From contig NZ_FWYE01000004.1 in NCBI RefSeq assembly GCF_900176435.1, forward strand, positions 1-64,000: DNA of 64,000 nt, given 5' to 3'. Below the pieces are notes generated by a model. It ran no database searches, was not told the origin of the DNA, and was given only the letters and a program-made list of their open reading frames with translations. Source of the DNA: Picrophilus oshimae DSM 9789 (lineage in GTDB: Archaea > Thermoplasmatota > Thermoplasmata > Thermoplasmatales > Thermoplasmataceae). The position numbers and the translations under genes are program-made. Positions 1 through 64,000 of this stretch are shown piece by piece; the stretch's first letter is position 1; each line of letters begins with the position of its first letter.

Positions 1-4
1 CTTC

Positions 5-34
5 ATTTCAAACCCTTATAGATAGACTAGATAC
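5..34 (-). CRISPR. Single CRISPR repeat, probably the leader-proximal unit of the type I-B array
   Basis: A 30-base sequence starting atttcaaaccctta and ending gactagatac fits the well-known archaeal repeat family with TTTCAA-CCC-TATAG-TA-G-CTA-AC spacing. Read on the minus strand it ends in GTTTGAAAT, like the 8-base 5' handle of type I-B crRNAs. The cas operon runs leftward towards it, and an AT-rich stretch lies between cas2 and this repeat, so the array should continue left of the window. Only one copy is visible, so the repeat is identified by family resemblance, not by repetition. It is unrelated in sequence to the repeat of the array at 55.8-56.9 kb. Confidence 0.6.
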
Positions 35-289
35 CTCATAATAATATTACTATGATATATAAGTATTTATATTATAAAAATTGCGCATTATCAGTAGTTC
101 TACTTTTTTATACTAAATATTATATTAAAATTATACTTTATGCATCTGTAAGCAATTTCTTTTAATATTAAAAAAAATATAAAAAATAGTTATTTTATAT
201 ACAAAAGCTGTAATAAATTGCTTTAAAAATCAAATTTATCTATTCCGTCGAGGCCCTGTATTTTTTGAACTATTGATGGTCGACGTAAA
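35..289 (-). promoter_or_regulatory. Probable CRISPR leader between cas2 and the array, with an inverted repeat
   Basis: This AT-rich, non-coding stretch separates the cas2 stop from the repeat at 5-34, the expected place for a leader. A TATA-like tract lies about 25 bases before the repeat on the minus strand (roughly 55-66). At the cas2 end, a short GC-richer patch carries the inverted pair CGTCGA (246-251) and TCGACG (280-285), which stands out from its surroundings. Role as leader is inferred from position. Confidence 0.45.
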
Positions 290-565
290 TTAAAAAAATC
301 TTTCATCGGAATTTTTTATTACACCTAAATTTTCTTTGTTGGTGTATTTCAAATCTCTTATAATGTAAAACAAAACTGAATCCTCATCTTCATTAATTAC
401 CTTTTTAATTTCCTCTTTTAATTTATAGAATGAGGCCTGTGATATTTCACCCTCTAAGACAGAATTTTGTATCCAAGTTATATACTTCCTAGCTATTTTT
501 AAAACTTTTGAGACACGCTTTTCTGAAATATCATAAACCAATATTATATAAATCCCACTCACCAT
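290..565 (-). CDS. cas2: CRISPR-associated endonuclease Cas2
   Basis: A 91-residue protein of normal Cas2 length, with the ferredoxin-like first strand IYIILVYDISE carrying the conserved Asp, and the typical C-terminal DERFF ending seen in type I-B Cas2. Cas2 is the structural partner of Cas1 in the spacer-integration complex. It is the last gene of the operon; its ATG overlaps the last codons of cas1, so the two are translationally coupled. Family assignment is firm; nuclease activity cannot be judged. Confidence 0.93.
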   Translation of the reverse strand: MVSGIYIILVYDISEKRVSKVLKIARKYITWIQNSVLEGEISQASFYKLKEEIKKVINEDEDSVLFYIIRDLKYTNKENLGVIKNSDERFF

Positions 566-1551
566 CCAGATTTATATGGAACATATAATTTATCTCCTAA
601 TATATGTTTCTCTAATTTATATACTTCTAGTCTAATCAATCTTCTATATGAAACCTTGTGTGGTATTCCTGGATAGGATATGGTTGTTTCTAATTTTTTA
701 TCTAACTCTTCTATTATTGATTTTTTTCCGGTATTATCAATGGAAACTATATTCTCTATTTTATTAAAATTGCTTTCTTTTATAATATTTTCGTTTATTA
801 GTTTGAATATTACACGATCTGCTATGATTGGTTTAAATATTTCTGATATATCTAAATTTAGCGTGAACCTTCTAAAATTAGTTTCGTGTAGATATCCTAT
901 TCTAGGATCCATATGTGTTTTATAAATCTCTCCTAGAATGGTTGTATATAATATTGAGTTAACAAAACTTAACATGGAATTGATATTATCTTTAGGAGGC
1001 CTTTTTGTTCTACGTTCAAATGAAAAATTTTTGTTACTTATTATCTCATTAAATGAATAATAGTATAATTCCCTTATCTTGGCCTCAACAAGCATGAGAG
1101 AATTTATATCATTTTGTGTATCAAAAGATTCTTTTAAATGTTCTATTTTTTCTATTACCTGATCTAAATCACGACCGCGGTTGTTATAATATTTTAAATT
1201 TATAAGAATATTATCTACAGCCCCTTTTTCTATTAGACGTGCTATTTCAAGCCTTTTTGAAGAATCAATATAATATTTAACCTGATTTAATATCACAGCA
1301 CCTGAGGATAAATGCTCTCTTGGATATATTGATCCTGAATAATATCCATAATAATTAAAATAGTGTATTAATATACCCTTCTCACTCAGGTAATTAAGTA
1401 GCCTTGTATTAAAATTTATCTCTCCAAAAGCATATATTTCAGATGTATTCTCAATGGGTATATATTTTCTACCATCTTGATTTTCTATTAATATTGTATT
1501 CTCATCACGTTTCAGATTTCCACTGCTAAATATATAGATAGATTTCTTCAT
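559..1551 (-). CDS. cas1: CRISPR integrase Cas1
   Basis: Integrase that inserts new spacers into the CRISPR array together with Cas2. Counting from an upstream TTG at 1569, the metal-binding residues appear to be E162 (VEAKIRELYYY), H228 (GYLHE) and D240 (LNLDISEIFKP), the usual Cas1 triad. I prefer the ATG at 1551: the protein then begins MKKSIYIFSSG as in other Cas1 proteins, and a GAGGA ribosome site sits just before it, over the cas4 stop. Length is then 330 residues, normal for type I-B. The 3' end overlaps cas2. Confidence 0.94.
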   Translation of the reverse strand: MKKSIYIFSSGNLKRDENTILIENQDGRKYIPIENTSEIYAFGEINFNTRLLNYLSEKGILIHYFNYYGYYSGSIYPREHLSSGAVILNQVKYYIDSSKRLEIARLIEKGAVDNILINLKYYNNRGRDLDQVIEKIEHLKESFDTQNDINSLMLVEAKIRELYYYSFNEIISNKNFSFERRTKRPPKDNINSMLSFVNSILYTTILGEIYKTHMDPRIGYLHETNFRRFTLNLDISEIFKPIIADRVIFKLINENIIKESNFNKIENIVSIDNTGKKSIIEELDKKLETTISYPGIPHKVSYRRLIRLEVYKLEKHILGDKLYVPYKSGW

Positions 1552-1556
1552 TATCC

Positions 1557-2054
1557 TCACGACCAGCAAAATTCAGAATATGCACAATTCCTGCAATGGA
1601 TATTTTTTACCGGTTTTGGAATTTCCATTTCAATAATTCTTTTTATGTCTTCTATAATTTTCACCAATTTTTCTATATTTTCTTCAGTTAGTTCAACCCT
1701 TATTATTTTTTTCTCAGCAGGAAATCTTAACTCACCGGTAATATTTGTCCCTGGTTTGTATAGCTGGTACATGTAATATAATAACTGCATCTTTGCAGCA
1801 TTTTCAGTTTTACTCGATTTTTTAATTTCTACTATAATTGTTTTACCATCCTTATTTTCTACTGCATCTATTCTGGAATTTTCTATATTAATTTCCTTTC
1901 TATCTCTATTATAACTATGCTCATGTATAGTTCTACCAATGATTATATTATCGTCATCTTGATCCGCCTCAATTCCATGGGATATTAACCATACTTCGCG
2001 TTTGCATATATTATAATACCAAATCATTGTGCCTGTTATGTTTAAATCATTCAT
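1557..2054 (-). CDS. cas4: CRISPR-associated exonuclease Cas4 (RecB-like)
   Basis: A 165-residue RecB-family nuclease used in prespacer trimming and PAM choice. The nuclease motifs are D63 (SRIDAV) and E76-x-K78 (VEIKKS). Four cysteines that would hold the 4Fe-4S cluster are at positions 17, 154, 157 and 163 (CRNCAYSEFC). It starts immediately after the cas3 stop and ends a few bases before the preferred cas1 start, within the adaptation part of the operon. Confidence 0.93.
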   Translation of the reverse strand: MNDLNITGTMIWYYNICKREVWLISHGIEADQDDDNIIIGRTIHEHSYNRDRKEINIENSRIDAVENKDGKTIIVEIKKSSKTENAAKMQLLYYMYQLYKPGTNITGELRFPAEKKIIRVELTEENIEKLVKIIEDIKRIIEMEIPKPVKNIHCRNCAYSEFCWS

Positions 2055-4484
2055 TTATATCACCAGACTCTCACCATTATTAATCTTTAGACCTGTTGTA
2101 TTATCATATGAAGATTCAAGATAATTTTTGCGAATTATATAAAAATCATCATAAAATTTATCACATACAATGTTTTTCAAATCAGTTTTTCTAACTGAAA
2201 TTATATAATTATACATTTCCTTTCTAAATTTTATAATATCATCATCATAATAATTATATTTTTTAACTTTATATTTATTTATAATATCTGCAGCCTCATC
2301 ATCTATTTCAACAAATATGTTTATATATTTATCAAAATCATTTATAATATGGAAGTTAGAAACATAATATTCATCATTTATTTCAGATTTATTTTTCTTA
2401 AAAAAATTTAAGTTATTTAAGGCTCTTTCTAGATTCTCTGAGGATTGTAATGTTAACTGCCTGACGCATTTATAATATTCTTTAATAATATCAAGATAAT
2501 CACTCTCATCTATTGTTACCCTATTTTTTAATAATCCTAATGAAATATCTGTATGCAGCTGCCCGTATACATGTCGTGAAAAATAGCCATTACAACTATT
2601 TTTGGGTGAACAGTTTACTATGTAAATCTCGCCTTTTTTATTATTGTTTCCATTTCTATTAACTCTACCAGAAGATTGTATTAAACAGTCAATTGGAGCA
2701 ATATCCCGGATAACTATGTCAAAGCTTATATCTATTCCAGCCTCAAAGATTTGAGTGGATACTACAATTATATCCTCTTTATTCTTTATGCTGTCTTTTA
2801 TTTTATTTATTACATCCATCCTATGTTTGGGTATTATATTTGTTGATATGTAATAAACTTTTTTCTTAGTCAGCGTTTTTAGATGATTATATGCATCAAT
2901 AGATGCCTTAATTGTGTTAAACATAAATAGTATAGAAGAATATTTGCAATTAATGTATTTATCAATAACTTCTTCTGGAGTCATAGGTTCTAAATTTATA
3001 TGCATTTCCACCCTGCTTAATTGTCTAAACATTGATTTATAATCGCCAGATAATTCCACCGCATCATCTATTATATTTGGCTGGGTTGCCGTCATAATAA
3101 TAAAATATATATCAAATTTTTCTGCATACAACTTCAATAAGAATTTTATATTTTCCCAATTCTCAATGCTTATACTCTGGATTTCATCAAGGATTATTAT
3201 GGAATTAGCGATTCTAAAATATTTTTTTAGATTTCTATTTTTAAAGCCTGCCAAAGATTCAAATAACTGCACAAAAGTTGTGAATATAATTTCACTATCC
3301 CAATCCTCAGTTAACATCAGGCTTTGATCTACTGGAAGTTCCTCTCCAGCAATCTTTTGGGTTGATAAACTTAAATGATGATGTTTAATTATATATCTTT
3401 CGTCGTTTTCTTCAAAATCTTTCAAACCACTTAAAACAGATCTCATAACTTCATAATTCTGATCTACAATGGTTGTAAACGGGAGAGCATATATTATTCT
3501 ATATAATTTTTTAACGCTGTCTTTTAGTTTATCCCTTAAGATTAATGCAGCAGCTATTCCTGCAAGAGTTTTACCAGAACCGGTTGGTGATGTTATGGTA
3601 TAAAAATGATTTGACAAATCTGCATTTTGCATATTATGTTTCACAGTTTTATATAATTCATCTCTCATATTATTTATTTTATACTTTGTTGTGAATCTTG
3701 ATTTCTTATAATTCTCTATTAATTCCTCTTTTATATTATACTTTCTGTCATTAACATCTAATGATGCTGCATTTCTTTTATCATTATCTATTAATGCTGA
3801 ATAAATTAATAAAAAATCTGTAAATTCTATATTTATATATGAATTTGATGTATATTTTATATTTTTATATATTTTAACAAGGTAATTAAATATATCTTCA
3901 TGATGCGATATAAATGAATCAATATAATCCAACTTTATACCAGTTTCTTTAAATGAAAAATCTGCAACACATTTAAAATCCTTCTCTATTTCATGAATAT
4001 TTTTTTTAATGTTGTCACACTGCTTTTTTAATACTTCAATATCATAAGATATATTCTGCTGTAATTGAGGAATCCCAATATCAGAATCAAGATTACAAAG
4101 ATTACCGTGGTGGTGTTTAACTGCTAGGTAAATGTAAAGAACATACTCATCAGGAAAATTATTTTGTTTGGCACAGTATGCAGCATATAATGCTGAAATA
4201 AAGGCATGTGATTTGTATTTTTGCTTTTTATTATATAATAGATAATCCTGAAAAAATTCCGTGTATTTTCCAAAATCATGCAGACAACCAACAATAAATG
4301 CTGATTTTTTTAAATATTCATCATTCTTATTTAGGTAAATGCACTTAATTGATTTATATGAATTCCTGCCAACCTCTATAAGATGATCATGCAGAAATCT
4401 GAATTTTATGTTTCCATCTTCACACCATTTATGAGAATAGAAATTCATTTTCTGCAACCTCTGGTAAAACCATATTTTCTTCAT
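2055..4484 (-). CDS. cas3: CRISPR helicase-nuclease Cas3 (HD plus DExH)
   Basis: Effector nuclease recruited by Cascade to unwind and degrade target DNA. The N-terminal HD domain has HDH near residues 32-34, the HD pair H69-D70 (CLHDFGKY) and a HHHGN motif. The SF2 helicase part has Walker A PTGSGKT ending at T306, the DEIQ box at 433-436, a TATQP motif, and the QSSGRVNRNG motif VI. Its 809 residues match an undivided Cas3. The start overlaps the end of cas5; the second Met (M13, position 4448) is an alternative start with a smaller overlap. Confidence 0.95.
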   Translation of the reverse strand: MKKIWFYQRLQKMNFYSHKWCEDGNIKFRFLHDHLIEVGRNSYKSIKCIYLNKNDEYLKKSAFIVGCLHDFGKYTEFFQDYLLYNKKQKYKSHAFISALYAAYCAKQNNFPDEYVLYIYLAVKHHHGNLCNLDSDIGIPQLQQNISYDIEVLKKQCDNIKKNIHEIEKDFKCVADFSFKETGIKLDYIDSFISHHEDIFNYLVKIYKNIKYTSNSYINIEFTDFLLIYSALIDNDKRNAASLDVNDRKYNIKEELIENYKKSRFTTKYKINNMRDELYKTVKHNMQNADLSNHFYTITSPTGSGKTLAGIAAALILRDKLKDSVKKLYRIIYALPFTTIVDQNYEVMRSVLSGLKDFEENDERYIIKHHHLSLSTQKIAGEELPVDQSLMLTEDWDSEIIFTTFVQLFESLAGFKNRNLKKYFRIANSIIILDEIQSISIENWENIKFLLKLYAEKFDIYFIIMTATQPNIIDDAVELSGDYKSMFRQLSRVEMHINLEPMTPEEVIDKYINCKYSSILFMFNTIKASIDAYNHLKTLTKKKVYYISTNIIPKHRMDVINKIKDSIKNKEDIIVVSTQIFEAGIDISFDIVIRDIAPIDCLIQSSGRVNRNGNNNKKGEIYIVNCSPKNSCNGYFSRHVYGQLHTDISLGLLKNRVTIDESDYLDIIKEYYKCVRQLTLQSSENLERALNNLNFFKKNKSEINDEYYVSNFHIINDFDKYINIFVEIDDEAADIINKYKVKKYNYYDDDIIKFRKEMYNYIISVRKTDLKNIVCDKFYDDFYIIRKNYLESSYDNTTGLKINNGESLVI

Positions 4485-5208
4485 TATTATTATATTTTAC
4501 TTTTATTATTTTTCTATCTGTTTTTATTTTATAATTTTTACCACCGTGCTCAAAAATATAGGTCTCAGTTCTTGGTCTCCTCTCTTTATCAAAGTAAATT
4601 GGTATTATATCCTTTTGTATATGAATGCCTTCTTCAATCTTTACACAATTAATGTATTTCAACGGGGTAGGTGACACAACCTCTATAAAGTCATCTATGG
4701 AAAATATCTCAACCTCAGATTCCGCAACAAATCTTACCGTGGCAAGCATGTTGGCATAACCAAGAGAAACAGGATAATATGGATTTTTATTTTTTATTTT
4801 TTCCTTAAGTTCTAATATCGTTTCATCTTTTGATGAAAAATATATTCTATAAACTATATTCTTTGAAAAATCCTCCGGGATAAGTAATTCAAATGGTATT
4901 TGAGTATAATCGTATCCCTTTGATTCCATAATGTTATTAAAAAATGAGTAATCAATTATTTTCATGTAATTTAAATTAGTCATGTAAGTTCTTATCTTTG
5001 ATTTTACAGAAACCGATATCAATGAATTCTTAAAATTCATATCTTCATAATAAGAATCAAAATCAAATCCAAGAATGGCACCTATAATACCTGAAATCAC
5101 GGTTCTTGGTGGAAATAAATACGTCAGTGAAGAAGAATTAGTATAAAATTTTTTGAAGCTTGCAAATTTTGCCTGCAGATCAAAAACCATCATTTTCATG
5201 TTTATCAT
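4429..5208 (-). CDS. cas5: Cascade subunit Cas5 (type I-B)
   Basis: A 259-residue RAMP protein that caps the 5' handle end of the crRNA in Cascade. The N-terminal strand (FDLQAKFASFKKF) and the following LFPPRTVISGIIGAILGF are typical of Cas5 of the I-B (Hmari/Tneap) type. The ATG overlaps the cas7 stop as ATGA, which fixes the start and indicates translational coupling. The 3' end runs into cas3. Confidence 0.9.
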   Translation of the reverse strand: MINMKMMVFDLQAKFASFKKFYTNSSSLTYLFPPRTVISGIIGAILGFDFDSYYEDMNFKNSLISVSVKSKIRTYMTNLNYMKIIDYSFFNNIMESKGYDYTQIPFELLIPEDFSKNIVYRIYFSSKDETILELKEKIKNKNPYYPVSLGYANMLATVRFVAESEVEIFSIDDFIEVVSPTPLKYINCVKIEEGIHIQKDIIPIYFDKERRPRTETYIFEHGGKNYKIKTDRKIIKVKYNNNEENMVLPEVAENEFLFS

Positions 5209-6092
5209 TTTTTACAATTCGTTAAATCTTCCATATCTTCTATGTTTAGGTTTTTGTGTATCCAGCATTGTGCTATTGATATTTCATTTTCAGAAATTAC
5301 GCTTATAAGTTGTTTCAAACTAATTGAATAATCATTTATATTCCTGATAGGCTCCTTTTTGATATTAAGTTTTATATAATCTCTAAGATCGCCTATGTAT
5401 TTTCCATTAGATTCTGTTCTTATGTAAAGAACAGGCATCTGGTTAATCTTGCTCCTCGAAGCCTGAGATGGTATTGCATTTATCATTGCCTCATCAAACT
5501 TTTTAATATCATCTGGGCCAAGATTTGCTTTCTTTGCCCTTTTTGAACTTATAACACCATAAAATCCAATTAATGAATAATATAATCTATAATCCTTTCC
5601 GATAGAATTCATTTTATTGCCAGTGGAGCTGGCAAAGCCACCTGTTATTGAGTATGAGTTCAAAAGTTCAACCCTGTTTAATGAGTATCCCCAAGAAAAC
5701 TGTACGGGCCCAACTATTCTTATTGAATCACCATCAGACCTTTTTTTATTTTCATTTTTTTGCGATATTGGTATCATGGCTCCAAACAATCTTATATCAA
5801 TAAACTTATCAGTTACAAATTTCTTTAAATCTGTATCTTCATTTGCTTTATTCTCCAAAGCATCATTTAACCTCTCAGTGGCGGTTTGAACATTACCATG
5901 ATTTATAAAGATATTATTATCGTTTTCAAGTAGGTAATCTCTGATATATCTTTTTAAACGAACATCTGAAACAAGATTTGTGGAAGTTTCATAATCCATT
6001 CTGGGTCTGTTCTCATCATCTATGTCTCCATTTGGGTTTGTTAGCTTTCCTTCATATAAAAACAATATTTCTCCATCTTTTATATCACTCAT
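5205..6092 (-). CDS. cas7: Cascade backbone subunit Cas7 (Csh2-like, type I-B)
   Basis: Backbone protein that polymerises along the crRNA spacer. The segment EGKLTNPNGDIDDENRPRMD near the N-terminus is the DevR/Csh2 signature. A longer frame opens at 6125, but a perfect AGGAGG ribosome site lies about 9 bases before the ATG at 6092, which also overlaps the cas8b stop by 8 bases (ATGAGTGA). That start gives 295 residues beginning MSDIKDGE. It is followed by cas5 with an ATGA overlap. Confidence 0.93.
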   Translation of the reverse strand: MSDIKDGEILFLYEGKLTNPNGDIDDENRPRMDYETSTNLVSDVRLKRYIRDYLLENDNNIFINHGNVQTATERLNDALENKANEDTDLKKFVTDKFIDIRLFGAMIPISQKNENKKRSDGDSIRIVGPVQFSWGYSLNRVELLNSYSITGGFASSTGNKMNSIGKDYRLYYSLIGFYGVISSKRAKKANLGPDDIKKFDEAMINAIPSQASRSKINQMPVLYIRTESNGKYIGDLRDYIKLNIKKEPIRNINDYSISLKQLISVISENEISIAQCWIHKNLNIEDMEDLTNCKK

Positions 6093-7947
6093 TATTATCA
6101 TCCTCCTCATCTTCATTGTTTTCATCTTCTAACTTATCTGCAACACTGTAGCCTGTCATTATTAAAAATACATTTGATACATCGTCTATTGGCCATTTAT
6201 TCTTATCAGAAATATATTTTGATAATATTGAATGTGCCATAAAAAGAGCATATCCAAAATCTTTTGAATATATTCCATACTGTTTTATTTTTTCATCTAT
6301 TTGTATTAATAACTTTTCCAATGAGTTAAGATTCATACCCTGGTAATTTATCTTTTCAAGCATTGGGTTGCTTTTTATACCATTTGCGTACTGTATGCTT
6401 CCTATCTTCTTAATGGCATAACCAATCCAGAACAAACACTCCTGTTCCTTTGAGTATCCCATCTCCCTGATAAAATTATCCTCTTTCATTTTGCTCTTAC
6501 CTCCATTGTAAAGATTTTCAAATTTAAATTCATTTATAACATTCATTTTTGCTAAAAATTTTAAATATGCATTTAAAGCTATTATATAATTTGTATCTAG
6601 TCTACCATTTTCATAATAATACTGAGAAATTGAATCCATATATATGGATAATAATTTGTTTAATTTTATGTTTTTTAGTTTAAATAGACTTATTATAAAT
6701 GTCAAAGCTTCCTTATATTGTCTATTTTTTGCTAATGTTTTATAAAAACCATTAATATTCAAATTATAATTAAAGAATGAAAACATATTTTTGAACTCAA
6801 GATATGTTGAATTAATATTATTTATCATATTTAGTACCCTTGATTCAGGTATTTCTGTTATTATGTCTATAACTTTAAAAAAGCTCCTGGCCATCTCATA
6901 AAACATAATATCTATTATATAACCATCATCTGTTAAAATTTCCAATTTTGCAAGAGACTCTGCCTTTGAATTTATAATTGAATCTGTAATCTTAAAAACC
7001 TTTTCAGGTTCTATTTTTCCATGAAATACAGTTTCCTCTGGAATTATTAAAATGCTCCAGTCCCCAAGATTGGTACTTAAATTATTGAGCAGGTAGTTTT
7101 CAGCATTTATTATCTTTTGATAGCAGTCTGAGCATATGACAAAATTTTTTGAAAAATCTTTTAACAGTTTTGATGAAAATGATATCTTATTTGTATTATA
7201 ATACTTAAATCTAAATTTGCTTGTATCAGCGGTAACTTTTTTATTACTTTGACCACATACTGAACAAGTTCCATCCTCATAATTTTCATTTTCAGGTGTC
7301 ATAGAGGATTTTAAAATATCTTTATATTCATCATTCTTTGCAATTATTTCGTCATCAATTCCAATTGTAAAAAGTGAAATATTTTTTAGATATCCGTTTA
7401 ATTCTCCTGTATATTTTATTAGATCATCTATACTATAATAAATATATGGATACGGTATCAATTCTAAAAGAACATTGTTTTTATACTGGGTGCTGTTATT
7501 CTTTTCCTTCTTGTTATAAATTATTTTTATTCTAGTAAATTTTATTTCTCCAGGATATATAATTATATCAAAGTATGTGCTGTTATCTTTATAATATTTA
7601 TTAATAATTGATTCTATCTTGTTTATAAGAGAACCACGATAATTTTTACTTTTTAGATAATTATAAAAATTTGGAATTGAATTAAATGCATAATAAATGT
7701 TATCTGTGGTTAAATGCCATTGTGGTTTATTTCCTTTTATATTTCCAATCCATAGGTATTCCTTGGCAACCAGTTCCGCGCTGTCATCTGTTATCTCATT
7801 AAATTTTAAAGTTATTATATTCTTGGATGTAAAGAAGTTGATTATGCAAAGATAAGATCCATTCTTTTTTAAATCTATTTTTTGTATTTTATTTGACAGT
7901 GCGTCCGAAGTTAACAATCCTCCCAATCCCTCAAGTGCACTTATCAA
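6085..7947 (-). CDS. cas8b: Cascade large subunit Cas8b (Csh1-like)
   Basis: A 620-residue large subunit, expected to recognise the PAM. A treble-clef-like zinc site is visible in the middle third: CSVCGQ followed about 45 residues later by CSDC. This CxxC pair, the size, and its place between cas6 and cas7 match Csh1/Cas8b of type I-B. The start is TTG, overlapping the cas6 stop by 4 bases (TTGA). The acidic C-terminus (DEEDDNNE) contains the cas7 ribosome site in its DNA. Sequence is divergent, as usual for Cas8. Confidence 0.85.
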   Translation of the reverse strand: MISALEGLGGLLTSDALSNKIQKIDLKKNGSYLCIINFFTSKNIITLKFNEITDDSAELVAKEYLWIGNIKGNKPQWHLTTDNIYYAFNSIPNFYNYLKSKNYRGSLINKIESIINKYYKDNSTYFDIIIYPGEIKFTRIKIIYNKKEKNNSTQYKNNVLLELIPYPYIYYSIDDLIKYTGELNGYLKNISLFTIGIDDEIIAKNDEYKDILKSSMTPENENYEDGTCSVCGQSNKKVTADTSKFRFKYYNTNKISFSSKLLKDFSKNFVICSDCYQKIINAENYLLNNLSTNLGDWSILIIPEETVFHGKIEPEKVFKITDSIINSKAESLAKLEILTDDGYIIDIMFYEMARSFFKVIDIITEIPESRVLNMINNINSTYLEFKNMFSFFNYNLNINGFYKTLAKNRQYKEALTFIISLFKLKNIKLNKLLSIYMDSISQYYYENGRLDTNYIIALNAYLKFLAKMNVINEFKFENLYNGGKSKMKEDNFIREMGYSKEQECLFWIGYAIKKIGSIQYANGIKSNPMLEKINYQGMNLNSLEKLLIQIDEKIKQYGIYSKDFGYALFMAHSILSKYISDKNKWPIDDVSNVFLIMTGYSVADKLEDENNEDEEDDNNE

Positions 7948-8690
7948 TTTTTATCACCCAAAATTTTGAAACAGCCAAATCCCTCAGAATTTTTTGAGCC
8001 AATACCAGAATAGAACAATAATTTCATTATTTCTGGCTCAGTTCTTATTGTGTATATGCCATTATATGCTTTTATAAGTGTGTCTTTAAAATAGATAATC
8101 TTTTCATCTTTTTGGTTCTTCATATTATTATATGATATGTTAAATGTGAAATCATCGCTGTACTTATTTATAGCTTTTAATTTTGTCGCTATATTTTTTC
8201 TTACTGCATTTTCAAAATCATTTGACCATGGCTCAAAAAAAATTTTCTTTTTATTTTTTAGTGTTGTGTAAACTGTTATTGGAGAAAGCATTTCTATTAT
8301 GTAATGTTTTCTATTTTTATATATATTATAATCAAAAAATGATGGAATGAGGTCTTTAACTATAATCTTGGTTCCATTTAGATATAATTTCTGATTGGAT
8401 AGAAAATTATAAGCTATATCGGAAACAAGGTCATCATCATAAGAGGAAAAAATGAAATAAACAGGAGAGTTAAAAATTATTGATTTATTTTCTATTCTGT
8501 ACTTGCCAAACAATTTTGAAAATGTCATAAGCTTGATTTTCTTGGGTCCTACAAGATAACCAAACTCATGAAGTTTATCTCTTTTTTCCTGATCAGATAT
8601 ATTAGAATATATCATTGCCTGAATTAAATTATTGTACCATATTGGTAATTTAAGCTCGCCTTTGAATTCAAATACTATCCTAACTCTCAT
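7944..8690 (-). CDS. cas6: crRNA-processing endoribonuclease Cas6
   Basis: A 248-residue RAMP endonuclease that cuts the pre-crRNA within repeats. The C-terminal glycine-rich loop GIGSKNSEGFGCF is the Cas6 hallmark, and the N-terminal RVRIVFEF strand begins the first ferredoxin-like fold. It is the first gene of the operon. A TATA-like box at 8715-8724 lies about 26-34 bases before the ATG, so the transcript is probably leaderless. Confidence 0.92.
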   Translation of the reverse strand: MRVRIVFEFKGELKLPIWYNNLIQAMIYSNISDQEKRDKLHEFGYLVGPKKIKLMTFSKLFGKYRIENKSIIFNSPVYFIFSSYDDDLVSDIAYNFLSNQKLYLNGTKIIVKDLIPSFFDYNIYKNRKHYIIEMLSPITVYTTLKNKKKIFFEPWSNDFENAVRKNIATKLKAINKYSDDFTFNISYNNMKNQKDEKIIYFKDTLIKAYNGIYTIRTEPEIMKLLFYSGIGSKNSEGFGCFKILGDKN

Positions 8691-8979
8691 AATAAATAGC
8701 CACTATTGAAAATTAATATATAAATTTTTCTATACATATAAGCATACGAAATAATTTATTATTAATGTTACGATAATTAAATTAAGAATCTTCAAATATT
8801 GGGTTGCTCTAAGATCATATTATTAATAATATCTTATATCATCCTACTTCATTGCTTAAATTATTTTATATAAATTATTAAATGGATATTTTTAATATTC
8901 AATAAATATTCTATTTTATTTATATATTCTCTACATTATTTATTATAATTAGTCATATTTATAACTAAAAATATTAAGA
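8691..8979. promoter_or_regulatory. Intergenic region with the promoter of the cas operon
   Basis: AT-rich spacer between two minus-strand units. On the minus strand a TATA-like box (AATATATAAA on the plus strand at 8715-8724) sits upstream of cas6 at the distance expected for a leaderless archaeal transcript. The 8750-8979 part holds no ORF and presumably contains the terminator of the amino-sugar kinase gene and low-complexity sequence. Nothing else is recognised. Confidence 0.5.
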
Positions 8980-9969
8980 TTAAATAAAATCAACGCCCAG
9001 ATTTTCATATAGTATTCTATGATCGATTTCATTTATTTTATCATCTATATCTTTTATTATTTTATCCCTTAATTTATAATCAAAATTAATATTATTTTTA
9101 TTCATGTATAATATTAGACCTCCCACCGCAACATGGTAGCCATAGAAAAATGAAATATTTTTTAATATTGTATTTTTAATAACCCCATTTTTAAGCATAT
9201 CACCTGCCAGAACAGTCCCGCCAACAAGTGCAACTGGAATTTCATGGTCAAAGAATTTTGACATAACATTTAAAATTCTTGCATCGTAATCTGCAGCCTC
9301 ATTAATTATATTAACAGCAATGCTGTCTCCACTGTAAGCCAATTTTGAAACTCCTGGCGCCATAAGTGCAACCCTTCTTTTAGGATGCTCAATTTCGAGA
9401 TTATTTATTGCCTGTCTGAATTCATTTTTATAATATTCCTCTGTTAATTTTACCAGGGAATCGCCGTCTATTAATTTATCATACTGCTCCTCGGCAATTG
9501 TTAATGCCCTTCTTGCAATCCATGATGCGGAACCCTCATCTCCTGCAAACCAGCCCCAGCCACCAATTCTTTTGATACCGCCGTTTTTTTGATAAATTCC
9601 TATGCTTCCGGTTCCTGGCGCAAATATTGCACCGTCATTGAATAGATTTGCAAGTCTGTATGCAAAAACACCATCGTTTTCAATAAAAAATTTATGTCCA
9701 TGTGAAATGGATTTTGATATATTTAATCCGATACTGTTTGCCCTTTCTGAATCGCCGAAGCCTGCAAGGCCCATAATTATTTCATATTCATTTATATTCG
9801 ATAATGCCATTTTCATGGCTTTATTAATATTATCCATTGCGGTTTCAGTGCTTACGGAAAAAAAGTTTGATGGACCTGCAACGCCAATACCAAGAACCTC
9901 CTCTTTTAATGTATCGTATAAAACGGCAAGGGTCTTTGTGGCACCGCCATCAATGGAGATTACCCTCAT
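8980..9969 (-). CDS. BadF/BcrA-type amino-sugar kinase (MurK/NagK-like)
   Basis: An ASKHA-fold kinase of 329 residues. Motifs are the phosphate-1 loop DGGATKT (residues 7-13), GLAGFGD, FAPGTGSIG, and GGWGWFAGDEGSASW, typical of the BadF/GlcNAc-kinase family. Clostridial MurK of this family phosphorylates both MurNAc and GlcNAc. With murQ, nagA, nagZ and namZ homologues nearby and no separate MurNAc kinase, the likely role is making MurNAc-6P and GlcNAc-6P in the cytoplasm; substrate range is inference. It overlaps the preceding SIS gene by 4 bases, so the two form an operon. Confidence 0.8.
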   Translation of the reverse strand: MRVISIDGGATKTLAVLYDTLKEEVLGIGVAGPSNFFSVSTETAMDNINKAMKMALSNINEYEIIMGLAGFGDSERANSIGLNISKSISHGHKFFIENDGVFAYRLANLFNDGAIFAPGTGSIGIYQKNGGIKRIGGWGWFAGDEGSASWIARRALTIAEEQYDKLIDGDSLVKLTEEYYKNEFRQAINNLEIEHPKRRVALMAPGVSKLAYSGDSIAVNIINEAADYDARILNVMSKFFDHEIPVALVGGTVLAGDMLKNGVIKNTILKNISFFYGYHVAVGGLILYMNKNNINFDYKLRDKIIKDIDDKINEIDHRILYENLGVDFI

Positions 9970-10907
9970 TTAACCACCTTGCTAAGCTTTTGAGGATGAT
10001 CCGGGTCAATGCCCCTTGCCAGTGCAGCCTTTAATGCCAGCACCTGAAGCGGGATAATACATGTAATGGCACGCATAATCTCGTCATTTAGGCCGGTCAT
10101 TAAACCAGGATCAATTACAATGAATCTCGACGTGTACTTTTTTATTTTTTCCGGTGGTTTAATACCAATGGATACTATCAATGTATCATTATCTATTGTT
10201 TCCATGTAGCCATGCTCATACTCCATGGCCGGAAAACCCTCTGAATCAATGCCCGCGGTTTCACGTAGCTTGAGTGCACCCTCAAGTGCGTCCACGGTGA
10301 AAAGCCCGGAGCCAAGAAACACGGCTCTTTTAAAATCATAATCATAATTTGTTTTAAAGGCTTTTTCCATTATATTTATAATATCGCCTGAAATACCATC
10401 AATATTAATAATATCATCAATAATGCATGAATAAATGCCAAATGCGGCCATCATCGATCCTGTAAAGCTCTTTGTTGCCGTAACTGCCAGCTCGGCACCG
10501 GCACTGTATGATATATTTATATCAGAGATGCGGGACAGGCTGTTATTAATTCCATTTGTAATTGATATTATTTTAAAATCTTTTTTTCGTGCCGAGACAG
10601 CCGCATTTATTACATCCCTGCTCTCACCGGACTGGCTGAACGCAATAATTAAACCATCTCTATAATTTGATTTATCAATCATTTCATTAAAAAGCGATGC
10701 CTGCAACGGTTTTGTAATTATGCCTGCAAGATCCAATAGCATTGATAAAAATATTGATGAGTTATGGCTGCTCCCGCTTCCAATTATAAAGATGTTTTTT
10801 TCTGAACCCATTAAATTTTTCACATCAATGCATTTTGAAACCGTCCTTTTATATGACTCTGGCATTGTTTTGTATTGACTTTTAATCTCATCTTCAAGGT
10901 TATACAT
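9966..10907 (-). CDS. SIS-domain glucosamine-6-phosphate deaminase (GlmD-like)
   Basis: A 313-residue protein with two SIS modules related to the isomerase half of GlmS: IGSGSSHNSS near residues 42-51, SQSGESRDV, and FLGSGLFTVDALEGALKLRETAG in the second half, followed by EYEHGY. It lacks the glutaminase domain of GlmS, as do the archaeal SIS-type GlcN6P deaminases. The expected reaction is GlcN6P to fructose-6P plus ammonia, feeding the NagA product into glycolysis. It is transcribed first, with the kinase following at a 4-base overlap. Confidence 0.8.
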   Translation of the reverse strand: MYNLEDEIKSQYKTMPESYKRTVSKCIDVKNLMGSEKNIFIIGSGSSHNSSIFLSMLLDLAGIITKPLQASLFNEMIDKSNYRDGLIIAFSQSGESRDVINAAVSARKKDFKIISITNGINNSLSRISDINISYSAGAELAVTATKSFTGSMMAAFGIYSCIIDDIINIDGISGDIINIMEKAFKTNYDYDFKRAVFLGSGLFTVDALEGALKLRETAGIDSEGFPAMEYEHGYMETIDNDTLIVSIGIKPPEKIKKYTSRFIVIDPGLMTGLNDEIMRAITCIIPLQVLALKAALARGIDPDHPQKLSKVVK

Positions 10908-10993
10908 TATGGGCCATATTTTATGTATATATATTTATTTCTATAATAATAAATTCATTAAAAAGTTTATTATATATAAACTAATTACAAAGA
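10908..10993. promoter_or_regulatory. Divergent promoter region between the SIS/kinase pair and nagA
   Basis: An 86-base AT-rich gap between divergent units. TATA-like tracts lie at about 10926-10936 for the minus-strand gene and about 10966-10980 (tttattatatataaa) for the plus-strand nagA, each roughly 20-28 bases from its ATG, consistent with leaderless transcripts. Sharing one small region suggests joint control of the two halves of amino-sugar use. Confidence 0.5.
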
Positions 10994-12130
10994 ATGAATT
11001 ACAGCCTCCTTGCAGGTATTATACCAACGCCTGATGGCATCTATAATGATTATTACATAAATATATCTGGCAGCATGATAAAAAGCATAACCAGGCATCC
11101 GGATTATTTATTAAAGGACAGGCTTAATGCATACATTGCAATGCCCGGATTTATAGATATACATACACATGGATACTACGGTATAGACGCCATGGAATCC
11201 AGTTATTCTGATATACATAAATGGGCCTCGATGCTTGCAATGCATGGTGTCACATCATTCATACCGGCATGCGTCTCCTCTCCTGTGGATGATATAATTA
11301 AATTCATTAAAAAGATTGGATATGCAATGTCATCACAGGACGTTAACGAGGCAAGGATAATCGGTGCCAGAAGTGAGGGTCCATATATAAATGTAAAAAA
11401 GAGGGGTGCACATAACCCTGATTTTATAAGAAAAATAGATAAAAATGAAATTTTAAGTATTTTAAATGCGTCGAATAATACATTAAAGATCATTGATATC
11501 GCCCCGGAGCTGGATAATTTCCAGGAGGCACTATCAATGTTTAATAGTTCAGGAACAATTGTTTCAATTGGCCATTCAAATGCTGATTTTAATAGGGCAT
11601 CAATGGCAATTAACTCAGGTGCAATGTTAATGACGCATTTTTATAATGCCATGACGGCTTTTAACCACAGGGCGCCTGGCATGATAGACGCCGGCCTTTT
11701 ATCCGATGTGTTCCTTGAGGTCATTCCTGATATGCATCATGTATCATGGGAATCGATAAATATAATGCTGAAAATCAGGGGCCCGAAAAGAATAATAGCA
11801 ATAACGGACTCGCTTTCAATAGGCGGTACAGACAAATATTCAGGAACCCTTGGCGGCCTTGGCATAGATATAAAGGATGGCGTTGCATGGATCTCAGGAA
11901 CAGAAACAATAGCAGGCAGCGTCTTAACCATGGAACGTGCATTTAAAAATCTTTATGAACATGGCATCAACATAGATGAACTGGCGGAAATGCTCTCCGG
12001 AAATGCGGCCAGGCTCCTCGGCATGGAGAATTATGGAATGATATGGCCCGGAATGATTGCAGATATAAACATTGTCAATGAAAATATTGATATTGTAAAT
12101 ACAATAATAAATGGAAATCCGTTAAAATGA
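10994..12130 (+). CDS. nagA: N-acetylglucosamine-6-phosphate deacetylase
   Basis: A 378-residue amidohydrolase. Metal and catalytic motifs are FIDIHTHG (H57, H59), SEGPYI, GHSNAD, HFYNAM, the HRAPG substrate loop, and the catalytic Asp in AITDS. It removes acetate from GlcNAc-6P, producing GlcN-6P for the divergently encoded SIS deaminase. First gene of a plus-strand run, 33 bases before murQ. Length and motifs are normal for NagA, and the assignment is strong. Confidence 0.93.
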   Translation: MNYSLLAGIIPTPDGIYNDYYINISGSMIKSITRHPDYLLKDRLNAYIAMPGFIDIHTHGYYGIDAMESSYSDIHKWASMLAMHGVTSFIPACVSSPVDDIIKFIKKIGYAMSSQDVNEARIIGARSEGPYINVKKRGAHNPDFIRKIDKNEILSILNASNNTLKIIDIAPELDNFQEALSMFNSSGTIVSIGHSNADFNRASMAINSGAMLMTHFYNAMTAFNHRAPGMIDAGLLSDVFLEVIPDMHHVSWESINIMLKIRGPKRIIAITDSLSIGGTDKYSGTLGGLGIDIKDGVAWISGTETIAGSVLTMERAFKNLYEHGINIDELAEMLSGNAARLLGMENYGMIWPGMIADINIVNENIDIVNTIINGNPLK

Positions 12131-12163
12131 AATTTTTAATATAAACATTATTATATATGTATT

Positions 12164-12988
12164 ATGAATGATACTGAGGATATAAATTTAAACACAGTTG
12201 ACATCGACACATGGGATTTTCAAAGAATTGCTGAATTTATACATTTAAGCGATATAAGTGCATACGAGGCTGTTGGCAGGCAGATTGAAAACATTTCAAG
12301 ACTTGCCGAGGTTTCATGCAATGCAATAAGAAACGGCGGGCGTGTCATATATATTGGAGCAGGCACAAGCGGTAGAATAGCCGCACAGGACGTTGTTGAA
12401 TTAAAGCCAACGTATAACCTTGGAAGGGAGTCATTTGATTATATCATTGCCGGGGGCGAAAGGGCGCTTGCAGAATCTGTTGAAAACTCTGAGGATGATC
12501 AGGATGCTGCTGTAAAGGATCTAAAATCAATTAACATAAATAAAAATGACGTTGTAATAGGCATATCGGCATCTGGAACCACACCATTTGTAATATCTGC
12601 ATTAAAATTTTCCATGAATCTTGGATGCCTTACCGCCGGGATTACATGCAATGAGAACAGGGAAATAAAGAAATTTTCAAATATATGCATAGAGCTAATC
12701 ACGGGTGCAGAGGTAATTCAGGGATCAACAAGGATGAAGGCCGGAACGGCCCAGAAGATGGCGCTTAACATTATTTCAACAAGCATTGCAGTAAAGCTTG
12801 GGAGAACATATAAAAATACGATGTCAAGCATGGAGTCATGGTACAATCAAAAGCTCAGGTCCAGGGCTGTAAATATACTTATGCATCAGTTCAACCTAAA
12901 ACATGATGATGCCGTTAATATTCTTGAAAGAACAGACTATGATATATCAAGATCTATAGATATTATAAGATCAATGAATAAAAAATAA
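12164..12988 (+). CDS. murQ: N-acetylmuramic acid 6-phosphate etherase MurQ
   Basis: A SIS-fold lyase that cleaves the lactyl ether of MurNAc-6P to give GlcNAc-6P and D-lactate. The motif YIGAGTSGRIAAQD (64-76), E79 (DVVEL) and E110 in the NSEDDQD segment match the two catalytic glutamates of bacterial MurQ, and TRMKAGTAQKMALN is the conserved distal motif. The C-terminal helical region is shorter than in E. coli (274 residues in all). MurNAc is specific to bacterial walls, so this enzyme in an archaeal context points to scavenging. It sits between nagA and a DD-peptidase gene. Confidence 0.92.
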   Translation: MNDTEDINLNTVDIDTWDFQRIAEFIHLSDISAYEAVGRQIENISRLAEVSCNAIRNGGRVIYIGAGTSGRIAAQDVVELKPTYNLGRESFDYIIAGGERALAESVENSEDDQDAAVKDLKSININKNDVVIGISASGTTPFVISALKFSMNLGCLTAGITCNENREIKKFSNICIELITGAEVIQGSTRMKAGTAQKMALNIISTSIAVKLGRTYKNTMSSMESWYNQKLRSRAVNILMHQFNLKHDDAVNILERTDYDISRSIDIIRSMNKK

Positions 12989-13033
12989 TTTATATTATCA
13001 ATAAGTTTAATTTAGCAATATTATATTACATCC

Positions 13034-14005
13034 ATGGATTATATTTTATCGTACTGCTTCATTAAATCAGGCCGTGTTTTAAGATCATTTAACATGGATC
13101 TGCCGCTAATGCCGGCATCAAATATGAAGATTGTAACAGCAATTCTGGCAATGAGGTATATTAAAGATTTTAAAACCTTTTTTAAAAATGAGAATGGAAA
13201 CCTTGTAATATCCGGTGCCCCGTCAACAAGAATGACCCGTGAAAAATTCCTTGAACTAGCAGGCAAATCAGGAAAAATAAAAAGAATAGTATTTTCTGAT
13301 GCGTATATTGATTATAACTTTTATAATAATGACTGGACATATGGAAATTCAGAGTACTGCTTTCAGCCAAAGATACTTCCTTATATTTACAATGAGGGCT
13401 GTGATGAACCACATCTTGGAAGGCCATTAATGAACCCGCTGCTTGAGATGTCATACGATCTTGGTGTTACATATACAATATCGCCGGTGCATGGCGAATC
13501 CTTTATATTATACAGGGATAATATAAAAAGCCTGCTTGGGCACATGCTTTATGTATCATGCAACCTGGCAGCGGAGCATATATCAAAGTACATATCATAT
13601 ATATTAACCGGAACCCAGGGAACATGGGAGAAATCATGCAGAATATACAGTGAATTCCTCAATGAAAAATTCCCTGGAAGGAGATTTCATGTAAGCGATG
13701 GTTCAGGGCTTTCAAGAAAGAACCTTATATCAACGTATATCCTGGCATCACTTATAAACAGGGATCTTGCAGACCTAATGCCGGCACCAGGCCATGGCAC
13801 ACTTAGGAACAGGCTTTTAAATCTCCATGATATAAAAATAACCGCGAAAACAGGGTCACTTGATGGTGTATCATCGCTTTCCGGATATATATACGATCAT
13901 GATGTATCATTCAGTATAATTGTTAACAACGCATTTGATGTTTATTCTGAAAGAATTGTTGATGAAACGCTTCTTGAGATTCTTAATAAAATAAATATTA
14001 TATAA
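13034..14005 (+). CDS. S13-family D-Ala-D-Ala carboxypeptidase/endopeptidase (PBP4-like)
   Basis: A minimal PBP4/DacB-type serine peptidase of 323 residues. The active-site motifs are all present: S29-N-M-K32 (SxxK), S175-C-N177 (SxN) and K272-T-G274, plus the S13 signature SDGSGLSRKN (221-230). No signal peptide is seen, unlike bacterial PBP4, so it should act in the cytoplasm on imported muropeptides, removing D-Ala or cutting DD-cross-links. It lies 45 bases after murQ and 38 before the DAP decarboxylase gene. Confidence 0.87.
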   Translation: MDYILSYCFIKSGRVLRSFNMDLPLMPASNMKIVTAILAMRYIKDFKTFFKNENGNLVISGAPSTRMTREKFLELAGKSGKIKRIVFSDAYIDYNFYNNDWTYGNSEYCFQPKILPYIYNEGCDEPHLGRPLMNPLLEMSYDLGVTYTISPVHGESFILYRDNIKSLLGHMLYVSCNLAAEHISKYISYILTGTQGTWEKSCRIYSEFLNEKFPGRRFHVSDGSGLSRKNLISTYILASLINRDLADLMPAPGHGTLRNRLLNLHDIKITAKTGSLDGVSSLSGYIYDHDVSFSIIVNNAFDVYSERIVDETLLEILNKINII

Positions 14006-14043
14006 TTCAGTTAAATTTTTAAGCTAATCTCCATTAATATAAT

Positions 14044-15303
14044 ATGATAGAGAACTTTCAGTACAAAGGCAACTCGCTTTTTCTGGATGATGTGGAATTA
14101 AAAAGCCTTGCACATCAATTTGGAACACCATTGATTGTGCTTTCCGAGAAGAGAATAAATAATAATTATCTTAAAATAAAAAGTGCATTTTCAAAACATT
14201 TTAGGCATTTTAAGGTACATTATGCCTTAAAGGCAAATTCAAACCCCGCGGTAATATCAATTCTCCGCAGGCTTGGTGCAGGTGCTGACGCCGCAAATCC
14301 AAACGAGGCAGAGATAGCAATGTATTCCGGAATATCACCGGATAATATAATAATGACCGGAAATAATCTATCATATAATGATTTAAAGCGCGCACTTGAA
14401 ATGAACATAAAAATAAACTTTGATGATGTTAACCAGATGAACATTTTAAAAAATGAGCTGCCGGATATAATATCATTCAGGATAAACCCTGGATACGGAA
14501 ACGGTGAATTTACAGGTATAAAAACTGCTGGTCCATCATCAAAGTTTGGAATTCCAATGAACGAGGCATTAAATGGCTACAGAACTGCATTAAATGCCGG
14601 TGTTAAGAAGTTTGGAATACATATGATGGCAGGCTCAAATAATCTTGATCCTGGATACTTTTATGAACTGTCAGGAATCTTTGCCGGTATTATAAAAACG
14701 ATAAATAATGAGCTTGGCATATCCTTTGATTTTATAGACATTGGTGGCGGTTTCGGCGTTCCATATAAAAATGAGGCGGCGCTCGACATAAATGAAACGG
14801 CCAGGCTCATTGCCATGGCCCTTGATGGCATAATGGATTCAAACCCTGATGCCGAAATAATAATCGAGCCCGGGAGGTATCTCGTTGCAGATGCAGGCAT
14901 AGCGCTTGCAACCGTGACTGATTTAAAGAATTATGGAAGATCAATTGCAGGAACAGATCTTGGGATGAACATATTAATAAGGCCTGCACTCTACGGTGCA
15001 GTGCATGAAATAATATGCATTAACAAGAATGATGATAAGCTATTCAACTATGATATAACAGGGCAGATCTGTGAAAACACCGATTTTACAGGGCTAAACG
15101 TTAAACTTCCAGGGCTTGAACCTGGTGATATCCTTGGCATAATGAATGCAGGTGCCTATGTATCCTCAATGAGCAGCAATTACAACAGCCTTTCAAGGGC
15201 TGCAGAGGTTTTAATATCAGATGATAACGTTCATTTAATTAAAAAACGTGATGATATACGTGATATAATAAACAATACATTTATACCCGGACATTTGCTT
15301 TGA
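14044..15303 (+). CDS. lysA: Diaminopimelate decarboxylase (LysA-type, fold III PLP enzyme)
   Basis: A 419-residue alanine-racemase-fold decarboxylase. The PLP lysine is K63 in HYALKANSN; GGGFGVPY binds the cofactor phosphate, and EPGRYLVADAG and CENTDF (variant of CESxD) complete the site. The predicted reaction is meso-DAP to L-lysine. Its position inside a muropeptide gene set suggests use of DAP released from bacterial walls. It could also be the cell's only LysA if the organism makes lysine by the DAP route. The 3' end overlaps the convergent NlpC/P60 gene by 23 bases. Confidence 0.85.
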   Translation: MIENFQYKGNSLFLDDVELKSLAHQFGTPLIVLSEKRINNNYLKIKSAFSKHFRHFKVHYALKANSNPAVISILRRLGAGADAANPNEAEIAMYSGISPDNIIMTGNNLSYNDLKRALEMNIKINFDDVNQMNILKNELPDIISFRINPGYGNGEFTGIKTAGPSSKFGIPMNEALNGYRTALNAGVKKFGIHMMAGSNNLDPGYFYELSGIFAGIIKTINNELGISFDFIDIGGGFGVPYKNEAALDINETARLIAMALDGIMDSNPDAEIIIEPGRYLVADAGIALATVTDLKNYGRSIAGTDLGMNILIRPALYGAVHEIICINKNDDKLFNYDITGQICENTDFTGLNVKLPGLEPGDILGIMNAGAYVSSMSSNYNSLSRAAEVLISDDNVHLIKKRDDIRDIINNTFIPGHLL

Positions 15304-15979
15304 TTCTTCCTATCTTAAGCATTATTGATATTAAATACCTTGAGTATTCGCTTCCATCAGACAGATCTGTTACAGTAACACCGCCATAGTGGCCGTTTGC
15401 ATGAACAATCTTCATATCGCCAATGTATAATCCAACATGGCCCTTAAAAAACACAAGATCGTTTGGTCTTGCCTCATCAAGTCCGTTGACCATGGCTGAG
15501 AACTCACGCTGCTGTTCACTGTTCCTGGGTATTTCAATATTATTATATCTAAACAGCCTCTGTGTAAATCCGGAGCAGTCAAAGCCAAAGGATGATGTGC
15601 CACCCCAGAGATATGGCACTGTTAAAAAATCCATTGCCATCTCAAATGGCTCCCTTTTTTTATTAACCGGCTCTATTGAATCCTCTGGTATATTATAATT
15701 CGATATATCATCATCGTCTATGTATGCCGAGAATGGCATCTTGATTTTTTTTAGCATTAGATGCCTGCTGGTTTTGTACCTTTTAACTTTATATTCGCCG
15801 AGCTGTGTTTTTTTTATAAAGCCATGAACACCGTCATTGCATATTACCCCTGCATAATCATTGTAATATCCAGTAATTTTAACAGATTCACCAAAGATGA
15901 GCTGCGATTCACGCTCAGATTCAAATCTTGGCTCAGATCTGACATCGGCAACCGGGGATATAATCGTTGCATAATACAT
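15281..15979 (-). CDS. NlpC/P60 cysteine peptidase with N-terminal SH3-like domain (YkfC-like)
   Basis: A 232-residue gamma-D-glutamyl-diamino acid endopeptidase candidate. The N-terminal part (about 1-60) resembles a bacterial SH3 domain (ADVRSEP). The NlpC/P60 domain has C135 (FGFDCSGF), H181 (GHVGLYIG) and H193 (IVHANG) as the catalytic triad. Bacillus YkfC has the same architecture and cuts L-Ala-gamma-D-Glu from DAP or Lys. No signal peptide is visible, so it is probably cytosolic. With the epimerase at 22.7 kb it makes the YkfB-YkfC pair of muropeptide catabolism. Confidence 0.88.
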   Translation of the reverse strand: MYYATIISPVADVRSEPRFESERESQLIFGESVKITGYYNDYAGVICNDGVHGFIKKTQLGEYKVKRYKTSRHLMLKKIKMPFSAYIDDDDISNYNIPEDSIEPVNKKREPFEMAMDFLTVPYLWGGTSSFGFDCSGFTQRLFRYNNIEIPRNSEQQREFSAMVNGLDEARPNDLVFFKGHVGLYIGDMKIVHANGHYGGVTVTDLSDGSEYSRYLISIMLKIGRIKANVRV

Positions 15980-16249
15980 AAAAATAAATAATTAATCATC
16001 TTATTAATTTTGTTGTTAATTTATAAATAATTTACATGATAATAATAACATGAAATATTATTTAAATGTATAAAAATGTTTTAAAAATTTTATTTAGTTT
16101 TTAAATAAAAATAAAATTTATTAAAAATGATATTTAAATTATTAAAATAATTATTATATACATTTATAATAAAAAATTATTATTTTAATTGATAAAAATA
16201 ATATTAACTTAATACAAAAATTTATTAATAAAACTAATTATATATAAAA
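15980..16249. promoter_or_regulatory. AT-rich divergent intergenic region
   Basis: About 270 bases of nearly pure A/T between the NlpC/P60 gene and the plus-strand binding-protein gene. Several TATA-like tracts are present, including atatataaaa immediately before the ATG at 16250. No ORF or repeat of note is seen. Confidence 0.4.
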
Positions 16250-19200
16250 ATGGTAAGAGGCAAGATTAAGAAAGGTGTGGCCTTGCTTGCATTCCTTGTG
16301 GTATTTTTTATGATTGCCACGGCCTTTTCAGGCATTCAGCCACATAATGTTAATCCTGCAGAACCATATGTTTCATCAGTTAATCTGGCAGGCAATGGGA
16401 CATATAAGTTCGCAGAGGTTGGCAGCGTTCTTGACATAAGCGAGTTTTCTGCAAATACTGTATGTGATTTTCTTTTTCTTAATAATATATACAGTACCGG
16501 AATACAGATATACCCAAATGGAACCCTTGGCCCATGGCTTTTAACATCATGGTCAGGTGAGCCGGTTTCAAACATAACGACCTTTGACCCTGTAACAGGA
16601 TTAAATGAATCCGTGAGATATATATACACCGTTCATATAAGGCCAGGGGTCCAGTGGACGGACTGGACGCAATCAAACAGCAATGATACATACGTTTTCA
16701 GCAACAGCACATCGTTTGTTTCAACATCAGGGAAAACATACAATTACCAGTACAAAAGCTTTTATGATACATTAACAGGAAGTATCGAGCCATGGAAGCC
16801 TGTAACAATGAAAACATACTATGTTCAGGCTGCAGACTTTATACTATCATGGAAGATACTTGATTCATCATTAACGTTCTCAGGATCATTTTGCAACATA
16901 GCAAACATTGTGCCGGTAAATAACCTGACGCTTGAATATTATTTAACACAGCCAATATCAACCTTCGTTGAGGTAACACTTGGCACACCGGTGCTTCCAT
17001 ACCATATATGGGTTAATCATGATTATTCATCGACACCTGGATTATGGAATTATTCAAAAAATCTTCCGGCATCCCAATCATACAATCTCTGGAATCTTGG
17101 CTTTAACCCTGCAACAGGCTATGCACCAGGATTAATAGGCACAGGCCCATTTATGATGAACGGCGGCTATAGCATGCCCAGGGGCATACTGCTCATGAAC
17201 AACTACTGGGAACTTTACCAGAACACGCATTACTTTGCAGGATCTGTAAAATCATTAAGCCAGTACATGCCAAGGCTCTATGCAATTGAGGGTATAAGCT
17301 ACTCGTCATACTCTGCCGCGGTTGCGGCATTAAGATCCGGTGACGTTTATACAATAATACCATCACCACCGCAGACCTTTCTTCCAACGATAGAAAGCAT
17401 ACCAAACACATACGTTTACACAAAGGAGGGTACAAGCTTTGGCTTTATCCAGATAAATCCAAGGTCATCGAATGCGCCGTTCAATATAACAGGTGTCAGG
17501 GAGGCCCTTGAATATGCAATACCGAAATCATATATAACATCGGTTGTTGATGAGGGCTTTGATACACCTGGAAACTCTGTTGTTCCATCATCCGATGTTC
17601 CATGGCATGCACCAGATTTGCCGGTATATCATTTCAGCATATCAAGGGCCATGGAAACAATAAATCAAACAATGATCAGGCATCCGGGCCTTAAATATGT
17701 AACATCAAATGGAAAATACGTTCTTGAATACCATGGAAAGCCTGTGAAAATGGTAATACAGGCCATAGTGAGCAGCCAGAACCCACTGGGTGTTGAGGGT
17801 GCCGAGATCATAGCAAAGGACTGGAGAGCCATGGGAATACAGGCAAGCGTGGAGCAGGAGGCACTTGCAACGGCCATAGCAAACTCAAATGATTACGATT
17901 ATCAATCGCTTGAGCTTGGTATTTCAGGAATATCCGGAAACCCAACAAGCTTCCTTGATCTGACATATAATCTCTCAGAGGCACCTGCAGGCTATTACAT
18001 AGGGCCATTTTCAGGAATAACATATAATGGCCCGGTTAATTCATCATTGTGTCCAGAATTAAGGGATAATGCTTATTATAATGGAACAGAGATAACAAAG
18101 ATACTGGACAATTTAACCGGAAGGCTTTACCATGTCTTTTCAATACAGCAGCAGCTTAAGATAGCATACATGATACAGTACATAAGCGCGCAGGAATTAA
18201 CATACGTTGATATAACATATGGCGTTGATCCGATACCGATAAACAACGGAACATTCACAGGAATAACAAAGGACAGCCTGCCCCTTTCATCATTCTGGTT
18301 CTGGAACTTTGTAACGCTGCATGAGAAAAGTGCCATAAAAATAAAAACCAGTTTTGAAACAAAATTACAGGTCAGCGTCATAACAGGTAAAAGGATTTAT
18401 TACAATGGTGAATACGGAAATGCAACTGTTTCTGTAAGAAACGTCTTTGGGGCTCCGGTTTCAGGGGTGAAAATAGATATTGGCGATATACCATCCGGCG
18501 GCATAATAAATGTATCATCAATAACAGGAATCACGAATTCATCAGGAATATACAAATTTGAATTCAGGATACCGGAGACAAACTCACTTATCTACACAAA
18601 AGATTACTCTGGAATAATAAATATTACGGCCACGGCAGTATCAAATAAATACATACCGGCAATCGGCTTTGGGCACATCGATGTTTCACCGGTACCGGTC
18701 GCATATAAAATATTATCATATAATGGTACATTATCAAGGAATTCAATTGAAAACATTAGCCTGGAGATATATAATCCTGTGACCGGAAGCCCGGTTTCCG
18801 GATATTCATATACAATTCAGACCCTTGCAGGCGCGGTAAATATAATTTCAGGTAAAAACCAGATATTATCATACGTTTCAGATATCGATGGCTTTGGCCT
18901 CGGATCAGATTATGTACTTAGCAATGGCCTTAAAAATTATAACATGTCGTCAATATCCGGTGTAACCGGTGCCAACGGCATCATAGACTTTGGCCTCAGG
19001 GAAAACTCAACATTTAATGACTCAAAAAATACCGGCTATGAAACATATATATTTATAGGAAACTATGCCGCAGGTTCTTCAATGCAGGGCGAGTATGGCT
19101 ACATGACCCTGGGCCAGGTCACATCATCATATAACGGAAATGGCTTTGGAATATACCAGCCATTTGAAATACCTATTTTAATATCAAATAATAACAGCGT

Positions 19201-20125
19201 TTCAATAAAGATCATATCAAGGCACACCGTGAATTACAATGGAAGATTAAACATAACATTAATGGCAACAATGGATGGAAAACCGCTTAAAAACTATAAA
19301 ATAACATTAACAGCGCAGAACGCCCTTGGTGCAAACCGCGGCACATTCATTGGAGCGCACTCCTCAGCCTTTAATCCGAACTCTCTTGTACTGCAGGGTT
19401 TCACATCAACGTTTGCAAATATCTATGGATCATCAAGCATGCCGGAGATCAATGTTACAACGAATAGTACAGGATATGCAACAGCAGTCTTCACGCCTGA
19501 GATTTACAACCCTGAGAACTATTCAATAATGAATTATCAGTCAAGATATTATATACCATTCGATGAGTTCCAGATCTCGGCAACAGGAAGCAATTCAACG
19601 GCAGCAACGTACATAATGTCAGGTCAGTACCTTTATAAAAACAGCACAGGGCCATTCATATCATACTTTGTTGATGTTTTTGCCGCTGGTTCATACTATT
19701 TAAATGGAGAGTACGCATTAATGGCCGGCAAAAACTATACTATGTACATAAACTCAACAATTGATGGCATGGCAGGACCATATGCACCTGGCATTTCAGG
19801 AAATATCACATCAGACCCTGGATACTTGAACGTAAAATCATTTAACACGGGTTCATCGGGCTCTTTAAGGATAACAATAAATGTGCCGGATCTTTCAAGG
19901 GAAGGCATAGATTACATACATGTTTATGTAAACAACGGCACATCAAAGAGTGTCTATAATTACACATTCTTTATAATACCTGAAAATTCAACGGTAAAAA
20001 ACATTGTTCATACAAAAATTGAGGAGAATCCGCTGAACACATATATACTTGTAATTGCAGTGGTCTTCATGGCATTATTCCTTGCAATGGTTGCAGTTTA
20101 CATAATTGGCAGGAAGAATAAATAA
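16250..20125 (+). CDS. Giant membrane-anchored ABC peptide-binding protein (SBP family 5) with Ig-like repeats
   Basis: A 1291-residue surface protein. A signal segment follows the basic start (VRGKIKKGVALLAFLVVFFMI). Residues about 40-700 resemble an OppA/DppA family 5 solute-binding protein (FADFILSWKIL-like region, GTGPFMM, RSGDVY, FGFIQINPR). The distal half is beta-rich, Asn/Ser/Thr-rich and probably Ig-like. A C-terminal helix (residues about 1265-1287) with basic RKNK tail anchors it. The context suggests capture of muropeptides or peptides, though no ABC permease or ATPase gene is in the window, so the partner transporter must be elsewhere. Confidence 0.82.
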   Translation: MVRGKIKKGVALLAFLVVFFMIATAFSGIQPHNVNPAEPYVSSVNLAGNGTYKFAEVGSVLDISEFSANTVCDFLFLNNIYSTGIQIYPNGTLGPWLLTSWSGEPVSNITTFDPVTGLNESVRYIYTVHIRPGVQWTDWTQSNSNDTYVFSNSTSFVSTSGKTYNYQYKSFYDTLTGSIEPWKPVTMKTYYVQAADFILSWKILDSSLTFSGSFCNIANIVPVNNLTLEYYLTQPISTFVEVTLGTPVLPYHIWVNHDYSSTPGLWNYSKNLPASQSYNLWNLGFNPATGYAPGLIGTGPFMMNGGYSMPRGILLMNNYWELYQNTHYFAGSVKSLSQYMPRLYAIEGISYSSYSAAVAALRSGDVYTIIPSPPQTFLPTIESIPNTYVYTKEGTSFGFIQINPRSSNAPFNITGVREALEYAIPKSYITSVVDEGFDTPGNSVVPSSDVPWHAPDLPVYHFSISRAMETINQTMIRHPGLKYVTSNGKYVLEYHGKPVKMVIQAIVSSQNPLGVEGAEIIAKDWRAMGIQASVEQEALATAIANSNDYDYQSLELGISGISGNPTSFLDLTYNLSEAPAGYYIGPFSGITYNGPVNSSLCPELRDNAYYNGTEITKILDNLTGRLYHVFSIQQQLKIAYMIQYISAQELTYVDITYGVDPIPINNGTFTGITKDSLPLSSFWFWNFVTLHEKSAIKIKTSFETKLQVSVITGKRIYYNGEYGNATVSVRNVFGAPVSGVKIDIGDIPSGGIINVSSITGITNSSGIYKFEFRIPETNSLIYTKDYSGIINITATAVSNKYIPAIGFGHIDVSPVPVAYKILSYNGTLSRNSIENISLEIYNPVTGSPVSGYSYTIQTLAGAVNIISGKNQILSYVSDIDGFGLGSDYVLSNGLKNYNMSSISGVTGANGIIDFGLRENSTFNDSKNTGYETYIFIGNYAAGSSMQGEYGYMTLGQVTSSYNGNGFGIYQPFEIPILISNNNSVSIKIISRHTVNYNGRLNITLMATMDGKPLKNYKITLTAQNALGANRGTFIGAHSSAFNPNSLVLQGFTSTFANIYGSSSMPEINVTTNSTGYATAVFTPEIYNPENYSIMNYQSRYYIPFDEFQISATGSNSTAATYIMSGQYLYKNSTGPFISYFVDVFAAGSYYLNGEYALMAGKNYTMYINSTIDGMAGPYAPGISGNITSDPGYLNVKSFNTGSSGSLRITINVPDLSREGIDYIHVYVNNGTSKSVYNYTFFIIPENSTVKNIVHTKIEENPLNTYILVIAVVFMALFLAMVAVYIIGRKNK

Positions 20126-20266
20126 TTATTTAATATTTTTAAATGCTTTTATATTTAATATACCATTAAATTATAAATAAAAGATCAATGGCAATTTTAA
20201 TCATTTTAAAGATTTTATATTATCTTTGATAATTATATTTATATATATCATCACTTTTTCTTAATA
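20126..20266 (+). promoter_or_regulatory. Promoter region upstream of the AmiE-like gene
   Basis: An AT-rich gap with a T-rich/A-rich end after the binding-protein gene and a TATA-like tract (ttatatttatatatatc, about 20234-20250) about 20-30 bases before the next ATG. A leaderless start is likely. Confidence 0.4.
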
Positions 20267-21319
20267 ATGGAGGATTTTTCAGATCAAATAAATGATCTTA
20301 TTATAAATTCAATACCAGAGGTTTCAACGCTTATATCTGCAGGAATAATGAAAGATGGCGAAATAAAATACCTCGGTTTTCATGGTGGCATACCAGAACT
20401 GAATATTTATAATTGCGATAAAATGCTCTTTGATCTTGCGTCAGTGACCAAGGTCGCGGTAACATCAATGCTTGTTATGAAGCTTCTCGATGCCGGAAGG
20501 ATAGCCCTCGAGGACAATTTAAAATCACTTGGCATGGATATTGACAATATTTCAGGACTTACCCTAAGATCGCTAATTACACATACCAGCGGCATTGGTA
20601 ATTTCCCGCTGCATCTCTATGGGAGATCAAAATCAGATTATCTAAGAATTATATCAATACTTGCAAGGGATTCAGTTATGTACAAAAAGGAGGTTTACAG
20701 TGATATTAATTATATACTCCTTGGCTTTGTGCTGGAAAACATTTACGAAAAGCCCCTGGATTTAATAGCAGAACAGGAACTTTTCAGGCCGTTATCACTT
20801 AAAAACACGTTTTTCAATCCGGCGAATCATGAAATGACGGCACCGACAGAGGTCGATGCCGCACGTGGTTTAATCCACGGTACAGTCCATGATGAAAAGG
20901 CATACGGCCTCGGCGGCGTTGCCGGTCATGCCGGCCTGTTTTCCAACGTTAATGATATATTGAACTACTTTAATGCATTTATTAACTATAAAATTATTTC
21001 AAGGAATACATTTGATTTAATGGTAAAACCACAGAACGAATATCTTGGCGGAATATTCGCAAATGGCTGGATGGTGAAGCTTCCAAGGAAAAGGCATGTT
21101 TCAGAATCATTCGGGTACTCATACTTCATGGGTGATTATTCCGATTATTATACAATAGGGCATACTGGCTTTACAGGTACATCAGTTTGCATTGATTATA
21201 AAAACAAAATAATTGCGGTGCTGCTAACAAACAGGGTCTATCCATCAAGGTCAAATGATTCAATACTAAGATTTAGAAGGCTTTTTCATAATACTGTGTT
21301 TAAAAATTTACTAACGTAA
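20267..21319 (+). CDS. Beta-lactamase-fold serine hydrolase, AmiE/YbbE-like
   Basis: A 350-residue class C beta-lactamase-fold protein with S59-V-T-K62 (SxxK), a Tyr in YSDINYILLG, and HTG in IGHTGFTG. In Bacillus subtilis the relative AmiE (YbbE) is the N-acetylmuramyl-L-alanine amidase that works together with NagZ on muropeptides. Here the gene is likewise followed, 30 bases later, by nagZ, which supports the same role. No signal peptide is seen. Esterase or D-aminopeptidase activity would be the alternative, as the family is functionally broad. Confidence 0.75.
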   Translation: MEDFSDQINDLIINSIPEVSTLISAGIMKDGEIKYLGFHGGIPELNIYNCDKMLFDLASVTKVAVTSMLVMKLLDAGRIALEDNLKSLGMDIDNISGLTLRSLITHTSGIGNFPLHLYGRSKSDYLRIISILARDSVMYKKEVYSDINYILLGFVLENIYEKPLDLIAEQELFRPLSLKNTFFNPANHEMTAPTEVDAARGLIHGTVHDEKAYGLGGVAGHAGLFSNVNDILNYFNAFINYKIISRNTFDLMVKPQNEYLGGIFANGWMVKLPRKRHVSESFGYSYFMGDYSDYYTIGHTGFTGTSVCIDYKNKIIAVLLTNRVYPSRSNDSILRFRRLFHNTVFKNLLT

Positions 21320-21349
21320 CGTTTAATATATCAATGCATTTACATAATA

Positions 21350-22714
21350 ATGAATTATGGTTATTTTATTGAGACCGGAATTCCCGGAGATGATATCGAG
21401 AACATAAAAAAATTTCTTTCAAAATTAAGACCAATGCACATAATATTAATGAGGGGAAACTTCTCGAATAAACGGGAACTTGCCAGTTTAATATCAAAGA
21501 TAAATAAATTTTATATTAACGATCTTAAGTTAAACAGGCCGGTGTTTTCAATAGACCAGGAGGGCGGCAACGTCATAAGGATCAGTGATATTGATTATCT
21601 TCCAAGCAATTACTGCCTTGGATTTATAAACAGGGCAGATATTTCAAGAATGGCAGGCCTTATTACAGGCTCGGAGCTTAGATCCATTGGAATACTCTGG
21701 AACCATGCGCCTGTACTGGATCTTCTGGAATCACCAAAAAATCCTGTGATACTTGAAAGGTCATTTGGTAAGAATTCAAAAAAGGTATCAAAACTCGGGA
21801 AATCGTATATAAATGGACTGCAATCTGCAGGTGTTGCAGCCACCGCGAAGCATTTCCCCGGGCACGGCGGCGTTATTGAGGATTCGCATTTAACAATGCC
21901 TGTTGATAACAGAAATATCAATGAAATAAAAACTTCCATGATGCCATTTGTATCTGCAATTAATTCCGGGGTTAAATCAATAATGCTATCACATGTTCTT
22001 TATTCATCCATTGATGATGTGCCCGCATCATTATCAAAAAGGATCAATGATATATTAAGAAGGGATCTAAATTTCACGGGAGTTTCCGTTACCGATTCAA
22101 TTGATATGAAGGCATTGTCATCGAATTTTTCAATAAGGGAAATAGCAATGAGATCAAATGCAGATATAATAGAAAGCGTTGATCCTGAAACGTCAATTGA
22201 GCTCATGGATTTTATAAAGTTTAAGGATATTAATCGCGATTCATATAAAAGAATAATAAATCTTGTTCCGGATCATTACATAAAAATGCCTGATAAGGGC
22301 ATGTCATTTATATCATATATGTGCGTGAAAAAATTTAGGGGAAAATACCTAAGCAAGGACATTGAAACGGACATAATATTTATGCCGAATATATCAAGAA
22401 CCCTTGTTGAAACCGGAAGGATAGATTATAAAAATGTAATTTCAATGCTTAAAAAAAGAATAAAAAGGATCAATATCTTTGATTATGAAAACTACAATGG
22501 CAGTGCCAGGCAGGTTATAATCATAGGAAGGAATCTGCATATAAAAAATTATGAATTAAAAGATTTAACATTTAAAAAAAGATCTTTTTATATATCAACA
22601 GGGATAAACTGCGATATTAATAATGTGCCAGGGGGAACAGGATACATATCATGCTTCAGCACAAAGCCCGAGAGCGTTTACCTTGCAATACTAAGAGCCT
22701 TTGGACTTATTTAA
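21350..22714 (+). CDS. nagZ: Beta-N-acetylglucosaminidase NagZ (GH3) with C-terminal extension
   Basis: A glycoside hydrolase family 3 enzyme that removes non-reducing GlcNAc from GlcNAc-MurNAc(-peptide). The motif KHFPGHGGVIEDSH at 167-180 carries the His/Asp acid-base dyad typical of NagZ, and D249 (SVTDS) is the nucleophile. SIDQEGG near 68-74 is also conserved. The catalytic part fills about the first 320 residues; a further 130 residues of unclear role follow, making it longer than E. coli NagZ. Lacking a signal peptide, it should be cytosolic. Confidence 0.9.
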   Translation: MNYGYFIETGIPGDDIENIKKFLSKLRPMHIILMRGNFSNKRELASLISKINKFYINDLKLNRPVFSIDQEGGNVIRISDIDYLPSNYCLGFINRADISRMAGLITGSELRSIGILWNHAPVLDLLESPKNPVILERSFGKNSKKVSKLGKSYINGLQSAGVAATAKHFPGHGGVIEDSHLTMPVDNRNINEIKTSMMPFVSAINSGVKSIMLSHVLYSSIDDVPASLSKRINDILRRDLNFTGVSVTDSIDMKALSSNFSIREIAMRSNADIIESVDPETSIELMDFIKFKDINRDSYKRIINLVPDHYIKMPDKGMSFISYMCVKKFRGKYLSKDIETDIIFMPNISRTLVETGRIDYKNVISMLKKRIKRINIFDYENYNGSARQVIIIGRNLHIKNYELKDLTFKKRSFYISTGINCDINNVPGGTGYISCFSTKPESVYLAILRAFGLI

Positions 22715-22722
22715 TATAAAAA

Positions 22723-23796
22723 TTAAAATCCAAGTGCTTTTGGATCTGCAAGCTCGAATCCGGCACCTGGTATATCATGATTTGTTATATATCCATCATT
22801 AAATATAACAGAGTTTTTTGTTATATCATTGTTTAGGCTGCTGAAGCCATCAAGATCAGCATATTTAACTATCTTCCTGCCCAGTGCAAGGTCTATTCCA
22901 TAGGATATTGATACCTTTGTCTCAACCATGCAGCCTATCATGACCGGTATATTATATGCATCGCATATATCAGAGATCTTCACTGCATCTGTTATTCCAC
23001 CGGATTTCATAAGCTTTATATTCACCATGTCCGCAAGCTCATTCTTTAAAATAAATGCGGCATTCTCAGGGTTTTTAACAGATTCATCAACCATTACAGG
23101 AATAAATGATCCTTTCTTAAAACATTTCAGCCCGGTGTAATCATATTCATTTACAGGCTGCTCTATAAATTCTATTTCATATTTGGATATCATGTTTGAA
23201 AGCCTTAGCGCCTGCTTGCAGTTATATGCCTGGTTCATATCAACATATATTATTTTATCATTTCCAATGGCATCCCTGACTGTTTTAACCCTGTCAACGT
23301 CATTATCAATGCCAGAGCCAAGCTTTATCTTAAAAACCTTAACACCATCATTAATAAGATCATCTGCCTCCTTTAATGCAGATTTTGAATCCACAAGATC
23401 AACGGTGAATGAGGTCATTATTCTCTTTTTATGACCGCCAAGCATTCTCTTTAAGGGCATGCCCGCCCTTTTTGATATTATATCATAAATTGCCGTGTCA
23501 ATTGCATTCCTGCTTGCCCTTGATGATACCATGGTTCTCTTCATAAAATCATTAAGCATCTCCGGGTTTTCATCCATGCCTGTCAAATTCTTTGAAAAGT
23601 ACGAAAGCTCATACTCTATTGATCCAGCGGTATCCCCGGTTATCATTGGTGTTGGCACAGCCTCACCGTAGCCGGTTATTCCATCAGCAGTTACCTCAAC
23701 AATGAAACCATCATAGTAATCTGTGCTTCCAAGGGAGATTACAAAGGGCTTTTTCATCCCAATTTTTAATCTTTTAAACTTTATTTCCTCTATCAT
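22723..23796 (-). CDS. L-Ala-D/L-Glu epimerase-like enolase superfamily enzyme (YkfB-like)
   Basis: A muconate-lactonising-enzyme-type epimerase. The barrel motifs are the lysine pair in FKIKLGSG, metal ligands in VDMNQAYN, EFIEQPV and MVDESV, and the second-face Lys in NIKLMKSGG. This K-x-K plus K arrangement is that of dipeptide epimerases. In peptidoglycan recycling it converts L-Ala-D-Glu to L-Ala-L-Glu. An ATG at 23811 is in frame, but a TATA-like tract at about 23815-23825 fits a leaderless start at 23796 (MIEEIKFKRL). Convergent with nagZ. Confidence 0.83.
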   Translation of the reverse strand: MIEEIKFKRLKIGMKKPFVISLGSTDYYDGFIVEVTADGITGYGEAVPTPMITGDTAGSIEYELSYFSKNLTGMDENPEMLNDFMKRTMVSSRASRNAIDTAIYDIISKRAGMPLKRMLGGHKKRIMTSFTVDLVDSKSALKEADDLINDGVKVFKIKLGSGIDNDVDRVKTVRDAIGNDKIIYVDMNQAYNCKQALRLSNMISKYEIEFIEQPVNEYDYTGLKCFKKGSFIPVMVDESVKNPENAAFILKNELADMVNIKLMKSGGITDAVKISDICDAYNIPVMIGCMVETKVSISYGIDLALGRKIVKYADLDGFSSLNNDITKNSVIFNDGYITNHDIPGAGFELADPKALGF

Positions 23797-23886
23797 TATA
23801 TGGTATAACATGCCATATATTTAATTGTATCATTTAGATAATTTAAAAAAAGCATAAGCTTATTTCCTTAAAAGGTATGATATAAC

Positions 23887-25083
23887 ATGGTATTAACAGG
23901 CATAGACCAGATAAACAGCATCTCATGGAAATTAAAAGATAAAAATGTGGGCATTATAACAAATAATATGGCAAGGAATCGCGAACTGGTTTCGTCACTT
24001 GATGTGATAAAATCATTAAATAATGTCAGGAGTTTAACACTGCTAAGCCCTGAGCATGGTTTTTTTGGCGATCTTCAGGCCGGAATACCTGTTGAATCAT
24101 ACTTTGATGATTATCTCAATGTTTACGTTGAGAGCCTTTACAAAAATCCTGGAAATGTTGATAATAATGATATTGACAGCTCCATGAGGGAAATGGATTC
24201 AAAAAGGGATAAATCAAAGTATCCTGATAAAAGCATAATGGAAAAGTTTGATGCTATTATTTACGATCTTCAGGATGTTGGCTGCAGGATATATACATAT
24301 CTTGCAACGATGATATACTCCATGGAGTCATTAAATGATAATGGTACAGAATTTATAGTTCTTGACAGGCCAAACCCGATAACGGGCCTGAATCCGGAGG
24401 GGCCAATTCTTGATGGTGGGCTTGAATCGTTCATAGGTGCGATGCCATTGCCCATGAGGCATTCATTAACCATCGGCGAGGCCGCACTGTTCTTTAATAA
24501 ATATATTAATAAAGAAAGAACAAACCTTAACATAGTTAAAGTTAAAAACTGGAGGAGGAGTTTATGGCATGATGAAACAGGCCAGCCATGGATCATGCCG
24601 TCGCCAAACATGCCTGATCTGGATACCGCCATTGTTTATCCAGGCAGTGTTTTAATCGAGGGCACAAATCTATCAGAGGGGCGTGGAACAACAAGACCAT
24701 TTCAGATCCTTGGCGCACCATGGATTGATGGGGTTAAATTAAGTAAAAAAATAAATGATTTAAAGATTCCAGGCGTAAAGGTCATTGATGTAAAATTTAT
24801 ACCATCCTTTTCAAAGTATTCTGGTATGAAATGCTCTGGAATATACATATATGTAAATAATAGAGATCTGTTCAGGCCATTTAGATTTGCCCTTGAAGTG
24901 ATATCAGAAATAATTGATGTTTACAAAGATTTTGAATTTTATGACAAATACTTTGATAGTGCATCAGGTAATAGAATGGTAAGAAGCATGCTTTTAAAAG
25001 GATACTCCGGTAATGACATCGTTGAAAGATTTGATTTGAACAGGTTTAATATTGATGCAGACGAAATAAAAATATATAATTAA
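23887..25083 (+). CDS. namZ: Exo-beta-N-acetylmuramidase NamZ/YbbC (DUF1343, GH171)
   Basis: A 398-residue DUF1343 protein. Family motifs are LSPEHGFFGDLQAG (E56 within), YDLQDVGCRIYTYLATM, LDRPNPI and EGTNLSEGRGTTRPF. The Bacillus homologue YbbC (NamZ) releases MurNAc from the non-reducing ends of glycan chains or disaccharides. Here it adds the MurNAc-releasing step missing from NagZ. No signal peptide, so it should act on imported fragments. It is divergent from the epimerase gene. Confidence 0.9.
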   Translation: MVLTGIDQINSISWKLKDKNVGIITNNMARNRELVSSLDVIKSLNNVRSLTLLSPEHGFFGDLQAGIPVESYFDDYLNVYVESLYKNPGNVDNNDIDSSMREMDSKRDKSKYPDKSIMEKFDAIIYDLQDVGCRIYTYLATMIYSMESLNDNGTEFIVLDRPNPITGLNPEGPILDGGLESFIGAMPLPMRHSLTIGEAALFFNKYINKERTNLNIVKVKNWRRSLWHDETGQPWIMPSPNMPDLDTAIVYPGSVLIEGTNLSEGRGTTRPFQILGAPWIDGVKLSKKINDLKIPGVKVIDVKFIPSFSKYSGMKCSGIYIYVNNRDLFRPFRFALEVISEIIDVYKDFEFYDKYFDSASGNRMVRSMLLKGYSGNDIVERFDLNRFNIDADEIKIYN

Positions 25084-25086
25084 ACA

Positions 25087-25587
25087 TCAAAGAAAATGGA
25101 GAAAATTTTCTAAAATCCTTTTTTCATCATTTAAATCACCAATTTCTTCAAGTATTTTATAATCCCTGGCGTATTTTAAATCCTCATCATCCCTTTTATA
25201 ATCGATGCATTCAGTTAAAATTTCAACGTTAAAGAATTTTGAAAATATCATTAAGGCCCTTTTTACGTGATAGCATGATGTAACAATGTAGATCCTTGAC
25301 ACATTAATTTTATATTCCTTTAAAAGAATGCCTGTGTAAAAGGCATTCCCAATTGTTGATGTTGACCTTTCCTCAAGGATAATATCTTTATCTATACTAT
25401 GATTTATTACATCTGCTATAAAAGAGGCCTCACTTCTGCATTTAATATTTGTTATTCCTCCAGAGGCTATGGCAACAGCCTCAGGATGCTCTTTCAATAG
25501 CATGGCACCTCTCTTAGCCCTTTCTGTTATTTCATCGCCATGGCAATTTTTATCCAACCTGCAGCCAAGCACTATTAAAATATCCAT
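25087..25587 (-). CDS. DUF218 (YdcF/SanA/ElyC-like) protein
   Basis: A 166-residue Rossmann-like DUF218 domain: LIVLGCRL at the start, ERAKRGAMLL, ASGG, RSTSTIGNAFY, and a TSCYHVKRALMIF motif. Bacterial members SanA and ElyC affect envelope and peptidoglycan precursor homeostasis, though their chemistry is not settled. Unlike those, this copy has no membrane helix. It is convergent with namZ and separated by only 3 bases, so it belongs physically to the wall-degradation cluster; a functional link is inference. Confidence 0.75.
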   Translation of the reverse strand: MDILIVLGCRLDKNCHGDEITERAKRGAMLLKEHPEAVAIASGGITNIKCRSEASFIADVINHSIDKDIILEERSTSTIGNAFYTGILLKEYKINVSRIYIVTSCYHVKRALMIFSKFFNVEILTECIDYKRDDEDLKYARDYKILEEIGDLNDEKRILENFLHFL

Positions 25588-26343
25588 GTAAATTAAATAA
25601 TAAATTCATATATATAGTAGCACAAAGAATATCTAAGATCATCAATCAACATCTCAGGAGCAAAATAAAACCTACAGGAAAGAAGAATAGTGGAATCACT
25701 TTCAAGATTAATGAGAATCTTTCATCGCTTGAAGCAGATGAGATACGTTCTGTATGGGAACAACAATTGATGTGTTTAATATATACAAATGTTCTGGTGT
25801 ATGATACAATAGAGAATTCATCATAATAGGGCAGGTGAGCTTATCGGCAGTTCTGATGATCCAATAATAAATTCGCTTTCAATTTTTAAACCTGGTTTTG
25901 TGCTTCCCAGATACTGAATGGATAATGATAATGTTAGAAGGAAGATCCATGAATTATTGCATGGTGGATATTTTACGATATCCTGGCTTTCCGGAAAACA
26001 ATTGAGAGTGTGACCATGTTCATGATTGAAAACAGGCTTAGTTTTAGAGATTTCAATGACCGGATAATAGAATAAACATTCAAGAAAGGTAACACTAATC
26101 ACATTTGGCAAAATACTGTATAATAAATGCAAGAAGCTTGGAATTCAGGTTATTGAGATATAGTTTAATGAATGGATCGGTCTGGATTCAAGCTCAACAT
26201 TCCTTGTTGGATTACTAAATGCACTTCATACATATAAATTAGAATTCGTTTCCAGGGAGAGGCTTGCACAGGAGGCCATTGAAATGGAGCGTAATATACC
26301 TTTTTTGTATTTTAAGCCCCTTAAAACGCAAATTTGAGGGTGT
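25588..26343 (+). pseudogene. Decayed coding region, unidentified
   Basis: No intact gene lies here. Plus-strand remnants can be read in changing frames, for example a stretch near 25830-25920 (ELIGSSDDPIINSLSIFKPGF), one near 25925-26070 (RRKIHELLHGGYF; MIENRLSFRDFNDRIIE), and one near 26190-26335 (LNALHTYKLEFVSRERLAQE ... ending TGA). Multiple stops and frame changes show an old gene in decay. The family was not recognised. This stretch marks the right edge of the peptidoglycan cluster. Confidence 0.4.
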
Positions 26344-26499
26344 TTATTCATCTTTGACTATGCTTTCATTTACCTTTACTCTGGCGTTGCACTCTGGACA
26401 TCTCGCAATTTTCTTTAAACCTGTAAAATACCATTCATAACCGCATTTATCACATCTTATCAAAATGCCTTTTGGTTTCCTTTGTATTGGTATATTCAA
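26344..26499 (-). CDS. Small zinc-ribbon protein
   Basis: A 51-residue protein starting with TTG (26497-26499). It carries CDKCGYEW and CPECNARVKV, a two-CxxC zinc ribbon 18 residues apart, and a basic N-terminus (QRKPKGILIR). Such small ribbons are common in archaea and bind nucleic acid or act as adapters. Intact in a region of decay, so probably functional, but the exact start is uncertain. Confidence 0.55.
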   Translation of the reverse strand: MNIPIQRKPKGILIRCDKCGYEWYFTGLKKIARCPECNARVKVNESIVKDE

Positions 26500-27011
26500 T
26501 TTTAAAGAACTTTAGATTGTTATAGTAAATATATCTACTAAGAAGATCTATTTATAATATATTTATATTCTATTCCATCAACATTCATCCTTACTATCCT
26601 TAAATATAATCCATTATTCATTTTTATCATTTCATAGCCATTGGCCGTTCCAGATTTAGTGCATACAGTATTCTTTTTTTATTTTGGAAACAAATGGTAT
26701 ATTCTTCCCCGCAAGCAATTTAAATCTCCCTTAATTATAGTAATCTAAATCAAATACCAATATTGACGAGTACAGCATTTTATTATCAATATTTTTTATG
26801 ATATTATCAAACAGTGACGAGTCATTTACATTTAGCATATGATATTAATGCATTCAATGGAACTATAAATAGAAATACAATTGCAGAGACATATATTTTC
26901 TTCTATTTGATATTTCTTTATAATCAATGAAACCGTTTATAAATGTTTTAATAAAAGCATTCCCGGACATATACGGATTAGAATTAATATTTAATTAATG
27001 ATTAACTAGTT
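26500..27011. other. Gene-free spacer before the rhamnosidase gene
   Basis: About 510 bases with no ORF or repeat I can support. The last 100 bases before 27012 are AT-rich and likely hold the rhamnosidase promoter (a tatttaattaatgattaac tract precedes the ATG). Confidence 0.4.
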
Positions 27012-29732
27012 ATGGAAAGTATTATAAATAAACCTATTAAGGGCAGAACAAATTTTGTGAAAGAACCATTAGGTATTGATATAGAAAAACCTTTTTTTTC
27101 ATGGGTACTTACCTCGCAAACAGATAATACTTACCAGACTGCATACAGAATAATTGTATCTAAAAATGAAATTAATTTGATTAAAGAGGTAGGAGATGTT
27201 TGGGACACAGGAAAGGTGGCATCGGAAAAAAATTCTTTTGTATATTATAACGGTCCACCTTTAAAAAGTTTCACTAAATATTATTGGAGAGTGAAATGGT
27301 GGGATAATCATGGAAATGAAAGTTCTTTCAGCGATATATATTCTTTTGAAACAGCTTTTGTTGGAAAAGAAATGTGGGTAGGAAAATGGATTTTTGTAGA
27401 TTCAATGGTCAGAAAGGAATTTAATATAAATAAAGTTATTAAAAGTGCCAGAATATATATAAGTGCTCTTGGATATTACGAGTTAAGAGTAAATGGTAGA
27501 AAAGTGGGAACAAAAGTGTTAACACCTCAGTGGACAGATTATAGGAAAAAAATTCTATATTCTACTTATGATGTAGCAGGTGAACTTAGAAATGGCTTAA
27601 ATTGTGTAGGTGTTATGATAGGTAATAGTAGGTATACGACGGAATATGGATATGACGGTAAACACCAAGTTATAATGGATATACTATTAGTATATAATGA
27701 TGGTGAGACTGTACATTTTGGTACTGATGAATCATGGAAAACTTCCACAGGACCAATAGTATATGATGATATATACAATGGAGAAATATACGACGCACGG
27801 TTAGAGCAATATGGTTGGGATTCACCAGGATTTGACGATTCAAAATGGGCATTTTGCAAATACTCTAATTCCAAACTTGGAAAACTTGTTTCTGATGCTT
27901 TATTCCCACCAATAGAAATAGTTGGAAATATAAAGCCAAAATCTATTATCTATATAGGTGAAAATAAATATATAGTAGATTTTGGTCAAAATTTTACAGG
28001 ATGGGTTAAAATAAAATTGGGATATTTAAACAAGGGTGACAAGGTAAAACTTAGGTATGCAGAATTGCTAAACAACGATAATACACTTAATACCGGTCCA
28101 AATAGAACTGCAAAAAATGAGGATATTTATATATCAAAAGGTAGGGATAATGAATTTTATGAGCCTAGATTTACGTATCATGGTTTTAGATATGTAGAAA
28201 TTTCTGGAGATAATTTAATACTTAACTTAGATAATATAGAGGGAAGAATTGTACATAGTAATGTAGAACCTGTTGGTAGTATTGTATTTGACAAGGAAAA
28301 CGATATACTAAATCAAATACATAAAATGGTTTTATGGTCACAGGTAAGCAATTTGATGGGAATTCCTACAGATTGCCCACAAAGAGATGAAAGGATGGGA
28401 TGGTTAGGCGATTCTAGCTTAACAGCTGAGGAATCTATAATGAATTTCAATATGTATGGTTTCTATATAAAATGGTTAAGCGATATAAAAGATTCCCAAC
28501 TGGATAGTGGCGAAATACCGGATGTTGTACCTCCTTTTTGGCCCCTATATCCAGCAGACCCAGGTTGGGGTGATGAGTATATTTCAATACTATGGGATGT
28601 ATACAGATACTATGGAGACAAGAACATATTAGCTGAGTATTATCCATATGTTAAGAAATGGCTTAATTTTCTTCTTAGTAAAATTGAAAATGGCATTTTA
28701 ACATTTTATAAATATGGTGATTGGTGTCCACCTAAAATGGTTAAGCCTTTAGATACGCCGGGAGAGCTATATGCCACGTCAATCCTTTTTAAGGATTTGG
28801 GTATTATGTCTCAAATATCAAAAATATTGGGAAATAATGATTACCATGATTATGAAAATGATATGAAAACTATAAAAAATGCTTTTAATAATAAATTCTT
28901 GGTAGAACGTGATGAAACATTTCCACCATTTCTAAATAGGCAAAGGTATGGTATACCAGATAAATTACATATTATATATTATGGTAATCATGATTATGGA
29001 ACACAAACTTCTCAAATTTTACCTCTATATTTTGATATGGCACCATTAGAAATCAGAGATAAAATATTTAATTATTTATTAAATGATGTTGTAATTAATT
29101 GTAGTAATCATTTGAACACAGGAATTTTTGGTACTAGGTATTTACTTCAAGTTTTATCGGCCTTTGGTCACTCTGAAACTGCATTTAAAGTAATTACACA
29201 AACTAGTTACCCTGGCTGGGGGTATATGTTAAAAGAGGGTGCCACAACTTTATGGGAAAGATGGGAGTTCTTAACTGGAGGACCTTTACATGAATCCGAA
29301 AAAAATTTGGCTGAGAGTGGTATGAATTCTCACAACCATATTATGTTTGGCACTGTTGATAATTGGTTCTTTGATACACTTGTAGGTATAGTTCCTGATG
29401 TAGAAAATCCAGGATTCAAAATATTTAAATTGTCTCCACATTTTATAAATGAAATTAAAATGATCAAATTTGCATTTAATTCGCCTATAGGCTCTATTCA
29501 TTATAAATTAGAAACCATAGAAAATAAAAAAAGACAAATTCATCTCCATGTGCCTGTTAATTCCAAATGTAGATTAGAATTAGATAAGAAAGAAGTGGCA
29601 GAACTAATATCAATAAATAATAGTAAATTATTGAATAATACTATAAATGAACAAGATAAAATTACATATGAATTTGGTTCGGGCAATTATGAAATAACAA
29701 TAAAATTAAGAGGTGAAAAAAATGAAATATAA
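27012..29732 (+). CDS. Alpha-L-rhamnosidase (GH78)
   Basis: A 906-residue GH78 enzyme that releases L-rhamnose from glycosides. The N-terminal beta domain (GIDIEKPFFSWVL ... YRIIVSK ... WDTGKV) and a carbohydrate-binding-like second domain precede the (alpha/alpha)6 catalytic domain. The signature PQRDERMGWLGD places the general acid at E460; GATTLWERWE and MNSHNHIMFG are further GH78 motifs. No signal peptide is seen. Codon use is more A/T-rich than in the neighbouring wall genes, suggesting separate acquisition. The 3' end overlaps the ribosome site and start of the reductase gene. Confidence 0.92.
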   Translation: MESIINKPIKGRTNFVKEPLGIDIEKPFFSWVLTSQTDNTYQTAYRIIVSKNEINLIKEVGDVWDTGKVASEKNSFVYYNGPPLKSFTKYYWRVKWWDNHGNESSFSDIYSFETAFVGKEMWVGKWIFVDSMVRKEFNINKVIKSARIYISALGYYELRVNGRKVGTKVLTPQWTDYRKKILYSTYDVAGELRNGLNCVGVMIGNSRYTTEYGYDGKHQVIMDILLVYNDGETVHFGTDESWKTSTGPIVYDDIYNGEIYDARLEQYGWDSPGFDDSKWAFCKYSNSKLGKLVSDALFPPIEIVGNIKPKSIIYIGENKYIVDFGQNFTGWVKIKLGYLNKGDKVKLRYAELLNNDNTLNTGPNRTAKNEDIYISKGRDNEFYEPRFTYHGFRYVEISGDNLILNLDNIEGRIVHSNVEPVGSIVFDKENDILNQIHKMVLWSQVSNLMGIPTDCPQRDERMGWLGDSSLTAEESIMNFNMYGFYIKWLSDIKDSQLDSGEIPDVVPPFWPLYPADPGWGDEYISILWDVYRYYGDKNILAEYYPYVKKWLNFLLSKIENGILTFYKYGDWCPPKMVKPLDTPGELYATSILFKDLGIMSQISKILGNNDYHDYENDMKTIKNAFNNKFLVERDETFPPFLNRQRYGIPDKLHIIYYGNHDYGTQTSQILPLYFDMAPLEIRDKIFNYLLNDVVINCSNHLNTGIFGTRYLLQVLSAFGHSETAFKVITQTSYPGWGYMLKEGATTLWERWEFLTGGPLHESEKNLAESGMNSHNHIMFGTVDNWFFDTLVGIVPDVENPGFKIFKLSPHFINEIKMIKFAFNSPIGSIHYKLETIENKKRQIHLHVPVNSKCRLELDKKEVAELISINNSKLLNNTINEQDKITYEFGSGNYEITIKLRGEKNEI

Positions 29733-30729
29733 ATTTCTTGGAAAAAGTGGTATAAGAATTAGTGAGTTGGTAATGGGTGCTATGACATTTGGAAATGAAT
29801 GCGATAAAAAAACTAGCTTTACTTTATTAGACAAATTTGAAAGCGAGGGTGGAAATACAATTGATACAGCAAATGTTTATTCCAATGGAAATTCAGAAAG
29901 TATAGTTGGCGAGTGGCTTAAATCCAGAGATAGAGATGATTTTATTATAGCAACTAAGGTAAGGTTTCCGATGGGGGCTCAACCAAACAACGCTGGCATA
30001 AGCACTAAACATATTAGAAGTTCTTTAAAGAAATCTCTTGAGAGATTGCAAACCGATTATATAGACTTATATCAAATCCATGCTTGGGATATGTATACTC
30101 CGTTAGAAGAATCACTTTATACTCTATCTGATTTAGTCGATAAGGGTTTAGTAAATTATATTGGGGTTAGTAATTTTAAAGGTTGGCAACTGCAAAAAGC
30201 TATAGACATTTCTGAAAAGTATGGCTTTAGAAAGATAATATCAATACAACCTCAATATAACCTCTTAGAAAGAGGAATAGAATATGAAATTAAAGATGTT
30301 GTTGAAGAGAATGGCTTAGGTGTAATTTCATGGAGTCCTCTCAGAGGAGGATGGTTAACAGGGAAATTCAAACAAAATGTTAAGCCAATAGGTACTAACA
30401 CTAGAGTGGAAAGGTCTAGTGCTATAGACCCAGGTGAGGCATGGGAAAGGTATAATAATGATAGAACATGGGAAATAATTAAAAAAGAAGAAGATATTGC
30501 AAACAGAAGAGGTGTTACTGTTTCTCAGGTTTCTATTAACTGGGTAAGATCACATAAATGGATCACTGCTCCAATAATTGGGGCAAGAAATCTGGAACAG
30601 CTGAAAGATAACCTTTCTTCTCTAAACTGGGAACTTGATAATAATGAAATAGAAGAATTGAATCATGTAAGCATGATGAAAAATTTCTATCCATATGATT
30701 TTATAGAATGGGCTGTTAAGCGTAGATAA
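29722..30729 (+). CDS. Aldo/keto reductase
   Basis: A (beta/alpha)8 NADPH oxidoreductase of 335 residues, beginning MKYKFLGKSGIRISEL. Catalytic residues are visible in GNTIDTANVYSNG (Asp, Tyr), ATKV (Lys) and LYQIHAWD (His); the GASNF-type motif appears as GVSNFKGWQ, with a distal APIIGARN cofactor motif. An in-frame GTG at 29713 exists, but GAGGTG lies just before the ATG at 29722. Overlap with the rhamnosidase gene implies a joint operon and perhaps reduction of the released sugar or aglycone; the true substrate is unknown. Confidence 0.9.
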   Translation: MKYKFLGKSGIRISELVMGAMTFGNECDKKTSFTLLDKFESEGGNTIDTANVYSNGNSESIVGEWLKSRDRDDFIIATKVRFPMGAQPNNAGISTKHIRSSLKKSLERLQTDYIDLYQIHAWDMYTPLEESLYTLSDLVDKGLVNYIGVSNFKGWQLQKAIDISEKYGFRKIISIQPQYNLLERGIEYEIKDVVEENGLGVISWSPLRGGWLTGKFKQNVKPIGTNTRVERSSAIDPGEAWERYNNDRTWEIIKKEEDIANRRGVTVSQVSINWVRSHKWITAPIIGARNLEQLKDNLSSLNWELDNNEIEELNHVSMMKNFYPYDFIEWAVKRR

Positions 30730-31067
30730 TCTTTGAAGTATTGGTGCTAAATGTAATTCCTTATTCATTGAAATCATTGCTGAAATAATCACCTCTTTAT
30801 TTTATGAATTAATATACACAAGGTTTATTGATTCTATTATGATAGTATAAATTATTCTGAGCATTTATAAAGATATCTTTAGTTGAATATCATCTTTATT
30901 TCATTCTTATATTTATCAATACTTTATATTAAATTGATTTAGCTAAATTTATTATATTAAAATAGCTAATTATATAATTCTAATAATTTATTATTTTTCC
31001 AATATTTAGATATAGTCATACCAAGTAATATTTATAGAATAATTTAATTTTCAATTAGTATGAAAAT
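30730..31067. other. AT-rich intergenic region
   Basis: About 340 bases of AT-rich sequence after the aldo/keto reductase gene. No gene, repeat or RNA element is recognised. The end probably holds the promoter of the short ORF that follows. Confidence 0.35.
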
Positions 31068-31205
31068 ATGAAAAATGGTGACTGGAAAACAATGATCAGC
31101 AATCTAGGAGATTTTCTTGCTGAAAAAGAGACGTTCAAGAAGATGTTGATAGAACTATTTGACCAGTCAAAACTTAAATTGGTAACTATTGACTTTGTTT
31201 CTTAA
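31068..31205 (+). CDS. Short hypothetical ORF, possibly a truncated gene
   Basis: A 45-residue frame (MKNGDWKTMISNLGDF ... TIDFVS) with natural-looking amphipathic composition but no recognised family. It may be the surviving N-terminus of a longer gene, since the following 240 bases show no continuing frame. Low confidence that it is expressed. Confidence 0.3.
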   Translation: MKNGDWKTMISNLGDFLAEKETFKKMLIELFDQSKLKLVTIDFVS

Positions 31206-31447
31206 TCATGAAATTTTACGCAATAAAAATCCCTTGTTAATAATATGTTTACTGTGCTTTGGCTCAAATTCACCACGTCTTGCTTCTCAGTACTTATGGC
31301 TTGCTCATGGAACATCATTCTCACTTGCAGATTGGAATTTAGGGGGCTTAAGAGGTAGCTTGAGATTAAATAATCTCTAAACTTTTGAACGAAAAAATCA
31401 GGTTCTTTTAATATCATTTTCTAATACTTATTATAATAAGTGAGATC

Positions 31448-31948
31448 ATGAAAGACAAGAACAAGGATTTGAGATATTATTCATTCGCTTATTTATTTCA
31501 TCAAAATGGCGGTTTCAAGGGAATATTCCTTTCTAAAGAATCTTGGGATTTTTATATTTCAATCGTAATTATCGCAACTATAATCTATTTCCACAAACTC
31601 CAGCCAATGAGTTCGGCAGGGATAATATTTGTTATTGGTCTAGATGTTGCCCTTTTAGATCTAGTTTTGGCAATATATGCGATTATTTACTCTATACAGG
31701 ATGAAAACTATCTTTCTGCTCTAATAGCTTCTAAAAACTATCAGTACCTATTATTCCAAACTTCCTGAACTTCGCTTTGGATATTTATATCGATACCATT
31801 ATTCGGCTTCATAGAGCTAATTTTTTATAACTTAATAATTCAAGCGTTGGCATTCTTTGCAATAATATATGGCTTTTTAGGCACTTTTATTCTTATAACG
31901 CAAGCTTTAAGGAAAATAGCTGTAATGGCAGCAAGAGTGATAAGTTAA
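31448..31948 (+). pseudogene. Membrane protein gene interrupted by an in-frame TGA
   Basis: The frame from 31448 encodes 106 residues with hydrophobic segments (ISIVIIATIIYF; AGIIFVIGLDVALLDLVLAIYAIIYS) and stops at TGA (31766-31768). The same frame continues open for 59 more codons to TAA at 31948, with two further hydrophobic segments (LWIFISIPLFGFIELIFY; AFFAIIYGFLGTFIL). A single TGG to TGA change would explain this. The restored product is a protein of about 166 residues with four membrane segments and unknown function. Confidence 0.55.
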
Positions 31949-31980
31949 GGAAAAGTTGGGAGGATGCAGAGAATAAATAA

Positions 31981-32696
31981 TCATAAAAACTCCTTAATCT
32001 TTTCAATTAATTTTGACATAACAGTATCATCTCTGTTTCCTTTTTCGTCCACAATCTTCTCTTTCTGCTTATTTCTCCCTTTAGACGAATTAAATACTTG
32101 TTTCTCGCCTTCTCTCTCACCTTCTATTTTCACTTTAAGCTTCTGCATTTCAGCGAGCTTTAATCCTCCTTTTACAATACTTGATTCCTTATTTATGCCT
32201 CTATCAGAACTGTTAGAGAGTTCCACATTTTTGCTATTGGAATCTTTTACAATTTCCTCAAAATTTTGAATGTTTCGATCTGGATTGTCAGGGTAAGAAT
32301 TATATTGGAAAAGCAAATTAGTATAATTTTTTCCTGCGCATTAAGGAATTCATCCATCGCCTTTGTATCCAAGACAAAATCTATGTCTAATTTTTCGGCT
32401 TTGATAGGCTCTTCGCAAATCTTCGCAATTACATTAAGAACCTGCCTTTGCCCTAAAGCTCTTCCTTTTTGTTCTATAAGAATATACTTGGCAAAAATAA
32501 TGAAATTAGAATATCCTATGATTGGTGGATTGTTGGTTTTTTCCTGCGTTATACTATCATTATCTATATTAAATGAATCTATTTCCTTCTCTTTTTTAAA
32601 CTTTACAATTTGTCCGGAAACGTATTTAATGTTTTTTACTGTATTCTCCTTAAAGTTATGTATTGCATATTGATATTCTTCCTCCGCATTAAGCAA
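31981..32696 (-). pseudogene. Hypothetical gene, probably broken by one frameshift
   Basis: Two minus-strand frames overlap by 70 bases: an upstream one (32247-32696; 149 codons) and a downstream one (31981-32316; 111 codons). The upstream product reads naturally as far as DEFLNAQEKIIL and then turns hydrophobic, while the other frame becomes natural from LFQYNSYPDNPDRNIQNFEEI. A single frameshift near 32300-32320 in a gene of about 235 codons is the simplest reading. The joined protein is charged and contains a Lys/Glu-rich tail; no family recognised. Confidence 0.45.
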
Positions 32697-33395
32697 AACG
32701 ACCCTCTTAGATTTATATATTTTTTAAGGGATCAAACAATGATTCAAGCTTCCTATCGTTTCTTTCCATGGCAGTTCATATGGTAGACTCTTGCATTACA
32801 TTGCACCCAATATTAATTGAAGACTTTAATTCAATATAACACTTTCTATAAATGAGCTCATTTTTAGTTCTGACATATAACTCCAAACCTTTTCCCTAAA
32901 ACTGCTATTGTGTTACGACCGGTTCATAACGAGGTAATATTTTAGTTCTTAGAGATCAAAGTCCATCACCATACAAATGATTACACTTGAAAATAAATTT
33001 TTGGGTTGTGTTTTTAATCCCTCTATCTAATCTTGAAATGACACTTACACTATTGACAATAAAAGATCTTTAAATCTATAGCTTTCTTTTACTTTTAACC
33101 TTGCAATAATTACTGCTATTAACGGTATTAAAACAAAATTAATAGCTCCTATATTCACTTACGAACTTGCTTTCATATTCATTAAATTCATCTAGGATAT
33201 TTGCATTTATATCTATGAACTTATATTATCGATGCTTCGCAGGACATATACTATTTATTAATTAAAAACCTAAAGGCTATATTCAATATAAATCCTAAGG
33301 TATCGATTAAGTTATTATTTTTTATGATTGTGTGTTAATAAAATAAATATATTTTTGTTTAATATTTGCCATCACTGAACTTGCACATAATATTA
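32697..33395. other. Gene-poor region with scattered coding remnants
   Basis: About 700 bases without an intact gene. Minus-strand fragments such as MERNDRKLESLFDPLKN (about 32710-32770) and GLELYVRTKNELIYRKCYIELKSS (about 32830-32900) look like degraded protein-coding sequence but cannot be assigned. The rest is AT-rich. Confidence 0.35.
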
Positions 33396-34751
33396 TTAAG
33401 TCTTCCAAGTGCCTAATTCTAACATATTTCTTACTTCTTCCAATGACTTATCATTTGTATTTGGCAGCATAGTGCTAATAATAAGTACTATTACCACAAA
33501 AACTATTACTATAGATAAATATCCGGTATCCTTTACTGTGGCCAATAAAGCTGGACCAGCAAATAACCAAACAGCACTTGCAAGTCTCATATAAGACCAA
33601 ATTTGACCTTGTACGGTAGTCCTAATTTCTGTTGGCCACATCTCAACTGACCATGTGCGTATTATTGGAGAAACCATGGTTGATAATGTTCCAAATCCAA
33701 CTAGGCCTATAAATCCCAAAATTGGATTAACCAAGAAACTTGCAATAGCTACAACCACGACAAATACAACCGCTCCGGCAAATATAGGCGTGAACGCCAT
33801 ATTACGTGAGTATTTAATATTATAGCGTGACCACCAAAGTTCAAATGATATGGCTATAATCTCCAGTACCCATTCTACTATAGTTATATCTAAAAGCGTT
33901 TTTATTCCTAATCCAGGAAAAATAAAAATAGTAAATGTTCCAAATGTACTTGCATATAGACCCCATGAGATATATAATATTATCATCAATACAAAATATT
34001 TTTTAAATTTCCCTTTTTTTAAAAACTTAGAAAAAGTTAATGTTTCTATATTATTTTCTTTATTTTCATCTTTTGTATTTTTTTGTTTAGTATATGTTTT
34101 TGTCAGTTTAGTATACTCATTTTCATGGCCCTTAATCAGGAGCCAGCGTGGAGATTCAATTACCTGTCTTCTTGTAAGGAATACAAAGAAAGCTATCACA
34201 GCTATTATCCACATAAGAATCCTAAAACTGTAAACGCCTGCATGGAGGTCGGTGACAGCCAAATCAACGGTATATACAAATGGTATTGCCAGAACCCACA
34301 TAGTATATGGAATAGCAATAGCGAAATTTCTACTTTTTTTTGGTGAAAATTCTGCTATCATACTCCAAGACGTTGGAACATCAGCCCCTAACGCTATTCC
34401 AGCAATAAAAAATACAAGAATGAACATAATTGGATTTACACTAAATCCATCTATTAATGCGGCCACTGCCATCAAAGCCATATCCCACATAAAAATTATT
34501 TTTCTACCAAATTTATCACCCCATCTTCCACCAAAAAAAGCCCCAAAGAAAACACCAAAAGAAAGAGAAAAAGGTATAAAGCCCTCAATAACAACAGACA
34601 TGTGAGGAAAATCTATAAGTAATAGCGTTATTACAACACCTGCAGTAACAAACAAAAAAGCGTCTAGAAAGTCAGCCATCCCCAAAGATAGGATCCATTT
34701 ATATCTCTCCTTATCCAATTTAGCTGTGTCCCAATTTTCTAAACTATCCAT
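33396..34751 (-). CDS. MFS sugar-type transporter
   Basis: A 12-helix major facilitator transporter of about 451 residues. The inter-helix 2-3 motif GGRWGDKFGRKI is clear, and PRWLLIKGHENEY after helix 6 is the sugar/aromatic-acid-porter motif. A longer frame begins at 34790, but the hydrophobic extra stretch is unlike the family, so M14 (MDSLENWDTAKLDKERYKW) is chosen. It is near the rhamnosidase and may import a glycoside or sugar, although it is on the opposite strand and separated by decayed genes; the substrate is unknown. Confidence 0.85.
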   Translation of the reverse strand: MDSLENWDTAKLDKERYKWILSLGMADFLDAFLFVTAGVVITLLLIDFPHMSVVIEGFIPFSLSFGVFFGAFFGGRWGDKFGRKIIFMWDMALMAVAALIDGFSVNPIMFILVFFIAGIALGADVPTSWSMIAEFSPKKSRNFAIAIPYTMWVLAIPFVYTVDLAVTDLHAGVYSFRILMWIIAVIAFFVFLTRRQVIESPRWLLIKGHENEYTKLTKTYTKQKNTKDENKENNIETLTFSKFLKKGKFKKYFVLMIILYISWGLYASTFGTFTIFIFPGLGIKTLLDITIVEWVLEIIAISFELWWSRYNIKYSRNMAFTPIFAGAVVFVVVVAIASFLVNPILGFIGLVGFGTLSTMVSPIIRTWSVEMWPTEIRTTVQGQIWSYMRLASAVWLFAGPALLATVKDTGYLSIVIVFVVIVLIISTMLPNTNDKSLEEVRNMLELGTWKT

Positions 34752-34960
34752 GATAAATATAAAAAGTAGAAATATAAATAACAAATTCAAGACATGTCCA
34801 TAGATATGTACATATAAAGAGACATATATAAATATACTTTATATTAGAATATATTAAATGACTTATATCAATATACACACTTACTGAATTTATCCTCTTT
34901 GAGTGCAAGTCAAGATACATAGGTTCTAATGTTTTATCGGCAAGTTTTTAAAGTATGCTT
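34752..34960. other. Intergenic region with the transporter promoter
   Basis: AT-rich stretch upstream of the MFS gene (minus strand). TATA-like tracts occur around 34820-34850. No gene is seen. Confidence 0.3.
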
Positions 34961-35770
34961 TTAACTGTATCCCCTCCATATCTTTCTAAGCTCTTGAAGT
35001 CTCTTTTTTGTTGGTGGTAATGATATAAGTCTATCTTTGATTGGTTCCCATATCTGCACCACGGATGTGTCCTTAGGATAATAGTTCAGATGTTCATTTA
35101 TTTGCAACTCGATTTCATCGATTAGTTTTTTGATAAATTTAGTGCTCCTGGATCTATTAAGCTCTTTAAGTTGGGAATCCTGTGTGTTGCTTAGCTCTAT
35201 TTCCTTGTACGTTTGCTCTATATTCTCAAGAACAAGTTTATTAGCATCATAAATTTGTTCGAAGAAGTCCGGAATTACTCTCATCTCATTACGATTGCAC
35301 TTTATGTAATCTAAAATATCACTCTTCCTTGTAAGCATCTTGCCAGAGTTCAGATCGTAAAGATACCAGAAATGGAAATCTTCTCCATACTTGTAATAAA
35401 AGAATATTCCAGATAATTTATTTTTTTCAATCCACTAAATACACTGTATGGCATTTTTTCTAGTTCCTCAACACCTTTATTCTTTAAGAAATCCTTAAGC
35501 GGCTGGTAAAACAATTCACCTCCTCCAAATATATCTCTTTCCAGTTCTGCAAATACTTTCTCATCCTTATCTTTAATCCTTCTGATGATTCCAAAAACTT
35601 TTGGGTGTATCTCTTCGCCAAGTACCGATTCGTCAAGGCCTACTGCCTCATCAAAATTTATTACTGACAGACCATTAAGTAGTCGAGAAATCTTATGCCT
35701 TTCCTGATCCTGTTTTATGCTAAGGCCAATTCCAACAAACACTTCAAAAATTGAAATGGAGGTAACCGCA
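34961..35770 (-). pseudogene. Unknown protein gene split by a frameshift
   Basis: Two minus-strand frames lie end to end: 35350-35742 (130 codons, GTG start) and 34961-35338 (125 codons). The first loses sense at NYLEYSFITSMEK, while the second frame reads well upstream of its first ATG (FFYYKYGEDFHFWYLYDLNSGKM), so a frameshift near 35400 broke one gene of about 270 codons. The product contains FGGGELFYQPLKDFLKNKG and a charged C-terminus. Family unknown. The upstream end merges with the VapB-like remnant. Confidence 0.5.
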
Positions 35771-35820
35771 ATAGTCCATCTGACTTTTCAATTTCCTCTG
35801 CTTTTTCGATTGCCTCTTTG

Positions 35821-35949
35821 TTAGATTTCATTAATATTTGTCCTATTTGCAAGCCTATATATAACATCTGTAAAACTTTCATTTCTAGACTTTAGTTTGG
35901 ATAGCCTTAGATACGCTTCATCAGAGATAGATATGTTTTTACTTCCCAT
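35821..35949 (-). pseudogene. VapB-like antitoxin (DUF217 type), apparently truncated
   Basis: A 42-codon frame starting GSKNISISDEAYLRLSKLK and continuing ESFTDVIYRL, the characteristic N-terminus of archaeal VapB antitoxins of the DUF217 group. The frame stops at TAA (35821-35823), but the next frame continues as KEAIEKAEEIEKSD, so the usual C-terminal part appears shifted out of frame. No VapC follows; the adjacent gene is unrelated. Likely a relic of a toxin-antitoxin pair. Confidence 0.5.
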
Positions 35950-36141
35950 CTACTCACACACATACGTGTGTGAAATATAAAGTTTTTTTCCATAGTAACC
36001 CATAGAGTTTTATTTTTACCTAAGGATTATATAAGTAAAATTTCCTAAAACTTTGAAGTTGCTCAAGGTAAGAATATTTACTATAGCCACTATAATCGAT
36101 ACTATTGATACTAAAATAATATGATATATATCTATTGAAAT
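35950..36141. other. Intergenic region
   Basis: AT-rich spacer containing the probable promoter of the VapB-like relic. The short palindrome-like cacacatacgtgtgtg lies at about 35955-35970 and could be an operator for the antitoxin. Nothing else is seen. Confidence 0.35.
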
Positions 36142-36681
36142 TCATAATAATTCTGATATTACTATCGACTCGCTATTGGCATCATAAAATAAAATGAAGT
36201 TAAATTTTCCCAATGTAATAAGCACGTCCTTTCCTTTTAAATTGTTGATATTCACAGGAATTGACCATCCTGGATTAAAAATTATGCCCTTGATCTCAAC
36301 TTTATGATTATTTAAGTCTGTTCCTATCATCTTAGCTGCCGTTATTATACCTATTATGTTTGTGTTGCCAATCCTATTGATCAGATTTGGGGAATAGTAA
36401 ATCTGATCTATGGTAAGAAGTTCAGCTTTTTCATACGAAACAAAAAAACTGGAGAATAAGATATTCATCTGTTCCGGTACTTTTATTTGCATATTCACCT
36501 TCTCAATTTCATTCTTCAATATTGAATGAAATAGTAATTTATTGGTATCAATGTTTATTATATTATCAAGCAACGGCGAAATAGGCTTAAGTAAAAAAGT
36601 ACTTCTATCAGACCTAAGTTTCAATAATGCATCTCTTACTGTTTCTACCCACTCTGTTCTCTTATTTGACCCTTTAATCAT
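36142..36681 (-). CDS. Hypothetical protein, second gene of an unknown two-gene unit
   Basis: A 179-residue protein with no recognised family. It is predicted alpha/beta, with a basic N-terminus (KGSNKRTEWVETVRDALLKLRSD) and a C-terminal half rich in beta strands (GIITAAKMIG, VLITLGKFNFILFYD). It overlaps the end of the upstream gene by 8 bases, implying coupled translation. The tight pairing resembles toxin-antitoxin or small defence units, but that is only inference from layout. Confidence 0.6.
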   Translation of the reverse strand: MIKGSNKRTEWVETVRDALLKLRSDRSTFLLKPISPLLDNIINIDTNKLLFHSILKNEIEKVNMQIKVPEQMNILFSSFFVSYEKAELLTIDQIYYSPNLINRIGNTNIIGIITAAKMIGTDLNNHKVEIKGIIFNPGWSIPVNINNLKGKDVLITLGKFNFILFYDANSESIVISELL

Positions 36682-37273
36682 TTTTAGTACCCAGCCTTTG
36701 TGATTCCATAATTATATTATTATACTGTGCTATTTGACTAATATTATTATTTAATCCAAAACACATTCTCACGGGATTGTCTATCACCATAAAGTTCCTG
36801 TTATCGTTGGCAAACAAAATTGCAGTGGCCAAAAAAACACCCATACCATTTACATGAGTTCTTAAAGATGGATTACATATATTATTTAATCTTCTAACAA
36901 CATCGTTTATATTAGGCAAACCATTGTTGATATTATATACCAAATCTTGAAGTACATTTCTAAGATTGGGATTTTGGGCAACTGCCATATCTGTTCTCTG
37001 CATATTATTCCAGCTACTATTATTTGCCTCAAGAATAAAATCGCTTAGCATGTTTTGTAATTGGTTTCGTGTAATATTATTTATAGCTGATGGAAATCTA
37101 CCAGCCCATGTTAAAAATAAATTATGCGCTGCAATAAGGTAATCATGTATTAATATATCCTGGGGATTCATAAAATTATTATTTATTATATCTCCTATTC
37201 TACCTAATATATAATTAATATTACAATTATTGCATACATTTATTTTTTCCCGTAAAATAGTCTCATTAATCAT
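36674..37273 (-). CDS. Hypothetical protein with HhH-GPD-like segment
   Basis: A 199-residue, Asn-rich helical protein. Residues 141-153 (VNGMGVFLATAIL) look like a helix-hairpin-helix G-x-G turn, followed by MVIDNPV with D165 where HhH-GPD glycosylases have their catalytic Asp. There is also a cysteine pair CNNC near 14-17. A DNA-binding or glycosylase-like role is possible but weak without a profile search. It is directly preceded by the remains of a winged-helix regulator whose stop is next to this start. Confidence 0.55.
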   Translation of the reverse strand: MINETILREKINVCNNCNINYILGRIGDIINNNFMNPQDILIHDYLIAAHNLFLTWAGRFPSAINNITRNQLQNMLSDFILEANNSSWNNMQRTDMAVAQNPNLRNVLQDLVYNINNGLPNINDVVRRLNNICNPSLRTHVNGMGVFLATAILFANDNRNFMVIDNPVRMCFGLNNNISQIAQYNNIIMESQRLGTKND

Positions 37274-37276
37274 TGT

Positions 37277-37470
37277 TATAACCTCTTCCTTAGTTCTACA
37301 GATACAATAGATTCATCCAATAATAATATTTGCGACTCCATGGTATAATATCTGCCAATCTTTTTCTTTATTAATGTGATTAATCCAAGGTTCTGTAAAT
37401 AGTTTACGCTTTAAAAGAATCCTGATTTGCTCATTCCCTGTAGAAGAATGTTATTATTTGTTCGATACCT
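37277..37470 (-). pseudogene. Remnant of a winged-helix (ArsR-like) regulator
   Basis: In one minus-strand frame the sequence reads NYLQNLGLITLIKKKIGRYY followed by TMESQILLLDESIVSVELRKRL and TAA immediately before the start of the unknown two-gene unit. This is the recognition wing and C-terminus of a winged-helix protein. A TAA interrupts the frame upstream (GFF-stop-SVN), so the gene is broken or its N-terminus is lost. Confidence 0.4.
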
Positions 37471-37691
37471 CTGCATACGCCTTGTTTGTATCCTGATTCT
37501 TTATCAGAGATGCAAGTATTAAAAGATCCCTGTCTCCAAGGTTTCGTAAGGTTTCTCCTTCGATCTTAATATAAGCCTGTTTAAATCGGACCGCAAGATC
37601 CGTACTGCATTGAAGCATTCATATGAATTCAAGGTGTGGGAATACATGGATACAATAAGATGGAGACATCATCAATCATCTTGTTTCATCT
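37471..37691 (-). pseudogene. Short remnant of an unidentified gene
   Basis: A minus-strand frame gives FKQAYIKIEGETLRNLGDRD, then LLILASLIKNQDTNKAYAEVSNK and a stop. It reads as the C-terminal end of a helical protein with no start or upstream continuation. Not assigned. Confidence 0.3.
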
Positions 37692-37913
37692 CTACGTTTT
37701 TCTATTTCTCAAAGCTTCCCTAAAAGCCAAGGCGTAGAAATATGACCAGACTCCAGCGAATATCAAGAACCAAAAGCCGAGGAACGCTATAATAAAGCTG
37801 TGCCAATATGGGTGGTACTTAACCTCGGCCGAGGCCAAATAAAGTGAAATGGGAAGCGATATAATTGCACCTGGCAAGACTTCTAAAATTATTTTCATTC
37901 TTCTCTTAACCAT
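37692..37913 (-). CDS. Small two-helix membrane protein
   Basis: A 73-residue protein with a basic start (VKRRMK) and two hydrophobic segments (about residues 8-26 and 38-58), ending in basic REALRNRKT. No known family. Base composition is more balanced than in the surrounding sequence, which supports a real gene. Confidence 0.5.
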   Translation of the reverse strand: MVKRRMKIILEVLPGAIISLPISLYLASAEVKYHPYWHSFIIAFLGFWFLIFAGVWSYFYALAFREALRNRKT

Positions 37914-39447
37914 CTTCCCATTTGTATACTGTACTTAAATAAAAATATTTCTGAATCCTTTTTCTGATGTTAGAAAATTCATCGTTGAAAAAGGCCTTCA
38001 AAAGGATTAATGTTTTTCATTTCAGATTTCTTGAAGCATAAGTTATTTTCATCATACTCTCTTTGTATTGATAATTATGAATTGAGCAATCCATCTTTGT
38101 GAATTAGGTTTTGTCCAAATAAATGCAGTGTTACAAAAATCAGGGGAATTTACTTCCTGCGAGAGAAATCCGAAAAAAATTGACGGCTTACAGATACCTT
38201 ACCTTTTGTCCTAACAAGATTATATTCATAAATTCTACCAGTGATTGCATAAAAAATGAGAAAAATGTCCTGCAAAATGGTTAATAAATTGAACTTTTAT
38301 AGGTATGGCCTGGTCCTGATCTTATTAAGCAAAAATTTGTAAAAATTACTTTCAAAAAATTTTATATTATTTTATGTAATTAATAATTATAAATATATTT
38401 AATATTTATTATTTAATAATTTTAATTTAACTATTTAATTTATATATTTAATATATTAAACTTTTTAAATATATAAATTAAATTAATTTTAAATTATAAT
38501 TAGATATTAATTATTTATTAAGGATATTTAATTATTTTATTTGTAAACAGATAATAGTTATAATATAAATATAATAAATTGATAGTATTTATTAAATTAA
38601 TACATGTTCATTAAATCAAATTTGTTTTCATCTTTAAATAACGATGTATCCAATGAGATAATAATGCGTAAAACAGTGCCATCTTAACATTTTAATTTCA
38701 AATTATTAAGCCTTAAATATTAATATTATAATAATTTTCATATCATTGAACCGGTTTTTAATAATATTTAAGCAAAAACACCGTATAACGTTTGTTATAC
38801 TGCATTATTTGGGATATTTTTTAGAAAAATATGGTTTTATGGATTATATACATGGAATATTTGAGGGTATTAAGAATAAAATTATATATTTTATACAGTA
38901 ATGCATATTATGTATGATAAATTTATAAACAATTTAAGGCCCTTATTTTTATTAATATGATAAATTAATCATTAAATTAACAATATGAGATAGCTATATT
39001 AGTGTATATATTATGTGTATTATGATTATTATATATAAATATAAAATAATTTATTAATTATATAATAAATTAAAATAAAGTATACTGTATTATATATAAA
39101 TAATTTTAATATTAAATATATTTATATAATTATAAGATATAATAAATAATTATAAATTAAATCTTAATAATTATATTATAATAATAAAATAATATTAAAT
39201 TTTTTAAAAGTAGAATTTAGTTATACTGCATTATTTTAAAATTGCTAATTTTACAGGGTTTTCATAAAAATTAAGAAAATTACAACAATAAAATATTTAA
39301 TTAAAATTTTATTTAAAGCTGTTAATTTGTATGATATTTTTATATACGTTTTTGTATTTAACGTTTAAGAAATTAAAATATTAAATACACTATTTAAAAT
39401 TTAAATTTATATGAATTTAATTGCATCGTGTTAATGAGGTGTAAAAT
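37914..39447. other. Long gene-free AT-rich region
   Basis: About 1.5 kb without a supportable gene. From about 38340 to 39440 the sequence is almost only A and T with many short inverted tracts. A clear 7-base inverted repeat GTATAAC-GTTT-GTTATAC lies at 38783-38800, and the adjoining ttatactgcattatttt recurs near 39220-39236. The stretch could be an origin-like, attachment or simply decayed region; no ORB-type or Cdc6 gene is nearby to support an origin. Confidence 0.4.
38783..38800. repeat. Inverted repeat GTATAAC/GTTATAC with a 4-base loop
   Basis: Perfect 7-base arms separated by GTTT. It stands out as relatively sequence-specific in a low-complexity region, and the flanking bases ttatactgcattattt occur again about 430 bases downstream. 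Could be an operator or hairpin; function unknown. Confidence 0.45.
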
Positions 39448-40362
39448 ATGGAAAAAGGGAATATAGATATTCAAAAATTATACAATTTGATTTTAGAACT
39501 GCGAACAAAGATCAGTAAATATAGGGAATTATTTTCCAGGAACGAAGAATCAGTCAGATATGCTTTGATAGATCCATTACTGCAGGCATTGGGCTGGGAT
39601 ATTACTGATCCTGATGAAGTTATACCAGAATATTCTACCGATGCCGGAAGACCAGATTACTTGTTAAAAAAAGACGGAATAGAAATTGCGTTCTTGGGTG
39701 CTAAAAAACTTTACGTATCTGAGAATTTGATGCAATATATTACCTATTGCATCTCTCAAGGTGTGAGTTATTTTATAAAATCTGATGGAAGTTCATAGGA
39801 AATATATGATATTTATATTAAAGGAGACCTGGAACATAAAAAAATTTTATCTTGGAATATAGAAAGAGACACCATAGAAGAAATAGTTAGGAAATCATTA
39901 GCTTTAGCAAAACCTTTAATTTATGTCTCCAAGAATAAAAATAAGGAAACTAAAATTAGTGAAGTTCATTCATATATCCATATAGGCCAACAAAAAAATG
40001 AAACTCTTACTATTAATACTTCTCAAAATATAGGTAATGGAAAAATAAACATTAATATTGATGGTAGAACGTTAACATCAGTTAATAATTATGTTGACGT
40101 ACTTTATCAAACCGTTGAATGGCTCATCAATAATGGTTATATAAATGAAAACGATCTTCCAATTAAAGTAGGTAATAAAGGGAAAAATAATTTAATAAGT
40201 CAAAGTAATGAATGGCATGGCCTAACGTGTAGAAAACTTCTAAACGGATGGTACTTATTAACAAATTTTGATAGTAAGAGTATAAAGAGATTATCACAAA
40301 AATTAATGGAAAAATATGGAAAAGGACATAAACTAGAAATAAATGATATAATCGTGAAATAA
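39448..40362 (+). pseudogene. HsdR-N-like restriction nuclease gene with in-frame TAG and a lost catalytic residue
   Basis: The frame from 39448 runs 116 codons to TAG (39796-39798) and then stays open to TAA at 40362, giving a protein of about 304 residues. The N-terminal half matches type I restriction HsdR_N-like proteins (LIDPLLQALGWD; GRPDYLL with D70). The usual E-x-K is changed: IAFLGAKKL has G84 where Glu is expected. The TAG sits in DGSS-stop-EIYD, where a Trp is normal (TGG to TAG). The nuclease is doubly inactivated, so it is a pseudogene rather than a recoding case. Confidence 0.7.
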
Positions 40363-40419
40363 TATCATTAAGAGTAAGCTTTGATTTCAAACAATTTACA
40401 TCATGATTCCATCTATGGC

Positions 40420-40650
40420 TGACAATTCAACTTTTGACCACTGCTTTAACTCCAATATTACAATATTTTTTTGTTATTGCGATCCCTGCCAAGAAGTATT
40501 GCATCTATCCGTTTTGCGCTGTATGGGAGTTCATATTCTATTATAACCCATATGTTAAATAATTTATTTACCTGAAGCTTGTTCTTAACAAACTGAAATG
40601 AATTATTCCATGCGTTTATCTCGCTTTATGAATATCTTTTATTAACTGTT
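40420..40650 (-). pseudogene. N-terminal remnant of a DUF2075-type protein
   Basis: Minus-strand frames give WVIIEYELPYSAKRIDAILL, then GRDRNN, and after a one-base shift IVILELKQWSKVELSA. The E-x-P-xxxxRIDAILLG and ELKQWS motifs are those of the N-terminal nuclease-like domain of DUF2075/Schlafen-like ATPases. The P-loop part is absent. A second decayed member of the same family lies at 49186-50256. Confidence 0.5.
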
Positions 40651-41195
40651 TAGCAGAATTTCATATAAACGCATCATGATAGTATAATTATTTTATATTT
40701 AAATTATTTTTATATTTTATTCTATATTTGTATTTTTCTGTCCTATTATTATTTCTTACCTATTTAACAAACCTGTGCATTTTAATTTTATTAATTTTAC
40801 AAATATTTAGTTATATGCTATATTATGTGATAATAACAATTTAGTCTTTCTAATTTCCTATTTATCTTTAATAATTTATTGGTATTATATTTGATATTTT
40901 TATGCTGTCTCAGCATTGTTGAAATTTAATCTTTTTATCTATTAAAATGTTTTGTCATTTAAAAGAATTTTATTATTTCCAGAGTCTATTATATAGTTTC
41001 ATTTTTATTACTTTAACAAGTGTATATATCTCATTTTACCAAATCTTATTTATATGTATTATAAATTATGTCCATCATTATTATATTGTATCATTTAATG
41101 AATCACAAAAAATTAGAATTTTAAATTTTTCAGGAATTTTATTATATATAAAATAGTCAAAATTTTTTTATATATAATAATTATATAACATAATT
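40651..41195. other. AT-rich spacer before the unknown operon
   Basis: No supported gene. A 69-codon frame at 40947-41156 is made of Phe/Tyr/Ile codons typical of AT-rich noise. The last 40 bases (ttttttatatataataattatat) probably hold the promoter of the gene at 41196, giving a leaderless or short-leader transcript. Confidence 0.4.
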
Positions 41196-42308
41196 ATGAT
41201 AACCTGTAAAGCCAGTAAGGAAGATTTAATTGATTTTGTTAATAATTATATATTGCCATTAAAAAAAATTAGTTATAAACTTGTTTCTTATGGTAATTAT
41301 TTAAGAAGAGAATTATCTGGTGAGAGCATTGTTTCCATTAATGATAATCTTAAGAAATTGGTGCTTGGTGGAATTAATCAATCTGGTGTATTACAAAATA
41401 GCTTATCTGAATTCTATAAAAAATATTTTGGCATTGGTTTAACAAAAAATGATATAAACAGGTATATAAATTCAAACGGCAATTTTGAAATCCAGAAAAA
41501 TATAAAAATTTCATCAGATATTAATGGCCTTGATATAGACGATCCATATAAAAAGTATATAAGCATGTTTTATATAATAAAAAATATAGATAGTGATTGT
41601 AACATAATAATTACAAAGGCCAGTTCAAAGGGATTTAATCTTAATTATATGGATGAAAATCTAAATGATAATTTCTATTTAGGTCTTGTTAATAACCCAA
41701 ATAATGTTTTAGCACTAATAAAAGATTTTTACAATGCATCATTAAAAATTCTTCCAACATATAATGGGTACTCAATGTTTTTAAGATCAATAACGAACAT
41801 CCCTAAAGATTATGCTTTTGAGGCATATAAAGGTCTAAAAAATAACTTAAATAGTTTAAGTGGAATTCTTGATCTTGAAATTAAGCCAATAATAAATTTA
41901 AATATTGAATACATAGAATTTATATTTACCCAGAAGGATGGATTATCAGATAATATTTTAAAATTAATTGGTGATATTTTTAAACTATCTAATTTTATGC
42001 ATGAAAATTCAGGTGACTTGTTTGAAGGTATAAAATCTGAGTTTGAGATATATTTAAGCAATAGTTATAATTCATTAAACGGAATAATTGATGATAATGC
42101 GAAAAAAGTTTTAAAAACAAGTGAAACAAGGTTAAATGTCGATTCCAATGGATTTATAGATAGTTATAACTTAGATTTTCCTAACATGCATATTTCTGAA
42201 GTTTTAAAGTCTATTTCACCGCTTGCCTTTAGCGGATGCATTCTTATACATAAAGATTATAATAGCATACATATTAGAAATAACTTATATGGGGTGATAA
42301 ACCTATGA
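41196..42308 (+). CDS. Unknown protein, first gene of a three-gene overlapping operon
   Basis: A 370-residue protein with no recognised domain. It is largely helical in the first 100 residues and Asn/Ile-rich throughout, with short hydrophobic beta-like segments near the end (SPLAFSGCILIHKDY). No signal peptide or membrane helix. Its TGA overlaps the ATG of the next gene, so the products are probably made together and may form a complex. Function unknown. Confidence 0.75.
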   Translation: MITCKASKEDLIDFVNNYILPLKKISYKLVSYGNYLRRELSGESIVSINDNLKKLVLGGINQSGVLQNSLSEFYKKYFGIGLTKNDINRYINSNGNFEIQKNIKISSDINGLDIDDPYKKYISMFYIIKNIDSDCNIIITKASSKGFNLNYMDENLNDNFYLGLVNNPNNVLALIKDFYNASLKILPTYNGYSMFLRSITNIPKDYAFEAYKGLKNNLNSLSGILDLEIKPIINLNIEYIEFIFTQKDGLSDNILKLIGDIFKLSNFMHENSGDLFEGIKSEFEIYLSNSYNSLNGIIDDNAKKVLKTSETRLNVDSNGFIDSYNLDFPNMHISEVLKSISPLAFSGCILIHKDYNSIHIRNNLYGVINL

Positions 42309-42829
42309 ATGATAAGAAAGGTGAAGCATATAATAATATTAATAAAAATAATGAATCCGGTAATCAAAATAATAATCAAAAAAATGAAGAAAATAAAAAA
42401 TTTTGGACAAATACTAGTAATAAAATATATAATAAAGAAGATCAGATTAAGGTTCCTGATGTACATATTTTAAATATAGATTCAATTAATTGCAGATATG
42501 TTAATTTTAGTGATAATTTAATTAAACATACTAATTATAAGGATATAAAAATTCCATATTTAAATATTAAAAATTATATAAACATTAATATAAAAAATTT
42601 TCAGTTTAATGATGCAATATTAAGCAATAATAAAATAAATAAAATTATAATTCCCAATTTTCAAGTAATTACACCCACATACATTAAATTAAAAACATTC
42701 ACACTCAATGATTTTATAATAAATAATAAAGTTAATACCTTTAATGTTCTTATTCCAAATTTGAATACAATTAAAATAAGGCCAATATGTATATATGGTG
42801 ATGTTCATTTAATTCTAACGTGTATCTAG
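42305..42829 (+). CDS. Unknown Asn-rich protein with repeated beta-type segments
   Basis: A 174-residue protein. The first 40 residues are polar and probably disordered (Asn, Lys, Glu). Afterwards there is a spaced series of similar short segments: IKVPDVHIL, IKIPYLNIK, IIIPNFQVI, TPTYIKLKT, VLIPNLNTI, each about 20-30 residues apart. This suggests a beta-repeat fold. Overlaps both neighbours (ATGA upstream; 10 bases with the GTG start downstream). No family recognised. Confidence 0.7.
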   Translation: MNDKKGEAYNNINKNNESGNQNNNQKNEENKKFWTNTSNKIYNKEDQIKVPDVHILNIDSINCRYVNFSDNLIKHTNYKDIKIPYLNIKNYININIKNFQFNDAILSNNKINKIIIPNFQVITPTYIKLKTFTLNDFIINNKVNTFNVLIPNLNTIKIRPICIYGDVHLILTCI

Positions 42830-43935
42830 AAATTAAGATATCAATTAATACCAATACTGCTAGCATTTCAAACGTTTCCTCCCCGAATGGTAATAGCTTC
42901 TATGATGACCTTAAACTTCCATGGGATGAAAATAATGACCCGTTTAATGCACTAATAAATAATGCAAATAAATTTTTAATAATTGCAGTTAATAATAAAT
43001 ATTCTGAATTTGTTGCCATAAATTATAGGGATATATACAGAATTTATAATGGTGGATTTCCAGAGATTGAAAGGGTAGAAAATATAGATGAACTGGAAAA
43101 AACATTACAGCAGACAGGCGAGCATAAATTAATTATTGTTAAAGATACTGAAAAATCAGATCATTTAGAGAAGATAATAAATAACATACCATACCAGCAG
43201 AGTGGATGCATAATCCTTGGTACCGATGACGTAAATAAATTTAGGGAGTATAATTCCAGTATCATAATTATAGAGGATGATAAATTTAAAAAAATTGAAT
43301 CATACGAGGATAAATTAATTAATGTTGTATCGGGCTTTAATTGGAATACATCTAATAATATAACATTTTCAGATTTTGCAACAAATTTCGAAAAAGCTAT
43401 AACAAATTTTGATGACCAAATAGAAAAATATTCTAATAGAAATTATTTAAAAAAGCTCTTAACAAAAGAATTATATAATGATATAATAAGAAATTGGGAC
43501 TTATTAATTAATACGAATTCTGAAAATGCAAAAAATGCCACATATATCCATGCAGGTATGAAGGGATTTATCTATGTTTACAAATCTAATAATGGATATG
43601 ATGAAATAAAACTTGAAGATAAAAATAAAAACGAATCTGATGTTTATGTTTTAAGTGATAATACAGAAGAATATTATGAGGCTGAAACATTCTTTGGAAG
43701 GGGAGACATATCTGCATTGATAACAAATAAAATAAAAAAATATATAAACCATAGCGGTAAGCTTATTTTTTTAATGCGTAATATAGATATTATCAGATAT
43801 TTTTATCAATTGAGAGATACATTAAATGCTTTTAAAAACTATCAAAATTTTCCAGAAATAGACATATATGGATTTAATTTTAAAGATAATACTGTAATGC
43901 CAATTAGAAAACTTGTTAATTATTTAAATAAATAA
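42820..43935 (+). CDS. Unknown protein with a probable PD-(D/E)XK-like C-terminal domain
   Basis: A 371-residue protein starting at GTG within the end of the previous gene. The first half has alternating beta and alpha elements (FLIIAVNNKYSEFVAINY; KLIIVKD; GCIILGTDD). Residues about 235-345 look like a restriction-endonuclease fold: D274 in ESDVYVLSD, E287 and E289 in YYEAETFFGRGD, then IKKYINHSGKLIFLM. This resembles the D-VYV...Y-EVET-GxGD pattern in some archaeal ATPase-linked nucleases. Catalysis is an inference. Ends 105 bases before the zinc ribbon gene. Confidence 0.72.
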   Translation: MYLEIKISINTNTASISNVSSPNGNSFYDDLKLPWDENNDPFNALINNANKFLIIAVNNKYSEFVAINYRDIYRIYNGGFPEIERVENIDELEKTLQQTGEHKLIIVKDTEKSDHLEKIINNIPYQQSGCIILGTDDVNKFREYNSSIIIIEDDKFKKIESYEDKLINVVSGFNWNTSNNITFSDFATNFEKAITNFDDQIEKYSNRNYLKKLLTKELYNDIIRNWDLLINTNSENAKNATYIHAGMKGFIYVYKSNNGYDEIKLEDKNKNESDVYVLSDNTEEYYEAETFFGRGDISALITNKIKKYINHSGKLIFLMRNIDIIRYFYQLRDTLNAFKNYQNFPEIDIYGFNFKDNTVMPIRKLVNYLNK

Positions 43936-44040
43936 TATTATGGTTATTCAATTTAACCAACAGCAACCAAATTCAAATAAATTAATTTATATAATTTTAA
44001 TTTCCAAAATTTTATATGCATTAAATAATTTATATTTATT

Positions 44041-44271
44041 ATGTTAATTCCGGCTATAGGAAAATGTGACAGATGTGGTATAGATTTTGAAAGCATAAAT
44101 ACAGGTATTATGTTTACAATGCAGGAGGCACATTTATACTGCCCAAAATGCAAGAAATACTACAATCTTTGCAGAAACTGCAGGAAGCTTGGATGCCCAT
44201 CATGTGGATCAAGGCTTCTTGATATGTGGGAGTACGAAAAGGAAATAAATGGAAGGGATGTACTATTTTAA
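44041..44271 (+). CDS. Small protein with three zinc knuckles
   Basis: A 76-residue protein with CDRC (9-12 region), CPKCKKYY, CRNCRKLG and CPSCG, that is four CxxC knuckles able to bind two zincs. Base composition is less biased than in the preceding operon. Such double ribbons often are nucleic-acid-binding adapters. It stands alone between the unknown operon and the nuclease-like gene, all on the plus strand. Confidence 0.75.
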   Translation: MLIPAIGKCDRCGIDFESINTGIMFTMQEAHLYCPKCKKYYNLCRNCRKLGCPSCGSRLLDMWEYEKEINGRDVLF

Positions 44272-44335
44272 TATTGTATAATATTTTTATATACTATAAT
44301 AAAAAAATATATTTTATATTAAACAATTATTAATT

Positions 44336-45661
44336 ATGTACCATATATGCAATATTATTAAACAGAATTATAAAGCTTTGATTTCACAAGACATTATAAA
44401 AAACCTTCAGGGTATGTATAATACAGGAAACAATATATTTTACATGCCTGAGGTATTTGAGTCCATATTTAAAAAGGAGGCAAGCCTGAAATATGCAATC
44501 ATGGAATCATTGGACAATTATAATCCGTTAGGCGAATTAAATATTAATAGTAAATATCTGGATATCTACATAGATAAATTAAACGGCATAGAGACCAAAA
44601 CCTGTGTAACAAAATATAATAAGAACCAGATCGATAATTATCTATTGTATTTAAATAGGCTTATCCTTGGTTTTATGGTTACATACAATACAGAACTGGA
44701 TATTGCAAATTTATTAATAAATAATAGAATGAATCCCAATCATCAAAAGCGTGGATTTACAATAAACAGATTAATTATGGCAAGGATAGCACATCAAAAT
44801 GCAGTAAATGGAACAGGGTACGGTGTTGGAAAATATCCTTATAAAATACCAAAAATAGCCAGTTTAATAAAAAATGAGTATCAAAAAGAAAAAGAGGAGT
44901 TTTACAAAAACTATATAAATAATTATTTTAATAATGATTTAAAAATATTTTTTAATAATATAGGATTAATGGCTTTTAATCCTTTTGGTGGTTCAGATAT
45001 ATTGAATCAGGCCGGCTTTAACATACCACAAAATAATATTGACCTTAGTAATTATAAACCTGAGGATAAAATAAAATATAAAATATGGAAATATTATAGA
45101 GATCAGGGATTTCTAATCGCCGCTGAGGCATCGCTTCTTAATTCCTCCACAGTGCAAAAAGGAATATATAAAAATGGGATGCTGATAAACACCAATGAGG
45201 CAGATATAAAAGCAATAGATTCTATGGGACCTAAACTAAGAGAGAGAATTGAAGAAATTTATGGCACTAGAAAATCACCAATAACAGGAAAATATATAAT
45301 AGATTTTGCTGTTTTAATTAATGGAAAAATAGCCGGAATAGAATGCAAATCTGATTATACAAAAATGGATGTAATGCAGCTAAAATCATACTATGATTCA
45401 AATGAGCTTGATTATTTATATATAGCCGTGGGTGTTGATTCTGGTGATAATCCAAACAATATAAAAAACAAAATAGATTCAATTTTAACATCAAACAATT
45501 TAGACAATGTTGGAATAATTTTGGTAAATAATTCCATATACATAGGAAAAAATGCAAGGTTAATTAATAATGCGAATAAATACCATAAATTAATGCCTGT
45601 TTCAATTGTATCACCAAAGACAAAAATATATTCATTCAATGAAATTCCTGGAAACTTTTAA
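44336..45661 (+). CDS. PD-(D/E)XK nuclease-like protein
   Basis: A 441-residue protein. The N-terminal 270 residues are helical and of unknown family. The C-terminal domain shows a nuclease motif: D323 in YIIDFAVLINGK and E336-C-K338 in AGIECKSDYTK, followed by QLKSYYDSNELDYLYIAVGVD, the usual order of the PD-(D/E)XK core. This is close to the Holliday-junction-resolvase or restriction-type pattern. Together with the upstream genes it may form part of an uncharacterised defence or element-maintenance system. Confidence 0.72.
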   Translation: MYHICNIIKQNYKALISQDIIKNLQGMYNTGNNIFYMPEVFESIFKKEASLKYAIMESLDNYNPLGELNINSKYLDIYIDKLNGIETKTCVTKYNKNQIDNYLLYLNRLILGFMVTYNTELDIANLLINNRMNPNHQKRGFTINRLIMARIAHQNAVNGTGYGVGKYPYKIPKIASLIKNEYQKEKEEFYKNYINNYFNNDLKIFFNNIGLMAFNPFGGSDILNQAGFNIPQNNIDLSNYKPEDKIKYKIWKYYRDQGFLIAAEASLLNSSTVQKGIYKNGMLINTNEADIKAIDSMGPKLRERIEEIYGTRKSPITGKYIIDFAVLINGKIAGIECKSDYTKMDVMQLKSYYDSNELDYLYIAVGVDSGDNPNNIKNKIDSILTSNNLDNVGIILVNNSIYIGKNARLINNANKYHKLMPVSIVSPKTKIYSFNEIPGNF

Positions 45662-45677
45662 AATAAAATTTTAATTA

Positions 45678-45960
45678 TTACGCATCTATCATATCATTTA
45701 TGTAGGCGTATGACTGCGGTGCCCGGGCATTATTTAATATACCTTTTTTCAGAAATCACTGCCTTTTTTGGTCTTCTGATTTATGTGCAGATATCATTGA
45801 AATACTAAGATCAGCGGCATTAATGCCTAGGACTAACAGCGTATATTTTTCATTGAAGTCATCGATATTTTTTTATTTTTCATTCCGACAATTTCCAAGC
45901 CTGGCTTCCCATATAAGCCACTGGAGAGGAGATATATGGCGTACCAAAGTACTGGAAAAA
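45678..45960 (-). pseudogene. Decayed minus-strand coding remnant
   Basis: On the minus strand the sequence reads PIFPVLWYAIYLLSSGLYGK, PGLEIVGMKNKKISMTSMKN and, in another frame, LVLGINAADLSISMISAHKSED, then a run to a stop near 45678. The segments are protein-like but cross frames, so this is a relic. Family not recognised; transposase or transporter are possible. It lies between two intact plus-strand genes. Confidence 0.35.
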
Positions 45961-46007
45961 TGGGATTCATAGCATTACAGTTTATTGATGATATAAAGGT
46001 ATAAATA

Positions 46008-46283
46008 ATGGTTATACATATAACTGATGTGGAGAAAAAAATGAAAGTCGGCCCAAAGGGCCAGGTCGTTATACCAAAGGATATACGAAACATAACAGGA
46101 ATAAAGGAGAATACAGAGGTTATAGTATCATTAAAGGACGATAAAATAATAATTAAACCGGCAAAACCACTGACTGAAAGCTATTCTAAATATTACACTT
46201 CAACGTATTCCAAAAAATTAAAGGATTACATTGATATAAATAAAATGCTGGATGAAGAATATGGCAGAAACATTTTACATTGA
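46008..46283 (+). CDS. vapB: AbrB/SpoVT-type antitoxin
   Basis: A 91-residue protein with the swapped-hairpin DNA-binding domain: KVGPKGQVVIPKDIRNITGI, then VIVSLKDDKIIIKPA. The C-terminal 35 residues are the likely toxin-binding tail. It overlaps the PIN toxin gene by 32 bases, the normal antitoxin-first order, and the dimer probably represses its own promoter. Confidence 0.88.
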   Translation: MVIHITDVEKKMKVGPKGQVVIPKDIRNITGIKENTEVIVSLKDDKIIIKPAKPLTESYSKYYTSTYSKKLKDYIDINKMLDEEYGRNILH

Positions 46284-46671
46284 CTCAAATGTTTTTATAT
46301 TTCCAGTTATATATGATAACGAGAAGGCTATAAAAGCAACCGAGATTTTAAATAAAATAGAAAATAAAGAAATTATTGCATACACATCGGTTTTGACATG
46401 GGATGAGGTCGTCTATATTGTTAATAAGATAATGGGAAAAGCAGATTCGGTATCCACTGGTAAAAAGTTTTTAAATTATCCAAATTTAAGATTTATCAGT
46501 GTAGATATAAATATAATTGCAAGGGCACAGAAAATAGTAGAAGATTATAATATAAAGCCCAGGGATGCAATTCACATATCAAGTGCACTCTCAAAAAATA
46601 TACATAATATTATATCTGATGATTCAGATTTTGATTTTGTTCATTTAATTAATAGAATAAAATTAGAATAG
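46252..46671 (+). CDS. vapC: VapC-type PIN-domain RNase toxin
   Basis: A 139-residue PIN protein. Acidic residues expected for metal binding appear in YIDSNVFIF, TWDEVVYIV, RDAIHISSAL and ISDDSDFD. It would cleave RNA (tRNA or rRNA in studied cases) when freed from the upstream AbrB antitoxin. Length and motif spacing are normal, so the pair looks intact. Confidence 0.88.
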   Translation: MKNMAETFYIDSNVFIFPVIYDNEKAIKATEILNKIENKEIIAYTSVLTWDEVVYIVNKIMGKADSVSTGKKFLNYPNLRFISVDINIIARAQKIVEDYNIKPRDAIHISSALSKNIHNIISDDSDFDFVHLINRIKLE

Positions 46672-47081
46672 TATTATGCTTAAATACATATTTTATGTTA
46701 TATTTTATTTATCATAATAAAATAATGATAATCAGTGGGTATTATCTATCCAGAATTGGATCATAATATCATAATATAGAAAATATGGTTAAAGAAATAA
46801 TGAATCAAAGACTAAACCAAGATTTATTTACAATGTTTTAGTAGGTATATCAATAAAAATATAGTATAATTATTTAAAATATTGAAAAACACATTATACA
46901 AAACATGAATTAAACATAAAATTTATTATAAAGATACAGAGAATTTAATAATAAATATAAGGAATAATCATACATTATCAATAGAGAATATCCAATAAAA
47001 GAATTAAAATTTCACATAAACTGTAATTATTTACCATAATGTTGTGCAAAAAAATTTAAATAAAAATCAATATAGATAATC
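46672..47081. other. AT-rich intergenic region
   Basis: About 410 bases with no gene, tRNA or repeat that can be supported. The end near 47040-47081 likely contains the promoter of the metalloprotein gene. Confidence 0.35.
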
Positions 47082-48092
47082 ATGAGGATTTTTAATATAA
47101 ATTCACAGGTTACACCGGACATTGAATTTATTAAAAAATATATATCATATGGCTTTATATTTAATAAAATACTAAAAAATATGGATATCTTTATTGTAAA
47201 TGAGGAGTTAATGGACGTAATAAATCCACCATTAGAGGAGCCAGAAATATCCTGTGCTGATGAAATGATTAAGTCAAATGCAAATAAAATATCTGCGTTA
47301 AGGCATCCCATGGCAATTGCAATAGCAAACGTTTTTGAGGATGAAAAAGACAAAAATATGAAAAGGGACGAATTCACAGACATATCAGAGATTTTGGGCA
47401 AATGTAGAAAAGTAAAATATAATGTCTCTGGATTTTATGCAGGTTACTCAACGATAGGCAATATTTTTAATTCAATTTTTAAATACAACAGTTCCCTGGA
47501 TAAAAATATGTATGATTTAATAAATAACAATCATTCCAGCATTGATACTAATAAAATAAAAAAAGCCATATTCATATGCCATGAAAGAATAATTAAGTCA
47601 TCAACAGATTTAAAGGTAGATCCAAACACAGCATTTTTAATAACACTCTTCCATGAACTGACACACGCATATATGGATTCGTCAAAGAAATTAGATTATT
47701 ATAATTACAGGAACAGAATAATAGAGGAATCATTATGCGAGGCAATGTCATATGATTGTTTTAAGGGAACAGAGTTCGATGGAGATGTTGCAAAATTTGT
47801 TTTTGAGAGTGATAAGCCATTATCATATAAATGCGGAATATACATAAGTGAAATTGCCAAAACCATACCTTTAATAAGCATTGTAAACAGATGGAAGCAT
47901 GGTAATGTTAAGGAAATATTATTTTATTTCTATGAATTTGAGAAATTATCTGATGATATATGTAAGGTCTTAAAGCAGGGCCCATTTTTTAACAGAACAA
48001 ATATTTTTTATAATATAGCAAATAGATCAGATGATTATGCATCTAATCTCCTTGCAATGATTATTGTTGAAAAGACGTTTGAAATGTTATAA
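47082..48092 (+). CDS. HExxH zinc metalloprotein (predicted zincin)
   Basis: A 336-residue protein of unknown family. The zinc motif HELTH is at 191-195, and a third ligand candidate lies about 20 residues later (IIEESLCEAMS; E216 or E220), the gluzincin pattern. The N-terminal 180 residues are helical. No signal peptide, so it should act inside the cell, perhaps as an ImmA/IrrE-like regulator protease or a toxin. It neighbours the uncharacterised nuclease-like genes. Activity not provable from sequence. Confidence 0.65.
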   Translation: MRIFNINSQVTPDIEFIKKYISYGFIFNKILKNMDIFIVNEELMDVINPPLEEPEISCADEMIKSNANKISALRHPMAIAIANVFEDEKDKNMKRDEFTDISEILGKCRKVKYNVSGFYAGYSTIGNIFNSIFKYNSSLDKNMYDLINNNHSSIDTNKIKKAIFICHERIIKSSTDLKVDPNTAFLITLFHELTHAYMDSSKKLDYYNYRNRIIEESLCEAMSYDCFKGTEFDGDVAKFVFESDKPLSYKCGIYISEIAKTIPLISIVNRWKHGNVKEILFYFYEFEKLSDDICKVLKQGPFFNRTNIFYNIANRSDDYASNLLAMIIVEKTFEML

Positions 48093-48147
48093 TTAAATAT
48101 TTTAATATTGTTTAGACACAATGCTCTGAGGAATGTAAGTTAAATAA

Positions 48148-48336
48148 GATAAACATGGATTCACAGATAATGTCGACTTTGAGGGTTCTGTTGGCAAAGA
48201 GCCTGGCAAGGCATTCCTTGAATTCTTTGACAATTATAAAAATGGCAGAGGGAACGATACAGATAAAGATAAAAGTTTTGGCGGTTTTGAGGATGATAGC
48301 AAAAATACGGCTATAGGAAAATTTAAGGATATGTAA
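48148..48336 (+). pseudogene. C-terminal fragment of an unknown gene
   Basis: An open frame without start reads KHGFTDNVDFEGSVGKEPGK, then AFLEFFDNYKNGRGN and a polar tail ending FKDM and TAA. A stop lies directly upstream in frame. It ends 1 base before the GTG/ATG start of the next gene, so the original gene and the next were an operon and the first has been mostly deleted. Confidence 0.5.
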
Positions 48337-48346
48337 GGTGAAAAAT

Positions 48347-49084
48347 ATGACAGCAACTGTGGTGAATGAATATATTGTAAAAACATCAAATACGTTTGAT
48401 TTTTTGTATCCAAAATTTAAGAAGCTATATCTTGAAAATAAGTTATACACAGAAAAGGTATACACAGCAAGGATACCTAAATGGGAAGATGGCAAATACA
48501 AGGGTGATGTCGACATAGAGATGCATAAGCTCGAATTGAATAAACTTGTTGAAGATGCACTTCTTGAAATGAACAATATAGTTTTCAATCCGCCCAATGT
48601 AACCCCTGTTGAGAGGGAGGCAATATGGTCACAGTATAAATCCATATTTGGAAAGATTTTCCCTGTGTATGCATTAAGCGAGAGATTGACAGATGACTTC
48701 ATAGACAAAACATATCAGGTTGAGGCTGGTGGAAAATGGGAGGTAATAAACGGCAGAAAGACACTGGTAGGATACAGACCAGAACTTGCACTTCCAGAGC
48801 TGAACCAGGTAATGATAAACATTATAGCAGCATTCCAGCTTGGATTTCCGTATAAACCACCGGAAGGCACAGTTAATAATGTTCCAAAGGACTGGATAAT
48901 GAACTTCAGCAGTTTTAATGGGTTTGGAATTGATATTGTATATAAGAGCCATGGTGTACTTATAAATTATTATAAAGAATCTAGGGGTATTGATAAATTT
49001 ATAAATAATATGAAATATTTCATGAATTTTTCTGCATTAAATATAATAGCTATATCAAATATCTCAATGGTTACTAATATGTGA
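48347..49084 (+). CDS. Hypothetical protein
   Basis: A protein of about 245 residues beginning MTATVVNEYIVKTSNTFDFL. A GTG at 48338 is in frame, but GGTG at 48337-48340 looks like the ribosome site for the ATG at 48347. The protein is well-composed, globular, soluble and without recognised motifs; the last 35 residues (KFINNMKYFMNFSALNIIAISN) differ in character from the rest, so the 3' end may be altered. It follows a truncated gene, suggesting a remnant of a transferred operon. Confidence 0.55.
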   Translation: MTATVVNEYIVKTSNTFDFLYPKFKKLYLENKLYTEKVYTARIPKWEDGKYKGDVDIEMHKLELNKLVEDALLEMNNIVFNPPNVTPVEREAIWSQYKSIFGKIFPVYALSERLTDDFIDKTYQVEAGGKWEVINGRKTLVGYRPELALPELNQVMINIIAAFQLGFPYKPPEGTVNNVPKDWIMNFSSFNGFGIDIVYKSHGVLINYYKESRGIDKFINNMKYFMNFSALNIIAISNISMVTNM

Positions 49085-49185
49085 TAATTTCAACAGGATT
49101 GTCAAGATATTTTATAAAATTCTCCCTGGTGCCCTTTATTTTTCCAGTATCTGGGAATCATCGTAAAAAAATACGGCTATTTTTG

Positions 49186-50256
49186 CTATACATGAGGTGT
49201 TTTTATATTATTTATGTTCATCATCTGTACCTCATCAAAAATTGCAATGTCAAATTTTGTATTTTGATTATTAACGAATTTATCCTCTGCAATCTCTGTA
49301 TTTCCTGGCCTGCCAGTGGAATAATATTTAATAAGAACAGAAAGCCCGTGCTTTATATTATCCATAACTTTTCTTAATGATGCAACCATTCTGTTATTTC
49401 TGTATGCCAGAACAGATGTTTTATTCAATGATGCCGATCTTAATAAAAGATTAATGGCCATAAGCGTTTTTCCCGATCAGGATCCGCTGTGTATTATGTA
49501 ATTTCCTGTGCCATTGTTATCAAAGTTATCAATTATTTCTATATATGGTTCAAGATGCCAGCTGTATAAACTATAGCCATTGGCTGCAAGTACTGACATT
49601 GCACCTTTCTTAATATCTTCATAATAAAGCCTGAACGCATTAAATAAATTTTTATTCTGCACATAGCCTGAATTAATAATTTATGCGCATATCTTTCATT
49701 AAATCCCTGGCATATGTTATATATAATCTTATTTATAAGGCAGTTTCTGTTATTCTTGTAATATAATTTATCTTGAGGTTTATCAGGACCATTGATATTA
49801 TAAAGCAGGGCAAGCGAGTCTATTTTATAATTATTAATATTATTAACACTGAATTTTATCTCTCTCGTAATTTAAAACCTGGTAGACCGGGTTTATCTCC
49901 CTTTTATTATCAGCATAAACAAGGTACGGATTTTTGGAATAAGTAAATTTTCTCCAGCCCTTCACCTCAATGATCTCAATCGATGGTTTATTATCACCCA
50001 TGCCAATTAATATTGCATCGGCTCTCTCGCCGCTGGCCGGAATTATATATTCTAGGGATATTCCCTTTTTGTCAATAAGATCCTTAATTATACCATAAAT
50101 ATATTCAATTGATCCCCTCCATGAATTTATTAAATGGCTATCAGGAGTTGAATTATACAGTTTCCGGTAGCTGTTGGTTAAAATGGAAGAAAAATCATCA
50201 TTATTTTCATATTCCTCCAAAAACGATAAGGTATCATTATAATAAAGGCAGTTCAT
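49186..50256 (-). pseudogene. DUF2075/Schlafen-like ATPase gene, broken in its P-loop
   Basis: The N-terminal domain (50256 down to 49843) has SWRGSIEYI, ASGERADAILIG, IEIIEVKGW and NPVYQVLNYERD, the nuclease-like start of DUF2075 proteins. After frame changes the ATPase part follows: YIIHSGS, then TGA at 49477-49479, then SGKTLMAINLLL, so the stop interrupts Walker A. The DEVQMM Walker B (in FDIAIFDEVQMM) is present, and the gene ends soon after with the rest of the helicase missing. A clear, recently decayed pseudogene. Confidence 0.75.
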
Positions 50257-50777
50257 TACTAATTAAATACTTAATTATATATCTATTTTATTGGATAAAA
50301 CCATAATAAATTTAAAAATTCATTTAATTTTTAATTCTCAATATCCTTTTATGGAATTATGCCCACTTTTTATATTATTAAAATTACAGCCGGTTTATCG
50401 TATATTATTACGTAAATATTTCCTGTATACCAGCAAAAATATAATAAGGCTATATACACCAAGAATGAAGTTAACCAATAAGAAAATAAAATAACAATCA
50501 GTAAAAAAGTAAAAGATTTAGAATATGAAAAGGATAAACACACATAATGTGGATTAACCACAATGAACTTATATTATCCATTATCATGGCTATAATGGAG
50601 ATATGGTTAAAAACCTCATACAGGGGAATCAATTCGGGAATTAATAATTTGTTATATAATCATTATTTGTTTTATATCATAATGAAGTCTTAAATATGAA
50701 ATTATAGTTAATGTTAAGGGTGTATACCTAATTTCGATAGTCAGAAGCTTATTTATAATTATATACAAAAAAGAATA
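50257..50777. other. AT-rich region without a supported gene
   Basis: Upstream of the broken DUF2075 gene. Short frames here are low-complexity. A stretch near 50540-50640 (tattatccattatcatggc) may be old coding sequence but gives no recognisable protein. Confidence 0.3.
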
Positions 50778-50921
50778 CTATTTCTGACCTCTTAAAAACC
50801 CGGGCCACATATAAATATCTGGTGATGCAATTTTTGCAGCATTGCCATCATAATTTTTGGTTATAACTTTAATGCTTGGGCAATTTAATGCTTCCATTCT
50901 GAAGCTGGTGAGCAATTTCAT
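50778..50921 (-). CDS. Short ORF, probably a gene fragment
   Basis: A 47-codon minus-strand frame reads MKLLTSFRMEALNCPSIKVI, TKNYDGNAAKIASPD, IYMWPGFLRGQK and TAG. Composition is protein-like and richer in G/C than its surroundings. It may be the C-terminal end of a lost gene. No family recognised. Confidence 0.3.
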   Translation of the reverse strand: MKLLTSFRMEALNCPSIKVITKNYDGNAAKIASPDIYMWPGFLRGQK

Positions 50922-51018
50922 GGTGTCCAATATTATTCAAATTATATGTAACAATATCTCCATATTTATGGATATATAGTAACATAACTATTATATACAA
51001 TATTGCTATATATTATAT

Positions 51019-51630
51019 ATGAAATATAATAGTATGCAGGATATTTTAATTGAGCTTTCGAGCCATAAAAAAATATTCACGATAAAAGATGTAGCAAAAA
51101 TAATGAACAAATCCAGTAAATATGTCTCAAAATTATTATCATCAAATAAATATGTTAAAAGAATAGAGCGGGGGAAATATTATATTAATATTGGCAACCA
51201 GATAGATTTTTATGAAATCGCTTCCAACATAGTTTATCCATCATACATTAGCCTTTTTTCTGCATTTGAGTATTACTCAATTACCGACCAGATTATAAAA
51301 AAATATAGCGTAATATCTATTAAGAGGCACAGAAATATAGAACTGGAAAAAAATTTAATAGAATTTAATTTTATAAAAAAGGAAAGATTTTTTGGATATA
51401 AAAAAATAAATAATATATACATTGCAACTCCTGAAAAAGCCTTTATAGATTCAATATATTATAAGAACCCCGAATTTTCTTATGTGGAGGAATCTTTCAA
51501 TAGGGCCATGAGGTCTAAATTAATTGATGTTAAAAAATTAATAGAATATTCAGAAAGAATGGATTTACCGGCTTTAAAAAATAAAGTCGTATTACTGATT
51601 AAAAATTACAGGAGTGGAAGAAATGATTGA
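51019..51630 (+). CDS. AbiEi-type antitoxin / transcriptional regulator
   Basis: A 203-residue protein with an N-terminal winged-helix (IFTIKDVAKIMNKSSKYVSKLLSSNKYVKRIERGKYYI) and a C-terminal AbiEi-like domain (YPSYISLFSAFEYYSIT; IATPEKAFIDSIYY). It would repress the operon and neutralise the downstream nucleotidyltransferase. The TATA-like tract tatatattatat just before the ATG indicates a leaderless transcript. It overlaps the toxin gene by 17 bases. Confidence 0.85.
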   Translation: MKYNSMQDILIELSSHKKIFTIKDVAKIMNKSSKYVSKLLSSNKYVKRIERGKYYINIGNQIDFYEIASNIVYPSYISLFSAFEYYSITDQIIKKYSVISIKRHRNIELEKNLIEFNFIKKERFFGYKKINNIYIATPEKAFIDSIYYKNPEFSYVEESFNRAMRSKLIDVKKLIEYSERMDLPALKNKVVLLIKNYRSGRND

Positions 51631-52411
51631 TGAAAAAACTTTAATGCAGTACTCATATAGATTCCAGGATATAAGGCAGCTTGAAAAGGATTATTTGCTA
51701 ACACTTTTATTATATGAAATATACAATGAATTCAATGATGAATTAATATTCAAGGGAGGTACTTCCCTTAAATACTTTTATAATTTAAACCGGTTTTCGG
51801 AAGACCTTGACTTTTCATATTTATCCAAAAAGCATTCTTTAAAATCAATTTATGCTAAAATGAACAGAGCATTTAAGCATGTAAATTTGCAATATGATAT
51901 AATAAACACAGAACATAGAGGGCATAAAGTAGGAGATACTGTTGTTGGGATAAATTTTGAGCTTAGAATAAAGGGGCCGTTATATAATAAATTAAATTAT
52001 ATGGAAAACATAGATATAGACTTAAGCTTGAGAAATGACGTCATATTACCTCCGGATATAAAGTATCTGGTACCAACCTATCCTGATATTCCAATGTTTC
52101 CTGTACCTGTAATGAATTTAAACGAGATTATTTCTGAAAAGGTAGCCTCAATCATTGAACGTAATAAGATGCGTGATATATATGATTTATATTTTCTTAT
52201 TAAATTCCATAATTTACAACCCGACCGAAAATTAATAAATAAAAAATTTGACATGAGAGGAAACAAATTTAACAGCACAGATTTTTTGAATACTATAGAA
52301 AATGCCTTAAATTCAGCAAAATGGAAATCAGAACTCTCTTTCTTAATTAGTTCTCTTCCTGACAGTAACGAGGTTGCAAAAATTATAAATGGTGCCTTCC
52401 ACAATATCTAA
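51614..52411 (+). CDS. AbiEii-type nucleotidyltransferase toxin
   Basis: A 265-residue nucleotidyltransferase. The motif FKGGTSLKYFYNLNRFSEDLDFSYL gives the GGTSL and DLD catalytic signature of the AbiEii/MenT family, with a further acid in IDIDLSLRND and RDIYDLYFLIKF near the C-terminus. Such enzymes modify tRNA or other targets and act in abortive infection. The frame opens at 51614 inside the antitoxin gene; an ATG at 51623 (MIDEKTLMQYS) is preceded by GGAAGA and is an alternative start. The pair looks intact. Confidence 0.88.
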   Translation: MEEMIDEKTLMQYSYRFQDIRQLEKDYLLTLLLYEIYNEFNDELIFKGGTSLKYFYNLNRFSEDLDFSYLSKKHSLKSIYAKMNRAFKHVNLQYDIINTEHRGHKVGDTVVGINFELRIKGPLYNKLNYMENIDIDLSLRNDVILPPDIKYLVPTYPDIPMFPVPVMNLNEIISEKVASIIERNKMRDIYDLYFLIKFHNLQPDRKLINKKFDMRGNKFNSTDFLNTIENALNSAKWKSELSFLISSLPDSNEVAKIINGAFHNI

Positions 52412-52948
52412 AAACAAGCATATCTTTGGATATCCAAATTGCAAATAAAATTTATTGTGAATGTTAGTTATGGTCATTTTATGTTAAACAAACTTAAAGC
52501 GATATAAATAATGCATATAAAATATAAATATGAGGAATTACTGTATTTAATCCAGTATTTATTTAAGGTTATTTTAAATTAAATATTTAATTTAATATAA
52601 AATTTCAAAATTCATCTTCTAAATATTTTTTTATCTCTTAAATCTAAATTTAGGTAAAAATAAGAGTTTATATAAAAATATGGAAAAGTATACATGCCAT
52701 AAAAATATTAAAATGCAGCTTTTAATTTATATAATAATTATACTAAAATGTGAATATACCCTTTTAGTCCTGTTTAATGATCAATATACAACATAAATCA
52801 TTATCATTAATATCCTGATTTTTATTATTTTTCCTATAATATATTCACCATTGTCCTTATATTTTTTATAGATATAATTTACATACCTTATTATTTCTGT
52901 TGATAATCTTTTCTTATTATTTTCACTGATTATAAGTCAGTTGCATAA
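52412..52948. other. AT-rich spacer
   Basis: No gene supported. Mostly A/T with short frames only; the region from 52780 to 52948 lies just downstream of the transposase remnant and reads in that direction as degraded coding sequence. Confidence 0.3.
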
Positions 52949-53165
52949 TTAATATCCATCCTTTAATTTATTAAATTCATTATAAAAATAAACCTTTAAC
53001 ATCATTTCCTGTATTATAACTTCTGGTTTCACAGCTCTTATAACTTCACCAAATAACCACTTTATTCCGGAGAAATATATTTCCACATTCCATCTTAAAT
53101 TATAATTGTTCTTAATCTTCCATAATTCTAAATGATATATTACATAATTACCTTATTTTGCCAGA
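52949..53165 (-). pseudogene. C-terminal remnant of a DDE transposase
   Basis: A minus-strand frame reads RWNVEIYFSGIKWLFGEVIR, AVKPEVIIQEMMLKVYFYNEF, NKLKDGY and stop. The R-xx-VE-xxFSGIK-xxFGE pattern with the catalytic Glu in VEIYFS is typical of the C-terminal part of IS4/IS5-like transposases. The rest of the element and its terminal repeats were not found. Confidence 0.5.
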
Positions 53166-53354
53166 TATAATATTATCATACTTGGCATTTTAAAGTATAC
53201 GGGATTTATATTCGTATGTGTGTGAAATTTCTGTCTAAATCCATATGCCATGCACTATTAAGCAAGTCTATATAAAAAATATCTGTTAATAAGTTAAATT
53301 GAAAATAACTAAAGTTATATTTCTATATAACTTTTGTATATTATGTTGTTAAAC

Positions 53355-53716
53355 TTCCAATAATTAAACAGTTAAAAAATAGAATTCAGATAGAAACAGC
53401 CAAATTACAGGATGAGTTAATCATTTTATTATACGGTATGGATAATTCAATGATTATACACGGGGGCGCCTCTTTATGGAGATGTTATTCCGGATATCGC
53501 TTTTCAGAGGACATTTATTTATATTCTCTTGATTTCCTGATTATGTAAATAATTTTAAAAATGAAGTTCAATCACATGGACTTAAATTATTAAAATTAAA
53601 GGATACAGGAAATATATTTTTTCCAATATATCTGAAAACAGTGTAAATGTAAAAATAGAAATTAACCATAAATATTATCCTGAGAATCCGGTTGAAATGG
53701 AATATGAACTATCACT
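53355..53716 (+). pseudogene. AbiEii-like nucleotidyltransferase relic
   Basis: A plus-strand frame reads LKNRIQIETAKLQDELIILL and then IIHGGASLWRCYSGYRFSED, a recognisable AbiEii GG-S-L...FSED motif in which the following D-x-D is degraded (SEDIYLYS). Stops and frame changes follow (HGLKLLKLKD; VNVKIEINHKYY). It runs directly into the ATPase fragment at about 53717, which suggests fusion by deletion. Confidence 0.55.
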
Positions 53717-54587
53717 GTAACTCCTCTATCTTTTAAGGAATATCTTGCATTCAATAATATAATAATAAATGATGTTAGGGATATAGGTATAAATCTGGAA
53801 AATATCTTAAAATACCTCGAATTATATATTAAATACGGCGGCATGCCCGCTCAAACACTGCATCCAGATATACATGAGGAATTAATAAAAAGCTATTTTG
53901 ATACCATTATTTTAAAGGATATAATGGATAGATATAAAATAAGGGAAGGGGATAAATTAAAATTTTTAATTAAATATTATTTAACAAATATTTCATCGCT
54001 AATAACTTATAATAATATATAAATCAGTAAAAAATACAATGTTACTGCCCGTAAAATCAATTCAGAGATATACTGAGTATATAGAATCCTCTGGCCTGAT
54101 ATTTTTCACAAGGAAATTTTCATATTCATTAAATGAACAGGAAAACAGCCCAAAAAAGGTTTATTCCATCGACAATGCATTTTCATATTATTTTGGGTAT
54201 AATTTCATGGAAAATAAGGGCAAATTCATAGAAAATACCATTGCACAGGAATTTATAAGATTAAAAAACATCATTCCATTGCTGGAATTATATTATTACA
54301 GGGGAAATACCTATGAAATAGATTTTATAGTAAAAATAAAAAATTTCATAATTCCGGTTCAGTCAAGTTACATAATTAATGAAAATAATATTAAAAGGGA
54401 AGTAAAGGGTATAATAGATTTTTCAGAGAAGTTCAAAATTAAATCTGGGATTGTTATAAATTCTAATATCAGCGGTGATAAATATTATGATGGTATTAAA
54501 ATTAGATTTATAAAATTACACGACTGGCTTCTAAATTCATATAATTATATAATAGACCATGAAGGCATTGAAAACAAACTGCAATAA
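53717..54587 (+). pseudogene. C-terminal part of a DUF4143 AAA ATPase gene, with an in-frame stop
   Basis: The fragment starts at TPLSFKEYLAF, the boundary motif of DUF4143 ATPases, and continues LELYIKYGGMPAQ and TIILKDIMDRYKI. A TAA at about 54020 interrupts it, after which the frame from 54039 carries the DUF4143 end (KVYSIDNAFSYYFGY; GKFIENTIAQEFIRL; YYYRGNTYEIDFIV, a PD-(D/E)XK-like tail). The N-terminal P-loop domain is missing, so this is a relic despite the 182-codon open part. Confidence 0.65.
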
Positions 54588-55050
54588 TTAATTTATATAT
54601 TTTTATAGAATATTCTATTAATAAGTGATATTAGAATTAATATTAAATTTAATAAAAATAATTATTCAATGACTTTTTATTACATGAATATTATTTGTAA
54701 AATTAAACCTTGTAATTATTTAATTTCTTTGGCTATTTTTATTTATGATCTTCTTTTATTCTTTTCCCTTATTATATATTTTATTTTCTTTTCAGTTAAT
54801 TTCATTCTGGGACTATATTCTCTTATTATATTTTTGCCGGGCATATACAGGAAATATTTACGGGATAACATAATTAAAAAATTATACATGAACTGGTTTC
54901 AGTGATATGGACTTTAACCTACCAAACTCTTGTTAATATTTATTTACAGGGATATTTTATTATAACATAAAAATTATTAATATCATTGAATGATTTATAA
55001 TGGAATCCTGAAAAACTTCTTGGATTACAATAGATATTCTATTATTATTT
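54588..55050. other. AT-rich spacer
   Basis: Contains a 78-codon hydrophobic frame (54669-54905) made mainly of Phe, Ile and Leu codons, which could be a small membrane protein but looks like AT-rich noise. Nothing else is seen. Confidence 0.3.
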
Positions 55051-55542
55051 TTAAATAATTTCTATGTTTTTCATTATTGTATCCATCATATTTGTTATAT
55101 ATGCCCGGTCTGCTGTCTTATTCTCCTCATGCTGAAAAACGAATGCCCATATTCCAAGAATCAGAACAGAAGCTGTGTCAGCATCCTTATGAACGGCATT
55201 CTGTATATCATCAATGTATTTTGATTCTATATCATCAAATCCAAGATATTTTTTAAAATCCTTCTCTATTTTTGCAATTGCCCTTTTATTTTCATCGTTT
55301 ATTATGATTTCTATTTTATAACCTGGTGTTACAGTTAAATTTTTGCCACTTTTTGATATCCATTTATTTATATCATTATCAAATAAAACCCTGGCAAGTG
55401 CTTTGGTTGTTTTCTTTATGTCAGAAAAATTTATGTTGCTTAGATCATATGTAACAGTTTTATTATCCATTGAAGTTCTTCTGCATTGCTCTATTTCATT
55501 TTCAATATTATCAATTTTGGACATAAGTAGAAAACATAGCAT
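55051..55542 (-). CDS. Hypothetical protein next to the CRISPR array
   Basis: A 163-residue soluble protein; the likely start is the inner Met (MSKIDNIENEIEQCRR) at 55521. It has helical ends and a central beta part (NLTVTPGYKIEIII). No recognised family. It ends about 220 bases left of the oldest CRISPR repeats on the same strand as the array's inferred transcription, so read-through from the array is possible. Confidence 0.5.
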   Translation of the reverse strand: MLCFLLMSKIDNIENEIEQCRRTSMDNKTVTYDLSNINFSDIKKTTKALARVLFDNDINKWISKSGKNLTVTPGYKIEIIINDENKRAIAKIEKDFKKYLGFDDIESKYIDDIQNAVHKDADTASVLILGIWAFVFQHEENKTADRAYITNMMDTIMKNIEII

Positions 55543-55760
55543 TTTATATAATACTTTATACTGGTCATTCTTTAATTATCATTGCCATGGCTGCTGCAGT
55601 AAAATAATGCATAGCATCAAAAATTGAACTTCGATGGTATGATAAACATTGCAATCCAGATTTATGATAAAATTAGAGAACATTGCCTTTGATAATTCAG
55701 TGATGATGGAACTATATCCAAGGAAATCAATCCATCAATTTATGGCAAGGCATAAAAACA

Positions 55761-56904
55761 ATTCTAACGTTTATTTGAATTCTTAAACAGAATTGAAAAT
55801 TAAAGCTATCAGGGAGGGAAAAACACTCCATACTATCTAGTAATTCTTAAACAAAAAAGTGAAAATATCCGGTATATACAAATTATATTCCTTCCATAAT
55901 ATCTAGTAATTCTTAAACGAGTAAACTACAGTAGCAGGCAAAATAAATTTTTGAGGAACAGCTTCCATACTATCTAGTAATTCTTAAACTCTTAAAAATA
56001 GACGTCGTTTCTGACCCTTTCTTTAAGCTTCCATACTATCTAGTAATTCTTAAACTTGACGTTGTTGCGTGGGATGATGAGTGGTATCCTCCTCTTCCAT
56101 ACTATCTAGTAATTCTTAAACCAACCGAAAAAGAAAGGAATGATTTAAAATGGCTTAAAGATGATCTCCCACTTCCATACTATCTAGTAATTCTTAAACT
56201 GTACCTTATTTTCAGGAGTATAGAGGGGTTTCTACTTCCATACTATCTAGTAATTCTTAAACTTAAAATTGAGATACTACCAGTTTTCAGGGGCTGGAGG
56301 ATGCATGACTTCCATACTATCTAGTAATTCTTAAACTAGTTGGTTAGGTGGTAAAAAATGGAAATGGAAATAAAAAAACTTCCATACTATCTAGTAATTC
56401 TTAAACTGGTAAAATGGAAAAAGAGAAAATATTAGAAATAATAGAGCTTCCATACTATCTAGTAATTCTTAAACTTATATACTGACTTCCTATTTCAATC
56501 TTATATCTTTTCAAACTTCCATACTATCTAGTAATTCTTAAACAAGAATTTGTCGGCGATATCGTAATAGATGTAATGGGAATAACGATGGCTTCCATAC
56601 TATCTAGTAATTCTTAAACAATAGGTAGCCAGTATGTAATCATAGAGTTACAGTATATATCATGGCTTCCATACTATCTAGTAATTCTTAAACTTTATTA
56701 GACTATAGAAAATCTATTTCAAAAATGATAAATGACTTCCATACTATCTAGTAATTCTTAAACTTAAGGAGTGAGAAAAAATGAGCAAGTACATTTTAAA
56801 CTTCCATACTATCTAGTAATTCTTAAACTATTCCTCTTATTTCTGGGGATTATCGGTCTTGGAATTGCTGGTGTGGCTTCCATACTATCTAGTAATTCTT
56901 AAAC
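55761..56904 (-). CRISPR. CRISPR array, 16 clear repeats plus one degenerate
   Basis: The 28-base repeat begins cttccatactatc and ends attcttaaac on the plus strand. Copies start at 55825, 55891, 55962, 56028, 56094, 56172, 56235, 56309, 56379, 56447, 56516, 56592, 56666, 56736, 56801 and 56877. The first has two changes, the second one, and the rest are identical. A highly degenerate copy lies at 55761-55788 (18 of 28 matches). Spacers are about 37-50 bases. Decay on the left and identity on the right place the leader on the right, so transcription is leftward, matching the adjacent minus-strand CARF genes. Confidence 0.98.
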
Positions 56905-57114
56905 CCGTTACTAAAAAAATAATGTAAGATGGATATATAAAAGTTCTTCTCCCAATTTTTATAAATTACTTAAAAACTGTAAAAATTGTATTAAAATTCA
57001 ATAAATTACTGTATATGTTTTAAATTTCCGGTCAACCGTTTTTTTGCCTGGAGTATTTAAAGGTACACCGTTATTTAAATATTTTGTTAAAAAAATTATT
57101 ACATTATTTAAGGT
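56905..57114 (-). promoter_or_regulatory. Leader of the second CRISPR array
   Basis: A 210-base AT-rich non-coding stretch between the youngest repeat and the CARF gene. On the minus strand a TATA-like box (complement of tatataaaag, 56933-56942) lies about 30 bases before the first repeat, appropriate for pre-crRNA transcription starting at the array. A GC-richer patch at about 57027-57060 may contain adaptation-complex sites. Confidence 0.6.
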
Positions 57115-57867
57115 TTACTGCAAAAATTCTTTTATTATATCACCCAGCCTTGTGTTATATATTCTGGTTTTATCATATGTTAAAAATCCTGAATCCCTAT
57201 AGGCCTTTAATCTAAAATCCTCTAATGTTGAATCCTCTATAAATTTTGAGTTTAATGCCATTTTTAATTTATTTATTTCATCTGGAGGTATTCTGACTAT
57301 TGGAACCTTTAAAAAATAAACGTCGTTTAAATCAGGATAAAAAATTTTTTCTATTTCTGTTTTATTATTTTCATATATAATTGAATTTTTATTTTTATCA
57401 TCATTAAAAAGATTTATCTTATCCCTTATAATTTCAAATTTTTCGTTTATATTAGCAACATTCTTATTTATTATGTTATAAACCTCATCAATCATAAATA
57501 TTGATGAGTATATTGATAAAATTATCGTCTCTATTTTTCTACCTCCTGATGCATTTAATATTATTTTTTCAACGCTGTACCTTTCCCTTTCATTTTTTAT
57601 AATATCTGCCAGGGTACCTATTAATGTTAATATATCGTCATCATTTAATATATCATCAAAATTTAATCTTATTTCGTGTACATTTGCATTAAATTTTTTT
57701 CTTAGCGAGGTTGATGCTGCCATGGCAGCTGACATTACATAACTATTTTTTGTGTATATTATTATTGTATCTGTTATATTCTCACCCAAATTTTTTAGAT
57801 ACTGGTACATCTCAGTTGCGACCATTGGCGTTGTTCCCATAAGGTTTATAAGAAGTGTTTTAACCAT
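57115..57867 (-). CDS. CARF-domain protein (Csx14/ring-nuclease-like)
   Basis: A 250-residue protein. The N-terminal Rossmann-like CARF fold shows LLINLMGTTPMVATEMYQYL, and NASGGRK at 105-111 is the conserved ligand-pocket motif of Csx14/NE0113-like CARF proteins. The C-terminal 60 residues look like a small helical or winged-helix domain. CARF proteins bind cyclic oligoadenylate made by Cas10; those without an effector domain may be ring nucleases or regulators. It sits between the array leader and two Csx1-like genes. Confidence 0.75.
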   Translation of the reverse strand: MVKTLLINLMGTTPMVATEMYQYLKNLGENITDTIIIYTKNSYVMSAAMAASTSLRKKFNANVHEIRLNFDDILNDDDILTLIGTLADIIKNERERYSVEKIILNASGGRKIETIILSIYSSIFMIDEVYNIINKNVANINEKFEIIRDKINLFNDDKNKNSIIYENNKTEIEKIFYPDLNDVYFLKVPIVRIPPDEINKLKMALNSKFIEDSTLEDFRLKAYRDSGFLTYDKTRIYNTRLGDIIKEFLQ

Positions 57868-57939
57868 GACTGATTATAATTTGTTATAATTTAAATTTAT
57901 TTATAAAGTATTGGTATAACAGAATGAATTTGATTTTGT

Positions 57940-59190
57940 TTATAATTTAACATGTGATCTAACAAGACTTTCCACAATAAAATCCATATCAATTTTTTTA
58001 TTGTTAACACTGGCCGTTTTAAACTCTATGCAGTTGCTGTCAACATTGCATATGTAATCAAGAAGGCCGGCATGGGCCTTGAAGTTTCTTGTAAATTCTG
58101 AAAGATCAATGTACCTGCCATGGGTTCTCATCTTATTATTTTTTATGTTTTTCAATTCATTTTTTAAAAACGTTATGTCCGAATCACTGCCAAAGAATAT
58201 GTCGGTTAGATCATAAATGTCCTTTATATTATATTTATTGTGGGATTTCATTGAATTGTATACTGCCCTGAGCGAATCAATAAAGGCAAGTGATTCTATA
58301 TTTATTTTAATACTGTCAGGAAAATCCTGCTGAACATTTATTAAATTTCCATCGTTTTTAATTGTTATGGAAAAATTATTTTCCTGGTCAATATTAAAAC
58401 ATTGATGCTTATTATCAATGACATACAACAGGTAAGGTATTATATCTGATTGAACCATAATTGAGCAGGCCTTTATGTAAATCTCAAGCCCGTCACGATT
58501 GATTTTTTTAAAGTAGTTTTTAATACTGTTTTTATTATCTTTATATTTGTTAAGAAAATCCCTTGAAATTACAGAGAGTATATTTTTGCTATCTATAAGA
58601 TCTATTTTAATTGTATTAATATTCAATATTGTATCATCGCTTTTATAATAGGGATCGGAGTTATAAAATTCCAGTTTTATGTTTCTCCTGTAATTCAATG
58701 AATATGTATTGCATGCATGCCTTACAGATTCGGTAAAGATAAGCTGCATAAAATTGACACCGTGTGTCGTATCTATTAAAAATGTATCTATATCATTAAA
58801 AAATTCAATTGATTTTAGTATCGATACATAAAAATATGAATACAAGAATTTTATGTCAACATCATATCTATAAAGTTTGTCCTTGTAATAGCTTCCCATA
58901 GACGGAAAAATGTTTACATCTGACTTGTTTATAAAATCCGCACTTTCCGTATCATAATTTTTAATATGATCTATCAATTTTGACTTAAAACAATCTTTTA
59001 AATTATCAACACTGTTTAAAAGCTCCGGAAATATGGAATCTGGTATAAATATAAACGATTTATCTATATTTTTATTCCTTGATATTACGCTTGAGCTTGT
59101 TATGCTTAGGTATTTTTCATTGTTCATTGAATATTTAACCCTCTTCCATCCAAGAGGATCTCCCCATAATGCAAGCAGGACGCTCTTCAT
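57940..59190 (-). CDS. csx1: Csx1-family CARF-HEPN ribonuclease (DxTHG protein)
   Basis: A 416-residue protein when started at the ATG at 59190 (MKSVLLALWGDP), which gives the normal CARF beginning; a longer frame opens at 59256 inside the previous gene. The CARF motif D140-T-T-H143-G is present. The C-terminal HEPN motif RNFKAH has R368 and H373, the RNase active site. Such enzymes cut RNA when cyclic oligoadenylate binds. It follows the paralogous gene by 13 bases. Intact in both domains. Confidence 0.88.
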   Translation of the reverse strand: MKSVLLALWGDPLGWKRVKYSMNNEKYLSITSSSVISRNKNIDKSFIFIPDSIFPELLNSVDNLKDCFKSKLIDHIKNYDTESADFINKSDVNIFPSMGSYYKDKLYRYDVDIKFLYSYFYVSILKSIEFFNDIDTFLIDTTHGVNFMQLIFTESVRHACNTYSLNYRRNIKLEFYNSDPYYKSDDTILNINTIKIDLIDSKNILSVISRDFLNKYKDNKNSIKNYFKKINRDGLEIYIKACSIMVQSDIIPYLLYVIDNKHQCFNIDQENNFSITIKNDGNLINVQQDFPDSIKINIESLAFIDSLRAVYNSMKSHNKYNIKDIYDLTDIFFGSDSDITFLKNELKNIKNNKMRTHGRYIDLSEFTRNFKAHAGLLDYICNVDSNCIEFKTASVNNKKIDMDFIVESLVRSHVKL

Positions 59191-59203
59191 GAGACCACAA
59201 TGA

Positions 59204-60499
59204 TTATTTTGATAATTTAAGCAACCACTTTCTGTGGGTTTCTGCCTTTTTATCATCGGTATCGCTTTTATAAATTATCTTATCGCCTTTTATATCAACC
59301 GATTCCCTATCAAGGCCTGAATGCGCAAAAAAGTTTCTCTCCATGTCTCCATGGCCATTCTTATCCGATTCATTATTAAATTCCGGGTCTTCCTTATTAT
59401 AATATGAAGATACATTATTATTGGCCATTTCCTTAAATTCCTGTATATCGCGTGTTAAAAACCTAATATTTTGTGGCAGGTTTATCTTTTTGTTATTATA
59501 TATAAGATTGCCAAGTTCCAAATAATCGTCAAGTTTTTCAAGATGTATTTTGTCCTTAAAAAGCTTAAAGAAACCACAATAAAGGTACAGTGTTAGGATG
59601 AAATTTATTATTTCGTTTACATTTAATATCTTTATATTTCTGCCACCATCCATGTTATTTAAAAGATCTGAAAAATTATCTATTAATTCTTTTATTGAAC
59701 ATTTCAGATCATAAAAAACAGAATCTGAAAAAAGTTTATTATATGATTCTTTTAGGACACTTAATGTGTTCATGTCTATTGAATTATAAATTATTATTAC
59801 ATTGTTTATAAGATTTCTATAATTCCTTTTATGCTTAAATTTGAATTCAAAAGACATTTTTAAATCGTCATTCATTTCCATAACACTGGCTATCTTAAAC
59901 TCTTTTTTGTAAGGCACCAAAAAGAAAGCCTTTTTGTTTAGGCTTTGAATGTATATTGAAACCTTTTTTGATCCTTTTAAAACAGGTTCAGATATTATTT
60001 TATATATCCTTAAAGATTTTTCATTATTTATATTAAAAAGCCATAACGCAACAAAGAGGTTTGCGGCAGCATCTATTAAAAGATTTACATACTCGTTTAA
60101 ACCTGTGTTTATATCAAGTAAAAGTATATCATCTGCATTTATCCTTTTTAGCATATCTAAAAAGATAAAAAGCATGATCTCCTGGGGATAAAAATCATAG
60201 TATTTATTATTATATGTACCAAATGATGGCATTATTATAATCTCGTAATTATCCTCATTAAGACCGTTATTTTTTAACCTGTTTTTAAAATTGTCAATAC
60301 CAGAATCAAGGCTGGCCGGCCATAAGAAGATTATCTTTTTATCACCGGGCATTTTTTTAAATACAAAGGTTGATGCAAGCATATCATCACCATCCATGTC
60401 GTTATTTATGTATTGATCGAAACCATCCATTTTTTTAATTGAAAAACATACATTAGCATAATCTTTTGTAACACCAATAATCTGGTAAATATAAATCAT
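59204..60499 (-). CDS. Divergent Csx1-like CARF-HEPN paralogue
   Basis: A 431-residue protein with the same layout as its downstream neighbour: an N-terminal Rossmann-like part (IIFLWPASLDSG; IIIMPSFG; DILLLDINTG) and a C-terminal HEPN motif RNFFAHSGL with R388 and H393. The DxTHG motif is altered to D129-I-N-T-G133, so the ligand or CARF activity may differ. The two may form a heteromer. Promoter tracts lie upstream at about 60520-60535. Confidence 0.78.
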   Translation of the reverse strand: MIYIYQIIGVTKDYANVCFSIKKMDGFDQYINNDMDGDDMLASTFVFKKMPGDKKIIFLWPASLDSGIDNFKNRLKNNGLNEDNYEIIIMPSFGTYNNKYYDFYPQEIMLFIFLDMLKRINADDILLLDINTGLNEYVNLLIDAAANLFVALWLFNINNEKSLRIYKIISEPVLKGSKKVSIYIQSLNKKAFFLVPYKKEFKIASVMEMNDDLKMSFEFKFKHKRNYRNLINNVIIIYNSIDMNTLSVLKESYNKLFSDSVFYDLKCSIKELIDNFSDLLNNMDGGRNIKILNVNEIINFILTLYLYCGFFKLFKDKIHLEKLDDYLELGNLIYNNKKINLPQNIRFLTRDIQEFKEMANNNVSSYYNKEDPEFNNESDKNGHGDMERNFFAHSGLDRESVDIKGDKIIYKSDTDDKKAETHRKWLLKLSK

Positions 60500-60650
60500 G
60501 TATTAAATAATACAACTATATATTAAACATTTCCCAAAATATATTAAGTATGCTACATTTGCCTTATGATTTTTAATGCTTTATTTTATGTTTTTGACAA
60601 CAATATTTTATAATAAGTTATATTTTAATTAACGAATTCAGGTATTTATT

Positions 60651-61163
60651 ATGAATGAACTATCAATGGATATGGTAATGAATGTAATAAGTCCATTAAT
60701 AATCGGTGATAGAATCCTTGACGTTGGAACTGGATTTGGAACTGTAATAAAAGCGCTTATAAAAAATAAAAACATAAATATTACAAGCATCGACCCTGAA
60801 ATGTGGAGCTTTGATATGCTAAAAAATACGTTTCTGGATGAAATTTATAAAAACAGGTTAAGATTATTAAAACTATCAATAGAGGAAAATGGCTTTAATG
60901 ATAATCAATTTTCAACATCGATATCACTATTTTCAGCGCACCATTTTAAGGATGTAATAAAGGCAATGAACGAGATGTATAGAATTACAGAGAGATCAAT
61001 TATCATTGCGGACTGGACACCGGAATCATCCGAAATTACAAATCCGCACAAGCCCAGGGAATTGAAGAAACCTATGGAGCTTGTAATTGATTATGCAGAG
61101 GATCATGGATACATTATAAAAAGAAATAAAATGTGGTACCTTGTTTATAAAATAAATGATTAA
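60651..61163 (+). CDS. Class I SAM-dependent methyltransferase
   Basis: A 170-residue methyltransferase. Motif I is ILDVGTGFGTV (22-32 region), the acidic motif II ITSIDPEMWS, and FSAHHFKD marks the post-I loop. The C-terminal part (HKPRELKKPMELVIDYAEDHGY) is typical of small archaeal enzymes. The substrate is unknown. It is divergent from the CARF genes and its link to them is positional only. Confidence 0.82.
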   Translation: MNELSMDMVMNVISPLIIGDRILDVGTGFGTVIKALIKNKNINITSIDPEMWSFDMLKNTFLDEIYKNRLRLLKLSIEENGFNDNQFSTSISLFSAHHFKDVIKAMNEMYRITERSIIIADWTPESSEITNPHKPRELKKPMELVIDYAEDHGYIIKRNKMWYLVYKIND

Positions 61164-61222
61164 AATTTTTATATAAAGATAATTTAATTTATAGCTTTAT
61201 TATATTTATTGGCAATGCTTAT

Positions 61223-61261
61223 AAGTAAGTATGTACTTCCTTAGTAAGGTGGTACTTACTT
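61223..61261. promoter_or_regulatory. Nested inverted repeat at the start of the ATPase gene
   Basis: Outer arms AAGTAAGTA (61223-61231) and TACTTACTT (61253-61261) are perfect complements, and an inner palindrome CCTTA-G-TAAGG lies at 61239-61249. The right arm overlaps the TTG start of the next gene. It is likely an operator for autoregulation or an RNA hairpin controlling translation. Confidence 0.6.
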
Positions 61262-62339
61262 GCTGTTCGATCCATATCCGAAGAACAATTTAAATGATTT
61301 GTATGATAGAAGGGCCGAGATAGAAAGGCTTCAAAACGGTGTTAAATATCCATTGACCGTTATCCAGGGCTTAAGAAGAACTGGCAAATCATCTCTTGTA
61401 AAATCCGTTTTAAATGATATGATATACATAGATATAAGAAAGTACAGTGGCAAGGGATACATATCTTACCGGGATTTAATAGAGGAATTCAATAACGCAA
61501 TAAACAGGGATTTAAAAGACAGGTTAAGGGACGTATTTAAAAACATCTCCGGAATAAATATACTTGGCAATTCAATATCATTATCATGGAAGAAAAACAG
61601 GGTAAGGTTAATAGATGTATTAAATGCAATAGATGATTATTATAATAATAACAATAAAAATATAATAATTACAATCGATGAGATACAGGAGTTAATAAAA
61701 CTCAAGGGATATAATTTTCTAAATGATATAGCGTATTCATTTGATAATTTTAAAAGCATAAAATTCGTTTTAACAGGATCACAGATAGGCGCACTGCACA
61801 ATTACCTTAAAATGGATGATTATAATTCGCCACTGTACGGAAGGGCCTATACATTAATAGATTTAAAGCCATTTAACAGGGAACAGTCCATGGATTTTCT
61901 TAAAAAGGGCTTCAATGAGTTTAATATTGATTTTAATGATGCTGAAAATGTTTACAATACACTTGGTGGCATACCTGGCTGGCTTGCATATTATGGATTC
62001 AGGTATGTAAATAATTCTAAAGACCCAATGAATGAAACAATAAAAAATGCAAGGAATACAATAATAATGGAATTCTGCAATTTTATTGCAAACCGCGAGA
62101 TGGCATTTAAAAGATATTATTTAATACTAAATAAATGCATTGAGAGATCATCATGGTCTGAAATAAAAAATTACATAGAAAATAATGAAGGAAATATTAT
62201 ACCAAACTCCGTTTTAAATAAGATGCTTAACAATCTCATTGATTATTCTTTTATAAAAAAATACGATGAAAAATATGAATTAATAGATAACATGATGAGG
62301 TATGCATTTAAGGATAGAATAAAATGCGGAAACATGTAA
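61260..62339 (+). CDS. Archaeal ATPase (Arch_ATPase, PF01637 type)
   Basis: A 359-residue STAND-like P-loop ATPase. Walker A is GLRRTGKSSLV near 36-46, Walker B IITIDEIQEL, sensor LTGSQIG, and GRAYTLIDLKPFNREQ plus GGIPGWLAYYG are further family motifs. A C-terminal winged-helix-like domain follows. Starts at TTG with the dyad described separately. These proteins are abundant in archaea, many in mobile or defence regions; the role here is unknown. Confidence 0.88.
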   Translation: MLFDPYPKNNLNDLYDRRAEIERLQNGVKYPLTVIQGLRRTGKSSLVKSVLNDMIYIDIRKYSGKGYISYRDLIEEFNNAINRDLKDRLRDVFKNISGINILGNSISLSWKKNRVRLIDVLNAIDDYYNNNNKNIIITIDEIQELIKLKGYNFLNDIAYSFDNFKSIKFVLTGSQIGALHNYLKMDDYNSPLYGRAYTLIDLKPFNREQSMDFLKKGFNEFNIDFNDAENVYNTLGGIPGWLAYYGFRYVNNSKDPMNETIKNARNTIIMEFCNFIANREMAFKRYYLILNKCIERSSWSEIKNYIENNEGNIIPNSVLNKMLNNLIDYSFIKKYDEKYELIDNMMRYAFKDRIKCGNM

Positions 62340-62470
62340 TTTTAAATATTAATGCTGTTATTTAAATTAAAATTCTATATTTTATTTAATCATCATGCAA
62401 ATATAAAATCACATCAATCATGTGTTTAAACATGGCCTTTAATGTATAAAATTATGATAAATAATTTATA

Positions 62471-62887
62471 TCATTCCAGATCCTTTATATTATTATATAA
62501 ATCATTTATTGTTTTTTTATCTATAAGATCGGAAAGCCAGGTGAAATCAATGCTTTTTAACATTGTTATTATATCATTCCTGTTTGCGCAGTGATTTCTC
62601 CATTCATCAAACAGTTTCAATGCCATTTCAGTGTTTCTGTAAATGTTTTTATAACCATGTTCCTCCAATAATCTTGCAACCATAAGCATCTCGCCCTTTG
62701 GAACGGCACACCTTGTATCGTTTCTATTATATCCATATTTCATTGCAAGCGATTGCAAAAGCCTTCTAAGTGATTTGTATGCCCTGAAGGCGGCAAGATC
62801 TGTAATATTGTTATTTAATCTAATGCATGCAACGCCCGCATCCTTAATGGACATCTCTGCGTATTGCCTTTCAGATCTTATCGGCAT
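62471..62887 (-). CDS. Hypothetical helical protein
   Basis: A 138-residue, mostly helical, charged protein (SERQYAEMSIKDAGVACIR; AVPKGEMLMVARLLEEHGY). Composition and start look normal for a real gene. No family recognised; a HEPN-like helical bundle is possible, but the R-x4-H motif is absent. It is convergent with the ATPase gene. Confidence 0.6.
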   Translation of the reverse strand: MPIRSERQYAEMSIKDAGVACIRLNNNITDLAAFRAYKSLRRLLQSLAMKYGYNRNDTRCAVPKGEMLMVARLLEEHGYKNIYRNTEMALKLFDEWRNHCANRNDIITMLKSIDFTWLSDLIDKKTINDLYNNIKDLE

Positions 62888-63029
62888 TATTTAAAAATAC
62901 AATTTATCATTTAATATTTTTTTATTTTTAAATTATCATAAAAATATAAATATCAAAATGCGGTTTAAATACATAAAATCATTTTATAATTATTTAAATT
63001 TTGATAAATAAAAAATTAATTATAATTAT

Positions 63030-63764
63030 TTATGGATCAGATACAATATTCACGGGCACTGTAAAGCTAAACTTTGAGTCCTGGTAATGGTTAACATCAA
63101 GGTTTCCTGAGTTGCCAAGGCCTATCCAGATTGTTAATACTGCCGTGCTCCCGGGGTTCATTGATGTGCCAAAGCCGGATGCACTGTATGAGTATATCCA
63201 GCCCGTATCATTGTAAAGATCCCTTGTAAAGTTTGAGGGCGAAACCATATGCGACTCTATTGTTTTGTTATCAGGGTTGTATGGATTGTTTCCGTTTTCC
63301 CTTGGACCAAAGAATATAAAGACATTGCATGATGTTGGTATCTGCTTTATTGAAACCGGGCTTGGTATGGACGCTATAAATCCTACAGTACCATTGTTTA
63401 CAAGTACAAATTGCAGTTCTATATAATCACCTGGCGCAAAATTTGTCGCATTTACTGTGTAGTTAATATTCGTGCTGTACGTATGATAATATGAATCGCC
63501 CAGTGGCAGATTATAAATACCGCTGGATTGATATAATTTAGATCCGTCATATATTGTATAGCCTGCATTATTCGGGCCCATAACCGTAACAGGTGTGTTT
63601 GTTGCATTGCTTCCTATAAGAGTTCCACGGAATTCCCATGATAGGTGCCCTGCCGTGCTGTTTCCTACAATGCCTGATGAACCTGAGAATGCCGAGAAGG
63701 CAAATGCGCCCCCAAGCGCAATCAACATTGGTACAACAAGCAGTACTGCTATCTTTTTATTCAG
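63030..63764 (-). CDS. Secreted or surface-anchored beta-rich protein
   Basis: About 245 residues. A conventional ATG gives a start at 63728 (MLIALGGAFAF), but the frame is open upstream and an AGGTGA ribosome site 5 bases before CTG at 63762-63764 allows NKKIAVLLVVPMLIALGG, a complete signal segment with a basic end. I therefore favour the CTG start. The mature part is rich in Asn, Ser, Thr and Gly with beta character, typical of archaeal surface or pilin-like proteins. No specific family recognised. Confidence 0.65.
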   Translation of the reverse strand: MNKKIAVLLVVPMLIALGGAFAFSAFSGSSGIVGNSTAGHLSWEFRGTLIGSNATNTPVTVMGPNNAGYTIYDGSKLYQSSGIYNLPLGDSYYHTYSTNINYTVNATNFAPGDYIELQFVLVNNGTVGFIASIPSPVSIKQIPTSCNVFIFFGPRENGNNPYNPDNKTIESHMVSPSNFTRDLYNDTGWIYSYSASGFGTSMNPGSTAVLTIWIGLGNSGNLDVNHYQDSKFSFTVPVNIVSDP

Positions 63765-63829
63765 TTTTTCACCTAGTATTAAATCATGGAATTAAAAATA
63801 TATTATAATGAAAACATTGTAAGAACAAA

Positions 63830-63997
63830 TTATATTCTTTCCTTTAAAAACTGTGATTTGCATGTGCTGCAGCAGAAATAATAGATCCTGTTTTTATGCT
63901 CATATGTATGCGATTCTCCTGTTATTACCGAGCCGCAGTAATCGCAATAAACCGATATGCCCGTAATGGCACCGGACCTGTGCCTGGCACCTGCCAT
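63830..63997 (-). CDS. Small TRASH-like zinc-binding protein
   Basis: A 55-residue protein with CDYCGS (18-23) and YYFCCSTCKSQF (39-50), the two-knuckle arrangement of TRASH/YHS metal-binding proteins, typically linked to metal sensing or handling. Its ATG lies 4 bases from the window edge, so the true start may be further right, outside the window. Located upstream of the secreted-protein gene on the same strand. Confidence 0.6.
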   Translation of the reverse strand: MAGARHRSGAITGISVYCDYCGSVITGESHTYEHKNRIYYFCCSTCKSQFLKERI

Positions 63998-64000
63998 ATC

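Follow-up and report, generated by a model that had tools for sequence, protein, structure and literature searches.

Thirteen adjacent genes at 8980-25587 of the window (the whole stretch of 64,000 nucleotides of Picrophilus oshimae DSM 9789 DNA that was analysed) very probably form an import-first archaeal cluster for the catabolism of murein, fed by bacterial muropeptides, as judged from gene families, motifs and their conservation in relatives. To our knowledge, archaea, this acid-loving organism included, make no bacterial cell wall. No earlier account of an archaeal murein-catabolism pathway was found in the open-access literature searched, and the best reading is a catabolic muropeptide pathway, one undescribed for archaea as far as that literature shows.

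Results

All thirteen genes were confirmed as open reading frames at the positions listed below. The families of all of the products were identified by Pfam or NCBIfam profiles or by catalytic motifs. The matches to GH3, S13, NLPC_P60, SBP_bac_5, BadF, SIS, Beta-lactamase, MR_MLE (N and C) and DUF218 were above the curated cut-offs.

8980..9969, minus strand, BadF/BadG-family sugar kinase, MurK/NagK-like (PF01869, E=2.7e-39)
9966..10907, minus strand, double-SIS protein, GlmD/NagB-II-like (PF01380)
10994..12130, plus strand, NagA, N-acetylglucosamine-6-phosphate deacetylase (TIGR00221)
12164..12988, plus strand, MurQ, MurNAc-6-phosphate etherase (NF003915)
13034..14005, plus strand, S13 (PBP4-like) D-Ala-D-Ala carboxypeptidase/endopeptidase (PF02113, E=5e-27)
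14044..15303, plus strand, LysA, diaminopimelate decarboxylase (TIGR01048)
15281..15979, minus strand, SH3 + NlpC/P60 cysteine peptidase, YkfC-like (D-Glu/DAP endopeptidase; PF00877, E=2.5e-23, SH3_16)
16250..20125, plus strand, large extracellular solute-binding protein, SBP_bac_5 (PF00496, E=3.6e-36)
20267..21319, plus strand, S12 serine hydrolase, AmiE/YbbE-like (PF00144, E=6e-39)
21350..22714, plus strand, GH3 beta-N-acetylglucosaminidase, NagZ-like (PF00933, E=4e-60)
22723..23811, minus strand, dipeptide epimerase, L-Ala-D/L-Glu epimerase type (MR_MLE N and C)
23887..25083, plus strand, NamZ, exo-beta-N-acetylmuramidase (PF07075, E=7e-64; PF20732, E=3e-40)
25087..25587, minus strand, DUF218 protein, YdcF/SanA-type (PF02698, E=1e-19)

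The sequence-only reading had described a thirteen-gene set for murein breakdown here, which was borne out by the reading frames, profiles and motifs. Its family assignments were right as well, and the exact labels "AmiE", "MurNAc kinase" and "GlcN6P deaminase" are ones that we infer. The DUF218 protein is a recurrent neighbour in such clusters, with matches in or near seven other archaeal MurQ clusters. The island had a GC content of 0.366 (36.6%), within the 0.353-0.377 spanned by four other stretches of this genome, and the flanking cas and defence blocks were the GC outliers (0.267-0.284). No CRISPR array was detected in bases 1-700 at the left edge of the window, and a search for a shared regulatory motif in the intergenic stretches of the island returned only AT-rich chance words.

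MurQ scored 326 bits with NF003915 (cut-off 168) and 255 bits with TIGR00274, under the stricter cut-off of 302 of that model. It matched the solved MurQ 4s12 with E=1e-56. Its E79 and E110, presumably the equivalents of E. coli E83 and E114, aligned with the solved MurQ and were invariant in 14 archaeal proteins. NamZ, a single copy in the genome, was over the cut-off with both domains (NamZ_N, 215.4 bits; NamZ_C, 138.7 bits). The motif KHFPGHG...DSH of the NagZ-like GH3 protein was intact, with KHFPGHGGVIEDSH at 167. The protein matched two solved structures, 6k5j of a GH3 NAGase and 3bmx of YbbD from Bacillus, and its PRK05337 score of 175 bits was under the cut-off of 207. NagA reached 268.8 bits with TIGR00221 (cut-off 225.65) and its metal ligand motifs were intact. 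The BadF kinase accompanies MurQ in 12 loci. It matched the solved MurNAc/GlcNAc kinase 8zo3 (E=1e-12), the Sulfolobus hexokinase 2e2n being closer (E=1e-20), and its score with the NagK model was below the cut-off. It is proposed to phosphorylate the 6-OH of MurNAc and/or GlcNAc. The double-SIS protein scored 87 bits with the GlmD model NF041128 (E=1e-24, cut-off 580) and 83 bits with NagB-II (cut-off 430). Among solved structures it matched the deaminases 1j5x/8eol, with higher scores for isomerase domains of GlmS. By fold family and context it would work like a glucosamine-6-phosphate deaminase, and membership of GlmD or NagB-II is not claimed.

On the peptide side, SNMK (SxxK), SCN (SxN) and KTG motifs were present in the S13 peptidase. 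The Cys-His-His motifs of the NlpC/P60 peptidase were intact, and its top solved match was the NLP/P60 protein 3h41, which we take to be Bacillus cereus YkfC. The top solved match of the epimerase was the dipeptide epimerase 3jva (E=2e-60), followed by the L-Ala-D/L-Glu epimerase 1jpm (E=2e-51). Its acid/base lysines and DxD were located (KIKLG at 161, NIKLMKSGG at 264, ADLD at 318), and the equivalog cut-offs were not reached. LysA, the sole strong LysA in the genome, scored 350.8 bits with TIGR01048 (cut-off 297.9) and carries the PLP lysine motif YALKAN at 60. The S12 hydrolase had intact SVTK and HTG motifs, and its top NCBIfam model was PBP4B, below the cut-off. It adjoins MurQ, NagZ or NamZ in 19 archaeal loci, the window included, and an S12 protein stands in such a neighbourhood in Bacillus paralicheniformis (L091) as well. 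From fold and neighbourhood it may be a MurNAc-L-Ala amidase.

No export signal was found on the 12 island products other than the binding protein. A hydrophobic N-terminus was absent from every archaeal copy of NamZ, NagZ and the S12 protein and present in those of Bacillus paralicheniformis. In the clusters of relatives compared, every enzyme family was leaderless, and such N-termini were carried by the binding protein, the permeases and an amidase-like protein. Because the enzymes are leaderless, uptake must precede cytoplasmic digestion, and this import-first order is likely from the predicted proteins. The SBP_bac_5 protein has hydrophobic N- and C-terminal segments (an N-terminal signal and a C-terminal membrane anchor) and is proposed as a muropeptide receptor. 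An 87% identical partial copy lies beside NlpC in a same-genus genome (L151), and 43% identity across 938 aa was found in L036. There were no permease genes within the island; an Opp operon at C2:91.7-97.0 kb of the same genome may be a general peptide importer.

The clusters of relatives contain Opp permeases (in 12), an S15 peptidase (in 10) and GlcD/GlcF of a D-lactate dehydrogenase (in 4), together with AnmK and the secreted amidase-like protein. The known substrate of AnmK is anhydro-MurNAc. AnmK was not found elsewhere in the genome of the window, and the secreted amidase-like protein was absent from it. This protein gave a weak Amidase_6 match only and no convincing match to solved structures. 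The genome of the window has two GlcDF pairs, one of them 53%/47% identical to the murein-cluster pair. Among the few families searched in this genome, none yielded an extracellular murein hydrolase of the endo-acting kind. The step that solubilises the sacculus lies outside the island.

The distribution of the cluster was determined in 117 genomes of the order, 51 of them rated good. MurQ occurred in 22 of the 117 and in 10 genera, mostly inside similar clusters with shuffled gene order. About 20 further archaeal genomes had the island gene set grouped around MurQ, and the cluster also recurs in genomes of the order that are complete on a single contig. The same-genus genome has a matching gene order on two contigs (L018, L151) with 58-87% identity. 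The archaeal MurQ proteins form one clade (support 97/86), and the pairwise distances of the cluster genes correlate. Co-occurrence with MurQ was 20/21 for NamZ, 11/11 for AnmK and 14/15 for the secreted amidase-like protein across the 117 genomes, in tests that ignore shared ancestry. LysA was present in all 22 MurQ-positive genomes and also in 22 genomes without MurQ. In the bacterial MurQ neighbourhoods sampled, at most 5 of the 13 window families were found. A search of the order for the same neighbourhood, as suggested by the sequence-only reading, showed that it recurs. The cluster is native and widely shared, and is not a curiosity of a single genome.

MurB, for MurNAc synthesis, was found in none of the 51 good genomes and in one of the 117 overall. 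DapF, the enzyme searched for on the DAP side, was found in none of the 117; a rarer DAP route such as a direct dehydrogenase would escape such a search. Since the order all but lacks both enzymes, MurNAc and DAP have to be supplied externally. Retention of LysA for DAP biosynthesis was rejected by the absence of DapF, and own MurNAc synthesis by that of MurB. The genome has two LysX/ArgX-type genes, and therefore lysine need not derive from DAP here. A strong LysX match was missing in 16 of the 22 MurQ-positive genomes, one of them complete.

Discussion

In the proposed pathway, the anchored SBP_bac_5 protein would bind soluble muropeptides from bacteria, and an Opp-type ABC transporter, with muropeptides as its presumed cargo, would bring them in. 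Cytosolic NagZ and NamZ would alternately trim the glycan from the non-reducing end, and the AmiE-like S12 enzyme would sever MurNAc from the stem peptide. After phosphorylation of MurNAc (and/or GlcNAc) by the BadF kinase, MurQ is predicted to cleave MurNAc-6P, which would release GlcNAc-6P and D-lactate. Fructose-6P would then be made from GlcNAc-6P by NagA and the SIS enzyme, and D-lactate would be oxidised by a GlcDF-type dehydrogenase. On the peptide branch, the S13 peptidase would take off D-Ala, the YkfC-like peptidase would free L-Ala-D-Glu and DAP, the epimerase would render L-Ala-L-Glu digestible, and LysA would turn meso-DAP into lysine. The probable nutritional role, claimed from the sequence alone before, gains weight from the lack of MurB and DapF, the near-perfect co-occurrence of NamZ, AnmK and LysA with MurQ, and the D-lactate dehydrogenase and Opp genes of relatives, all of which point to external murein, whether of dead bacteria, as that reading had it, or of living ones. 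In this genome LysA is not obviously required for lysine, given the LysX-type genes.

The strongest alternative, although an unlikely one, is that the cluster serves mainly for peptide and amino-acid scavenging, with lysine drawn from DAP peptides and a sugar branch that clears by-products or detoxifies MurNAc-6P. LysA in all MurQ-positive genomes and 22 others, and the 16 genomes without a strong LysX match, fit this explanation, and such archaea were described as peptide scavengers (PMC5155288). However, the route that takes carbon into central metabolism is complete with NamZ, NagZ, AnmK, NagA, the SIS enzyme and D-lactate dehydrogenase, and the present genome retains LysX-type genes. It is quite improbable that the enzymes harm living bacteria in predation or competition, with nutrition secondary. 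Bacteria are killed by archaeal peptidoglycan hydrolases (PMC12352652), and some relatives have the secreted amidase-like protein in the cluster, but this genome lacks that protein and the 12 products besides the binding protein have no export signals. Slightly less probable still is turnover or remodelling of the archaeon's own wall polymer or glycoprotein glycan. NagZ, NagA, the SIS enzyme and the kinase could use GlcNAc of any origin, whereas MurNAc derivatives are the known substrates of the MurQ, NamZ and AnmK families, and DAP or its peptides those of LysA and YkfC-type enzymes. In addition, the order lacks MurB and DapF, and the enzymes look cytoplasmic and are associated with importers. 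Enzymes typical of bacteria and the lack of an archaeal description in the literature could suggest contamination, named beforehand as a possible refutation, or a bacterial operon that was acquired very recently in one transfer and has no role in the archaeon, but this is scarcely credible, and contamination itself is ruled out, by the chromosome-like GC, the same-genus synteny, the 22 genomes (some complete) of 10 genera, the single archaeal MurQ clade and the smaller sets of these families in the bacterial neighbourhoods sampled.

With import-first catabolism of bacterial muropeptides as the preferred reading, a wider one is put forward tentatively, its chance of being right falling a little short of even. 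A lineage of thermoacidophilic archaea would live partly on bacterial walls via a cytoplasmic pathway that exceeds every single bacterial operon sampled in completeness, and members without LysX would get lysine from murein-derived meso-DAP and so depend nutritionally on bacteria. The cluster makes archaeal feeding on bacterial walls directly testable through a defined set of genes and the expectation that muropeptides support growth, and it yields a lysine prediction for the members without LysX. If true, archaea join the organisms able to turn over murein in acidic habitats. The cluster would also be a clean case of archaea building a pathway out of bacterial gene families that stayed together although their order was shuffled.

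The ybbC-ybbI operon of Bacillus (namZ-nagZ-amiE-murP-murR-murQ) serves MurNAc recovery with uptake by a PTS. It shares the NamZ, NagZ, AmiE-type and MurQ families with the island, and five window families were matched in the Bacillus paralicheniformis locus L091. In Bacillus, NamZ, NagZ and AmiE carry export signals, whereas the island counterparts are leaderless. The secreted NamZ, NagZ and AmiE and the PTS uptake of MurNAc that mark recovery of the Bacillus type were not seen in the island, which has neither a PTS nor an RpiR regulator, has a kinase of BadF type, and joins a peptide branch and LysA to the sugar genes. The ykf operon of Bacillus (YkfA, YkfB, YkfC, YkfD) serves murein peptide use and is linked to oligopeptide uptake. 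Its L-Ala-D/L-Glu epimerase and SH3-NlpC/P60 endopeptidase are common to the island, with matching motifs; the island adds the sugar branch, the S13 DD-peptidase and the DAP decarboxylase and has no LdcA-type YkfA. In cytoplasmic MurNAc catabolism of the Clostridium/Chloroflexota type (MurK, MurQ), a BadF kinase also stands beside MurQ, and the NagZ, NamZ and S12 proteins of the Chloroflexota locus L053 are likewise leaderless. The sampled bacterial loci have no epimerase, S13 peptidase or LysA in the cluster, whereas the island has all three. Exogenous muropeptides are a carbon and energy source for Fidelibacter multiformis, which is, in contrast, a bacterium and puts the fragments back into its own wall as well (PMC11652737). 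Scavenging of bacterial walls by archaea was named as an open question in a study of archaeal peptidoglycan hydrolases that kill bacteria, in which Thermoplasmatota are listed as rich in them and NamZ and catabolism are unmentioned (PMC12352652). Those hydrolases are modular, secreted weapons, whereas the island would encode an intracellular catabolic route.

The island and its origin

All of the 13 ORFs at 8980-25587 were present, and their families were confirmed by profile searches. Since the catalytic motifs of the enzymes are also intact, the set of neighbouring murein-breakdown-type genes described by the sequence-only reading is upheld. For three enzymes (kinase, SIS, S12) the putative assignments are weak, and context weighs more than score there. 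Members of the DUF218 family turn up repeatedly in the murein clusters of archaea (window 25087-25587; L030:15157-15684 in another genome) and may perform a step of unassigned kind.

The window makes up the opening 64 kb of the 203 kb contig C4, in a host genome that is 1.53 Mb in size and 99.9% complete. The GC content of the island is 0.366, against 0.353-0.377 in four stretches elsewhere in this genome. The GC outliers are the flanks: on the left, GC falls to 0.267 in the type I-B cas operon, and on the right (25.6-64 kb) to 0.284 in an AT-rich block that contains Csx14 and Csx1 genes. A genome of the same genus carries the genes on two contigs (loci L018 and L151), one with kinase-SIS-NagA-MurQ-S13 and the other with S13-LysA-NlpC-SBP; order and strands are as in the window, and identity is 58-87%. 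A foreign or contaminating island is ruled out by this synteny and the chromosome-like GC; the sequence-only reading had named contamination as a danger to its proposal. The cluster is real, native and conserved.

The AT-rich cas operon (290-8690; Cas1b, Cas4-like, Cas3, Cas5-like, Csh2, Cas8b-like, Cas6) adjoins the island at the contig end, and no CRISPR repeat was found in the first 700 bases of the window. An AT-rich pair of alpha-L-rhamnosidase and aldo/keto reductase genes lies right of the island (27012-30729). At 57115-60499, the AT-rich block encodes a Csx14-like protein that weakly resembles ring nucleases, together with two CARF proteins of the Csx1/MJ1666 type, which are adjacent to each other.

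Distribution and evolution

The neighbourhood search across the Thermoplasmatales gave MurQ over the cut-off in 22 of 117 genomes, and these 22 belong to 10 genera. Up to 11 of the 13 island families surround it, usually within the inspected 10 kb on each side. Order and strand are reshuffled yet the set is retained, which speaks for selection that holds it together. Outside the order, MurQ appeared in only four of the genomes sampled from the phylum; one of these belongs to the same class, and its cluster is nearly complete and includes AnmK and Opp genes. One archaeal cluster (L038) contains two NamZ subtypes, which may differ in specificity; their identities to the window NamZ are 53% and 28%.

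The MurQ tree, built from 104 proteins, unites 25 archaeal rows (two are duplicates) in one clade apart from bacteria (support 97/86), and 24 of them are grouped at 100/99. The tree also revealed a second, independently acquired MurQ in two archaeal genomes (L014, L015); it adjoins SBP or Opp genes, and both genomes also carry the main cluster. Mantel tests gave correlated pairwise distances for the genes of the cluster (r 0.49-0.96), which fits joint inheritance but also any genes on one species tree. None of the 77 bacterial MurQ loci, a small sample of nearest matches with some short contigs, has more than five of the 13 families. In two loci of Terriglobia, Acidobacteriota (L048, L057), NagZ and S12 (AmiE-like) matches share one reading frame, which suggests a NagZ-AmiE fusion.

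Co-occurrence was significant by Fisher test, with p-values that ignore shared ancestry; many of the 117 genomes are drafts. NamZ is in 21 genomes, 20 of them with MurQ (p 3e-19); AnmK in 11, all with MurQ (p 8e-10); strong LysA in 44, including all 22 with MurQ (p 6e-12); and an amidase-like protein in 15, 14 of them with MurQ (p 1e-11).

Recurrent partners

All-against-all comparison of the MurQ loci gave further partner families.

Recurrent partners of MurQ that are not in the window
AnmK: 7 loci
OppB and OppC: 12 loci
Opp ATPases: 13 loci
Short SBP_bac_5: 10 loci
S15 peptidase: 10 loci
Secreted membrane-anchored amidase-like protein: 8 loci
GlcD/GlcF pair: 4 loci

AnmK acts on anhydro-MurNAc. 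D-lactate, which MurQ releases as its second product, is oxidised by enzymes of the GlcDF type. In the host genome, an Opp operon lies at C2:91.7-97.0 kb and there are two GlcDF pairs, so such functions are present outside the island; AnmK was not found in this genome. The amidase-like family (L027:12885-14066, L016:12476-13654 and relatives) is secreted and C-terminally anchored, with an EDCAHFVSEA motif and weak Amidase_6/NlpC similarity. It is almost confined to MurQ-positive Thermoplasmatales and is a candidate external murein amidase.

Proposed pathway

Judged from the genes, the cluster most likely lets the archaeon take up muropeptides of bacteria and break them down completely. As MurB was found in 0 of 51 good genomes of the order and DapF in 0 of 117, these archaea should synthesise neither MurNAc nor meso-DAP themselves. 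The sole MurB match among the 117, in a draft genome (G024:C127:2674-2970), is likely contamination or an odd transfer.

In the window, none of the set's enzymes begins with a hydrophobic segment, and among relatives' enzymes there is only one exception, among 16 SIS proteins. The SBP, permeases and amidase-like protein do begin with one. This pattern would place digestion in the cytosol. Import would come first, followed there by glycan trimming and the amidase, kinase and peptide steps. The peptide branch would comprise the YkfC-like peptidase and the dipeptide epimerase, as indicated by 3h41, the best solved match of the former, and the DxD motif of the latter. LysA would then convert DAP to lysine. 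No strong LysX match was found in 16 of the 22 MurQ-positive genomes, including the complete G074, and lysine may depend on LysA in these; the host has two LysX/ArgX-type genes. Orphan LysA also occurs in genomes of the order with neither DapF nor MurQ (L142, L143, L144, L145).

Our search of the open-access literature found no report of an archaeal murein-catabolic pathway. The NamZ, NagZ and AmiE relatives of Bacillus paralicheniformis carry hydrophobic N-terminal signals, whereas their archaeal counterparts do not. The chemistry is already known from bacteria; the archaeal host, and an import-first scheme that also takes in the peptide branch and LysA, would be new.
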